A stretch of 64,000 bases of DNA from Halichondria panicea (lineage: Eukaryota > Porifera > Demospongiae > Suberitida > Halichondriidae). Positions 1 through 64,000 of this stretch are shown here, piece by piece; within the stretch, counting starts at the first letter, position 1, and each line of letters starts with the position of its first letter. The notes beneath the pieces are model-generated. The model did no database searches. It was not told where the DNA came from and worked only from the letters and a program-made list of their open reading frames with translations. The position numbers and the translations under genes are program-made. The stretch spans positions 7,426,315 to 7,490,314 of the forward strand of contig NC_087382.1 of NCBI RefSeq assembly GCF_963675165.1. Reading direction: 5' to 3'.

Positions 1-3000
1 GGTACTGATGTGACAAGGCTGTTTCCAGTCAAGCCAATTGAGACGAGAGAATCCGTCGAACTCGCAGAAAGTGTGAGAAGTGATAGATTAAGTGTACTTG
101 GTTCAACCACTTCATTAAAGTAGAGAACAACATAAAGTGGAAGCATTCGGTCATCCATCTTAAAATCAAAAGCAACCAGTTTAGGAGGGGAGATGTCAGA
201 GACTGTATTGGAAGCTGGGAAGGGATCACTGATGGGAATCACTTCGCTCATAACTCCAGCCAAGTCAATGAAAGTACCTACTGAGAGTGCAATGTTAGTT
301 GTAGAAGGCGCTCTGCCTAGAAGATCATTGATTTTAATCCTATCTAAATCAGCATCATTTAGAAGCACAGTAACTTCTCGGTTGCTAGTAGCAATTGCTT
401 GGCCTCCGGATAGTTGCACTCTCTGAGGGTCATTTCGATTGGGCAGGAAGGTGATCCCAGTGAAATCAATTGCTGACACATTAATTGGCTCAGTGAATGA
501 GAGGAAGAGCATTCCTTCATTGAGATTGAGATCAAAACTGAACAGCTCAGGTGGTGTTACATCGGGTTCGATATTTGTAGCAACAATAGCAGACGTGTTG
601 CGAATACTAAGCACTGCATTTCCAGAAAGATCAGTTGCAAAAGTGGGCGGGAATGAAATATATGTCCTATCAGCAAACACTTCACTGGTTTTGATGGCAT
701 CAAGGTCCGAACTGGAGAGAACTATTGTAAACACATTGTTGATTTCCTCACTAGCAATACTGTCAGTTAGTTGATAATTAGTTGAACCAGCTGCTTCGAC
801 AGACACAGAGCTTTGGATTAGGATATCACTAACAGCAACTGAGGAAGTATTCAGTGCCTCATCAAAAGTAAGAGCGATTGTTCCTAAATTTAAGTCAACA
901 TCGACATTCTGTAGACTTGGTCTAGCATTATCAGAAATTACACGAATAGCTTGTTCTGATGTTGTTGCTTCGATACGAATGTTATTTGCATCTATCACTG
1001 CTCCCATTTGAATGCTTAGGAATGGACTTTGCACAAGACTCTCACGACTCTTGATTTGATTTAGGTCATTATCAGTAAGCTCAATTCGGATGCTTGACGT
1101 CAAATTGAACGTTGCATTGACATTGGACTCAAGAATAGAGTTAGTTAGGCTATATGATTGTGTTGCAGTTGCCCCATCTTGAAGAGTAAAGCCGGAAATC
1201 ACCACCATGGTACTATCGATAACTTCATTGAACATAACTTCAAGAATTCCACTGTTGAGATCCAGGCTAAAGAAACTAATAAGGGGAGGTGTTGAATCAA
1301 TCACTGTCGCAGACGAATTAAGAGGTTGGTCTGCATCAATTGCAATGAGCCCATTGCCGAAGGAGTCTAAAACAGCACCGGAGGTAATAGACAAGAATGT
1401 TGTATCAACATCACCAAAAGAAGGATTTCTCTTGATAGCATCAGAGTCAGCTTGCAGTAGAGTTACGTAGACAATAGCGGAGGTAGTATTTGGTGTTATA
1501 ACACCACCAGCCAGGGTCAGGGAGACGGTTGATGCATTTGTTGTAGGACCATTCTGCAGTGTTACTTGTGTCACATCCAATGTTGATACGTTCACTGCCT
1601 CACTGAATTCGAGAACTATAGTATTTGTGCCAAGGTCTAAATTAAATGCGACTAACACTGGATTGCTGTCATCTCCAGTAAAGTTCATAACTTGGAGCGT
1701 AATACTGTTTACGTTGAGACGAGCGAGATCTTGAATTGCTGTTGATATTATTCTGAGGAAAGTGCTGTTTCTGTTCGTTGCGAGATCTGCTATTCCCCTA
1801 ATGTCATCAAGATCACCTCTAGCAATATTATACTCGATGATGTTACTGATAGTTGTGAGAATGGGTCCAGATGTAAGTGGATGAGTTGCTACTGGCATTA
1901 GTTCAGAGCTTTGAAAGGTCAGAGATGGATGATTCAAGGTGGAGCCATCGACAATGTCATCAAAAACCAAAGTCAAGAGGCCAGTGTCTAGATCAAAGTT
2001 GAACATCAACAGATTAGGACTAGTACTGTCTCGTAGGAACAGGGATACTGTTATGGTTGTTGACATCAGATAAATATTTCCAGAAGTATCTTCAATTGCA
2101 CCTGTGTCTACTGTCAAGCTAAAGTCTGTGCCCAAAGTTGTTACTCTCTTAACTTGTTCAAGATCTTCCAAAGAGATGGTAATTTCGACTACTGTCTGAT
2201 CAGAGCTAGCATATCTAGCATCACCAGAGGATAGTGTGATACTTTCTGCTGACGTTGACTCTACAAGAGTGAAGCTTCCAAAGAATATTGTTCCTGTATT
2301 GACTGGCTCGTCAAAAGTGATTGTCATAACTCCAGAATTTAAGTCAAGCGATGTGAATTCATTGAATACTGGTTCTGTAGTATCTGGAATAAATGATCTC
2401 ACTACTATTGGATCCACACCATCAAATACCGGTATAGCGGGGTTGTCACGTGAGTGACTTTTACCAAGGTCTGTTGCAATATTTGCCGTGTAAGTGATGT
2501 ATGCTGTCAGATTGCTTGTGGCTAGACCTTCTGTTGATTTCAATGCATTCGCATCATCTCGTTGTAACTGGAGAACGACAAGCGTATCTTCAGTAGTAGC
2601 TTCGAAAAACGACAAGGTATGATTGAGTGTGGAGTTGAAAGAATCACGTATAGTTATAGCAGAGGTGCTAAAATCTTGAATCGGCTCATCAAATTCAACT
2701 ACAAGGACGTTTGAGTTCAAGTCGAGATCAAAACCAATGACAGTAGGACCAGTAGCATCTCCAGTTAAAGTACTAACTACTGCATTTAAGGACGTAGTTG
2801 TCAACTCGGCTGTGACTGGATTGTTGGCAAAGTCTACAATTATTCCGGCTGGATATCTGATATAGCATGCCAGTTCAACAACACAAAGCGACCTTGTGGT
2901 TTTAATGGCATTCAAGTCAACATTGGTTAGTTGGATTGTCACCACAGGTCCTAGTGAAGTTACCGATTCTCTACCTGTAAGAGTATAAACTTCTCCAGAC

Positions 3001-6000
3001 GACAAATCACTGGCTTGTGAGAGAGTAATATTCTCTGCTATTAGGGAGTCTGGCCGAACAGTCTTTGAAAATCGCAAAATCAAGGTTCCAGAATTGAGAT
3101 CTAACTCCTGGAAGTCGACAAGCTGAGGAGGATTGGGATCTATTACCAGAATGTTTACTTGAAGTGCAGTGTTGGAAACAATGTTGTTACGGCTCATGTC
3201 TTGAACAAAGTCTTCTGTGAAAGACAAGTAACAGTCAGTTTTATTTAGACAGAGAGTGTTAGAGAATAGTTTGTTAACACTTTGTTGATCGATGGAGACT
3301 TCTACAACATTTGAGTCAACACCGTTGCTTGATCCTGAAAGTGAAACACTTCTTAAAGGATTCATCGAAGCATCTTGTATGACAAGGGCAGACACATTCA
3401 GTGTGTCTCTTACATTCACAGTCTCACTAAATATCAGTGTGAGGTTACCAGTGTCGACATTGATGATGAACTGTAGAAGCATTGGCTGTGATGTATCATT
3501 TAGCACTTGAGTGGCCATGAATGGCATTGAAAGTAAGATAGGAATGATTGATACTCCACTGATATCTCTGATGCCATCTGAATCGATTGATATGTAAGTA
3601 TTGGCTTCACTTGTACCAAGATTTCTGAACGCTTTGACTTCATTAAGATCCGAATTCGATAGTGTGATTGTCAGAGTTGTGAAGTTGTCTGATGAGATGA
3701 TCATGCTGTCGATGGTAACTGATTGGACACCACTTGGCTCGTTGACGAGGACAAATGATCTTGAATTCACAGAGAAGACGTCTATAACCTCATCAAATGA
3801 CAATGTCAAAACTCCATTGTTCAGATTTAAACTGAATGCAGTAAGTACAGGACCAGTTGTGTCAGCAATAATCATATTCACTTCGGTGATAGTGGACTCC
3901 AATGCATTTCCAGCCAGGTCTTGAACAGAATCAGGTTGTACTAGCAAGTAAGTGTTGTCTTGTTGAGTGGCTAAGTCTGAATAGAATTTCAAGTTATTCA
4001 GGTCTGTTTGATCGAGGGTGATTGTAACAAGTGATGAATCGGCCAATGTACTGACTGTAGAAGCAGGAGTGATATCTACAGTTGGTCCAGCAGTTACATT
4101 CGATGAAAGTGTGAAACCCTCTACGTCTATTGTAGAAATTATTACTGGTTCTGAGAATTGGATCACGAGCGTACCGTTATTGAGATCAAGATCAAAGCTC
4201 AATAGAGAAGGTGCGTTTCTATCCGCAGTAACAGATGATGCAGGTATTGGATCAGTGAGCTGCTCAAACATGATATTGGTGAAGTCGAGCACAAACATAT
4301 GAGGGAGCAAAATGAATGTGTCTGATGGAGATGTTCCGAGTGCTTGATTGAGCTTAATCTGGTCACCATCTTCCAGAGACAAAGGTAAAATGATCTCACG
4401 TGCATCCATGGTGGGCACAGGAGTATTCTGGAGGGTGTAGTTAAGAGTTCTAGCTACAGAACTTCCAAGTAGAGTGATTTGATTAGGCATCAGGGTTTGA
4501 GCTCGAACAATTTCACTGAAAGTGAGAATTAGTGAAGAAGAATTCAGATCCAAAGTAAAATTGACCAGTTCTGGTGGTGTACTGTCTGTAATGAAAACTG
4601 AAGTAGGTCGTGCTGCAGATTCAGGTATAGGGACAAGAGAATTTTCAGAGGTATCATCAATGGCAGAATCATACACTACAAGGAAAGTAGTGAAATCATT
4701 CTCAGCCAGGCCAGGCAGCTCCTTTATATTGTCCAAGTCTGCAGCATCAATCTGCACAGCTATGGTATTGTTACTTGCCGGCAGATTCAATAGAGAAACG
4801 AATGTATAGCGTACTCTGGGGATTCGATCACTGTCGATCAGCTCAAACCTGCTGATATTGATGCTTGCTCCATTGACAACCTCTGAGAAATTAAGGAATA
4901 GCAGTCCTGCATTGAGATCTAAGCCAAAGGACAGAAGTGTGGGTAAAGTTTCATCACCAGCTACTCTACTTGCAGGCAAGGCAAAGGAGGCATTGATAGG
5001 TATGAGCTGGTTGTTAACCAGGTCTCTTGCAGTTGTATCCATAGCAGCTAAAAATGTATTTTCATTTGAAGTTCCCAGATCACCAAGAAGTTGAATAGCA
5101 TCGAAGTCGGCACTGGATAGTCTAAGCTCAAAGGAGGTGAAAGATAGTTGCGTCACAGTACCACCTGTTAGAGTTACGTTGACTGCATCAGAAATATGCG
5201 AATTCTGTAGAGTTATACCACTGGGATTTATACTTGTGGTATTCATTGCTTCTGAAAAGTTGAGAATGAGGAGCCCTATGTTCAGATCAAAGCTGAAAGA
5301 ATTCAGCTCAGGCGCAATTAAATCTGGAATGAATACATCAACCATTTCAATTGCTGATTCAAGACCATTGTTCGCCAAATCCAGAATGGCATCGCGAGCA
5401 ATATATATGTAGGTGTTGTTGATATTAGTTGCTAGATCTGGCTGTGCCTTGATTTCATTTACATCAGATTGTAGCAATTGAATTGTGATTGCTTTAGCAT
5501 CCTGAGATCTTGTCACCTGTCCACCCGATAAAGTTATGCGATCAGAAACTAGAGATGTTAGAGAGCTCTGAAGAGCTATGTTGTCAATGAGGAGAGTACT
5601 TGAATTGAGTACATCATCAAACGTGAGCGAAAGTGTTTCTGCAGTGAGATCAAGACTGGAGCTTACAAGAATAATTCCTTGATTATCAGGAATGTACACA
5701 TTTACGGGAAGAGCATTTCCGTTAGTGATAGCAATTACATCACGGCCAGCATAATCATTGAAAGCATCAGCGCTCATTATGAGGAAAGTGTTGTTAGTTT
5801 CAGTAGCCAATCCACTGATTTCACTGACTCCAACTCTGTCCTGAGACGAAAGCAGTATGGTCACTGTCTGAGAATCTCCGCCAGTTGTGAATGAGTCAGT
5901 TAGTGTGTACGACAAACCAGGAGCAGATTCACTGCCACTCTGAATAGAGATTGCCCTAGGATAGATAGAACTGACATCTATTAAGTCGTCAAAGGTTATA

Positions 6001-9000
6001 TTCAGGAGACCAATATTCATGTCCAATGTGAATGCTGTAGCTATAGCTTGCGATTCGTCAATTTGCACAGATAACACAATATCCAACTGATCAGAATTAC
6101 TGTTCATAGCCACATCCATTAGAGCACCAGCATTGATCGACAGGTTAGCTTCAACTCTTTCATGGTCCAAGAAGGTGAACATTTTGAGCAACAGTGCATC
6201 CTCAGATGATAGCTGAAATAATATCTGTGTTGTTATCTCTGTGAGAGAAATTAGCATTCCACCAGACAGTGTAACCACTGCTGATGAATTTGAAGAAGAG
6301 CTGATCGATACTTGTGAGGTGTTGAATGTAGTGGAAAGGACAGGCTCATCAAAGAAGATAAAGAGCACATCACGCTGAAGGTCCAACAACGCAGATGTAA
6401 TTTGCGGACCTTGTTCATCAGGTACATACACAGAAAGAAGAGCATTGGAAGTAGAAATTGGAGACGTGGGATTTGGTGGGTGTGCCAAATCTTGAATCAA
6501 GGAAGAAGTTACAGACAAGAAAGTTGTTGTATCCATGTCAGCGAAAGGTGCTGCCTTTAGAGCATTGGCATCTTCTGTAGTCAGAGCAATTGTGATAACT
6601 CTTCCATTTTGGGAAGAGGACGATCCTCCTTGAAGTTGATACAGTAGAGAAGTGTTGGTTTCATTCTTACTAGCTTGAATGGTAATGGCAGTAACTTGCA
6701 GTGTAGATACTTCCACAGGTTCATCAAAAGTGAGAAGTAGTTGATTGCTGTTCAGATCAAGAGTGAAAACATTCACTTGGGCTGGAATATTGTCTTCAAT
6801 GAGGTCAGTAACTATTCTTCCTTGTTCTAAATTACTGGCATTGGATAGTGGGTTGCCGGCTAGATCAGTTATGAAGGAAGGCATTACCCAAGCATAGCAA
6901 TTACTTCGGAAAGAACAGAGATATTGTTGACCCTTTATGATGTTCACATCATTATCACTGAGGATGAAACTAATTTCTCTTCCACTTGTAGAAAGTGAGA
7001 TTGTTGCATTGGGAGTATAGTTTGAGAAAGGATCAGCAAACAAAGATTGGAGGCGGAATCCAGATACATCAAAATTGGTAATGTTCACTGGCTCACTGAA
7101 GCGAAGTCTGATTTCCATACTGTTGAGATTGAGCTCTACAAACTCTACCAAAACAGGTAGATTCTTGTCAGGGATTATTTCTGCTACTGGAAGAGCAATG
7201 CCATCTTGTCTTGGAATCAGAGAATTTCCACTAGTATCTTGGACGGTATCATTGGTATATCTGATGAAACACATAGCAGGTGATGTACACAACTCGGGTT
7301 GTGCACGCAAAAAGTCGAAGTCACTGCTGTTGAGAATGACCAGCAGGACACTGTTTCCTTCCAGAGTGAATTCTGCTGAACTCAGTCTGAGTTCATTTGA
7401 GAATACAGATAGTCCATCTTGAATGACAATTTCACTGATCCTAAATGTTTCCAAGTTAATGGCCTTGCTAAAGGAGAAGCTAATCGTCCCTAAGTTGAGA
7501 TCTAGGGTGAAGGAACTTAGCCCTGGACTAATGTCATCTCTGCCGTATTCAGTTGCTCGTACAGCTTCATTTGGTGCAATGGCTTTTATACGCAATCCAT
7601 TAATACCGTACACTGTGTAGGATGGCATGGAGAGGTAGGTGGTGTTCAGCGAGTCAGCAAGTCCAGTAATAACTTGAAGATTGATAACATCAAATTGTGT
7701 AAGCTCAAGCAGAAGCGCATCGGAATCAACCTGAGTTAGTAGTGTACCACCGGTGAGTGTGTACACTAGAGCACTTGAAGGTGCAGACTGCAATGTGAGA
7801 AGAGTGGAATCGAATGTAGCCACACTCAATGCTTTACTGAAAGATAGAGATATTAGTGCCGGATCAAATTGGATAGTGAATGATACCAGCTCAGGTTCGT
7901 TTGTGTCTTGAATGATATTCCCCTGAACACCAGTAGCAATCTCGGCAAGTCTAATGGTGGCAAGATCCAGAACGAAACGGCTTTCAAGAGTGAGAAATGT
8001 TTGATCAGGAGATTCACCAATACCCAACATACGAATGTTGTCTTGCAGAGATTGATTGATGGAAATGGAGAGAATTGTGCTACTCTCAAGCGAATCTATC
8101 GGAGAGATTGATGGCAACCTTACATACGAAATATTTCGCTGTACAGAGTTTTGAAGAATAACTCTTTCAGGTGTTGCGGTGGAAGCATTTACAGACTCAC
8201 TAAATGTAAGGATGACCTGACCAGTATTATAGTCAAGTATCCAATCCACTAGTTCAGGAGGTGTGAAGTCACCAGTTATCGAGTTGATTCGCATAATTGG
8301 AGTAGTTTGCAATAAGAACCCAAACAGATCGATGAAAGAGTCTGAGAACATCTGTATAAAGGTAGTGTTGATAGCTTGGAGTAGTGGTAATCGGAAGAAA
8401 AGTTCATCCAAATCAGTTGAACTCAGAGCAATTTCCACATCAGGCCCGTTCATTGTGTTTGTGATCATGCTGCTTGTTAGGTTATAGGCTACTGCCACAG
8501 AGGTATTGGTTGACAGTTGAATTAAGGAGACATCAGTTGAGCTCACATCTATTTGCACTGGTTCACTGAAGTGTAGTACTATTGTGAACGGATATGTTGC
8601 CAGCCCACTGCTCACAGCATCAAATGACTCGAGAATAGGTGGTGACATATCTCGAATGGGGGTACCGGCAATCATCAAGGAATCTACAGTGTTGATCGGA
8701 TTTCCAGCTATGTCAGCAACTGCGCCCATTGATACCATCAAGTAGCAATTGAATCTGTTGGTACACAAGTTGGAGTCTAGTTTTAGAGCATTGAGATCGT
8801 CTCTTGTCAGTTCAACTGTGGCGACAGAGCCATTCGTTGGCTGAGCAAAGCCACCACTAAGAGTAAGAACATTTATTGGAGGTGTAAGGTCACTGACCAG
8901 TGATATCAGGCTGTAATTGAACGAGTTGACATCCACAACTTCATCAAATGTTAGAGTTACGAGTCCTTGGTCAATATTTAATTCAAAGACAAACATGTTG

Positions 9001-12000
9001 GGAACTACGCCATCCGGATACACGAAGTTCACAGGGATGGCTTCACTGAAAGATTTGCCTGTTAGCAAGTTTCCTGCTCTGTCAGTCACTGATCCATTAG
9101 CAATGGCTAGGAAGGTGTTGGATGGCGAACCCAGGTCTGGAAGATACTTGACAAGATTAGAGTCTTCTTCAGTCAATTCAATAGTAATCACAGCACCCAT
9201 GGTATCAATCACGTTGCTAGTATCTCCATTAAGCGTCAGAAGAGAGGTGGGTAATCCATTGTTAGTGTTCAGCAGAGTTAGCCCGGAAACATTGAAAGTA
9301 GAAGATAGGACTGTTTCAGAGAAGGTAAGAATCAGATTAGCTCTAGTCCTGTTCAAGTCTAGTACAAAACCAATAAACTGTGGAGATGTTGTATCCTGAA
9401 TGTACTCCGATACTCTAATAGCGCTTCCATCAGGCAGTTCCAAAGCAGCAATGCCGTTGGTATCTTCAAAAGCTTCAATCTGATTTCTGAGATAAGTTGT
9501 TTCATTAGAAACTGCGAGGCCAGGGATATTTTTGATAATATTGAGATCGGATTCTGACAGAAAAATTGACATTTCCACACTGTTTTCAAGTGAATGAGTC
9601 CCCATTGTCAATTGATGCTGCTGGCTCAGAACAGAGAGCTGTCTACTCTGCACTATTAAACGGTGGATCATGAGCGTGTTGCCACGGATAGTCTCACTGA
9701 AAGTTATCACGAGTTCACCTGTATCAAGGTTGAATGAAAAGGAAGAAATCATGGGCGGAGTCAGGTCATCTCTGAGGCGGATAGCTTGGAGAGCTTCTGT
9801 GAACATTAGTCCTTCAATAGCATTTCCATTAAAATCTTCTGCTGCAGAGCTAAGTAGAGACAAATAGGTATCACTTTCATTTGTCCCCAGATTAAAGTCA
9901 GCTTTGATTTCATTCAAATCTTGTTCAACCAGGAAAATAGTGTAAATTAAATTGTTCATCGATGTTTCGAAAATACCACTTGAGATAGGAAATTGTCGGT
10001 TCGAATCGAAATTCAGGATATTCGAATCTTGAAGAGTAAAATCAGTCACGTTGAAGGTAGTGAAGTCAACTGCTTCTGAAAAACTAAGCAAAAGAACTCC
10101 TAGATTGATATCCAGTTCAAATCCTTCTAGACTTGGTCGCGTTGTGTCTGGAGTGAACATTTTTACAAGCTGTGTTGTACTTCTAACATTAAGATTGGCT
10201 GTATCAGCAATGAGTTCTGCTGTTATTGATACATACGTTGTGAGATTGGACGTTGCAATCAATCGGTTCGATTTGATAACATTAAGATCAGTTGAAGAGA
10301 TTTCAATCACTACTTCGTAGCCATCATTACTACTGGTGAAGCCATTTCTGAGCTGGTAAGTGGCATTGGGATTTCCCACTTCTCCAACAAGAAACAAGCG
10401 AGAAATGTCAAGAGACATTACATTGACAATGTCATCAAAGGTCAAAAATATTAAACCTGCATTCATATCCAGATCGAAAGATGTGAGGGACGGTGGTGTG
10501 GAGTCTTCAATGAAAGTAGTTAATTGTAGCGGAGGTGATGCAATGATGGAATTTTCTGCAGTATCTCGCAAGGTTGCATCAGCAAGTGTCAAGAAGCTAT
10601 TTGTTACTGAGGTACCAATGTCAGGGTTGAGTTTAATTGCTTGAAAGTCTTCATCGCTGATTCTTATACGAATCACTCTCTTATCAAATTCGTCAATGTA
10701 AGAAACTTGCTCGGCATCGACAGTCAGTGTGAAGTTAGATCCACTATTTGCTCTCTGCTGTAGAGTAATTCCATCACGAACTACAATGGCACTCAATGGT
10801 TCATCAGCACTAATTTCTAGTATCCCTTGATTGATATCAAGCAAGCTAAATTGAATATTACTGATACTTGGTGGAGTAACATCCGGGAAGAAATTTCTCG
10901 CAGGAATTGGCTCAGCAGGGGGATTAATAAAGTTGTGACTATTCGTATTCATCACGCCACTCGCTCCAACGTCACGAATAAATGTATCATTATAGGTGAT
11001 GTATGTATTGGAAGGTTCTGTTGCAAGGTCAAGTCGTGCTTTGATGGCAACTACATCAATGCCTTGTAGTAATGTCTCCACAACTGTAGATGGATTAAGA
11101 GTGAGTCTATTGATATTAATTAGTGTGTATCTGGTAGTCTCATTCAAGTCACTCACAAATGTGAGCGCAGTTGGAACAAAATTTGCGGAGTCAATAATCT
11201 CATCAAATGTGAAAGACAGTTCAAGAGTTTCCATACTTAGGCTATAGGACTGAAGCTCTGGAGGAGTAGAATCGGCAATAATATCCAAAGGAACATCTGT
11301 ATTTAAGAATGTGCCAGTAGCTTCAACAGGTAATACCGAGTTGCCTTCAATGTCCATAACCAAGTTGGAAGTGAATCTGAGTGCACAATTGATTGTTTGC
11401 CGGCAGAATTGTGAGCTGGCTTTTACTCGGTTCAGATCTTCCAATGAAAGTCGTATAGTTACCATGCTACTATCATTTGATATTACACTTCCTCCAGTCA
11501 GTGAAAATCCAATTGCACCAACCTCGAAAGATTGAGCCAGAGTGAGCTGAGTAAGGTTGAAAGACTCAGCTCTGACTTCCTCAGTAAAACTTAGCACAAT
11601 ATCTCCCGTATTGAAATCAAATAGTTCAAATTGCAATAGCTCTGGACGAACCATGTCCAGTGAGAGGCTTAAAGCTCGCCTTGCTCCGCCATCAGTTATA
11701 GGATCAACTCTTGCGCCAGTTGTATCATTGGCAAATGCAGCATCAAATGTAAAGTAGCAATTTGTTAGCGAAATACAGAATCCACTGTCAACTAGTATAA
11801 TGTAGTCTTCCAAGCTGAGGTCCACTACAACAGAGCTGAAGGTTGATAGTGTAAAAGTGGAGGATAGGAATTGGAATCTATCTTCTGTACTTGGCCTCAA
11901 GGCATTACTCTGCAAACCGCCCCTGAGGATGTCTATACTAGCTGGATCTAGAGCTTCGTTGAACTCAAATACTACTCTTCTTGCCATTAAATCAACAACG

Positions 12001-15000
12001 AATGATCGCAGGAAAGGATTCTCTGTGTCAGGTGTGTATAAAGATGAAACAGTGACTGAAGGTATTACTGGATTGCCGGACATATCGCTCACAGCACCTG
12101 AAGTGATGAAGATGATGGTATTGTTTTGTTTTGTGGCAAGCTGAGGGTTCACTTTGACAGAATTCAAATCAAAGTCAGTAAGGAATACTTGCAGCCTAGA
12201 TGAAGCATTGAGCATAGGCGTTGCTAAGCTCAAGGAAACAGAGCTGTTGTCAACCTCATTCACAAAGGTAATTTCTGAAGGTGACACACTCTGCAGATCA
12301 ACCGTTTCACTGAAATCCAAAATGAGACTGCCGGTATTGAGATCAAATTGCACATCGACAAGCTCAGGTGGTATTTCATCAGGGATGTATAATGTAGCAG
12401 GACCCACTGTTATAGGGTCAGACACAAGGTTTCCAGAAGCATCAGCAATGACACCAGGTAAAATCTGCACATATGAACTTGTTAAGCTCGTAAAGAGACC
12501 TCTGTTGGCAACAATGTCATTAAAGTCTTCAATTCCGAAGTCAATGATAACCTGGTCACCATCAACTAAACTAGCAGGAGAGCTTGCATCTGTTAGTGGT
12601 AAAGCCTGACCTCCATCTGCATTCTGCAGTACAATGTTGGTAACATCAAGTGTGGAGATACTCACAGACTCGCTAAAGGTAAGATAAATCTGACTGACGT
12701 TCAGGTTTACTGAGAATGATACAAGCGTTGGTGGTGCTCTATCGGGGATGTATACTGCTGCTTGAGTTGCTTCAGCAGTTTCAACATATGCATTGTTGTA
12801 GTAATCAGAAAATGAGCCCATGCTGATATTGATAAATGTAGTGTTCATGGAAGTAGCTAGATCGCTTCTCAAGACTAATCCATCAATGTCTTGAATATCG
12901 AGATTGACCGTGATAATATCAAGATCAATAGGGGATACAGACGAGCTCTGGAGTGTGTAAAACGAATCAGTAAATGTAGAGTTTGCTTGCAGTGTGATGC
13001 CAAGTAACATTACTGAGCTGGAGTTGACAACTTCATCGAATGTTAGTAAGATTCTGGAAGCAGTCAAATCCAAAGTGAAAGATAGCAGTACTGGACCAGT
13101 TACATCCATCACAAAGTTATTAGGCTGTTCAGCTAAAGAAGATGGGAGAGCAATGATGTTGATACCTGCTGCATCTACAAAAGCGGTGCTCTCATAGAAG
13201 AGATAAGTGGTGTTGATGTTGGTTGCAACGTTCCTATCAAGAGCCAAACCAAATAGGTCATCAGAGCAAAGGCGCAGGATCCTGGTATTTAAACTCTCTT
13301 CTTCAAAAGAGCCACAGTTGAAAGTGTACACTTCATCTATCGGTGCAGTATCAGATGATTGGATGAACAGTGATGTTGGATCAAACCTATCCAAGAGTAT
13401 AACTTCACTAAAAGTGAACCTTAGCAGCCTATCGTCTAGATCTAACTCATAGGAGAGCAAACTAGGAGGAGTAACATCTGCTGTGAAGTTTGTTACTATA
13501 AGGGCAGATTCTGAATCAATAACAAATGCAGAATTCCAAGCAGTATCAAACAAAGTGTTGGAGTTAACAGTAATATAGGTCTTGCTTCTTCTTGTAGCAA
13601 GTGATGGGATACTCTGAAGAGATAGCAAGTCTGTCATTGAAAGGTTTATTCGAATACTGCTGAGGGAAGTAGACACCCCATTGCTATCAACGAGAGTGTA
13701 TGAGCCGTTACTAGGAGAAAGAGTGATATTTACAGCATCCTGCAGTGTTATGCCAGTGACATCAAAGGATGTAAAGTTTACAGTCTCTGCAAAGTACAAA
13801 TCCACAATTCCACTGTTCATGTCAAGGTCAAATCGCAAAAGTTCAGGAGACGTCATATCAGACACGAATATTGTGACATTCTCAGATTGCATTGCTACAG
13901 TTGCAAAAACAGGGTTGCTAGCGAGATCAGTTATCGTTGTGTTTGTAATACCGAGGAATGTGTCTAGTGGAGATGTAGCCAAATCAGGTAAAGACTTAAT
14001 AATATTGAGATCTTCTGCAAGCAAAGTGATAATAGCTGTAGAGCCATCACGAGAGCGTACAATAGAACCTCCAGTTAAGGTAAAATTAGTGCCACTGTCA
14101 TCTTCATTGGAATGTAATGTTATGGAATTGTAAGAGATCGAGCTCACATTGATAGCCTCAGTGAAATTGAGGTTCAAGATTCCCATGTCCAAGTCAAGAT
14201 CGAAGGTATCAAGTGTTGGCCTGGTTTGGTCAGGAATGAAAGTGTCAACTTGCAAAGCTTTACCGTCTGTTATAGCTAGACCATCATTTCCGCTTGTGTC
14301 GTCAATCACAGAAGCTCTCATGGTGAGGTAAGTATTGCCCATCTCAGTAGCTAGACCTGGTAGAGAATTGATATTCACCATGTCATCCAGTGATAGTGCC
14401 ACCACTATTTCTGCCCCATTCATACTATTCGTAGTAGATTCTGCAGAGAGTTCATATGATGGACCGTCGCTAAGGTATAGAGAGGACTGTATCACGATTC
14501 CAGTTGCATCGAAAGTATTTGCAGCCGCTATTCCAGAGAAAGTGAAAACAAGCACTCCAGTCTCCATATTGAATGAATATCGGGACAAAGAAAGAATGGC
14601 TCCCCTAGGTGTGTAACCACTTGCTTGAGTATTATTAATGGTTGTGATGAGTTGATTTCCAAATAAATCTGAAATTGATAGAGGGTCCACTCTCAAGTAG
14701 GTTGTTTCTAAAGAGATGGCAAGTGATGCATCGACTTCAATCAAATCTCCATTATCAGCACTGAGTGTGAAAATAGTAGGCACAAATGATGAAGTGTCAC
14801 CGAGCATTGCTGTTGTTAAATTACTGAGTCGAAATTTGCAGCTAGCTTCAGAGCTATTAGAACAAAGTTGGAAGCCGCTGTATACTACATTGCCAACATT
14901 TGTTGGTTCATCGAAAATCAGTGAAAGTTCTAGAGTCTGTAGGATGAGTAAGAATGAATGAAATTGGGGTGGAACTACGTCGGCAAGGTAAGAGTTCACT

Positions 15001-18000
15001 CTTATTACTGATGCAGATGATGGAACACCAGCATTATCAGTAATGGTGCCGGGAGCTAGTGAGATATAAGTATTATTTTCTGTAGTTCCAACACCGATAA
15101 TCTTAAGCATATTCACATCAAGCGGGGTGAGAGCGATCTGAATCACTGCTGATGAAACTTGAGTGAAAGTGCCCTCTGTTAGGGTGTAGTTTACATTGGC
15201 ATTGGTGAGGAGGTCTTGGAAGGTAATGCCAGTTACTAGCAGAGAGTCAGCTAGTACTGGTTCATCAAACATCAAGGTGAGTGTTTCATTGCTGAGATCA
15301 AAGTCAAAGCTCGAGAGTAAAGGAGAAATGATATCAGGATGGAAAATGTCCACAATACGTCCAGGAATTGCTTCATCGATTGGAGTTAGCAGATTTCCTG
15401 AAATATCTGCAATTGTCTCAGCGAAAGCAGTAATAAAACAGTTCCCTCTTTGAGTACAAATGTGTAAGCTGTCCCTAATGTTGAATAGATCGATTGGGTC
15501 TACGATGAACGAGAAGATATGGCTATTCTGTATGCTAGTGCTGATGCTTCCTGTCAGATTGTACTCTTGCGTGGGTCTGTCATGGAGACTTTGCAGCATG
15601 ATAAATTCTGGGTGGAATGAAGTAACATCTATTGTCTCAGAGAATTCCAAGACAATCTCACCACTGGACACATTGAAAGAAACAAATTGAACCAATTCAG
15701 GACTGGTGACATCGTTAGTGAAACTTCCCGGTTCATCTGGCCCAAAGGCAAACACTCCATGTCCAACCATGTCCATAGTGGTGTTTTCAGGGAAGCTGAG
15801 GAAACAGTCATTGCTCACATTGGATGTGCACAACGGAAGGAATTTGATTCCGTTCGAATCGGTTGAACTTAGTTCGATCTCCAGGACAGGACTATTTCCA
15901 GAAACAACTCGACTGTCAGTTAAACTGTAGTTGACTGCAGAAGAAACATTTGATTCCTGCAGGAATATATTCTGGATTATGAGTGTCGATGCTCGCATAG
16001 TTTCATCAAAGCTCAAGCTAATTATTCCAGTGTTGAAGTCAAAGTCATAGGAGAGGAGGCTAGGTCTAATGTCATCACCAATGAAACTTTCAGCAGGTTC
16101 AGCTCGTACAGATGTAACTGGGAAAAGACGATTGTTGTTCATGTCGTACACAGCATCAGAGGCTATGGTGAGGTAAGTTGATGATATTCCAGTAGCCAAT
16201 GAAGTCATTCTACGTATCTCATTTGCATCGTCAGAGCTCAACTCAAATACAATAACTGAATCGGGCACAATCGTAACCACAGTGCCAGCTGTGAGCTGTA
16301 CAGATTCAGATTGGCCACTCAAGACCTGTTCACTTTGATAACTGATTAGTTCTATCGTGAAGGTACTAACATTTACAGTTTCAGAGAACCTCAGTGTGAC
16401 GCGGTTGGTTGTAAGATCAAGAGAATGTCCTTCCAATGTAGGTCTGATATTGTCGGGCTCAAACTCTGCTGAAAATATAGCGTTATCAGTAGGTATAAGC
16501 ACACTCGATATTCCAGCAAAATCGATGACCATAGATGTAGCAGATGAAATGTATGTTGTCGCCTGTGAAACAGCAAGGTTGGTCATTGCCTTGACAGCAT
16601 TGGAGTCATTCCTGCTCAAGGAAATCATAATTATTCCATCAGAGAGTAGTGAAACTTCACCACCAGATAAAGTGTACATTGAAGTACTACCATTGGCAGA
16701 GTTCTGCAGTGTGATAGCCTGTAGATTAAATGATGTGAAGTTCACAGGCTCGGAGAAAGTAAGAAGAAGGATACCGTTATTTCCTGCTGTTAAATCCAAA
16801 ATGAAGCTTGTTAAACTAGGCGGAACAAAGTCAGCGGCAATACTGAGAGCCATTACAGCATTGGAAGCAGGTATTTCATTATTAGTATTCCCGTAAATGT
16901 CTTGAATGGAGCCCATTGGAAGAGTTAGGAAGGTGGTCGATGGAAATTGTCCAGTGGGTGGATTGAGTAAGATCATTTCAGCATCTAGAACATCAATGGT
17001 CAATATGACTTGTGGTGATAAGCCTGAAGTAACACTAGCTGTTAGTAGCGTGTAAGGAGAACCAGTACTGTCATTTTGGCTGGACTGAAGAGTTAGAACA
17101 CTTGAATCGAGGGATGTCCCATTAACCGTCTCAGAGAAGTAGAGTATCATTTCAAGTCCAGTGCCAACAGTATTTAGATCAAATCCCAACAGAACTGGTG
17201 AAGACAAGTCAGGCACAGTTAATTGAGGTGCTAAAGAGTTGACAGCAATAACCATGTTGTTGGCAGAGTCTTGCAGAGAAGCAGCTGTGAATGAAAGGTA
17301 TACATCACTGCTTACTTCATCCTGTAGAGACACTTTAAGCTGATTCAGATCATCATTGTCAAGAACAATTTGTATCTCAGTACCATCAGTGGTGTTGACG
17401 AATCCAGCATCACTTAGCGGTATTACAAGAGGTGGAATCAATATACGGCTGTTGATAGTGAACTCAGTGACTTGAATGGTATCAACAAGAACGACTTCGG
17501 AGAATGTGAGGAGAAGTGATCCAGAGTCAACATCAAGTGTGTAGTTAAGTAGCTGAGGAGGACTGAGATCAGGAATAATATTCGAAACCTGTAGAGCAAT
17601 ATTTGGAAAGATTGAAAGCACATCATTTCCACTCATGTCCATTATAGAGCCACCTTCTAGGCTCAGGAAAGTGTTGTCATTTGTAGTGCCTATCAGAGTG
17701 GCCAGCTGGAAGAAAGTTATGTCGGCAGGAGACAACTTCAATGTCAGTATGCTTGAATAATCTTCAACAACTGAGAATCCATCAGGATTCAGCTGGCGGG
17801 GTGGAGTCATTACTTGTTGCAAAGCATTTTGAGTGCTCTGAATAGTGATACCAGAAACATCAAAGGAGCTGGCATTGACAGTTTCAGTGAATGTTAGCAA
17901 GAAACTACCATCATTCAGATTGAAATCAAAGCTCTGAAGTTCTGGTCCGTTGAAATCAGGTGTGAAGGTGGAAACTTGGATGGCATTCTCACCTAGTAGT

Positions 18001-21000
18001 TCAAGTATGCCTTGGTTACTGAGGTCTAGAACAGCGTCAGAGAAAACAGCCAGGTAGGTTGTTTCATTTGAGGTACCTACAGTAGGGAGCGCCTTGATAG
18101 CATTTAAATCATCTACAGAGAGCTGCAATCGCAAGAAAGGACTGTCATCCAACGAATTAGTTCCATTTGTGAGTCGGAATGGTGTAACTGTTGACGAAAG
18201 TGAAGATAGAATTATGAAACTCTGGATTATTGTTGACACTCCAGATATCGATTCCGAGAAAGTGAGATCAAGAATACCAGCATTTAGGTCAAAGTCAAAT
18301 CTTATAAGTTGAGGAGGAGTATCATCAGGTGTTCCAGAAGCTGCTGGTTGAGCAGTATCTTGTAAAATAGCCACAACTGGATTCCCAGCGGTGTCCTCAA
18401 AGGCATTGGCACTAATGCTGATGTATGTGTTGTTGATGTTTGACCCGATATCGTCCAATCTTTCTTTGATGAAATTGAGATCGTTGTTGTCCATAAGATA
18501 AGTGAACATTATACTTGTTGTGTTTGGGCTGGAGGAACCGAGTGGAGATAGTTGCAGACTAATTGTGCCAGGCTCACTGCCATTCTTTCTGTTCTGAATA
18601 ACAATCTCCTCAGGACTAAATCGAGTAATGTTGATTGTTTCGTCGAAACTGAAAATCAATCCACCTTGATTAAGATCGAAAACGAAGGATAGCAGACTTG
18701 GAGAAGTGAGATCTCCAGTGTAGTTTGCTACTGGTATTGCTTGACTTACTTCAATGGACTGTAAAAGATTGAAGAAAAGATCTCGGACAACAAGACCACC
18801 AGTGCTCAAATACGAATCGCTTGGGCTTGTAAATAGACCAGGAGTTGCCTTCAAAGCATTCAAATTGGAAATAGAGAGGTTAACAAACAGAACGAAGTTG
18901 TCAAATGTAACTGGCATTGATCTGAAGCCTGTTACTTGCTTAGATACTGTTGATATGAGAGTGCCATCAGATGCACTGTGAAGAATGATCTGAGATGGAT
19001 CAAAGCTGGCTGGATCAATCGCATCATCAAATGTTAGGACAATTTGACCGAGATCTAAATCAAAAGAAAAGCCTTCCAATGTAGGTCTTGTGAAATCTGA
19101 GCGATATCCCTGTACCTGACGAGGCGCTGTTGCAGGATCAGTTAACACCGGGTTACCAGCAGGATCAGTGAAAGCATTCGCAGTGATCGAGATGTAAGAG
19201 TTATCTGGTGATCTTCCGAGGTCAGAAAGCACCTTAACATCACGGATGTCAGCCCTGGAGAGTGTAATGGCAAGCCTTGTACTCTGTGCATCAACTGATG
19301 TAACTGTACCACCAGTAAGTGTTACATTACTTCCACTAGAGACTGACGATTGGAGGGTTAAACCAGTAAAGTCAACATCTTCAGGCAGGACTGGTTCTGA
19401 GAAAGATAGCTGTAAAATTCCAGTGTTCATATCAAGTTCCACGAAGTTTAGAAGATCAGGAAAAATTGAGTCACGAGTGTAGTTTGATACATTCAATGCA
19501 GAGAGACCAGCCACTCTGGCTACCACAGTCAAACCAGCAATGTCAGTGATCATTTCCTCTCCGAATACAATGAATGTGTCATTGGTTCCAGTTGCGATCA
19601 TATTATTGGATTTTAGGTTGAACGAATCATCCTGTGACAACATAAATTCTACGACTGTTCCATACGTTGAAGTCAACAATCTGTTCAAAACAGGATCCAG
19701 GGTTATGCCTGCATTGGAGTCAAAAGTACCCTGGATGGTGATAAACTCTGGTTTGAAACTTCTGTAGTCAACAGTTTCATCAAAAGTCAATGAGAGTATA
19801 TCAGCAGTGAGGTCCAAGCTATAGGCGTTCAGATTTGGAGGAATCATGTCAGTCAAAAATCCAATATTTTCAAGTGCTCCTTCGAAGGTGGGTACAGCAG
19901 AATCAGTTAGTTCACGTGCAGGATTGCCTGCCATATCACTGATGAGGCTTGGATCAATTCTCACATAGCAGTTTTGGAAACCAGAGCATAGCATTTCCGG
20001 TTGTAACGTCTTGATTTGATTGAGATCTTCTGTACTGATGTTCACCACAGCTATTGGGCCATTGAAGCTAAGGGATGTCCCACTGGTAAAACTGAAAGAG
20101 AGGCCACCTGCCACATAGGAGTCATGCAAGGAAAGTCCAGATGCATTTAGAGAAGATATATTAACACTCTCAGAGAATTCAAGAGTGAGCGTACTTTGGC
20201 TGAAGTCAAATTCTCGGAAAGATACTAGGAAAGGATTGGACTCGTCAGGCATCAAATCACTTACATTAAGAGGACGGTTAGATGAGATAGGATCAACTTG
20301 GCTAACGAATATATCTTGCACTAGGAGACTAGTATGTGAGAGGTAACAGTTACTCGTAGATGTGCAAAAGTCTGTGTCCTCAAATATGAGGTTGATATCA
20401 TCCGTTGACAGTCTAAATTCAATATCAAGTGCTTCAGCAGTTGCTGTGATTAGTGTTGTGGCAACACTAAGACTAACACTGTTACCAGCACCTGTGGAGT
20501 TGCTATGAAGTGTGATGTATTCTGCTTGAAATGTTGAAAGATCGAGAGGTTCACTGAAATAGAGTGTGATATTGCCATCACTGAGGCCCAAGTCCCAGCT
20601 CAAAATTCTGGGAGGTGTTGTATCTTCAATGTAGAACAATACTTCCATTTCATTCTCTAAGATTCTATTTCCACTCGTATCTTCAACAGAATCGGTTGCA
20701 ATGAATACGATTGTTGTGCTTGAATCTCTAGCCAAATTTGGCATTAACTTGATTTGGTTCTGATCTTCCACAGACAGTTGTATGTCAACCCTCGAATTAT
20801 TTGTTGTAGTTTGAAGCCCTGATGTCAACGGGAACTCGGATTGAGCAAAACCAATGCTGCTCTTTAGTGCAATGGCAGTAACATCAAAAGAATTGATGTT
20901 TATGGCTTCCGTGAACAAAATTGTCAGTTGACCACTGTCAGCATCATATGAGAAGTAAAGTACTTGCGGTCTAAACGTGTCAATCCCGCCTGTACCACCA

Positions 21001-24000
21001 GTGATTGGGCCGACTGGTTGAACAAAGTTGTTGTTGTAGTCCAAGACAGATATGTTTCTGATTGATAGGAGGTTAGGATCTGGTGACACATTGGACAAAA
21101 CTGCTACATCATTGGAGCTGAGTGTGATATCGATGATATGGAATTGTCTAGGAGGATTGCCGGCTGTACTATCCGTTAGAAATACTGAGCTCATGTTGAA
21201 AGCTGAGAAAATCTCTGTTGCACTCACAATGAATGTGGAAACGTTTACAGCTTCATTGAAGGTCATTCTGATACTACCACCAGCAGGATCAATTACTAAG
21301 TCAGTAAGTTCAGGCCCAGTTGTATCTGAAATATAGACGGTCGGAATTGCATTAACTGTAGCAAAGCTTTCAACATTAGCAAAGTCAACAACAACACCTT
21401 CAGTCAGAGACAGTAGTGAACTATTGGCTGACACAGCAAGCGTAGGTTCAACTTTTATATTATTCAAATCTTCATCACGAATTTCCACAACAAGTGCTGC
21501 ACCATTGTCTATTGAGGAGACTAATGGAGGGAATAGAAATCTCACAATAGTCGGAGTTGATAGATCATCTGAAAAGGATACACGTGCTTCTCTAAATGGA
21601 TCACTTCTGACTGCCTCATCAAAGCTTAGGGTAACAGTTCCTTCGTCAAGATCAAGTTCGTATGAACGAAGAACAGGTCCAGTGTCATCACTCATAAATC
21701 TGGTAGCAACTTTTGCGTCAGTTTCGAGAATAGGGATTACAGATAAACCGCGTGTATCAGTGAACGCCAGGCTCGTGAAAGAGAGGTATGTGGATGTTCG
21801 AGACACGACTAAGGTTTCTTGAGTCTTGATTGAATTTAAGTCAGAAAATTCCAATTGTATAGTTACAATTTCAGAGTTATTGACAGTTGGAGCACCACTT
21901 TGAAGTGGGCGTGAGCCAACAACAACAGCCACATTAGATGCATCCTGGAGAGTGATTTGCTGGTAGACTATATCAGCCACTGAAACAACCTTCGTAAATG
22001 TCAACTGAAGGAGTCCAGCATCTAGATCAAATTCATAAGTGGATAGTTCAGCACTTGTAGCATCAGCTACAAAGTCAAATGTTGCTATAGGTAAAGCATC
22101 CTCTTGGAAAATATTGACAGCTGCATTACCACTAGTATCCAAGATTACAGAGCTATCAATTGCAAGGAAGGTGGTATCAAAACTTGCTGCAATAGAAAAT
22201 TGCTGCTGCAGATTAAGTATATCTTGCTCTGACATGTCAATTGTTACCTCTGTTCCATCAAGAACAGATCTTGTTCCTCCAGTCAATCTGAATGCTGAGC
22301 TAAGGGTGGATTCTGAAGCATTCTGACTATCTTGAAGAATGATTCCATTTATATTTAAATCAGCAACAGAAATTGTTTCATCAAATGTGAGGACTAGTTG
22401 GCTTACATTCACATTGAACGAGAAAGAAACAAGCTGTGGGCCAGAAATGTCTGCTGTGTATGATCCAACTGGTTGAGCCGCAGTGGTAGGTACAGCAATG
22501 ACGGGATTATTAGAGAGATCAAGCACGCTGCCCTCAGGGAAACTGAGGAAGGTATTAAATGAGTTCGTTGCCAATGTTCGCTGAAATTTAATGTTGTTCA
22601 GATCATCGATATCGAGAGCAATAGAAAGGGTGAACCCATCAGCTGAGACAACGATTGGGGCTATTGAAAGAGGTTTGGTCACTAAAGCAGCACCAACAGT
22701 ATTTTGCAATTGAAATTGATTGAATTGAAAGGTTGAAGCATTTGGGAAATCGTCGAATGTGAGATTCAATAACCCCACATTGAGATCTAGAGCATAATCT
22801 AGTAACTGAGGCATTACATCATCCTCAATGTACTGACGCACAGGAAGTCCTTTGCCGTCAGTAATAGCCAAAACATCTATACCCAGAGTATCATCAATTG
22901 CAGAAGCTTGCATAGTTATGAAAGTGTTATTCTCATTTGTCGTCAACCCTACGATTGATTTCAGTCCAAGAAGGTCGGAATTGGAGAGTTGTACAAATAT
23001 GGAGTATCCATTTGGGCTGGTTGTTTGGCTACCCATAGTGAGTCCATAGGTTAGACTCTGATCTGAGTAAACATCATTCTGAAATAAGATGGCAGTAGGG
23101 TTCCATGTTGAAGAATCCACAACGTCATTAAAGGTCAGTGTGAAAATTCCGAGATGCATGTTGAGATTAAACGATACCAGCTGCATTCTAACTGTGTCAG
23201 CAGAGACAACTGTGACTCGGTAGCAGTCAACAAAATCTAATTCATTAGCAACGACATCTTGGACTGTGTTTGCTGAAAGTTCAATATAGGTATTGTTAGA
23301 TGAAGTTGCTAGCTCCACATTTGATTTCACAGCAATAAGATCCTCAGGGTTTAGAGCAAATGTGAACATAGTTGCACGGTTGTCAATATTCTCAGGAAGA
23401 ATACCTCCTGTTAGTCGGTATTCACTTCCTCCTGTGCAATTTGACTTGATAAGGATTCCAGAGAAATTGAAAGTGGAAATAACGATAGGTTCATTGAAAG
23501 TTACACTCACTGTGTCTCTTTCTAGATCAAGAGCAAATCTGTTGAGAATAGGAGGTGTTTGGTCAGCCACATAAACCTCAACTGGCTTGCCAACAGTAGC
23601 CGCATTGATAGGATTGGCATTTGCTGCGAGGTCAAACACAGCTTCCTGTGAGACTGTAAGGAATGTGTCATCAGGGGAAGTTGCTAGTGGGGCAGCTTTG
23701 ATAGCGTTGGCATCAACAATTGTGAGATTAATCATGACAGTTACTGCGTCAATTGAGTAGATTACGCCTCCAGTTAAAGAATAGGATTCGGTTCCAATTG
23801 TGAGAGTGTCTACAGGTTGTAGAGTAAATCCCTCTGGCCTCAAAGTAGTGACATCAACTGGCTCGTCGAATATCAGTTCAAGCTGATTAGAATTGAGGTC
23901 CAAGTTAAAGTTTGAAAGCGTAGGACCAAGCTCATCAGTGATATAGCTGTTCACTAAAACACCTGGGAAAGTTAAAGAAACACCAGCAAATGGATTTTGT

Positions 24001-27000
24001 GCAATGTCAGTCACCAGTAGAGAGGGAGCTGTGATGTAGCAGTTGCCCCTGTAGCTGCAGATAGTGGTTTCTCTTTTAAGAGATGCTAAATCTTCATTGG
24101 TCAAGTTTACTAAAATTGATGTAAGTGAAAGAGGGGAAAATTCACCTCCTGTGAGAGTAAAGTGGTCAAAAGGTGGCTCAAACAAGTTTTGCAAGGTTAT
24201 ATTGCTTGGAGAAAATCTTTCGAAATCAATGGACTCAGAAAACTCAAGAATTATATGACCAGTCTCAAGATTTATTTCTACAAATGACTGCAAGCTTGGT
24301 GACATTGTATCAGCAGTGAAGTTGTTTACAGGCTCTCCATTGACAGCAATTATTGGAAGGCCAGTCATGTCAGAAACTGTACTGCTAGGGAATGTGATGA
24401 AACAATCATCACTTTGATCAGAGAAACAAAGGTCTCTTATACTCTTAATCACATTAAGGTCAAACTCGCTGAGAACGATGGTTAGGAGACTGTCTGGGAG
24501 TTGGTTGATTGAGCTGTTTGTGAGTGTATAAGAAACAGTAATTCCAGGAATTATCAATTGCACGCTCTGCAATGTGATCTGTGTTATATCCAGAGAAGAC
24601 ACATTAACTGTTTCTCCGAAGGAGAGAATCAACTCTCCTTGGTTCAGATTGAAGTCAAAGAACATAAGCATTGGTGATTCACTGTCTGATTCATAGATGT
24701 TTACAGACAATGCATTGCTCGAAGGCCTGTCAACAATCCTGTTATCGCTCATATCCACAATCAAATCAGCTCCAAAGGAAATATAGGTTTTTATGTTGGA
24801 AACAGCAAGATTGTCTTCTGCTTTAATCCTGTTGAGATCAACAATTGTGAGGTTGAATATCACGAGCGGTTGTACACTTGGGAAAGGGAAACCACCTGAA
24901 AGTTGCACAGATTGAGTTGGTGAGCTCATACTGCTCTGGAACGAAATCTCTTCGAAATTCAAATTGGACGAATTTACAGTTTCTGAAAATATGAGAGTTA
25001 CTAGACCAGTATTTAAGTCCAAATCAAAGGAATCCAGTGTGGGTCGTGTTATATCCTGCCTGAAGTTGTTTTCAGAAACTGGTTTAGGAGGTAGAATATC
25101 ATTTGGATTCAAATTTACATCAACAATTACTGCTTTCTCTAGATACAAGTAGGTGTTTGCAGCAGAAGTAGCCAAGGTATTAATGGCAAAGATAGAATTA
25201 AGGTCATCATTGCTTAACACAATCCTGATAGTGGAATCACTCAATACCACAACATTTCCACTTGTGAGAGTGAACGAACTAGAATTTAAGGTATCACTGG
25301 AAAGAGAAACTCTTTCGAAGGTGACACTAGGATCCACTGCTTCATTCCACGTTAGAGTGAGGAAGCTGTTGTCGAGATCAAGAGCATAGTCAATCAGCAC
25401 TGGAGGAGTTAGATCTGCTGTGTGTTCCAACACTTGCAGCGAATTGTTTGATGGGATGCCGACAAGAGGATTTCCATTCATATCCAGAACAGTGGAGGGA
25501 GTGATGGAGATAAAAGTGGTGGACTGTGATCTACCAAGTGGTGCTCTCTCTTGCAAAGCTGTGTAGTCATCAATTCCAAGAGTGATGAAGATCTGAGGAG
25601 AATCACCTGAAGAGCTAGTAGATGACATTAGAGTGTAGATTTCGAATGGATCTGAAGTCGACACATTAAGTTGCAATTGTACACTTCGTACCTCAAATGT
25701 GCTGGCCTGCACAGTTTCAGAAAAGTACAAGATGAGGCTGATTGGAGGATAGCTGCTCTCATTTAACAAAAGGTCAAATCTGTCAAGGGTGGGATCAGTA
25801 GAATCAGGGATATAAGTTGTGACGGGCCTGGCATTATCACTGGAAATCTGATCGACTTCGTTATTGTTGAGATCTGATACTAGGCTACTATCAAATGATA
25901 TATAGGTGTTTGTGGGTAAAGTTGCCAGGGTAGTTATCCTCTTAATCTCATTTGCATCGTCAGTGTTGAGAGTAATAATGATAATGTGATTATTATCACT
26001 GGGAATAAACCCACCAGTTAGTATGTACTGTGAGCCAGCAGTTGTGGATTCGCTCTGGAGAATAATTCTTTGAGGATCAAAGGATAATCGACTGACTGTT
26101 TCGGAGAAAACAAGAGTGAGCAAGTCGTTGGACAGATCAAGAGTGAAAGTGTCCAGAGCAGGAGGTGTAAAATCTTGTGTCACATCAGATGCCATCACTG
26201 CAGACTCAACGGGAAGGAACTCGATTGCATTACCATTCATATCAAAAACAGCGGACATGTTATGAGTTACAAATGTGTTCTCAGGTTCTGTGCCCAAGGC
26301 AGGAAAGCGCTTGATGTTGTTCAAATCACTGATGAGCAAAGAAATTGATACGATAATGGAATTTGCATCACTTCTGTCACGAGCATCAGTCAATGTAAAG
26401 GATATAATATTAGAAACATTCCTACTGCTGTGGAGAGTGAAAAGAGTTGGAACAAGAGTTGAAGCATTAACCGTTTCATCAAATGTGAGAACAAGTTCAT
26501 CGGCTCCGATGAGAAGTTCGAATGACTCTAATCTAGGTGGAGTTGCATCTTCAATATAGCCAGTTGCTCTTTGTGCCTGAGTTGGTGGAATTATCTGCAC
26601 ATTGTTCATTGCATAGTCCACAACCATTGCTGATGTAATGCTAATGTAAGTAGTTTCAAGAGATATACCAAGCGAGATTTTAGCTTTGATATCATTTACA
26701 TCCTCTGCTAGTAGGGAGATGGTGTGAATGATGCCTTCGAATGGATCAACAGTACCTCCAGTCAGTCCTCGATAGTCATTAGTACGAACGACTGATGGTG
26801 CATTTTGAATAGTAATCTCAGTTGGTGTTATTTCTGCTGAGTTAACACTCTCTGACATGGTCAAAATCAAGCGATTCCGGTTCAAATCAAGTGTAAAGTT
26901 TGTCAGTACAGGTGGAGTTGAATCTAAAACAAAGTCACGTGAAAGTTTCGCTTCGGCACTTGGTATTCCAATCAACTCATTCCTATTCATATCCAAAACA

Positions 27001-30000
27001 GCATTGTCATCGATAGAAATGTAGGTGCTAGCAACCGACACTCCCAGATCAGTAGATATTTTGATATTATTCAAATCTTCCTGAGTGAGAATGACAGAGA
27101 ACTCCACTTCATTTGTACTTACTGAGAGTACACCACCAGTAAGTGTGTAGGAGGTAGCCATTGCAATATCAATGTTATTTTGCAGCACAATAGCTGAAAT
27201 ATTAACGGTAGATGTGTTTACCGTCTCACTAAAGGATAAGATTAGCTCTCCAAGATTCACATCAAGATAAAAGCTTTCTAAAGTTGGACTTGTTGAGTCA
27301 GGTGTGAAATTGGCTGCTTGTCGACTGTTGGATGTCACAATTGGTGTAGTTGGGAATCCAGCTACATCATTTATAAACTCAGCAACCATGCTGAAGAATG
27401 TGTTGTTAACCTCAGTGGCTAGTCCAGTTCTCTTCTTAATCTCATTTAAATCTCTGCTGGTAAGTGTTATCACAGTCTCATACCCATTCATCATGTTATG
27501 TGCACCGCCAACTAAGGTGTACGTGTTACTGGTGTCAGTACCATCTCGAGTTCCAGTGAAGGTGAGTCGAGTTGGATCAACTAGCTGATTGTTCACTACA
27601 TCATCGAATGTCAGGGTAAGTTCTCCGTTGTTCAGATTTAGTGTATAGCTTGTCAGTACGGGAGAAGATGAATCTGGCTGGTAATTCAAAGCATTGACTG
27701 CCATTAGTACAGATACAGAAGATACATCGATGCGAGAAGTGTCCTGAATGGCTCCTGTAAGCATGGATATCCAACTACTACTTTGATCAACAGCAAGCTG
27801 ACTCTCGAGTTTGATTGCTAGTAGAGTATCATCATTAAAAGTAAAGCGTACAATTGTCTTTAAAGTGTCATCGTAAGTAGCTACACCAGATGAGAAATCC
27901 ACTGAAACGGCTGTGACAGATGAATCTCTCTCACTTTGAAGCGATAGTCTCTCTGGTATAAGACTATTGATCTCGACAGCTTCAGAAAATTGCAGTATAA
28001 GGAATCCCTCATCCATATCTAGTAAATCAAATGATTCAAGCCTAGGTGGCTGTACATCTGGTATGTACAATAAGACTTGCAGAAGTTCAAACTGAACATT
28101 AGTTGTGTTGATTGGATTAGCATTCGTGGAAACATCATTGACTAGATTTGATGTGAAATTCAAGAAAGTGTTATTCCTGCTTGTAGCTAATGTTGTGATT
28201 GCTTTGATGCTGTTGAAATCATTTTCTTCCAAACTGAATCTGAAAGCTACTGTTCTATCTGAACTAGTAAGACTCCTGCCACCTGTCAGAGTGAAAGTGA
28301 CCTGTCCATCCCTTGAGTTGGATATTGTGAGTTGCTGAAGGTTCGGTCCTAGAATTGGTTCGTCAAAGTACAAAGTGATGTCTCCGCTGTTGAAATTCAA
28401 ATCAAAATTTACTAGGCTAGGTGGTGTTTCATCTGTTACAAATGTTTGAGGCAGCCTTGTGGTATCGGTGCTAGTTTCTTCAACAACATTATTCATAGAA
28501 ATGTCTTGAATGAACTGAGATGTAAATCTCACCCAGCAAGTGTCTCTACCAGCACAAATTTGATTGATCTTTATTCCATTCAAATCTACAGTATTTAGTT
28601 GAATTGTAACTTCATCTCTGTCTGTTCCGATCACGGTACCACCAGTCAGAGTATATCTTGTAGCAGACGTGTGGCCAAGAAAGTCCAAACTTAGTTGTGT
28701 AAATTCAACAGTGCTCACACTAACAGTCTCACTGAATGACAGCACCAATATTCCAGTATCTAAATCAAAACTTCTAAACAAAACTAACTCCGGTGGTGTT
28801 CTGTCAACGCTAAAATTATCAATTGGTCGAGCATTAGTCTCGTTTATCTCAACTACTGCATTCCCAAATGTGTCAGTTAGAACAGTTGAAGGGAAAGATA
28901 TGAAGCAGTTGTCAACTCTTGTGCAGATGCCGTTTCGAGAAAGCTCGTTAAGATCAGCTTGGTTAAGCTGAATCGTGAAGTCATCACTGTCCATGCCACG
29001 AATCCCTCCAGTTAGTGACAGTGAGACCAAACTACCATCAATGTCTTGTTGTAGAGTTATCAATGTCAGATTAACTGAGTTGGAATCAATGGTTTCACTG
29101 AATTGCAATATTATTGTCTCGGTGTTTATATCCAGATTGAAAAACATGAGTATTGGTCGAGTTTGGTCAGGTGTGTACAACAAAACAGGCTCTCCAATAG
29201 TTGGCATTAGGGAGTTCCTGTTCATATCAAGAACAGTGTTAGCAGTAGCTTGAAGGTAAACTGAGTCTCTAGAAATTGCTAGACTACGTCGGGCCTTGAT
29301 CTCATTAACATCCTCAACAGAAAGCTGTAATTCTATCATTATGCCTGGAATAATGGATGGCAAGAAGACAGCAGTATTGGTAAGGGTATAAGATTCACGC
29401 GGTAAGGACAGAGAGCTGAGCAGTGTGATCTCGTTTAGGTCCAGTGAGGTTTCATTGATAAATTCACTAAAGTACAATGTTAAAATACCAGTGTTCATGT
29501 CCAATTCGAAGTCACTTATTTCTGGACCAGTTATATCTGGAGCATAGCCCATTACAGACTGTGCATTGGTTGAAAAGATGGAATCAACATTAAGTCCAGC
29601 CATATCAGCAATAGCCAAGCTCAAAATAGACAGATAAGTATTGTTGGAGTCAGTTGCTAGATCTGGCAATGATTTGATATCATTGAGATCCTGACTAGAC
29701 AGCATAATGTTGACCTCTGGATTGTTAACGGAGATGGAGGTACTAGTAGTTTTGAGTGTCACAGAGCTTGCAGTAGAATCAGATACGGATTGGATAGTTA
29801 TAAACCTGACATCAAGTCTAGCTACATTCACTGTTTCTGAGAAAGTGAGCGAAAGTATTCCAGAATTGAGATCAACACTGAATGTGTTCAGCGCAGGGTT
29901 TGTGACATCAGGTAGGAATTCAGATACAAGGAAGATAGCACTTGCATTCATGTAAACATTACCAGAAATATCTTCAACTGCATTGACTAGCAAGTTGAGG

Positions 30001-33000
30001 TAAGTGTTGACAGCATTGGATGCAAGAGAAGTGTTTGCCTTGATTGTGTTAAGATTATCTTCTCCCACAAATACATTGAGAATAGTTGAGAATCCAGAAT
30101 CACCCACACTTCCGTCCAAATTCATCATTGCAGCTGTACTGTTGGGACTGCTAAGAAGTACAATGTTTGAAAACTGTACCAAATCACGGTCAACAACTTC
30201 ATCAAAAGTGAGAGACAGATTCCCTGTGTTTAGATCAAAGTCAAAGCTGACGAGTTCAGGAGAACTGACATCCGGGAAGAATGAAGAGGCAGGTCGGGAA
30301 TTTTGCTCACTTATTGCTTCTGCAGGAAATCCTTGAGCATCAGTCAAAGCTAGAGTTGTCAATGAGAGGAAGACATTTGTTGGTGATGTTGCTATATTCA
30401 CGTCTGCTTGAAGAGTATAGAGATCAAGTGGAGATAGTGTGATACTCAAGAATCTACTCTCAAAGTTTTGAGTAGTTCCTGCAGTCAAAGTGTGTGATGA
30501 GGCGATGGGTAGAGATCCGTTAGAATGGCTATGAAGTGTAAACTGATCAAACTGCACACTGTTGGTAAGCACAACTTCAGAGAATGTGATAGACAATAGG
30601 CCAATGTTCATATCCAGTAAGAAGCTTTCAAGGCGAGGTGTGTTGATGTCTGGTAGAACTGCATCAGCTTGAATACCGTTAGTCAGGTGTTGTGGTATAG
30701 CCGGATTTCCACTAACATCTCGTACAGCAAAATCACTGATAATGAGGTAGGTATCATTCACACTATTACCGAGAGTGGTGACGGCAAATATTCCATTTCG
30801 ATCGTCTTCATTTACTGAGATACTGATACTCGGTCCGTTGGGAGAAATTGATTCACCAGTTTTTAGAGTGTACTGCTCGTCTCTGAAGAAAGTAGCATCT
30901 TTCTTTGACTGTAAAGTAAAACCTGCAGCAAATACAGAGGAGGAAAGCACTGGCTCTGAGAAACTAACTCGAAGCTCCCCAGTATTCAGGTCAAGTTCAA
31001 ATGCTCTCAATGTAGGTCCAGTAGTGTCTGGTATAACGTTGAATGCTCGAATGGGTGATGTTGTGGAGATCTCAGGAAGATAGTTTCCAGCCAAATCTGA
31101 AATAGTCAGTGCTCCAATTGCAATAAATGTGTTGGCTGGTGTTGTTCCGAAGTCTGGATTATTTTTCAGTTCATTGATATCATTTTCAAGAAATGAGATA
31201 AGAACAGTTTTTCCATCAGCAGATCTTTCAATCAAATCACTGCCGTTGAGTTGAAGTGAGGCAGTGGAACCACTAAGGATGGTTATGAGTGTTGTATTAA
31301 GAGACAAATGATCTACAGTGTCAGAAAACTCAATAATCAGTTGCGAAGAGTCAAGATCCAGGACAAAGTTATCCAAAAACGGTGGGAAAGAATCTCTGAC
31401 AAATGTTGCTACTTGCAGTGCCCTTCCATTTGTGATTGCAAGTATATCGTTTCCAAATGCATCATCAATAGCAAATGCTTGAATAGTTATCCAAGTACTG
31501 TCATTGCTTACTGCAAGTCCAGGCACAGACTTTACTCGAAGTAAATCCAGAGGGTGGATGCTAACAGTGATGACGTAGCCATCTGTTGAATTGGTCAGGG
31601 AGAGTTGTGAGAGAGTAACTCTCTCAGCATTATCAGCATACCGTCCACTTTGAACTGAAATTGCAGATGCATCAAAAGGGCTAGCCAGCACTATATCGTT
31701 GAAAGTAAGATCAAGTTGGCCAGTTTGCATATTGATAGCAAAAGATACAAGAGAAGAGCGAAGAGTATCAGATGTGTGCATTGTGACTGGCACTCCCGTA
31801 ATCTCTTCGATTCCAACACTAGCAACGTCTGTGAATGCACTTGCTGCCACACTCAAGAATGTATTGGTCGGCAGAGTACCAAAATCAGTCACAAGTTTGA
31901 TAACACTGATATCTTCTGGGAGCAATCTCACAGTGATGTTTGTGGATGCTAGTGATGTTGTCAGCACAGTACCTCCAGAAAGTGCATGAGAGAAAAGAGG
32001 ATTACCTGAACTGTTTTGAAGAGTCAGGGCAGTTAAATTTACAAGAGTTGGAACCACAGGCTCATCAAACTCAAAGAATAGCTGATCAGTTACCAGGTCG
32101 AGTTCAAATGAGATTAGTACTGGAGGTGTAACATCCAGAGTGTATAAGCTCACTGGGCGTGGATTAGTAGTATTAATGACTTCAATCGGATTGCTATTGA
32201 ATGATACATCGCTAGCAGTGATAGAGTCAATTGAGATGAAAGTGTCGGCTGAAGATTTGACAAATTGTGTTGTTTTCAGTGCATTGACATCCTCCACTGA
32301 CAATTGCCACAAGACAGTAGAAACTCCATTTGGGCTTACTGTGGAACCACCTGAAAGTATGTACTGGTCAAAAATTGAAGCATTTGGCATTGATAGTAAT
32401 GTTATGCCTCTGGGGTTGATATCAGTTACAGAAACTGGTTCAGAAAATCGAAGGGTTAACAGTCCACTGTTCATATCTAGATCGAAGGAATTGAGTGTAG
32501 GTTGAACTACATCATCAATGAATGTGGTGACTACATATCCTGGGTATTCTTGAAGAATGGGGTCATTGAAATTTTCGAAAGTGTCTTGAATGGTTGAGCC
32601 ACTGAATGCTATGTAACAATTTCCACGGATGTTGCAAAGAGATTCTTGTTGTTTCACTGCAAAAATATCGGCCTCATTCAATTCAAATACAAGAACAGTA
32701 CTATCACTAGAGACAATTGTAACAGTAGTGAGTGGATAGCTGACTGTTCCAATTGATGAATCATCAAAGAATGACTGCAATACAATTTCACTTGAGTTCA
32801 ATGTAGCAACAGATATAGTCTCCGAGAACAGCAAGGATATTCTTCTTGTAATAAGGTTGAATTCTTCAAAATCAACCAGTGTAGGTCTTGTGAAGTCTGG
32901 GGTATACTCTACAACAAGCTGAGGTGTAAGTACTGCTACAACTGGAATACCAACCATGTCAGACACAAGGGTTGCTGGGAACGACATGTAGCAGGAGGAT

Positions 33001-36000
33001 AAAGAGAAACAGATCCTCAAACGCTTTATCTCATTCAAATCTAAGTTTGAAATTTGAATTTGAACTATTGCTTGTGGTCCATGATTGATAAAGCTGGTAT
33101 TTAGATTGTAGGTGACTCCATCTATGCTTTCACTGTGAAGTCTCACATCTGATATAGCCAACGAGCTCACATTGACTGTTTCGCTGAATGTTAAAATGAG
33201 AGAACCAGTGTTCATGTTAAGACTAAAGTCATCCAAATCCGGTTGATTCATATCCTCTACAAAACCAGTTCCTTGGACAAATAATTGCAGGGAATTCGGA
33301 ACGCCACTCATATCCAATAGAGCATCATCAAACACGTTTAGAAATGTGTTATTCCGTGTAGTTGCCAAGCCATCAATAGATTTTATCTCGTTGTGATCTT
33401 CTAGTGAAAGTGTGAGCACTACAACATGATTGTATACAGTATTTGTACTTCCACCTCTCAAAGTGTGACCAATTAATCCGTCTGCATCAGAAAATTGGAA
33501 TCTCCTGGGATCCAGAGTGGTCGCATTGACGGTTTCATCAAATATAAGGGTAAGTATGCCAGTCATCATATTAAGCTCGTAGTCCAATAGAACAGGAGGT
33601 GTTACGTCCGAGACATAGTTTGAGGCAGGTTGGGCATTACCTACTGTAACCTCGACAACATTATTGTTTGCAATATCTTTTGCCTCTGGGCTCAAGGAAA
33701 GGTAAGTTGAATTTTGATCAGCAGCTAGGGTGGGTAGTTGCTTGATTTGATTCAATTCTCCATTGCTAATCTGAATCAACATAACCATTGCATTTTGAGT
33801 AGTTAACAGGATGCTATCACTTGTGAGAGAAACAAACAGACTGGAGTTAGCAGAGCTTTGAATTGTAACACCAGAAGTTTGCAGAGTGTTAAACAAAACG
33901 ATTTCTGAGAAAGCTATGTTCAGTGTTCCAATGTTCATGTCTAAGCTGAAACTCATAATCTCAGGTGGAATAAGGTCAGCATCATATACAAATACTCCAA
34001 TCGGTGCTTGAACAGCAAGCACTAAGCCAGAAATATCTCTCACGGGAATAGTGACACCTGGAGCACTGAGTGAAATGAATGAAGTGTCTCTAAATTGAGC
34101 AAGTGGAGCTCTGCTCCTGATGTTGTTCAGATCAGAGTTTGTAATAGAGATAGTGACATTTGGAGAATCGTCAGCACTTTTGACACCTCCAGTTAGAGTG
34201 TAGTCACTGGTGACATTGGTTTCGTTATTTAGATGCAGAACAAGAGAGCTTACAACCAAAGAATTGACATCAACTGACTCTGAAAATCGTAAGATTATTT
34301 CCAAGGGCTCAGTACCATTAACCATAACCAGGTCGACAGAAGTTAGAGTGGGTGGAGTGTTGTCAACGATGAAATTGAGCTGATCTAGTGGTAGAAAGTT
34401 AACACCAATCATCTCATTACCAGCCATGTCAAGGACAGTGCCATTTGCAACATCAAGGAAAGTTGTGGCAGCAGAAAATGCGAGTTGGCGCATACTCTTA
34501 ATGCTGTTTACATCATCAAAGGTGAAATGAATGTTCAAAGTGTGGTCATCCCTGAAAGGAATTAGGACTCCACCAGTCAGTGTATACTCAACACCAGCAC
34601 TGGAATCTGAAGAAACAAGAGATATGGTTGAAAAGTTTAGGGTTAGGGAGTCGACCGTTTCCGTGAAAGTTAGGTAGAGTATATCTGAGTCCAAATCAAG
34701 TGTGTAGCTTGTGATCATTGGTGAAACGAAATCGTCAACATAACTCCTCACTCGTTTTGCTGACATTGCATCTATACGATCAACAGAATTGCCTGCAGCA
34801 TCTTCAAGTGCAGTGTAGTTAAAACTTATCCAGGTTGTTCGACGTGATATAGCTAGAGCCCTGCTCCTCTTAATCTCAGTAATAGCATCAAAACCAATAT
34901 CAATTTCAATTACAGGTCCAGGTGCAGATAGTACAACACTCCCAGAAAGTGAAATCCTTACAGTGGTATTTGGAACAGCTTGCAAGTACAGCTCATCTAC
35001 AAGAAGAGTATTGGTGTTGACAGTCTCATCAAAGGTGAGAGATAGTCGATCAGCATTCAAATCCAAAGTGAAGTCTGACAATGAAGGATTGCGTGTGTCT
35101 GGAATGTACTGAGAGGCAGGGACAAATATAGATGAATCAAGTAGGGCATTGGATGAGGTGTCTCTCACAAGATTAGCACGTGGGCGAATGGCTGTGTTTC
35201 CACCAGTAGTGGCTAAATTGAAGTTAGCTTTGATACTGTTCAAATCATTGTCTGTGAGCAGAACTTGGATAATTGGAGGGGAAATCACAGTGACACTTCC
35301 GTTTGTCAAACTGTATTGGGCTCCCAAATCACCAACCAGCAAGATTTTAGTCAAATCAAGAGTAGATTCATCAACAACTTCATCAAAAGTCAGCATTAAA
35401 ATGCCAGTATTCAAATCAAAGTTAAAATCTTGTAGTGTAGGTGAGAGGAAGTCACCAGTATGTACAGACACACTTAGTGGTCTGTCAACAGTAATAGCTT
35501 CAAGTGGGCGACCTGATCCATCAGTCACAGTGTTTTCAGTGGCAGCAAGGAAAAGGTTTCCTGGGCCTGTTGCAAACATTTGGTTGTCCTTGATAACATT
35601 CAGGTCATTATCGTCTAGTTGCACAATAATCTCTTGCAGTGCTCTTGAAGGAAGCAAGGTTCCACTTGTCAATGTGTACTGGGTGGCATTTTCAGTGTCA
35701 TTGCTGCTCAACAATGTAATCTGTGTTATGTCAAATGCACTCATTATTACATACTCCGAGAATTCTAGTGTCAAAGTTGCAGCAGTTATATTTAGCTGGA
35801 AAGACCGCAGGAATGGCTGTGTTGTATCATCGGTGAAGTTTGTTGCTTGCAATCTCGATACAGGGTTCATTGGTACGCCAGATAAATCAGCAATGAAATC
35901 TCTTGATATTATCACAAAAGTTGTGTTTCGGGACTGAGCAAGATTGTCACGTGACATCAGAATACTTAAATCGGAGCCATCCAACATAAGGTCTATGATG

Positions 36001-39000
36001 TGGCTGTTACCAGCTATGGGAAAACCACCATTTAGAGAATACAAATCAAGGGGGTCTGAGGTGTCTACACTGCTACTAGTAATGGTAAGCTCAGCAGCAT
36101 TGATAGATGATATGTCCACTCTTTCATCGAAACTCAAACTCAGAATCCCACTGTTAATATCCAAAGCAAACGCTTCTAATGTGGGTGCAGTAATGTCAGT
36201 AGGAAAATTAACAACTTGAAGCAGTACTGAACTATCAACAGGGTTTCCAGCAACATCGAAAAATGCTCCTTCATTTAGTTGAATATAAGTAGAATCAGGA
36301 CTTTTGAAAACTACAGCATTGTAGCGGATTTTTCTGATGTCCGTGTCTGATAAGTATATCATAAGCACCGTGTTTCGAGTCGTTCCGGTAACGTTTCTAA
36401 AGTTTGTCAGATTCAGTGATTCCCCTCCAGTTCCAGCTGAGTGGAATGTTATCAGACTAGGATTGATATTCGTGGTACTCATAGGCTCAGAGAAGGAGAG
36501 AGTAAAAGCATCCTCATTTATATCAAATTCAACAAAAGACACAATCTCCGGTGAAATCATGTCAGTTAGCAATGTTCTCACTTGAAGTGCATTCACTCCA
36601 CTAGTATGAGGGAGGACTGATTGACCTCCAAGATCTTCAATCAGAGCTGAAGTGTGTGTTAGCCAGGTGTCCTGTCTGGTTCTTGCAATTCCTGAGTCTT
36701 GAATTGACTGGATTGCATTGGATTGAGACAAGTCCACTACAATTACTCTTCCACTATCTGACACTTCGTTGCCTGACGTTATGGGAACCTGAACTCCAGA
36801 TGAATCAGCTGCAGACTGAAGAATGATGTCAGTAACCGATAATTCTCCATCATCTACAGGCTCATCGAATTCCAATGTCAGTAGACGAGTATTGAGATCA
36901 AAGTCAAATGCAATCAGGTTAGGTGGTGTAACATCCGCTACAAAAACCTCGGGTAAAGAGTTGTCTTGAATAGAGTCACTAAAGCCAAGTTCTGCGACCG
37001 GATTTCCACTCACATCTTGTATGAACATCGTACTAAATCTAGGATAACAACTTACTCGATTAACGCAAAGTAAACTTTGAAGTTTGAGTGCATCCAAGTC
37101 GTCTTCACTGACAATTATGTGTACAGATTGACCATTCACACTATCAGTTGTGCTGTTCACAAATGTGACTGTCTGTAGCTGCAAAGATGATTCGAATTCG
37201 CTGTGTAGCATAAAGTATGTGATATTCAGAGTTGAAATGGAAATTGATTCGTCAAATTGAAGATAAATATCACCAGAATCCAAATCAATCAATGGTGTAC
37301 GAAGTAGCTGTGGAGCAGTCATATCAACAATGAAGTTCACAAGAGATGCAGGATTGTTCGCTGCTCTGGCAACACTCAAAAATCCGTACACGTCTTCAAC
37401 AACAGCAGCAGTAATGGTCAGATAACAGTCACTACGTTGTGTGCAGAGAGGCTGCAGCTTGATAGACTCTAAGTTTTGCATTGAAATAACAACAGTCACA
37501 ATATCGATATCATTTCCCTCAAAAGAACTATCATTAAAAATTGAGAAGACAGTAGGTGCACTGATGGAATTTTGCAATTGTATACTATCCACTGAGAAAG
37601 CTGCTGTTCTCACAAACTCCGAAAATTTTAGAGATAAAATTCCAGTATTGAGATCAAGATCAAATGATTGCAGGCTAGGGGGTGAAGTGTCTAACACAAG
37701 ACCATCAGCAGGAACAGCTGCATTAGCTTCAATTGAAACAAGATTTGCACCAGAGGTGTCAGCAATAACAGTTTCAGGAAGCACTATGTATGTATCAAGC
37801 AAGTTGTTCGCAATTGTTGACTCAAGTTTGATCTCATTCAAGTCCTGATCCAGCAATTGTAGGTTGACTGTCGCTGTTCCAATTAATGTAGGTGTTCCTC
37901 CGGTGAGTTGATACACAAATGTTGAGGAAGCTCTAACCTCTTGACTCTGCAATGTGACATTGGTAGCTACGAAAGTTGACAAATCAATTTGTTCAGAAAA
38001 ATCTAGTCTCAGAATACCGTTGTTAAGATTGAGTGAGAACTGAAGAAGTGAAGGAGGAAGCGTGTCATCTTGGATCTCTGCTACCTGGACACGACTAACT
38101 GGCATTAGTCTGACAGAAGCAAAATCGGAAATGAATGAATTAGGAAGAGATAGAAATGTATCATTGACTGAGGTTGTAGCTGGGGTTGGTATAAGTGTGG
38201 AGTCATCCAAAGGTCCAAGTGCAATGGAGATTTCAGTTTGATCAAAACTGACCGATATGATACTGCTGTTAAACAAAGTGTGAGAGCTTCCTCCTATGGC
38301 CATTTGATGAATAGTAACGTCAGCAACATTGACTGTTGATGCATCAACTGGCTCTGTAAAGGTAAGAATTAATCTTCTCAAACCAAGGTTCAGGGAGAAT
38401 CGGACTAGCTCAGGAGGGCTATTATCAGGATCAACCTGTCCTGCTGCTCTAGCTGGTTCAGCTACGTACGGATTGCCAGCAAGATCGAATAAAGCATCAT
38501 TGTCAATCACCAAGTAGGTATTAGCAACGGTCGTTGCAATCGAAGCTGTAGTTTGTAGGGTCAAGAAGTCCAGTGAGCTCAGTTGAACAGTGACAACAGA
38601 ATTGTTGGTCTGGTTTAATTGTAGGGTAGATGTCGACAGTCTCACACCTACAGCACCTGCACTCGCACTGCTGAGTAGCTCAAATCGGGAGAGATCAATA
38701 GTATTCACATGCACATACTCAGAGAATGTAAGAGTTGCCGAAATGTCTGCCAAATTCAAGATGAAGCTTTGCAATGTAGGTGCTGTGGTATCAGATATTA
38801 GCGTGGTAGCACCAACCGCAAGATTTTGAGGCACAGAAGTAAGAGGGTTTCCTCCGTTACCACTAACATCCAAAATGGCACCTTGATCAAGAGCAATGAA
38901 TGTTGTACCATCTGAAGTGGCTAGACCCTCTATAACTTGGAGTGCAGCTATGTCTGCGAGTCCTAGAGTAATATCCAATACTGTACCATCAGAAGGTTGA

Positions 39001-42000
39001 GGTAGACCATCAGTCAGTGTATATATCAAGTCACTGCCAGATTGAGTGTTCTGTATAGTTATAGCAGGGAAAATAACTGAGCTTGCTCTCACAACTTCAT
39101 TGAAGGTCAATGACAGAGTGTTTGAATCGAGGTCAAGGCTAAATGTTTGGAATTCTGGTGAAGTCATGTCATTGATATATTCGGTAGCACGTACACCATT
39201 ACTTGTATCAACTCTTTCAATGGAGTTTGAGTTGTAATCGACAGCAGCTGTAGATTCAAAAGACAAATGAGTGGTGCTTCTGCTATTAGCCAACTGAGGG
39301 ATCATATTGATTGCATTCAAGTCATCAGTAGAAAGTGAAATTTCAAGAGTATCCATATCAACAAGCTGACCAGTGGAACTCATCAATTGATAACGAAGGT
39401 GAGACACTGATGTTGAGTTAATGAAAGGCTGAAGTACAAATGATAGAACATCAAACATTTCGATTCCTTCCGTGAAGTTTATTGTGATAATTCCGCTGTC
39501 CATGTTGTTACTAAAGCTCTCAATCTCGGGAGGAGACGTATCAGCAACAAATTCATCAGCCTGAACTGTCATAGTGTTGGCAAATGCATTGCTTGCTAAG
39601 TCAAAAATGAAATTTGCTTGTAGATTCACAAACGTTGTTGCTATGTCAAATGCAATACCAGGAGATGCTTTCAAAAAGTTAGAATCCTCACGATTAAGCC
39701 CTATGAACAGCGTTGTAGCATCCGAGCTAGTAGATCTACTTTCAAAACCAGTCAATTGATAAGACTCAGTTCCCACCATATCGGAAAAGATTGTTACAAG
39801 AGTGATATCCAGTGAGGTGGCATTGATAGCTTCATTGAAGACGAGGGTCAGCAATGAGGTGTTGAGACTGAGTTCAATTGTTTGGAACTCAGGTGCTGCT
39901 CTGTCAGCCACATACACAGCAGCCTGCTGTGCTTTGCCGTTGGTTATAGCTAGAACATCTACACCAGATATGTCATCGATTGCAAATGCTTGCATTGCAA
40001 GGTAGGTTGAGTTGATACTCTTTGCTAGGCCAGAAATTAGCTTAATGCTCAAAAGATCAAGTGGTGATACTACTACGGTGATGGTATAACCGTTCTCACT
40101 TGGTGTCATCGTAGAAGGTTGAAGAGCATGAAGAACACCAGCATATATTCCGTCCTGGATGGTAATAGCGGTTGGATCAAAAGTATTGACATTCACAACA
40201 TCATTGAATGACATGATTATCACACCCGTTTCAATGTTGAAAATGAACGAGAGGAGCTCAGGTCTAGTTGTGTCGGGAAATACAGCAGAAGCCATCAATC
40301 GGCTGCCATTTTGAATCCTGTTTTGAGCTCTGTCCGATACGCTACCTTCACTGATCTCTAAAAATGTATTTTCAGAAAGAGATCCAATAGAAGAATTCAA
40401 TTTAAGTGCTCCAATATCCAAACGGTTAAGAGATATCGCAACAATTGTTGAAAACTGTCTGTCAGGATCTAGAACTTCACCGTCTGTCAAAGATATTGAG
40501 AAATCGTCAAAATTTGAGCTGGAATTGGTCGAGAAGAACTGAATTCCAGTGAATACAATAGAAAGCTTATCAACTGGCTCATCAAATGTGAGTGCCAATA
40601 AATCCGTGTTGATATCGAGGGAGAAATCTAGGAGTACTGCACTAGTATTGTCACTTATGTAAGAGATTACAGGTAATGCTAGTTCAGGTGTACGCCTCAC
40701 AACTGGATTTGGTCGACTGCCAAGGTCAAATATTGCAGACGGCTCAATAGATACAAAAGTAGTAGCCGAGTTTGATGCTAATGTCTGAAATTCTTTTATA
40801 GCGACCAGGTCTTCAACTGACAATGTTAGAATGATGGTACTAGATTCATCCCGAGAGTCTACTTCCACTGAGGAAAGACTGTACCATTCTACTGATGAAA
40901 GACTCCCTTGTTCGGACTGGAGAGTTATATATTGAGCATTCACAGATATTTGGTCAACAGGCTCACTAAAGTACAGAGTGAGGTCTCCAGAATCTAAATC
41001 AAAGTCAAATGACATTAGCATGGGGTTTATGGCATCTTCTTCAAGGAAGTGTACAATGAGCCCTGGTGGACCATCCACTATTGCTACAGATGGATTTCCA
41101 GAAACGTCCAATACAGTGCCTGAGTCTGCTGTCAAATAGCAGTTGCTTCGAACGGTACAGAGGCCAGGACGAATCTTGATGGCTGCTACATCACTCATTG
41201 AAAGTTGAATGGATACAAAATAGCCTGTAAGTGCCGAAGCAACAAGGGAACCACTCAGCTGAATACTTTCTGTGCTTCCTTCGTAAAACGATTGCAATTT
41301 TAGGGTTGAAGTATTTAACGTAGCAATATTTATACTCTCAGAGAATGTTACGTTCAAGATACCATTGCCAATTTCCAGACCAGTGAACTGTATTATACTT
41401 GGAGAAGATGAGTCTAGGATAAAGTTTGCGACCGGAATATCTTGTTCAGGGCCAGAAACAATACCCACTGTGTCTGCAACAGCACCATTTTCTAGGTCAA
41501 TAAAACAATCTCTGCCATCAATACAAAGGCCAAACTCTCCAATTGTGTTGAAGTTCTCATTGGATATAGCAATTTCAACAACGTTTGTGACACCAGTGAT
41601 GGGTATACTTGAAAGTGGGATGACAGAATTTCCAGTGGAATCATGGATATTTACTCTAGATAGGTTTAGTGTGGCTGTGTCCACTGTTTCTGAGAAAGAT
41701 AGACTGATGACTCGACGGTTAAGATCCAAACCAAATGCAATAAGTTCGGGCATAACAGTGTCAAACTGGTATAAAAATACTGACAATGCTAGAGAAGGTG
41801 GTACTCTACCTACCATGTTACCACTAGTATCCAGTATTGCTTCAGGATCAACTGCAAGGAAGGTGTTGTTGTTGTCAGTGGCCAGATTTGCTATGGCCTG
41901 TATCGCATTCCTATCCGACAAATCAAGCTCAAAGCTGAGAACAGTTGACAAATTAGATGATGTTACATCAACTGCTTGTTGAAGTCTGTAAGATAGAGCT

Positions 42001-45000
42001 GGGAACGCTGCCTGTTCGTTCTGAATACGAATGTGCCTGACATCAAGGGTATTGACATCTACTGGCTCATTGAAAACAAGGTCAATTCTCATTGATTGGA
42101 AGTCGATGTTGAACTGAGTGATTGTTGGAGAGCTAGTATCAGGAATAATGCTTTCTGCTATGAACAGAATTTCAGGAAGTCCATCATTCCCTGCAATATC
42201 CTCAACCACACTAACAGGGAATGAGACAAAGGTAGTATTTAGAGCTCTTCCAAGAGTGGAACTGTCTTTGATTGTATTTTGGTCGAATGATGTAAGAGGG
42301 ATAGTAATAATCTCTGAGTCAGTGATGAAAACATTGGTTGCAGTGATCAGATGCACAACTCCACCTGTTAGTCCATCGGACAACTCTACAACCTGTGTCT
42401 GGAATGTTGATGATTGAACATATTCACTAAATGTCAAAATAAGGTGGCCAAGATTTTTATCCAGAGAAAATTGACGAAGCAAAGGTGGTATAACATCTGC
42501 CTCTATGAATTCTGCTTGGAATTCGTCAGCAATAGAAACAGCTGTGGACAGCTGAGAAGCCATGTCACGAACGGTACCTGAGGCAAAGTGGACATATGTA
42601 GTATTTGGATACTGTCCTAGAGGAGGTCTCGCTCTGATTTCTTCCAAGTCCACAGCGCTAAGTGTTATTCTCATTTCATTGGAATTAACCAGCGCAACAG
42701 TGCTGCCTGAAGATAGTGAATACAATGGGCCGCTGTTACCAGGAGTGTGTCTCAGAATGATGTTATTGACACTGAGCGATGAAGCATTCACAGTCTCACT
42801 GAACTCTAAGTAAAGAATAACAGGAGGAACAAGTGATGGCATTTCCAGTCCAAATCTTACTAGTGTTGGTGCAGTTATATCACTAATCACTGAAAATGCT
42901 TGTATAGCTTGGAGGGACTCGACAGAAGATATGTTATTACCAGTGGTATCTGATATAGCACTTTCCACAATAGTCAGATACGTGGAGTCGATGTTAGTGC
43001 CTAAGTTAAGATTTTGTTTCAACTGATTAGTGTCTTGAAGAAGAAACCTAACATTGAGTATAGCTGAGATATCAGGAGTAACACTCATAGCACCGTTGAG
43101 AGTATAGTTTGAAGCAGGCATGTTGGAAGGAGAGGAGAGTAGTGTGATTCCTTCAACAAATAAAGTTTCCGCAACAACCGTTTCAGTGAATGTGATAATA
43201 AGTGTGTCCGAATTCAGATCCAAAGTGAAGTTCAGAATGGCCGGTGCAATTGTATCTCTGAATGAGAGGCGGGCTTGCTGACCTACTGTATTTGGAATTG
43301 GTTCAACTTCGTTACCTTGAGTATCCCTGACAGCAGCTGGAGTGATAGAGATGTATGAGTTGATTTCATTCGTGAAAAACATTGTCTCAGCTTTGATGAA
43401 GTTGATGTCCTCATAATTCAGAGTAAGGGTAACAACTGGATTGTTCTCTGATGAAACTATTCCTCCAGTGAGTGGTCTCTGGACAGCTGCACTACCTATG
43501 TTGGGAGTATTGAGTAGCAGCAAAGCAGTTGGATCAAAGGTAGTCACGTCAACAGACTCTGAAAATGTCAAGGTGATGATTCCAAGTCCCAAGTCAACAG
43601 TGTAGCTTTGCAACCTCGGAGATGTAGTATCATTAATAAACACTGATGCTCGCTGAGCCATGCCATTAGCAAGACCTTGTGTAGGAATATTGTTCTGATC
43701 AAAAACTGCACCAGGGAAGAATCTCAGGTAGGTTGTGTCAATAGAGGTCGCAAGCAAGGTGTTTGCTTGTATATTGTTGAGATCGTCCTCGCTAAAAGTA
43801 ATCCTTACAACATCACTGAGTTCTGAAGAGCTGGTACTGTTGGTGAGCCGATAGTATTGACCAACTATTGATGATGCAGACCTCTGCACTATGAACATAG
43901 ATGCATCAAATAAACCTGTGTTTATTGTTTCACTAAAAGTGAGATCGATAGTACCAGCATTGACGTCAAACAGAAACGATTCAAGGGTAGGTGGGAGGGT
44001 ATCTCCGAAAGCTATGGAGGCCGAACGAGCATTACTTTCAAAAATAGGCTGAAGCATGTTTCCCATCATATCGGAAATTGAAAAGTCTTCAGCTGACAAA
44101 AAGGTGTTACTTTCGTTAGTTCCGAAATCTAAAAACTGTTTGATGTAATTGATGTCCTCTCTTGCCAGCTCAAAATCAAAAATTGTAGCAGGTTCAGTGG
44201 TGGAAGGTGTGCCACCAGTAAATCTGATTTCTTCAAATGGGCGAGTTGTGCCACTCTGTAACACAAATCCACTTGGATTAATCGAACTTGTATTGACAAC
44301 TTCAGTGAACATAAAGCTTATAAAACCGAAACTGGCATTAAAGGTGAAAGATGTTAGCACTGGCGATTCGATATCCATCATAACAGAACTGGCATTCAGA
44401 GCATTTGACTGAATGACAGGCAAAATAAAGCTGCCAGCAACATCAGTGAAAGCATTCGAACCGAGCACAATGTATGTGTTGAGTACAGTAGTTGCAAGGC
44501 CTTCAATAGCCTTAAGAGCATTCAGGTCATCGTCAACCAGCCGAATCATGACGTCAAAATCATTGTTGTCGATTGGCGTAGCACCAGACAGCCTTACAAA
44601 CGATGTTTGCGATGTTCTCTCATGTTCACTCTGTATTTCAATAAACATTGGCTGCACAGACATCACATCAATGACGTCATTGAATGTAAAGGTCAATAAT
44701 CCTGTGTTCATGTCAAGCTCGAAGCTCCTTAGGCTGGGGCTTGTTGTGTCAGGCCTGTAATTGTTAGGATCTACTTGAACAGCATTTGTTGTTGACACTT
44801 CAGAATTTGGGTTCCCAGTGACATCCATGAAGCTTCCAGTTTCGATTGAAATGAAGGAGGTAGCAGAGGATATAGCTAAACCAGGCACTAATTTAATTCC
44901 GCGCACATCTTCAGGTATCAAGTCAAACTGAAAAACCGATCTGACATCATCCACAAACTGAACATTCTCACCTCCAGTGAGAGTGTAAGCTACACTGCTG

Positions 45001-48000
45001 TTAGAAGATGAGCGGATACTGATACCACCAAAGTTAAAAACGGTCTCATTCATTGGCTCATTGAATTCAATGCGAAGGTTCTCTGAGTTCATATCGAGTT
45101 GAACAAACTCATCTAGTACAGGAGGTATATCATCAGGAATGTAGTTTGTCACAGGAATTGCACTAATCCCATTTACAGCAGGAACAACAAAGTTGTCACT
45201 TGTGTCTGAAATCATTTGGTCGGTAAAAATAATGAATGTGTCTTCAGGGCCAGTTGCTAAGTCGATTTGCGCTTTGATCTGCTCAATGTCTTGACTCAGA
45301 ATGAATGTTATAGTTGAAATCCTAACACCAACTTCAACTGCTGGGGTACGTTGCAGAGAGTAGGAAGTACTTGCATTGAATGAATTTTGAATGGCAATAA
45401 AAATAGTTTGCAATTCGCCAGCTTGAACAGTTTCGTCAAAATGGAGAGTGACTATTTCATTACTGAGATTGATATCAAATTGAGTAACACGTGGGGATGT
45501 ATTGTCACTGATGAAAGTATCAGGTCCGGTGTTAGTAGCTGTATCTTCCACGGGCATCACTTGATTGCCTGCCATATCTTCCACAAATAAGCTACTGAAT
45601 CTGATGATACAAACCAGACCAAAGGTACAAAGAGTATCTTCTGCTTTGATAGCATTTAAGTCAGTGACAGTAAGATTTATTGTTAGAACATCAGTATTTT
45701 CTGGACTTACATTACCAGATGTGAGTTGGTACAGTGACATAGAAATTGGTTCGCGCTGGAATCTTATATTTGATGCATTCAGTGTGGAAACTCTCACGGT
45801 CTCAGAGAAGCTTAAAATGATCTGGCCTTGATCTCGATCAAATACGGAGAAACTTTCCAGCTCAGGTGGGGTCGTGTCCGCTGTGAAGTTGTTGATTGGT
45901 CTAGCTTCATCTTGTGTGATAGCAAGAATGCTATTTCCTGAAGTGTCATTTAACACTGTGTTTGGGAACGAAAGGAAACAATCAGTCATTGACGTGCAGA
46001 CATCCAAACTTTTAATGAGGTTTAAATCAGCTCTGCTTATTGTTAGTGTTAGTCGTGCAGTATCTTCGTTCGGGATTACAGTTGAGTTTAAGTTAACATC
46101 AATGCTACCGAAAAATGCGATGCTTTGAAGGACAAACTCCGATAGCTGAATAGAGCTTATATCAATTGTTTCTGTAAACTCAAAAACAAGACGCCCGCTG
46201 TTGAGATCAAAATCGAATAGAGACAGTTCTGGAGGAGTGGTATCACCAATAAAAGACTGTACAGGTCTAGTATCTGTGCTTGGTATTTCTGCCACGGCCA
46301 AAATGGCAGTATCTGTTATCACGATAGGCTGCACAGAAATGAAGGTACTGTTGGTATCAATAGCCAGATTTCTTCTGGCTTTGAGTTCGTTTTGATCTTG
46401 TACAGACAGAGTAACAAGAATGACATTGGGCTCCGAACGAATCACACTCTCATGAACGGTAAGAGTGTATGACTCTCTTAGTGGATCTGTTGATTGAGTA
46501 CTGTGGAAAGAAATACCAGACACAGTGAGAGAGCCAGCATCAATGGCTTCCGAGAACGTGAGTGAAAGAAGACCAATGTTCAAATCTAAAGAGAACTCTC
46601 GAAGGAATGGTGGATCAACATCTGGTCTAAAGTCGTTTACAGGGAATGGATTAGGAACTCTAATGGCAACGATGGGATTTCGGGCCAAGTCTGTCAGAGC
46701 AGAGCCATCAAGCAGTAAGAATGTGTTGTTACGATTAGTAGCAAGATCTAAAGTATCAGACAAGACGTTAAAATCTTGGTCTCCAATAGCAATCGTAACA
46801 ACGCTCCCATTTGGTGTTGAGAACACACTGGATGTGCTGAGACGAAAGAATGTAGAAGATGGAGGACTTTCCCTGCCACTAATAAGCGAGACTGATGTTG
46901 TAGAAAACTCAGTGGTATCAACAATCTCATCGAAAACCAGCTCAATTATTCTAGCAGCAATGTCCACATTAAACATACTTAGCTCAGGTGGTCTTGCATC
47001 AGGCACAAGGCGTGTAACCATCAGAGCAACTGTAAATGCTGTGATGTTGTTCCCAGCAGTGTCTGTAAATGCTCCTTCATCAAAGTAGATGAAAGTTGAT
47101 TTTCTGGTTTTTGCAACAAAGGAACTCGATTTTAATGTGTTCAAATCCAACTCTGACAAAATAACAGCAATACGAACACCATTGACTTCAGGAGAATTAC
47201 TACTGAGGAGAGTAATATTAGCCACAGTCTGATTGGTCGGAGAGAAGTTGACTAAGGAGGGAACAAAACTCGATGCTGTTACAACTTCCGAAAAGGTAAG
47301 GTTCAGGAATCCAGTATCTAAGTCTAGATCGAAGCTCAGTAGGCGAGGTGGGGTACTATCACGAATGTAACTTCTGACTGGCATAGCAGCTGACATAGGA
47401 ATCTCCTCTACTAAGTTTCCACTAGTATCAGTGATGGCCATGGGAGATATTGCTAGGAATGTGGTATCTGGTGAAGTGGCTACAGTCGTTAAGAGTTGCA
47501 GGGAGAGTGTATCCATCTCATTCAAGGTTATAACAAAATTGTCACTGTACTCAACAGTAGTTGTGCCGCCGATAAGCATGGAGAAGATGCCTCCCGTCTC
47601 TAATCCCTGGAGCACAAACTCGATATAGTCAATCGAAGTGACATCAACTGTTTCACTGAACTGAAGAGTGAGTTCTGCCGAATTCAAGTCTATGTCAAAG
47701 TAAATGAGAGAGGGCGATGTTGTATCTCTAATAAAAGTATCAACAGGTCGAGCACTTTCCTGAGAGATCAATTCTACAGAATTGCCAGCAATGTCCATAA
47801 AAGCTGCTCCTGTGATTGCTACATATGCAGTGGAAGCTGAGCTGGCTACATCTGGAAACGTTTTGATCACATTCAGATCATTTTGAGTAATTTGTATGGT
47901 CAAAGCTCTGGTGTCAATATCAGCTGGAACAGTGCCGCCAGTAAGAGTGTACAGGGAAGTAGTCATGGCACCGGTTGCATTTGACACACCTTGAAGAACA

Positions 48001-51000
48001 ATAAAGCTTGCAACAAAGCTGGATGTTGTAACCAACTCATTTAGTGTCAGTACTAGTTCTCCAGCGTTCATATTCAGAGTGAATTGAATAACGATTGGTT
48101 GTGAGTTATCTGAGATAAAAGTACTAGCTTGTACAGTATCGTTTCCTGGAGCACTATTACCAGCTAAATCCATTACCCAGTTTTCTCTTGCTGTGAGGTA
48201 GGTGTCTAAGTTGCTAGTAGCAATTGAGCGATTCGATACTATTTCATCAAACATCTCATCAGTGAGTTTTAGAGAAATGGTGCTACCATCACTGAGCCTA
48301 GTAGCTACTCCACCATCAATAGGTATTGTTACTACTGGAGACAAGGAGTCATCACTCAAAAGTATTAGGAATGTTGGCTGAAAAGAGGCAACAGAAACAA
48401 GATCGGAAAATGAGAAATCCAAAGTACCAATGTCGAGATCTAATTCATAGCTAAGCAGTACAGGTGGTTGCAAATCAGGTATAACTTCAAACGCTTGCAA
48501 GGCCTTGCCATCAGTAACCGCCAAAACATCAACACCAAAAACATCATCAATTCCAAAGGCCTGCATTGTAACATATGTATTAGCTGTTGTGGTAGCAAGG
48601 TTAGGAATGTCACGAATTCGAATATGATCTTGACGAGATAGCTCTACCACAATTTGATAGCCATTGACACTGTTTGTTTGACTAGAATTTGTCAAAAATA
48701 CAATTTCTCCCAGAATAGCACTTTCTGATGATTGAATGGATATTGCCATGGCATCAAAAGACAGCGAATCAACCACATCGGAGAACGTCAAATACAAAAG
48801 TCCAGGCTGTATATCAAAAGACACATTTAGGAGCAGTGGTCTCGACATGTCTGGTAAAAACATAGTTGCTGCAATCGGCCCGACACGCTCATTTGGAACA
48901 CCTGCAGTATCAAATACGGTACCAGCATTAACAATAATGAATGTATTCGTTTCGTTTGTAGCAAAATTATCTTCCAGTTTGATCGTTCTCAAGTCATTCA
49001 TATTCAAAGAAATTTGAGGCACTACTGATGCTTCTACCACTGATTGGATAACATTTCCAGGTGTTATTGGTACGACAATACTAGGAGTTGATACTGCAGA
49101 CTGTAGAGTGAGACCACTGATATTTAATGTGTTCAGCATGACAGGCTCATCAAAGGTCAAAAACAAGGCGTCTCCGTCAACATCTATAGTAAAACCGGTC
49201 AAAACAGGAGGAGTAATATCACTGAAAAAAATCGAGACATTCAAGGCAGCAGTAGTGGGTATTGCATCAACCGGGTTGTTATTAGTATCCAATACAGTAC
49301 CAAAAGCGATTGACAAGTAGGTGTTGTTGCTGTTTGAGGCAAACTCTCTCAACTTCAGAGCATTGAGATCACCTGGCAGAAGAGATACATTCACGAATCT
49401 GTCTCCATTCTCAGCTAACGTTACACCACCAGAAAGTTGGTAGTATTCGTTAGGAGAAGTTACACTCGCTGCTCCCTGTACTGTAATACCTGCGTAGTCT
49501 ATCTCTGCTCCTCTTACAGGTTCCGAAAACACCAACGAGAGAATTCCACTATCCAAATCTAAATCAAATCCGTCAACAGTTGGATTGATATTGTCCATTA
49601 CTAAATCCGAAACAATCAAACTAGGATCTCCAGAAGCAACAGCATTGACATTTCCAACCAAGTCCTCAATAAAACCAGATTCCATACGAACATAACAATT
49701 ACCTCGTCCTGTGCACAGAATAGGATCTTCTTGAATATTAAAAAGATCTACTAACGAGAACTGCACTGTAATTGTTGTCCCTGTAGAATTAACATTCGAA
49801 ACAAACCCAGATATTAATTGATAACTTGTTTCTTCAGGTGAAAGCTGAAACAAGCTTTGAAGCGTAAGCTGGGACACAGATAGAGAATTCACATCGACAG
49901 GCTCATCAAACTGAAGTTGAAGTGTCCTAGTGGTGAAATCAAAGACACTAAACTGAACTAGCACTGGCCCTGTTTGATCAGGTTCAACAGTAATAGGAAG
50001 TGGATTATCCTGGCTTCTAGGGAGAGCAGGTATTCCTAGTGTGTCTGAAGCCACTTGTACTGTGTAGGACACAGCACAATCATCCATTGACAGCCCAGAG
50101 CACAGAGGAAGCGTTTTTATGGTGTTCAAGTCAGCAGTACTCAGCTCTATAAGAACACTTGAAGGGTCAGTATCAGAGGGAAGCATACTGTTAGCTGTAA
50201 CTAGGGTATAGGAAGAATCGTTTGAATGTAGAGTGAGCTGATTAATCTGTATAGAAGTGATGTCTGGGGTTTCATCAAAATTCAAAACTAGTATACCATT
50301 ATTCAAATTCAAAGAAGCTGACAGAATTTCAGGAGCCTCATTGTCTGACTGGAACATGTTAACTCCAAGAGCATTACGCGGCCTGATCTCCTGTACAAAA
50401 TTTCCAGCCATGTCCATAATAAGCTCTGATGTAATCGACAGATAAGTAGCAGCTGAGTTGCTGAAAATATTTCCCAGAGCCTTGATAGCATTCTTATCAC
50501 TATCTTCAATAATCACATTAATCAGTCTACCATTTTCTGAGTTAGTTGTTCCACCAGTCAGGCTGTACGAATTTGCTGGGTAGGGGGCCATGGCGTTTTG
50601 GAAAGTGATTTGCCTGAAATCAATACTAGATGCATTCACCACTTCATCAAAACTCAGAGATAGCAGTCGTGTGTTTGCATTTAGATCAAAGGAGTCTAGT
50701 TGAGGGCTGGTAGTATCGTCAATATAAGTTGTCGCTTGCAGAGCATCTCCACTAAGCACTTCCTCAGCACAGTTGTTGGCAATATCACAAATTAGTTTTG
50801 CTGCAAACCTGATGTATGTTGAAATATTAGCGGTAGCCAACAATGGATTGAGTTTGATATTGTCAACATTGAGAGCCTCCAAATCCAGGAAAATAACCGA
50901 ATCACTGAGAGTTACAACACGACTAGGCAAAAGCAGAGTTGAAATTGCTGAGGAAGGTGCGGTTTGGAGGGTGAGAGAGGATGTATTCAAGGTGCTTCTT

Positions 51001-54000
51001 CTCACTGCCTCATTGAAAGTAAGAATGAATGCTCCATTGTCAAGATCAAATGTGTATCCACTCACTATTGGAGGGAATAGGTCAGCATTATAGGTAGTGG
51101 CAACAAAACTACTGACTGCAGTTAATCCGATTCCTGATGTGTCCAGTACTGCATCGGCAGCAACCACAAGGACTGTCATGCTCAAGGATCTAGCAATGTT
51201 GATATTATTGCGGATTCTGATAAGATCATTTTCACTGACATTCACTGTAACTACAATTAATGAGTCTTGCTGAATTGTTCCACTTGCTAGACTGAGAGTC
51301 GTAAAACCAACAACATCTCTCAAACTGAAACTTGTAACCTGCAGAGAAGTAGCAATAACCGGTTCACTAAAAGTCAAAATCAATTGAAGAGGCTCTTCGA
51401 TCAGCCTAAACTCAAAACCGACAAGCTCTGGTGGAGTTACGTCCAGAACCAACATTGAAACAGGTTCAGCATTCTCAGGTAGAGTGGCATCAAGCAAATT
51501 TCCACCGACATCCACAGTTGAGTTAGCTACAATTGAGATGAAAATATTTGCCATTGTTGTGGCTATAAGTGGCTCATCTTTGAGGAGATTTAGGTCATCA
51601 AAACTCAGGTCAATCTCAACGAAAGGGTGCAGACCAGTTGCTAAAATGGTGCCACCACTCAGAGTAAAATTTACTAGAGCACCTGACATTTCACTGTGCA
51701 GTGTAACAGAGGTTGGATCTAGAACTCCACCTGTTTGAACAGCTTCTGAAAAGTACAACGTCAAAACACCCGTATTCATATCAAGATCAAACGAAGACAG
51801 AGTCGGACTAACAGCATCACCAACAAACAACGAAACTTGCAGAGAGTTGTCAGTAGGAATTCTCCTCAGAGACTGGCCAGCAGTGTCCATCAGAGCACCA
51901 GTTGCAACTGAAAGATAGGTATTTCCACGTGCTGTGACAAAACCTGAAATCTGCTTAATTACGTCCAAATCTTGACCACGAATGAAGAGACATACAATAG
52001 GACCGATGGTAGAATTGGTTGTGACCTCCATGAGGTTAAGGGTATCTACAGGAAAGGCTGGGGAACTCTGGATTGTGAATGCATCGGGAACAAGAGTTGC
52101 TGGGTCCACAGTTTCTGATAGTGTGAGAGTGATGATCCCTAGTCCCAAATCGAAATTGTAAGAGTCTATGACTGGGTCTGTTGTATCAGGAATAAAATTG
52201 TTGGCAAGTAAAGCCTGACTTGTGCCATACGGTATACCAGGGTTCCCACTGGGATCTTCATATGTTCCTGCTAATATTGACAGGAATGTATTTCCAGGAA
52301 GAGAGGCCAAATCTGTCAAAGCCTTAATCTCATTAAGGTCACTAGTGGAAATTAAAACATCAATGATGTTGCCACCCATTGCGGTAGTATTTCCACTGGT
52401 AAGCAAATACTCTGTTGCAGGATTAGTTTGAGAACTTCTGAGAACAAAGCCGGTGTAGTTGATAGAGCTAATTTGGATTGACTCAGAGAAAGTGATGTCG
52501 ATTATGCCCCTGTTGAGATCAAATGAGTACATGGAGACAGTTGGAGGGACCACATCATCAGAAAAGTCTGAGGCTCTCAGTGCATTATCAGCATCAATCT
52601 CAACAATGGGATTGCTGTTGAGATCTTGGAAGGCTTCAGATGGAATGACAATGTAAGTATTGTTAACAGAGGTTCCAAGAGTCAGTAGACTTTTTATATT
52701 GTTGAGGTCTGCTACTGAAGGAAAGAATTCAAATATCTGACGATTTGGGGTGCTTACTAGTTGTCCAGCCATGATATTGTATGAAAATGTCATCGTATCA
52801 CTAGCATTAGCAACATTCTGCAGAGTGATTTGGTTTGGTGCAAAATTCACAGTATCTACAGCTTCAGTGAAGCTCAATACTAGTACACCACCACCTAAAT
52901 CAAAGGTGAACCGCTCTAGTATGGGATTTGTGGTATCGAATATATATTCATTGGTCCTGAATGCACCAGTGTTAGATCTAGCAATCACTTCCACACCAGC
53001 AACATCTGTAATTGCATTTGAGGCCATCACAATATATGCATTTTCTGGACTTGAGGCAAGTTGAGTGTTGGCTTTGATTTCATTCAAATCGTTATCAGTA
53101 AGGACTATGGTGATATTGTATCCATTTTCAGTAGTCACATTGGCAGCATCAGTTAGAGAAAAAGAAACTGTTGGAATACTGCTGTTGCCTTGGATACTCA
53201 AAAGATTGACTCGGAATGAGGACGCAAGCATGATGTCATTGAATGAGAGAACCAAGACACCTAAATTGAGGTCTAGGGATGAGAAAATGAGATTTGGGGG
53301 AGTGATATCTCTCACATACGAATTTACTGGCAGAGAATTGTTACTAAATCGAGGTTGAACAGGGTTGCCTGCTAAATCATTGATAGAGCCAGAATCCACA
53401 AACAAGAAACTGTCAGTGTCACTGGTTCCAAGATTTGTAAGAAGCTTAAGGTTTCTAAAATCATCATCACTGATAGCTATGTCTACTGTTGTTAGGTCAT
53501 TGCTAAAACTGCTGTAGCTAACAGTTGCAGATAATATTGTCAGCATTGTTCCTTGATCAATCTCAGACTGAAGGTGAAATCCAGTAGAGTCAAATGTGTT
53601 GATATCAATGGGCTCGTTAAAGATAACCTGAAGTGTGCCAGAATCTAGATCCAAAATGGAAAAGTCTGTGATGGAAGGACTTGTAACATCACCTAAAAAT
53701 ATGGTAACCTGAAGAGCACTTATACCATTAGCAAGAACATTCACTGAGTTACCTAATTCTGAGTTATCAGCAATTAAGTCGGATGTGATAGTTACATACG
53801 TTGTGGTGTTATCAGTTGCGAGTGTACTTCTTGCCTTTATTTGAATAAGATCTGCATCACTCAAATTTGTTCTGAGTATTGTCCCAATAACTCTACCGGG
53901 AAGAGTTGCTTCCACAATTGAGTAAGAACTAGTTGACAAGAAGGCATTTTGAAAGGTAATTTGACTGGCTTGGAAACCGTCTTGAACAACTGGCTCATCA

Positions 54001-57000
54001 AATGTTAACACTAGTTCACCAGTGTTAAGGTCAAAATCATAACTCACCAGATTAGGTGAAGTTGTGTCGTCTGTGAAGTTACCTACAATTTCTGCTAGTG
54101 GAAAAACTAATGGTTCTATTTGCCGTAGAACCACTTCTGCAACCATATTTCCAGCCATATCTGACAGAAAATTTGTAGTAAATTGGATAAAACATTGAAG
54201 AGGCTGTCCACATATAGCAGAGTTCATTTTGATGCCATTCAGATCTGTAATAGACAGTTGGATTTCAATCATAGGTCCGTTCTCGCTGAAAATGGTACCT
54301 TCTGATAGTGAATAAGGTGGTGTGGTCAATCTAGGTAGTGTATACCATTGAGCTAAAGTAACTTCTGAAACTTGCACTGATGACACATTCACTGTTTCGT
54401 CGAAGGACACAATGAGTCGTCCAGTATTGAGGTCAAACGCTGAGAAACCAACAAGAGTGGGTGGCGTGGTATCCGGTGTAAATGTGCTGACAGGTCTACC
54501 TTCAAAAAATTGAATGATTTCCACAGGATTTCCAGCAATGTCAGTGATGGTAACAGCTTGAAGACTACGTGGGAAGTATAGATAGCAGGTGATATTGTCT
54601 CGGCAGACTTGGATCCTCTTGATCTCATTCAACTCATCGTTAGTAAATTCAATTCGAAGATCACGCAAACTGTTTGGAGCATAATCAACATTGCTGGAAA
54701 ACGCACTGAAATCCTCCACATCAGTTGTGTCAACCACTTCTTCTGAGAGAACAAGCTCACCAAGTTGAAACGACGATAATATTACTGCCTCATCGAAACC
54801 CAAAGTCATAACTCCCACATTCAGGTCAAAATCAAATGTAGACAACGTGGGTGTTGTAATGTCTAGAATAACTTCACTCGCTTGCAGTGTACGCTCCACA
54901 CCTGGGTTACCAGCAGCATCAAGGATAGCTCCGGCTTCCAAAGCTAGATAGGTGTCACTTTGGTTGTTGCCTAAGTTTCGGAATTTAATCAAGTCCAGAT
55001 CCGTACCAGCCAGAGTTATGACAGTTCTGATATCATTGTTAGTAGGAAAAGTTCCATTAGTCAATGTGACACTCATTTGGGGGTTAGCTCTAGCATCCTG
55101 AATCGCAAACAATGAAATTTGAATGGAGGAACCATCAATTGTTTCACCAAAAGTGAGGAATAGCTCTCCGGTGTTCAAATCAAGTGTGAAATCTTCAATG
55201 ATGGGACCAATTGTATCTGGCAGAAGCTCCTCAGCTCTGAGTGCATTGGAAGATGGAATGGCACGTACTGGATTACTTGAAGTATCTTGTACACCAGTGG
55301 AAGTGACAACAAGGTAAGTGTCATTTCTGTCCGTAGCTAGATCACTGAAACTCTTGATTATGTTCAAGTCTTCCACGCCAATTCTGATCTGTATAACATC
55401 ACTACTATCACTTATCACTAGGCTATTAGTGGTGAGAGTGAAGCTGACTAGATTAGCACCAGGAATTTCGGCATTTTGGATGTTTTGCAGCGTGTATGAA
55501 GTCACTAGCAGAGTATCAGCATTAATAGCTTCATTGAAAAACAGCCTTAATGTTCCAAGAGCAAAATCGAGAATGAAACGCTCAATTATGGGACCAGAAG
55601 TGTCTCCAACAAAAGAAGATGGTGGGATTCCAATCTCATTACCAATAATAGGGTTTCCAAGCATGTCAAAAACTGATGCATTGGTGAAGATAAGGAAGGT
55701 ATTGTCAAGTGACGAAGCTAGGCTGGTGTTGAGCTTTATGGCATTGATGTCCTCTCTGGCTAAGTATATCTCAAAGTCTCTAGAATTTGTAGTTACTGAA
55801 GAGGCAACAAGTGACACAGTTTGAGTTGCATTTGCAGGAAAGGCAGTGTTTTGGATCGTAAACAAGCTTAAGTCGAGAGTGTTTGCATCAACAATCTCGG
55901 AGAAATTCAGCACAAGCAAGCCTACGTCAACATCCAGACTATACATCAGGAGCTCTGGAGGTGTAAAATCAAACACAAACTCTCCTACTTGCATTCCTAG
56001 TGGCCCCACTTCAATGACAGGGATTCCAGCCATGTCAGTCACAAATGAAGCAGGGAAGGTGATGTATGTGTCATCTCTAGAGGTAACAAGATTTCGAATA
56101 CCCTTGATTCCATTCAGGTCGGTATCTGAGAACATCACCGTAGCTAGTGGAGATGTGAATGATTCATCAAAGATGCCATCACTAAGAACGTAGGTAAGCA
56201 ATGGAGAGAATTCACGGTTCTGAATGGTTAGATCACTTAATATAAGGCTTTGACTATCAACAACTTCAGAGAATGTGAATGTAATAGAGCCTGCACTGAG
56301 ATCCACGGTGTAGTTGAGTAGCACTGGACTGACAGTATCACCAATGAATACATCTGCTCGAATACCATTATCAATATCACGTTCCGTAGCGGGGTTGAAA
56401 CTAACATCTTGAACAAGGTTGGAACTGAAAGACAGGTACGAGTTTAATACTGAGCTAGCAACATTGCGTATTGCTTTAAGGGCTGTGAGGTCATCGCCAG
56501 AAAAGGTGACTAACACTTCTACAGCAGTGACAAACTCAAAAGCAGTTTCACTGCTCAAAGTATATGAATCGGCTCTCAACGTAGCATTTCTTTCACCTTG
56601 GAAAGTTAGCGCTTTAACATTGAAAAAATTTCGAGAATAGGTTTCCGAAAAAGTCAAGGATATTTCACCAGAGTTCAGATCGAGAGTGAACGTGTCCAAG
56701 TCTACAGTAGTAGTGTCATTGATCACATCTGCAGCAGGTAGAGCATTAGCAAAATCAAAACCAGGATCTAATGGATTGCTGAAAAGATCGTTAACGGCTC
56801 CCATTGGTAAAACTAGGAATGTGTCACTAACAGATGTACCAATCGATAGGTTGAAGTTGAGAGTATTGAGATCATCTGGAACTAGAGTAATTACAAGTGT
56901 CCTTCCATCAATAGTCCTGGTTACTGTGCCTCCAGTGAGACTTATCACAGCAGTAGAGGCAGTATCAAAAACCTGCTCATTCTGGACAGAAATACTGGTT

Positions 57001-60000
57001 GTAGTCAATGTCTCTGCATACATGAAATCAGTGAATGTTAGAAGCAGTTCACCATTATCACGATCAAATATAAAAGATGTGAGCTGGGGAGACGCAAAAT
57101 CGATGGTATAATTTAAGACCTGGATGGCTTTGCCGTCAGTAATAGCAAGGACGTCAATACCATCAACGTCATCAATAGCAAAAGCCTGCATTGTCAGCCA
57201 TGTTGTATCTATGCTCCTTGCAAGACCAAACATGTCCTTCATCCCAAGGAAGTCAACGTCACTGAATTGGACAAGGACTTCATACCCGTTAGGACTATCT
57301 GTGGTGGAGTTTGTTAGCGTGTAATGGAGGCCATTGGTCGCCCTGAGACTGTTCTGAATTCTAAATGCAGTTGGATCAAATGTTATCATGGTCATGACAT
57401 CATCGAACGTGAGATTCATTACGCCGAGGTTCATATCAAGAGCAAAAGATATTAGTTGTGGTCTAGTTGCATCAGGGACAAATGAAGAAGCTGGTATATT
57501 CAGCATGTCAGGAATGGCAATCTCCGACATGTCAACAATGGCTCCACTCTGCACTGATAGGTAAGTGGTAGTTGAGTTGATTGCAAGCTGTGAGCTTAGT
57601 TTAATAGCAGTGACATCATCTTCAGCAAGCATGATGATGATGATCTTGACTCCATCATCTTGGGTGACCACTTGACCTCCAGTTAGTGTGACTGAGCTCA
57701 CAGGAATAGGTTGCTCTCCAGAATTGATGTTGAAGAATGTCAAATTCTGTAGAGTCGAAGTGCGAACAGGTTCATTGAAAGTAAGCAGAAGACGATCTTC
57801 ATTGAAGTCCAGCTGAAATTCATTAATTAAAGGTGGTGTAGTGTCATTAACAACGTTCGTAGCCTGGACGGCTGCAGTGCTATCTTCAGGGCGTATCGGT
57901 AAGGGCTCATGTGCCAAGTCACTTACAAAGTTTTCATCAAAGAATACAAAAGTGGTACTCCTATCCATGGCGAGATTGTTGTTTCCTTTGATAGCACATA
58001 GATCATCATCATTGAATACAAGTGTGATGATATCACCATTTGGAGGCATCACAACACCACCAGTTAGTGTGTACACCTCTACCGATGGAACTGGGGAGCC
58101 TGAGGTTGACTGAATAGTCAGTGACGTGGGCTTCATTGATGTGTGAGATACTGGCTCACTGAATATGAAGGAAATCGTTCCCTGGTTCAAATCTAAGTCG
58201 TAAGCATCTAAATAAGGCCGTTCCTCGTCGAGAGTAAATGTTGTTGCTATGAATCCTGGGAAAACCTCAAGCACTTCGTTTAAAGGATTTCTACCTTCAG
58301 CATTGTCTAATATTGCACCTTGTAGCAGTCTAACATAGCAGGTGTACTTCCGTGTGCACACAAAGGGATCCAACTTGATTCTTTCAACGTCTGCTTGAGA
58401 TAAATTAAAAGACACAGTTGCAGCATTCTCCATGGTGATCAATGTTGCGTCAGTGAGAGTAAGGTTGCTTATTGGCTCAGAGAAGAGTGTTTGGAAGACA
58501 ACTCTTGAAGTATCAAATGAAGATGGTCGCACCGGTTCATCAAATCTCAAAGTAAAGTACCCGTCACGAAGATTGAACTCGACAAACTCCACTAAGTTAG
58601 GTGCATTGACATCGGGGGTGACGACAGTTGCCTGCATAGCCATTTCAGTTGATAACTCATCATTGAAAATATCATCGAAATTGGTCACTGCCCCAGCATC
58701 GTAAGAGATAAAGCAATTGCTCGTATTTGAACAAAACTCTTCTTCTCTTTTCAGAGTAATATTGTCAGTTTCTGTAAGAGTAACTCTGAGTTGAAAATAG
58801 TGTGTCCAGATTCCGTTAACCGTTTGCGGCCAATATCTTTGAGTTGTTGCAGTGAGACTATGCGAGAATACAGCTGATGAATTTGCTGATTGCAGCGTGA
58901 ACAGGGAAAGATTCACAGTTGACACAGAATTCCTTATTGCTTCATTAAATGTGAGAAAAAGGTAGCCTTCATCTAAATCAAGACTAAACTCTTCTACGAA
59001 TGGTGGTGAAGTGTCAGGGACAAAGTGTCTAACTTCAAGTGCATCAATATTAGGCACACGGACAAGAAAATTGCTGTTCATATCTCTGATTGCAAAGTTC
59101 AAGATGGCCAAGAAGGTGGTGTCATTTGTTATAGCAAGCTGGTTTCTTCTTTGAATTTCAGCAAGATCATCTTTACGTAACTCAATTACAACAACAGGAC
59201 TATCGGTAGATTGCAAGGGAGAGCTGACTAAATCATGAAGTCTGACTAAAGAATTAGGCTCTGATACACGATTCTGTATTTCGACTTGGTTTTGATCAAA
59301 GGTACTGTGGTCTACAGCCTCATCAAATTCAAGAGTGAGTATCCCAATATTCATATCCAGATCAAAAGCAATTACCATTGGTTGAGTTGTATCCTCCGTG
59401 AAGCCTATAGCCTCTCTTGCAGTATTTGAGAGAATTTCAAAAGCAAGATTCTCAGCTGAATCTTGAACAATGCCTCTTGGAAAAGATATGTAGGTATTTG
59501 TAGCCATAGTACCAAGCTGAGTGTTGACTTTGATAGCATTGAGCTCATCGATACTGATTTCAATATCAATAATGGACACATTTGCGGTTGTAACAATGAT
59601 ACTGTTTGAAATGCTTTGGTTGTTGGATGTGGAGCCTGATGAACTCTGAAGGAGAATTGAAGAGATATTGAGAGTGGAAACTACTACATCCTCATTGAAA
59701 GTGAAGGAAATCACTCCAATGTTCATATCCAAAGAGAAGCTATCCAGATTTGGGGGATTTAGATCCCCAGAGATGTTACGAGCCTGAACAGCATTTGCAG
59801 AATCAACAAGACTAGTTGGTAGGTCAACCATGTCAAAAGCAGCATTTGCTTCAGCTCTGAGGAAACTTGAATTCACTACTGAGCCTAGAGGATACCTGAT
59901 CTTGATTGCTTCAAGGTCCGTAGAGGTAAGAAGAATTTCTATTTCAGCGCTATCGATAAGTGTGACTGTGCCGCCAGTTAGGGTATATTCATTAGTTGAT

Positions 60001-63000
60001 CCAGGAGCCTCTTGCACTGTGAAGCTTGTGGGTACAACTGTAGAAGCATTCACTGTCTCAGAAAAGACCACAAGCAAGACAATACTGATTCCATTAGGAG
60101 CATTTCGTAGTTCAAAAGAAGAAACTTGAGGAGATGTTGTGTCATTAGTAAATACGCTAACTGGGATGGCAGACATTATTGAGACAGGGGCCACAAGATT
60201 TCCAAATGTATCTTCCAAAGCTCCCGCACCCAAAGAAAGATAGACATTGTTCTCATTTGTAGCAAGACCAGTGTCTGCCTTGATAGCATTGAGATCACTA
60301 GCAAGCAGCATGATATCTAAGGTTCTGTTCAAGGCTGCCTGAAGAGCAGTTCCACCTGTAAGAGTATAGCTAGTGCTTGCTAAGGAAGCATCTTGGATAG
60401 TAACAAACGCTCCATTAAATGTGATAGGGTTTACAGGTTCACGGTAGATCAAGGTAAGGATTCCAGAGTTCAGATCAAAATTAAATGCCATAATGAGTGG
60501 TCCACTTGTATCAGGGAATACATTTGATGCTTGTATAGCAATGACAGTTTGCAGTATTAGATTATTGTAAATGTCGACAACTGCACCTTCCTCAAAGCCA
60601 ATGAAAGTGTTATCAACTGTTTCAGCAATGCTATTAGACAACTTTATATCAAGGGCAACATCAGGAAGTAGGTCTATAATGATTTCAGTGCCATCAACAG
60701 AGCTTACTGTCCCACTCAGGGTAATTCCGTTGGTCAAAGCTGATGTGTTGTACATCGTGAAAAACGACACATTCAACAAATTAGCTTGTACAGGCTCATC
60801 AAACGTAAGACGAACCTGGTCGGTGCCGAGATCAAGAACAAAGCGGTTAAGAACAGGTGGTGAAGTGTCGTTAATTACATTAGTAGCCATTGTGAGTAAG
60901 CCAACATCAGATGAGAATGCAGCCAAATCAGTAACAGCATTGGCTAAAACTTGCAAATATGTGTTGGATGTAGCTGTTCCAAAGTCGCGTCGCAGTTTGA
61001 GGAAATTGATGTCCGCAGGAAGAAGGGACAATGTGACCTCTGAACTTATTCCTGTGCTAGTTGCCCCTCCACTTATCATAATCTCATCAGCAGGAACAGT
61101 ATCAGTGCTTCTAAGTATTAGGTGGGTACTTACAAAGGTTGATAGGTCCACAGTCTCATCAAACGTGATAAGCAGTTCCCCAGTATTGACATCTAAAACG
61201 AAAGAGTCTAGTGCAGGTGGAGTAACATCTCGAGCGAAAACGGAAACCTGTACTGCAACCATTGTCTGATTCTGAGCAGTGGATTGGATTGGATTAGAAG
61301 ATGTATCATTGATGGCACCGGCTTCAATCTGAAGGTATGTATTCGACACACTCGTAGCTACATCAGTTGCAGCTTTGATAGCATTGAGGTCATTTCTAGA
61401 GAGCAGAATAGTCACTACAGTCATCATTTCTGAGACTGTTGTAGTACCCATTTGGAGACTAACGCTAGAAGAACCGTTGATAGCACTACTCTGAAGGATC
61501 AACTTGCTAAACACCAACGTCGAATCAAGTACAGGCTCATCGAAAAACAACACAAGCTCCCCAGAGTCCAGATCAAAGTTAAACATATCATTCAACAGAG
61601 CAGGTGGAATAACATCAGATGTGTAGTTTCTTGTTGGGATACCACGAGTGTCAGTTACGGCGAGGATATCCACACCTCTAATATCTCTGAAAGCTTCTGC
61701 TTCAATGGTGATGTAAGAGTTGACAGCAGATGTAGCTACATCAAGGTTTGCTTTCAATGCTTGAAAGTCTTCTTGTGTAAGATCAATAACAATGACAGTT
61801 GAGTCTCCAGACACAACTGTACCTCCAGTAAGGTCATAAAAACCAGTATTTGTGGATGCATCTGCGTCCTGAATGGTAACAGTCCTTCGGAAAAGTCTCT
61901 CTGATGAAGCATCAATCACATCATTGAAGGTCAGCTCGAGTCTACCAATATTCAAGTCAATGGAAAAGTCCATGAGAGTAGCAGCAGTGTCGTCTTGGAT
62001 AACCTCAGTGGCACTAAGATTTTGCTGCATGTCATTGGTGTTGTTAGCAATATCATCAAAAGCAAAAGGTTCTACAATTAGCTGCGTGTTAGCTGGGGTA
62101 GTGCCTATGGAAGAATTGGTTTTAATTGCTGTAAGTGCAGCACTATCAAGCATGAACCGAAGAACCACCAAAGCTCCCAATGCTGGGGCACCATTGATGT
62201 CAACAATTACACTACCTCCCAAGCCAACATTGAAGGAACCATCCTGGTTGGTAATGCTAAAGTTGGCACTAGCGATGGTCGAAACAAACACTGGTTCTGA
62301 GAAGGTAATAAGAACCTGGTTTGCGTCAAGATCAAGAGTGAAAGACTGGATTTGAGGTGCACGTGTGTCACTAGTGACGTTTCTTGCTTGCTGGGCAAAG
62401 GAGGAGTTGATCTCTGATACGGCGTTATCGAAAAGATCTTCAATGGCTATAGACGCTACTGAAATAAAGGTATTATCAATAGAGCTAGCAAACGAGGCTA
62501 ACTTTAGCAAATGAGCATCAGCATTCAGTTGGACACTGAGGATCGCAGCGTCATTGGGAGGAGGGGTAGAGCTAGAGGTAAGAGATACCATGCCACCACC
62601 AGAAGCAGTAGACTGCAAAGATATTTCTGCAGGATTGAATGTGTCAACACTCACAGGTTCATCGAATACAAGTGTGAGGATGTCGTCGGAGAGATCCAGC
62701 TCGAAGGCAACTAACTCCGGTCCAGTCATATCGGTAATGAACTGCAACAACTGGTGCTGATTTCGGTGCATGGCTGGATCATATGCTCTGATAGGCATTG
62801 AGGCTAAATCTGCAACAAAGGAGGAGGTGAAAACAGGCACACAGTCGGTTGTTGAAGAGCAAAGACCAGCATTAAGCTTGATTTCATCCAAATCCTCATC
62901 GGACACACGAAAGCTGACCACATCACTCAAGATGCAGTTAAAGGCAGTGCTACAATTGCCTCCTGTCAAGCCAACAGCTTCACCACTGGCAGGAACTGGA

Positions 63001-63508
63001 AAGTCATTCTGTAGCAGTAGGTCAGTGAAGTTGAACGTGCTTACATTAACTACCTCTGTGAAGCTGAAGGTGAGCATACCTTGATCAAGATCAAACACAA
63101 CAAAACTAGCAAGCTCTGGAGGCAAAGAATCTGGCACATTTCCATCAATAGCAGTACCCGCCGTGATATCGACAGTAAGTTCTACTGCAGAATTATCAAC
63201 AATACCAGTACCCGTATCAAAATACACAAATGTGTCAGTGATTGAGGTGCCAAAGGTGGCATCAGTTTTGATGGCAATCTGTAGTTGATTACCTATAGGA
63301 CAGGTGACTGTCATGGCAGTAGCATCAAATACTGCATTGCCAGCAAGAGAAAAAGCCGTAGCAAAACCATTTGAACTTGATGCAAGGAAAATCCTCGAGC
63401 AATTGATACTAGCACTAAGAAGTGCTGGATCAATACCAGTGAAGGTCAACGTCAAAGTATTTGCGTTTAGATCCAAAGTATGAGATACCGTCAACGTTGG
63501 TTGAGCAC
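1..63508 (-). CDS. Giant tandem-repeat extracellular Ig-like protein, single exon, partial at both ends
   Basis: One open frame on the minus strand covers 63508 to 1 and leaves the window still open. It is at least 21,169 codons, roughly 2.3 MDa. Conserved D-L-D/D-L-N codons fall at coordinates divisible by three at every anchor checked, for example 5643, 14193, 22779, 31350, 40230, 48432 and 57432, so no frameshift or intron intervenes. It encodes 171 copies of a module of about 124 residues: a T-P-P-x-L start, then strand-like F-x-L-D-L-N, L-T-F-S-E-P-V-N, I-T-L-Q, L-T-G-G, a helix-like D-L-N-x-I-K, L-A-T-S..N-T-Y-L-S and D-M-A-G-N-P-V. Many N-x-S/T sequons and paired cysteines point to secretion. 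The upstream in-frame stop (63516-63518) and the AG at 63510-63509 indicate the exon begins at a splice acceptor in phase 1. No catalytic motif or membrane segment was seen. The modules resemble bacterial Ig-like Big_5/SwmB domains, by pattern only. A structural, adhesive or matrix role is inferred. C-terminus and leader are not visible. Confidence 0.9.
2865..3251 (-). other. Cysteine doublet, C-terminal partial block units 8-9
   Basis: C-L-N-K-T-D-C then C-V-V-E-L-A-C. The distance from the previous doublet is 4,032 bp. This is the last doublet in the window. Confidence 0.8.
5703..5735 (-). other. Marker motif, C-terminal partial block
   Basis: It reads V-I-A-I-T-N-G-N-A-L-P-V and follows A-F-N-D-Y-A-G-R-D. 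This is the last marker before the window edge. The next would be expected about 2.8 kb beyond position 1. Confidence 0.8.
6897..7289 (-). other. Cysteine doublet, block 6 units 20-21
   Basis: C-T-S-P-A-M-C then C-S-F-R-S-N-C. The distance from the regular doublet at 11385 is 4,488 bp. Confidence 0.8.
8745..8765 (-). other. Extra single cysteine unit, block 6 unit 16
   Basis: C-T-N-R-F-N-C has exactly the doublet-type loop and the same position within its unit. It stands alone between the two regular doublets of block 6, and no equivalent was seen at unit 16 of the other blocks. Confidence 0.75.
11385..11777 (-). other. Cysteine doublet, block 6 units 8-9
   Basis: C-I-S-L-T-N-C then C-R-Q-T-I-N-C. 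The distance from the previous doublet is 4,053 bp. Confidence 0.8.
14247..14279 (-). other. Marker motif, super-repeat block 6
   Basis: It reads G-L-A-I-T-D-G-K-A-L-Q-V and follows V-I-D-D-T-S-G-N-D. The distance to the next copy is 8,544 bp. Confidence 0.8.
15438..15830 (-). other. Cysteine doublet, block 5 units 20-21
   Basis: C-T-S-N-V-S-N-D-C (x7 loop) then C-T-Q-R-G-N-C. The distance from the previous doublet is 4,530 bp. Confidence 0.8.
19968..20366 (-). other. Cysteine doublet, block 5 units 8-9
   Basis: C-T-S-T-S-N-C then C-S-G-F-Q-N-C. The distance from the previous doublet is 4,071 bp. Confidence 0.8.
22839..22871 (-). other. Marker motif, super-repeat block 5
   Basis: It reads V-L-A-I-T-D-G-K-G-L-P-V and follows A-S-A-I-D-D-T-L-G-I-D. 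The distance to the next copy is 8,592 bp. Confidence 0.8.
24039..24428 (-). other. Cysteine doublet, block 4 units 20-21
   Basis: C-F-S-D-Q-S-D-D-C (x7 loop) then C-S-Y-R-G-N-C. The distance from the previous doublet is 4,497 bp. Confidence 0.8.
28536..28925 (-). other. Cysteine doublet, block 4 units 8-9
   Basis: C-T-R-V-D-N-C then C-A-G-R-D-T-C. The distance from the previous doublet is 4,080 bp. Confidence 0.8.
31410..31442 (-). other. Marker motif, super-repeat block 4
   Basis: It reads I-L-A-I-T-N-G-R-A-L-Q-V and follows A-F-A-I-D-D-A-F-G-N-D. The distance to the next copy is 8,571 bp. Confidence 0.8.
32616..33011 (-). other. Cysteine doublet, block 3 units 20-21
   Basis: C-F-S-L-S-S-C then C-N-I-R-G-N-C. 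The distance from the previous doublet is 4,431 bp. Confidence 0.8.
37047..37445 (-). other. Cysteine doublet, block 3 units 8-9
   Basis: C-T-Q-R-S-D-C then C-V-N-R-V-S-C. The distance from the previous doublet is 4,092 bp. Confidence 0.8.
39921..39953 (-). other. Marker motif, super-repeat block 3
   Basis: It reads V-L-A-I-T-N-G-K-A-Q-Q-A and follows A-F-A-I-D-D-I-S-G-V-D. The distance to the next copy is 8,511 bp. Confidence 0.8.
41139..41525 (-). other. Cysteine doublet, block 2 units 20-21
   Basis: C-I-D-G-R-D-C then C-T-V-R-S-N-C. The distance from the previous doublet is 4,470 bp. Confidence 0.8.
45609..45998 (-). other. Cysteine doublet, block 2 units 8-9
   Basis: C-T-S-M-T-D-C then C-T-F-G-L-V-C. 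The distance from the previous doublet is 4,086 bp. Confidence 0.8.
48492..48524 (-). other. Marker motif, super-repeat block 2
   Basis: It reads V-L-A-V-T-D-G-K-A-L-Q-A and follows I-D-D-V-F-G-V-D. The distance to the next copy is 8,571 bp. Confidence 0.8.
49695..50102 (-). other. Cysteine doublet, block 1 units 20-21
   Basis: C-S-G-L-S-M-D-D-C (long x7 loop) then C-T-G-R-G-N-C. The distance from the previous doublet is 4,497 bp. Confidence 0.8.
54192..54605 (-). other. Cysteine doublet, block 1 units 8-9
   Basis: C-R-D-N-I-T-C then C-G-Q-P-L-Q-C, each followed by an aromatic residue and a beta-strand-like stretch. The distance from the previous doublet is 4,146 bp. Confidence 0.8.
57117..57149 (-). 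other. Marker motif, super-repeat block 1
   Basis: The motif D-V-L-A-I-T-D-G-K-A-I-Q-V ends the first unit of the block, in place of the usual G-N-P-V-x-x-I region. It follows A-F-A-I-D-D. The distance to the next copy is 8,625 bp. Confidence 0.8.
58338..58733 (-). other. Cysteine doublet, two adjacent units
   Basis: C-S-N-T-S-N-C and, one unit later, C-T-R-K-Y-T-C occupy the place of the L-A-T-S..N-T-Y segment. The doublet lies 4,503 bp after the cysteine-rich N-terminal unit. Confidence 0.8.
61632..61664 (-). other. Marker-like motif, N-terminal half-period copy
   Basis: It reads as V-D-I-L-A-V-T-D-T-R-G-I-P and lies 4,515 bp (12 units) before the canonical marker at 57117-57149. The core glycine and D-x-L-A-x-T-D are kept, but the G-K-A that follows is changed. 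It may descend from the half-block duplication. Confidence 0.6.
62841..62954 (-). other. Cysteine-rich unit near N-terminus (four Cys)
   Basis: A single unit carries two C-x5-C loops: C-S-T-A-F-N-C (62954-62934) in the region before the helix segment, and C-S-S-T-T-D-C (62861-62841) at the standard L-A-T-S position. It stands where a doublet is predicted by the 11/12-unit rhythm, but the neighbouring unit lacks cysteines. Confidence 0.75.
63120..63508 (-). other. N-terminal divergent capping unit of the giant protein
   Basis: This is the first visible module of the array. It keeps the core S-H-T-L-D-L-N and L-T-L-T-F strands but lacks the usual S-E-P-V-N, the L-T-G-G turn and the D-L-N-x-I-K helix. 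In their place are G-I-D-P-A-L-L and a T-C-P-I-G-N segment. It has two cysteines (codons 63399-63401 and 63300-63302) in positions unlike those of the doublet units, so a different disulfide is possible. It ends at the D-S-L-P-P-E-L boundary to unit 2. The first in-frame ATG is at 63314, in the middle of this module, so it is not a plausible start. Terminal modules of long arrays are often capped and divergent; that reading is inference. Confidence 0.7.
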
Positions 63509-63535
63509 CTAATGATTAGATTTGGATGTATATCA
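63505..63535 (-). promoter_or_regulatory. Probable 3' splice site opening the giant exon
   Basis: Reading the minus strand, a branch-like CTAATC is followed by ATTAG and then GTGCTCAACC. The AG occupies 63510-63509, so the exon starts at 63508. The coding frame needs one base from the preceding exon (phase 1) to complete a glycine codon. An in-frame TAA at 63516-63518 blocks further extension of the frame. The polypyrimidine tract is weak. Confidence 0.55.
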
Positions 63536-63571
63536 TTGTGTAATATTACTGGCTCCTCTCATAATATTTAC

Positions 63572-63615
63572 CAATATTATTAAGACAATCATGCATGATA
63601 TTAATTTTGTAGCCG
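63572..63615 (-). CDS. Candidate 44-bp micro-exon (alternative leader model)
   Basis: On the minus strand a good pyrimidine-rich acceptor ends in TTCAG just before 63615, and a GTAAAT donor follows 63572. Removing the 63-bp intron 63571-63509 joins in phase with the giant exon. A further candidate exon (63897-63848, starting M-N-L-L-C-L and followed by GTAAAA) is also phase-compatible. The product has no convincing signal peptide, so this model competes with the hydrophobic leader above. Confidence 0.2.
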
Positions 63616-63633
63616 CTGAACATGTGCAAGAAC

Positions 63634-63712
63634 CACAAGTAAGTAATACAGTTATTATTTTTCTGGTAACCATGAAAACCAAGTACAATGAATATATTAA
63701 TTTTATATTCAT
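63634..63712 (-). CDS. Candidate leader exon, signal-peptide-like (tentative)
   Basis: A minus-strand ATG at 63712 opens a short hydrophobic frame starting M-N-I-K-L-I-Y-S-L-Y. An internal Met starts M-V-T-R-K-I-I-T-V-L-L-T-C. If spliced after 63634 it would leave one base and join the giant exon in frame, giving T-C-G-A followed by Q-P, a plausible signal-peptidase context. Against it, the donor (GTTCTT) is poor. The intron would be 125 bp. This fits the need for a secretion signal but is speculative. Confidence 0.25.
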
Positions 63713-63751
63713 TGGTATAATAATCATGTGTATAATTAGCCTCCCTTCACA

Positions 63752-63771
63752 AGGCCTCAACAAGGAGGCCT
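63752..63771. repeat. Small inverted repeat (7-bp stem, 6-nt loop)
   Basis: AGGCCTC at 63752-63758 is complementary to GAGGCCT at 63765-63771 with AACAAG between. It stands out as GC-rich in an AT-rich stretch. No terminator or element function is claimed. Confidence 0.5.
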
Positions 63772-63910
63772 GCTACTAACTGCTAGCGCATACGCAAAAT
63801 TATTGGACAATTTTCCCGTAAAGTTTCCCATTAAACAGAAATTTTACCAGAAAAAATATCCTGAATCTGAATAAGTATACAGACAAAGCAAATTCATAAT
63901 ATGCACAGAG

Positions 63911-63938
63911 CTATAATATTATAGCTAGCTATAGCTAG
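63911..63938. repeat. Two abutting perfect 14-bp palindromes
   Basis: CTATAATATTATAG (63911-63924) is directly followed by CTAGCTATAGCTAG (63925-63938). Each is its own reverse complement. The TAGCTATAGCTA type is the kind of low-complexity palindrome I associate with sponge non-coding DNA (recollection, not verified). Confidence 0.7.
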
Positions 63939-64000
63939 AGACAGAGCTGTACATTTGGTTGCAGCAGCTATATTTCTTTCTGATAGAGTCTACACTAGCA

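Follow-up and report, generated by a model that had tools for sequence, protein, structure and literature searches.

Giant proteins such as PKZILLA reach a size of about 45,000 aa. Among sponges, the available passages of a report on the glass sponge Aphrocallistes vastus describe a protein of 49,014 aa and 5.34 MDa (Avas.s016.g412.i1) that is encoded in a single 147-kbp exon (PMC10282587). Titin (connectin), likewise a giant, is built as a chain of Ig-like beads in which super-repeats occur; in the parts of the literature accessible to us, it is described as a muscle protein combining Ig and fn3 domains and encoded in more than 350 exons (PMC11040099, PMC12198301); the super-repeat of its C-zone corresponds to the thick filament's ~43-nm spacing and provides a template for the length of that filament (PMC11040099). 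According to the accessible part of its description, MpAFP, a bacterial giant adhesin, contains ~120 tandem Ig-like domains of ~45 Å each, all identical 104-aa copies, and was proposed to form a ~0.6-µm rod stiffened by Ca2+ on acidic residues between the repeats (PMC4083281).

The gene described here (gene A), from the sponge Halichondria panicea, shares with A. vastus the apparent encoding of a giant protein in a single giant exon, in a genome of 131.46 Mb compared to 80.32 Mb; the passages available for A. vastus contain no information on domains (PMC10282587). Given the 147-kbp exon in that species, a giant single exon is not in itself new. Gene A resembles titin in encoding a giant chain of Ig-like beads with a super-repeat; unlike titin, it consists of one domain family in one exon, with a putative leader peptide and a 23-domain unit. 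Unlike those of MpAFP, the repeats of gene A are eukaryotic and only ~28% identical to one another.

The window, that is, the whole stretch of 64,000 nucleotides that was analyzed, corresponds to C6:7426315-7490314 (contig NC_087382.1) in an assembly of 39 contigs. Six-frame translation yields a minus-strand frame that is open from position 63515 to position 3 (21,171 codons, no stops, no N); the other five frames contain 560 to 2,131 stops each, and their longest open runs span 61 to 274 codons. The plus-strand frame that starts at base 1 has 560 stops, compared to 2,131 and 1,170 in the other two plus-strand frames, and includes open runs as long as 274 codons; this openness probably mirrors codon bias in the coding strand and does not reflect genes. 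An earlier note on this DNA had claimed an exon of at least 63.5 kb (at least 21,169 codons), open from 63508 to the window edge, with an array that shows no sign of ending there. The full translation that it proposed as a check revealed no in-frame stop, and the extension of the contig towards the C-terminus, also proposed, indicated that the length had been understated. Reading the genome outward without gaps, from C6:7346315 to 7541314 and further to 7556314, we found the frame of gene A open from C6:7489829 to 7365159 (41,557 codons, free of N and of in-frame stops) and ending at a TAA at C6:7365156, ~61 kb beyond the window edge. Thus, the window contains about half of the exon. The claim that a random frame of such length is effectively impossible stands as well: for a sequence of this exon's base composition, 41,557 consecutive codons without a stop have a log10 probability of about -1043.

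The start of the exon proposed in that note, 63508, coincides exactly with the first base after the AG (63509..63510, minus strand) of a phase-1 splice acceptor sequence, CATTAG|GTGC. From the acceptor to the stop, the giant exon spans 124,667 nt, its 5' half occupying 1..63508 (minus strand) of the window and continuing outside it; splicing is inferred, without RNA evidence. With this qualification, gene A contains one uninterrupted coding exon of over 100 kb, so that its description as one of the longest eukaryotic exons holds, although the exon in the available record of A. vastus is longer (PMC10282587).

A profile HMM built from the array matches 334 domains that jointly cover 98.2% of the gene A frame, in one register throughout, as had been claimed for the repeats within the window. 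The array contains only one hole of at least 40 aa, which is filled by a 115-aa divergent repeat (beginning with FTLNLDTKLLSLQF and ending with DMTPPEVVNT), bringing the total to 335 domains of ~124 aa; domains 1-170 map to 171..63479 (minus strand) in the window. Apart from the place of the divergent repeat, the spacing of the domains varies between 108 and 139 aa, and at 286 of the 333 junctions, the HMM matches overlap, touch or are separated by 1-2 aa, so that an undetected stop-free intron would nearly always fall inside a domain.

The domains are highly diverged, with a mean pairwise identity of 28% and 52.5% for the best pair in genes A and B (see below), which accounts for the failure of Tandem Repeats Finder to report any tandem repeat in the window. 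No Pfam family reached the cut-off in 13 distinct slices of at most 1000 aa (12 from gene A, covering 11,567 of its 41,557 aa, and one from gene B) or in 39 single domains drawn from the 156 near-full ones in the window. The best sub-threshold match was Big_5, the SbsA-type bacterial Ig-like domain, which scored 21.9 bits against a gathering score of 23.6 in one of the 13 slices, and reached that score in none of the slices and in none of the 39 single domains. A sequence-profile search of the PDB yielded no matches, and neither did a search of plasmids and phages; three NCBIfam hits, each in one of the 39 domains, were dismissed as chance matches. Prokaryote contigs, searched with six short exact peptide patterns only, gave two loci (Dehalococcoidia and Cohnella) with weak profile scores (at best 13.4 bits per domain), which we read as remote Ig-like relatives rather than a source of the repeat. 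Across the parts scanned, no Pfam entry reaches threshold for this Ig-like family. The titin/connectin family is characterized by Pfam Ig and fn3 domains plus a kinase, and Calx-beta domains are a feature of the sponge aggregation factor. The 12 slices of gene A contain no Pfam Ig, fn3, kinase or Calx-beta domain; on this sample, neither assignment holds. For titin, this agrees with the coverage of 98.2% of the whole frame by the repeat HMM, and the similarity is limited to a resemblance in the way the protein might work.

AlphaFold2 modeled three consecutive domains with a pLDDT of 95.7 and a pTM of 0.86 (alignment of 66 triples, of the 138 in the window), and a triple that includes a cysteine station (see below) with a pLDDT of 90.8 and a pTM of 0.81 (24 of the 26 listed station triples). 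The best structural match of the domain is the S-layer protein SbsC (4uic; Z 10.3, rmsd 2.6 over 98 residues), at only 13% identity; the remaining matches, with Z of at most 5.2, carry little meaning. The top Foldseek match of the three-domain model is the Chlamydomonas flagella membrane glycoprotein FMG1B (PDB 9gos; E 7.6e-10), but with 11% identity and a TM-score of 0.25 on the query, this is no evidence of descent. Matches to plexin, contactin and antibody chains were taken as generic beta-sandwich similarity. We confidently predict that the domain is an Ig-like beta-sandwich of the S-layer/Ig class, although the structure has not been solved.

The domains of gene A are arranged in a higher-order pattern. 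Similarity between domains peaks at offsets 23, 46, 69 and so on up to 299 (z 21.0, 15.2, 14.8 ... 4.8), compared to a maximum z of 4.1 in 200 shuffles of the domain order and of 4.6 in another 200; at all other offsets, z does not exceed 6.2 (offset 11, followed by 58 and 35), consistent with a half-period. The period persists when cysteines are masked and when the domains with two cysteines are omitted, and restoring the repeat missed by the HMM only moved the peaks at 183, 206 and 229 to 184, 207 and 230. A hidden-state fit with 23 phases did not outperform four runs in which the domain order had been shuffled, and we discarded it; neither the autocorrelation nor the cysteine folding described next depends on this fit. 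Seven super-repeat units delineated by autocorrelation fit within the window, all on the minus strand: unit 1 (domains 1-23) at 54840..63479, unit 2 (24-46) at 46221..54836, unit 3 (47-69) at 37668..46220, unit 4 (70-92) at 29148..37664, unit 5 (93-115) at 20601..29144, unit 6 (116-138) at 12006..20594 and unit 7 (139-161) at 3471..12002.

Superimposed on this period are pairs of neighboring domains with two cysteines, here called Cys stations, at domains 1-2, 13-14, 24-25, 36-37 and so on, with steps alternating between 12 and 11. Both domains contain at least two cysteines at all 28 first stations (56/56 domains), compared to 13 of the 276 other domains of gene A, and folding of the cysteines at period 23 yields a score of 34.4, compared to 6.2 at most when the labels were shuffled 500 times. 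The two cysteines are usually spaced as C-x5-C, which holds for 49 of the 55 station domains that have exactly two cysteines. No domain was gained or lost across the first 28 stations, so that, in gene A, a higher-order domain period is kept in register. Station 29 (domains 323-324) has no cysteines, and station 30, the last domain, has one. The window (minus strand) includes station 1 (62706..63479; domains 1-2, at least two cysteines each), followed by those at 58206..58988 (domains 13-14), 54042..54836 (24-25), 49575..50315 (36-37), 45483..46220 (47-48), 41010..41735 (59-60), 36912..37664 (70-71), 32487..33227 (82-83), 28407..29144 (93-94), 23910..24662 (105-106), 19827..20594 (116-117), 15312..16049 (128-129), 11247..12002 (139-140), 6774..7511 (151-152) and 2739..3470 (162-163). 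Our search of the literature, which did not extend to most subscription journals, found no account of the domain, of the super-repeat or of such a gene pair, and on giant exons or proteins of this kind only the A. vastus report (PMC10282587) came close; the 23-domain super-repeat with adjacent two-Cys domains is, as far as searched, unreported.

The array is old and has been maintained by selection. Between domains 23 apart, identity at codon positions 1, 2 and 3 is 0.443, 0.552 and 0.325, and agreement at fourfold sites is 0.315 compared to 0.300 expected from composition. Control offsets of 5, 16 and 30 domains give nearly the same values (0.414-0.421, 0.528-0.532 and 0.320-0.321), so this pattern characterizes the whole array. 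Silent sites are saturated, being near random, and the protein is conserved, which is the mark of old protein-level selection. Tandem arrays are often misassembled, and this is the only point in favor of an artefact in which the assembler multiplied or chained a short array. However, exact DNA repeats in the exon extend to no more than 21 nt, compared to 18 nt in one codon-shuffled control, so the sequence is effectively unique for an assembler and misassembly is implausible; together with the ~28% identity of the domains, the even composition across the window and the 12/11 register that continues without a slip over 28 stations, this brings the artefact explanation close to refutation. That the array is decaying or untranslated might be suspected from its far end, where the last unit has degenerated, the cysteine set is incomplete at stations 29 and 30, and the frame terminates within a domain; against 124.7 kb without a stop or frameshift and the conservation by codon position, we consider this very improbable. 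The lack of stops, the near absence of sequence between the domains, the conservation by codon position and the acceptor sequence at 63508 support reading the array as one uninterrupted coding exon, apparently the best interpretation, pending RNA evidence.

Genome searches with the consensus repeat and with a domain of paralogue D, in which 150 of 612 and 150 of 579 candidates, respectively, were scored, placed all the matches listed on C6, in four genes (A to D); further family members elsewhere in the genome are not excluded. Gene B (C6:7495370-7543630, plus strand) is a second giant gene, divergent to gene A, whose frame starts 5.5 kb from it; it comprises 16,087 codons in a single frame with 129 repeat matches, and has a start codon and a hydrophobic leader in frame. 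The domains of gene B show a similarity period of 37 (z 6.5, shuffles up to 4.3; in a repeat run, z 6.6 against 4.1). Its cysteine pattern alone is not significant (autocorrelation of 0.39 at 37; 1000 shuffles reach 0.56), and the cysteine pairs at domains 25, 43, 62, 80 and 98 are suggestive only. Gene C (C6:2382770-2432070, minus strand), the third giant gene, has open frames of 6,172 and 10,065 codons, between which an intron interrupts a domain at LTG|G, implying that the family tolerates splicing; gene C also has a candidate signal-peptide exon and, at the C-terminus, TIG domains and one Calx-beta domain. Its 129 matches, some of which are split halves, show no super-repeat (best z 2.6, against as much as 4.2 in shuffles); a super-repeat is therefore not a requirement of the family. 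In the smaller gene D (C6:2244393-2251907, minus strand; open frames with repeats), repeat frames of 747 and 1,060 codons are followed by growth-factor-receptor-like Cys-rich exons and then by a hydrophobic, transmembrane-like stretch with a short tail, an order that places the repeats outside the cell.

The array would have grown by tandem duplication of the 23-domain (8.6-kb) block inside one exon, the block itself probably deriving from a doubling of 11/12 domains. The super-repeat and the Cys stations might then be a mere scar of such growth, without any role as a ruler or in docking. Mean similarity decreases from 24.0 to 17.9, 17.2 and 12.6 at offsets 23, 46, 69 and 92, as stepwise tandem duplication predicts, and the different period of gene B along with the lack of one in gene C indicate that the fold needs no single spacing. 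Yet, even though domains of the same phase share an identity of only ~0.32 and their silent sites are saturated, each of the 56 domains at stations 1-28 has retained two or more cysteines, and no domain was gained or lost between these stations. Cysteines are often the best-kept residues anyway, so their retention is not decisive, and we give the scar interpretation a chance only slightly short of even.

Scanning the 9.2 kb upstream of gene A, we found five combinations of a leader with a phase-1 donor. Three of these are antisense to gene B and one would leave an intron of only about 40 bp, which leaves as the preferred candidate leader exon MSSTSHLQLVIFTLLALATMS (C6:7491933-7491869), with a phase-1 donor at 7491869 that fits the phase-1 acceptor of the giant exon. 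Compared by eye, the first domains of gene A (SHTLDLNANTLTLTF...SINCSRI) and gene C (SWELDLNAGVLQITV...TVDCTKI) are similar. Gene A encodes 755 sequons, an excess over the 634 +/- 23 in 50 shuffles. An extracellular location of the product has only indirect support, from the leader peptides, the sequon excess and the transmembrane stretch of a paralogue; gene A itself showed no anchor to membrane or matrix. At the 3' end, the stop codon falls within the last domain (...AYNLTGN*), with AATAAA directly after it; this is the point where paralogue C has its intron (LTG|GTGAGT). This coincidence leaves open a lost splice donor or unseen C-terminal exons; judging from the sequence, loss of a donor may have truncated the C-terminus, and the 19 kb downstream yielded no further exon resembling the repeats.

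The surroundings of gene A include two very similar tandem reading frames ~3 kb downstream on the same strand (C6:7355870-7362081, minus), which we take to be glutamine-synthetase-like, and neighboring kinase-Kelch and death-domain genes that presumably resemble sponge genes. On both strands, a block of simple repeats at C6:7550145-7553518 translates to VTTVT/CNTCHH in several of the frames. In the genome, there are 26 matches to fibrillar-collagen C-terminal domains, 21 of them above the cut-off (four only with neighbors), with a best E-value of 2e-15, as would be expected of an animal.

The frame, the 335 in-register domains, the selection, the predicted fold, the 23-domain super-repeat and the Cys stations are established here; starting from these, we propose that one giant exon gives rise to a secreted filament protein of ~41,576 aa and 4.5 MDa. 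The short signal-peptide exon ~2 kb upstream would be spliced to the giant exon at 63508, and the mRNA would be translated whole. Joined end to end, the domains would form an extracellular rod of ~1.5 µm, assuming the ~45 Å per domain given in the accessible description of MpAFP (PMC4083281). By analogy, calcium might stiffen the rod at the strictly conserved acidic residues (acidic in 96% of the domains at column E16, 93% at D67, 97% at D95 and 98% at D118), but binding is inferred and no ion was modeled. The paired Cys domains would recur along the axis every ~50 nm, with 23 domains spanning ~104 nm, and partners or neighboring molecules could dock at these stations. As a whole, this explanation appears likely, in the absence of RNA, peptide or read data. 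It is also conceivable that the exon is real but, through internal promoters, polyadenylation, splicing or proteolysis, yields shorter proteins instead of one 4.5-MDa chain, which nothing tested here excludes and for which the intron inside a domain of paralogue C provides a precedent; with neither the domain register nor the 23-domain pattern broken over the first 28 stations, and with a domain coverage that leaves little intron-like filler, we regard such processing as improbable.

Under the preferred reading of a single giant chain, the 23-domain register could be a ruler, by analogy with titin, and could equally be a trace of block duplication. As a ruler, the protein would be an extracellular chain of ~1.5 µm and 335 domains that provides a ~50/100-nm period for the matrix or a surface coat, a counterpart to the super-repeats of titin that would have originated separately in an animal without muscle, with a sister gene B of period 37. 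This remains a tentative idea, without imaging support, and we do not consider it the probable one.

Beyond the single-sentence report for A. vastus, the interior of the array is readable here, revealing an Ig-like family, saturated silent sites and a 23-domain register. The locus raises the questions of how the cells of this sponge would handle a coding sequence of 125 kb, from its transcription through its escape from splicing to its translation, and whether rulers built from super-repeats may have arisen outside muscle.

What the first reader, a model, noticed from the sequence alone, without database searches (positions are those of the whole stretch)
5703..57149. Higher-order repeat: every 23 modules (about 8.57 kb) the pattern recurs, six full times
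The marker motif copies are spaced 8544, 8592, 8571, 8511, 8571 and 8625 bp, all multiples of three, and I count exactly 23 modules in each interval. This hierarchical protein architecture (module, then 23-mer, then array) implies amplification of a segment of about 2,857 residues as a unit. No known filament protein I recall has this exact layout (titin has super-repeats of 7 and 11).
Basis: seen in the sequence. Interest (0 to 1): 0.93.

Follow-up and report, generated by a model that had tools for sequence, protein, structure and literature searches.

The report
Giant rod protein with 23-domain super-repeat
The window is the middle of one enormous, probably secreted animal (perhaps sponge) protein of about 41,600 amino acids, read almost entirely from a single stretch of DNA, built of 335 similar beads in a fixed 23-bead pattern repeated 14 times, and it ends in half a bead whose other half seems to begin the giant protein of the neighbouring gene.

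The parts
1..63508 (-). Part inside the window of the giant second exon of gene A (whole exon C6:7365156-7489822, stop included); first exon lies outside at C6:7491870-7491933
   Evidence: open frame; exon limits read by eye, reading frame checked
54873..63508 (-). super-repeat 1, units A001-A023
   Evidence: unit tiling; block lengths
46254..54872 (-). super-repeat 2, units A024-A046
37701..46253 (-). super-repeat 3, units A047-A069
29178..37700 (-). super-repeat 4, units A070-A092
20634..29177 (-). super-repeat 5, units A093-A115
12039..20633 (-). super-repeat 6, units A116-A138
3507..12038 (-). super-repeat 7, units A139-A161 (super-repeats 8-14 and the tail A323-A335 lie left of the window)
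54078..54872 (-). example of a paired Cys node, phases 1-2 (units A024, A025)
58239..59024 (-). example of a paired Cys node, phases 13-14 (units A013, A014)
23208..23573 (-). unit A108, whose only two Cys sit at the two places that are left over in A's last half-unit and B's first half-unit

Best explanation
Genes A and B of this animal (inferred: a sponge) encode two giant secreted rods of the same about 124-aa Ig-like, SbsC-type domain. A is 14 super-repeats of 23 domains plus a tail of about 12.5; each 23-mer is divided 12 + 11 by pairs of Cys-bearing domains. The 23-mer arose by ancient amplification, and selection on position has since kept the register, so that special domains (the Cys pairs, the phase-17 domain) recur at fixed distances along an extracellular filament and serve as evenly spaced binding or branching sites. 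A and B come from an old fission in the middle of a domain: the half-domain at A's C-terminus and the half-domain at B's N-terminus fold together, sealed in this lineage by a disulfide, and join A to B head-to-tail into a chain of about 462 domains (about 57,600 residues, near 2 micrometres at a recalled 4 nm per domain). Shown: open frames, unit tiling, 23 register, Cys pattern, half-units shared with relatives, a confident fold prediction. Inferred: organism, secretion, the A-B joint, the disulfide, the role of the register.
Confidence: 0.52

Rival explanations
1. Plain relic: the 23-mer is only the trace of ancient segmental amplification. The Cys pairs and the phase-17 domain are inherited, the register itself does nothing.
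For: Same-phase similarity is weak (0.286-0.299 against 0.264) and most best hits are elsewhere (237 of 335). B has another period and C none, so the domain works without a 23 register.
Against: Similarity does not fall with distance. At under 30% identity the Cys pairs are still in place in 56 of 56 units, and no unit has been lost or gained inside the register of A over about 322 units.
Confidence: 0.25
2. A and B do not join each other. The half-units bind some third protein, pair with themselves, or are disordered ends left by the fission.
For: No direct evidence of contact; the Cys is missing in 10 of 18 A-type ends and in P0019.
Against: The two halves complement each other almost exactly. 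Half-units are about as conserved as the same part of whole neighbours. A108 shows both Cys positions within one unit.
Confidence: 0.25
3. A and B are parts of one product after all, joined by trans-splicing or by an intron that I missed.
For: In paralog C an intron lies, by eye, at the same place of a unit.
Against: A and B lie on opposite strands; no GT at A's stop; B's frame carries its own Met and signal-peptide-like start, as do P0018 and P0019.
Confidence: 0.03
4. Artefact of assembly or of alignment.
For: Long repeat arrays are often misassembled (general knowledge).
Against: Copies are too different for misjoining: TRF finds no tandem repeat in the window DNA. 124 kb without a stop. 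Offsets 22 and 24 are at background in the same alignment. Fragments of other assemblies are collinear.
Confidence: 0.01

Closest known systems
Titin A-band super-repeats (recalled: patterns of 7 and 11 Ig/FnIII domains)
   Same: A giant tandem of Ig-like domains with a higher-order register and special domains at fixed places.
   Different: Another domain (no I-set or fn3 found in two stretches), 23 = 12 + 11, apparently secreted, nearly all in one exon.
SbsC S-layer Ig-like domains / Pfam Big_5 / CopC-like fold
   Different: Sequence identity 14%; Pfam scores below cut-off; arrays of hundreds in an animal.
Giant prokaryotic and protist proteins, PKZILLA-1 (4.7 MDa in PMC12194139, one passage seen)
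   Same: Size class: the A frame is 4.48 MDa.
   Different: PKZILLA is an enzyme; A is a tiling of one structural domain.
Chaperone-usher pili and other donor-strand systems (recalled)
   Same: An incomplete Ig-like domain completed by strands of another subunit.
   Different: Here about half a domain on each side, once per chain, between two giant animal proteins; proposed, not tested.
Choanoflagellate and sponge flagellar vane (PMC9671500 and PMC7755389, passages seen)
   Same: Thin extracellular filaments of unknown make-up with regular nodes.
   Different: No localisation of A or B; a family member in choanoflagellate UC4 (P0115) is not collinear with A or B.

Membership tests
Titin-like sarcomeric filament | Ig I-set and fn3 domains | tested here: not met
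   Pfam-A on two 2,838-aa stretches of A, E up to 1: neither listed; only part of A was scanned
Titin-like sarcomeric filament | super-repeat register of domains | tested here: met
   23-unit register, though not 7 or 11
Titin-like sarcomeric filament | cytoplasmic, in muscle | not testable with these tools
   signal-peptide-like first exon read by eye speaks against it
Big_5 (PF13205, bacterial Ig-like) | score over the family's cut-off | tested here: not met
   12.6 bits, cut-off 23.6, in one of two stretches
SbsC-type Ig-like fold | same arrangement of the domain | tested here: met
Cadherin | cadherin domains | tested here: not met
   not listed by Pfam-A for the two stretches of A
Sponge aggregation factor (recalled: Calx-beta domains) | Calx-beta domains | tested here: inconclusive
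   absent from the two scanned stretches of A, B not scanned; present at the end of paralog C (30.5 bits, cut-off 27)
Split-domain (donor-strand-like) joint | two chains each bearing a complementary part of one domain | tested here: met
   profile columns 1-57 and 60-121; shared by 18 and 2 database proteins
Split-domain (donor-strand-like) joint | the two parts bind | not tested
   no complex was modelled or assayed
Flagellar vane filament | located in the vane | not testable with these tools
   composition unknown in the passages of PMC9671500

The most novel reading that the evidence does not exclude
A and B are the filament protein of the flagellar vane (or collar mesh) shared by sponge choanocytes and choanoflagellates: a two-gene chain of about 462 domains joined through a split domain, whose 23-domain register (about 96 nm at 4.2 nm per domain, a recalled figure, the same as one axonemal repeat) and paired Cys nodes every 11-12 domains (about 48 nm) set the geometry of the mesh. 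The fit is only suggestive: vane filaments about 3.5 nm thick, first branching about 80 nm from the membrane, two sheets about 45 nm apart, make-up unknown (PMC9671500, passages), and a member of the domain family in choanoflagellate UC4 (P0115, 31% identity, not collinear).
Probability: 0.12. Interest if true: 0.97.

Novelty: new variant of a known kind. Interest (0 to 1): 0.87.

Why it matters
It is a predicted 41,576-aa protein with about 41,555 residues from one exon of 124,667 bp; from recall this exceeds titin and comes near PKZILLA-1, and no exon of that size is known to me. It shows a protein array whose higher-order register stayed fixed while same-phase copies drifted below 30% identity, a natural test of what freezes long repeats. 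If the half-domains join, it is a new way for an animal to build one filament from two genes. It also gives a sequence handle on unknown giant extracellular filaments, matrix or flagellar vane.

Tried and rejected
TRF found no tandem repeat in the window DNA: copies are too diverged. Sequence search of the PDB with the unit profile: best E 0.092. Big_5 and CopC Pfam hits are below their cut-offs. Continuity of the 23 register through the A-B joint: not shown. Terminal half-unit more conserved than its neighbours: looked so at first, but against the first 50 aa of A334 and A333 it is the highest of three in 4 of 8 relatives, ties with A333 in one (P0033) and is lower than A334 in three (P0032, P0034, P0042). 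Searches for a description of such a protein showed none in their listings; the library lacks most subscription journals. Naming the organism by 18S rRNA failed: that search did not complete. Ten Wnt matches on C3, C12 and C6, which look like four genes, make it an animal. Sponge is inferred from recalled styles of the neighbour genes, the small genome and the TIG/Calx-beta end of C; no call shows it. Of seven sponge genomes whose abstracts were listed none has 131.5 Mb.

Full report
1. What the window is. Its minus strand is open from 63515 to the left edge; with the neighbouring stretches the frame runs 41,557 codons, C6:7365159-7489829. A separate search reports the same frame with no stop inside. 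Ten matches to the Wnt family, apparently four genes, show an animal. I infer a sponge from recalled gene styles of the neighbours; no call names it.

2. Gene models. Gene A: ATG at C6:7491933, a 64-nt first exon with a signal-peptide-like sequence, then one exon of 124,667 bp with the stop, 41,576 aa in all. Splice sites were read by eye; relative P0006 starts at the matching place. The frame weighs 4.48 MDa. Gene B starts 3,443 bp away on the other strand; its frame is uninterrupted, with a signal-peptide-like start, 16,085 aa. In the 244 kb around them no other unit scores better than E 0.028. A third locus, C (C6:2382770-2432094), has a signal-peptide-like exon, frames of 6,172 and 10,065 codons with 137 bp between, and a C-terminal TIG (two stretches) and Calx-beta domain. 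A small further match lies at C6:2249233-2249577 (open frame 1,060 aa). All matches listed (126; 150) are on C6; both lists are lower bounds.

4. The 23-unit period. Mean identity is 0.299 at offset 23 and 0.291, 0.291, 0.286, 0.288 at 46, 69, 92, 115, against 0.264 and 0.263 at 22 and 24. The excess is flat to 13 super-repeats (0.294) and gone at 14 (0.268, 13 pairs), because the last units are out of register. Best hits at multiples of 23: 98 of 335, shuffles at most 29. The tree of A001-A322 groups by phase (195 against shuffles of at least 261); mod 22, mod 24 and neighbourhood are no better than shuffled. A first tree of 170 window units agrees: 105 changes for mod 23, 145 for mod 22, 150 for mod 24, 125 for neighbourhood (no shuffles). 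In B the period is 18 (z 6.9). In C there is none (best z 1.2 over 123 units; a quicker alignment was used there).

5. Cysteines draw the frame of the 23-mer. In A001-A322 all 56 units at phases 1, 2, 13 and 14 have two or more Cys, against 16 of 266 others; a C-x(3-9)-C loop in residues 76-110 is in 54 of 56 against 4 of 266. Nodes of two neighbouring Cys units thus alternate at 12 and 11 units, which accounts for the minor peak at offsets 11 and 12. B has such pairs at units 25-26, 43-44, 61-62, 79-80 and 97-98, 18 apart, besides 1-2 and single Cys units at 11, 18, 87, 119, 122 and 127.

6. Age. Same-phase units are about 29% identical. Fragments from other assemblies follow A or B unit by unit, mostly at 45-60% (range 36-67%): P0006 with A001-A005, P0011 with A021-A024, P0005 with A084-A090, P0003 with A256-A261, P0010 with A332-A335, P0001 with B106-B111, P0002 with B119-B124; single units in some of these have a better hit elsewhere. 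Over the three searches 35 of 112 proteins with three or more units pass my collinearity rule; the other 77 do not, among them the choanoflagellate P0115. So the array is older than these splits and was not remodelled by exchange since.

7. The split domain. A stops in the middle of a unit (...YNLTGN, TAA CAAATAAA), after about column 57 of the profile, with one Cys at column 46. B begins after its signal-peptide-like start with columns 60-121, with the usual C-x-C pair and one extra Cys five residues before the unit end. Of 126 database proteins 18 end in this half-unit (P0042 runs five residues further, P0067 ends TLTES); 8, at 47-53% identity to A, have the Cys, 10, at 37-44%, do not; several of the 10 are close copies. 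P0029, which has the Cys but ends early, is not counted. For B's start there are two: P0018 (54%) with the extra Cys, P0019 (40%) without. That fits joint loss of both Cys, but the species cannot be matched. Inside A, unit A108 has its only two Cys at these two places. In C an intron lies, by eye, at the same point of a unit, so a fission at such an intron is a likely origin. B's last unit ends ...GCRQVDA with a lone extra Cys, and 9 of the 126 database proteins end alike, which suggests a further disulfide partner.

8. Mechanism proposed. Two secreted rods, made from divergent neighbouring genes, join through the split domain and form a filament on which special domains recur at fixed steps. 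What is shown and what inferred is marked in Best explanation. Where it works is open. C's TIG and Calx-beta, Ser-Gly runs (two in B, nine in C) and many N-glycosylation sequons (755 in A, 382 in B) fit extracellular matrix. A family member in choanoflagellate UC4 (P0115; UC4 described in PMC6792448, passages) and the vane data (PMC9671500, passages) allow the vane, at low probability; UC4 is a single-cell genome and contamination is possible.

9. Novelty. Giant tandem Ig-like rods with a super-repeat are a known kind (titin, recalled). New here are the domain family (no Pfam model over its cut-off in two stretches), the 12 + 11 register with Cys nodes, the exon of 124.7 kb and the split domain. 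No description appeared in the listings.

Noticed in passing
G000:C6:2382770-2432094 (L020-L025): Third giant gene of the family, C: signal-peptide-like exon, frames of 6,172 and 10,065 codons, C-terminal TIG and Calx-beta, no super-period, intron at the point of the unit where A ends.
   Followed up: partly
G000:C6:2249233-2249577: A further unit-like match in an open frame of 1,060 aa.
   Followed up: no
gene B units B097 and B120 (C6:7495370-7543630, +); gene C: Ser-Gly runs and other inserts inside some units; possible glycosaminoglycan sites (recalled motif). B097 also has 10 Cys.
   Followed up: partly
C-terminus of B, C6 near 7543600: Lone Cys in a conserved GCRQV end, also in 9 database proteins: a possible second interchain disulfide.
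   Followed up: partly
L014, C6:7355698-7362081 (-): Two near-identical neighbouring sets of exons that look like a glutamine-synthetase-like (lengsin-like) gene; name from recall.
   Followed up: no
L013, C6:7544269-7547144 (+) and L015, C6:7348353-7349258 (-): Kinase-like open frames beside B, followed by kelch-like ones, and another kinase-like frame left of A; names from recall.
   Followed up: no
window 35113-35934, 41287-41979, 60571-61266 (+): Open frames of 232-274 codons on the strand opposite A; most likely shadow frames of the coding strand.
   Followed up: no
proteins P0012 and P0016: Distant relatives in which the repeat is followed by TNFR- or furin-like Cys-rich repeats.
   Followed up: no
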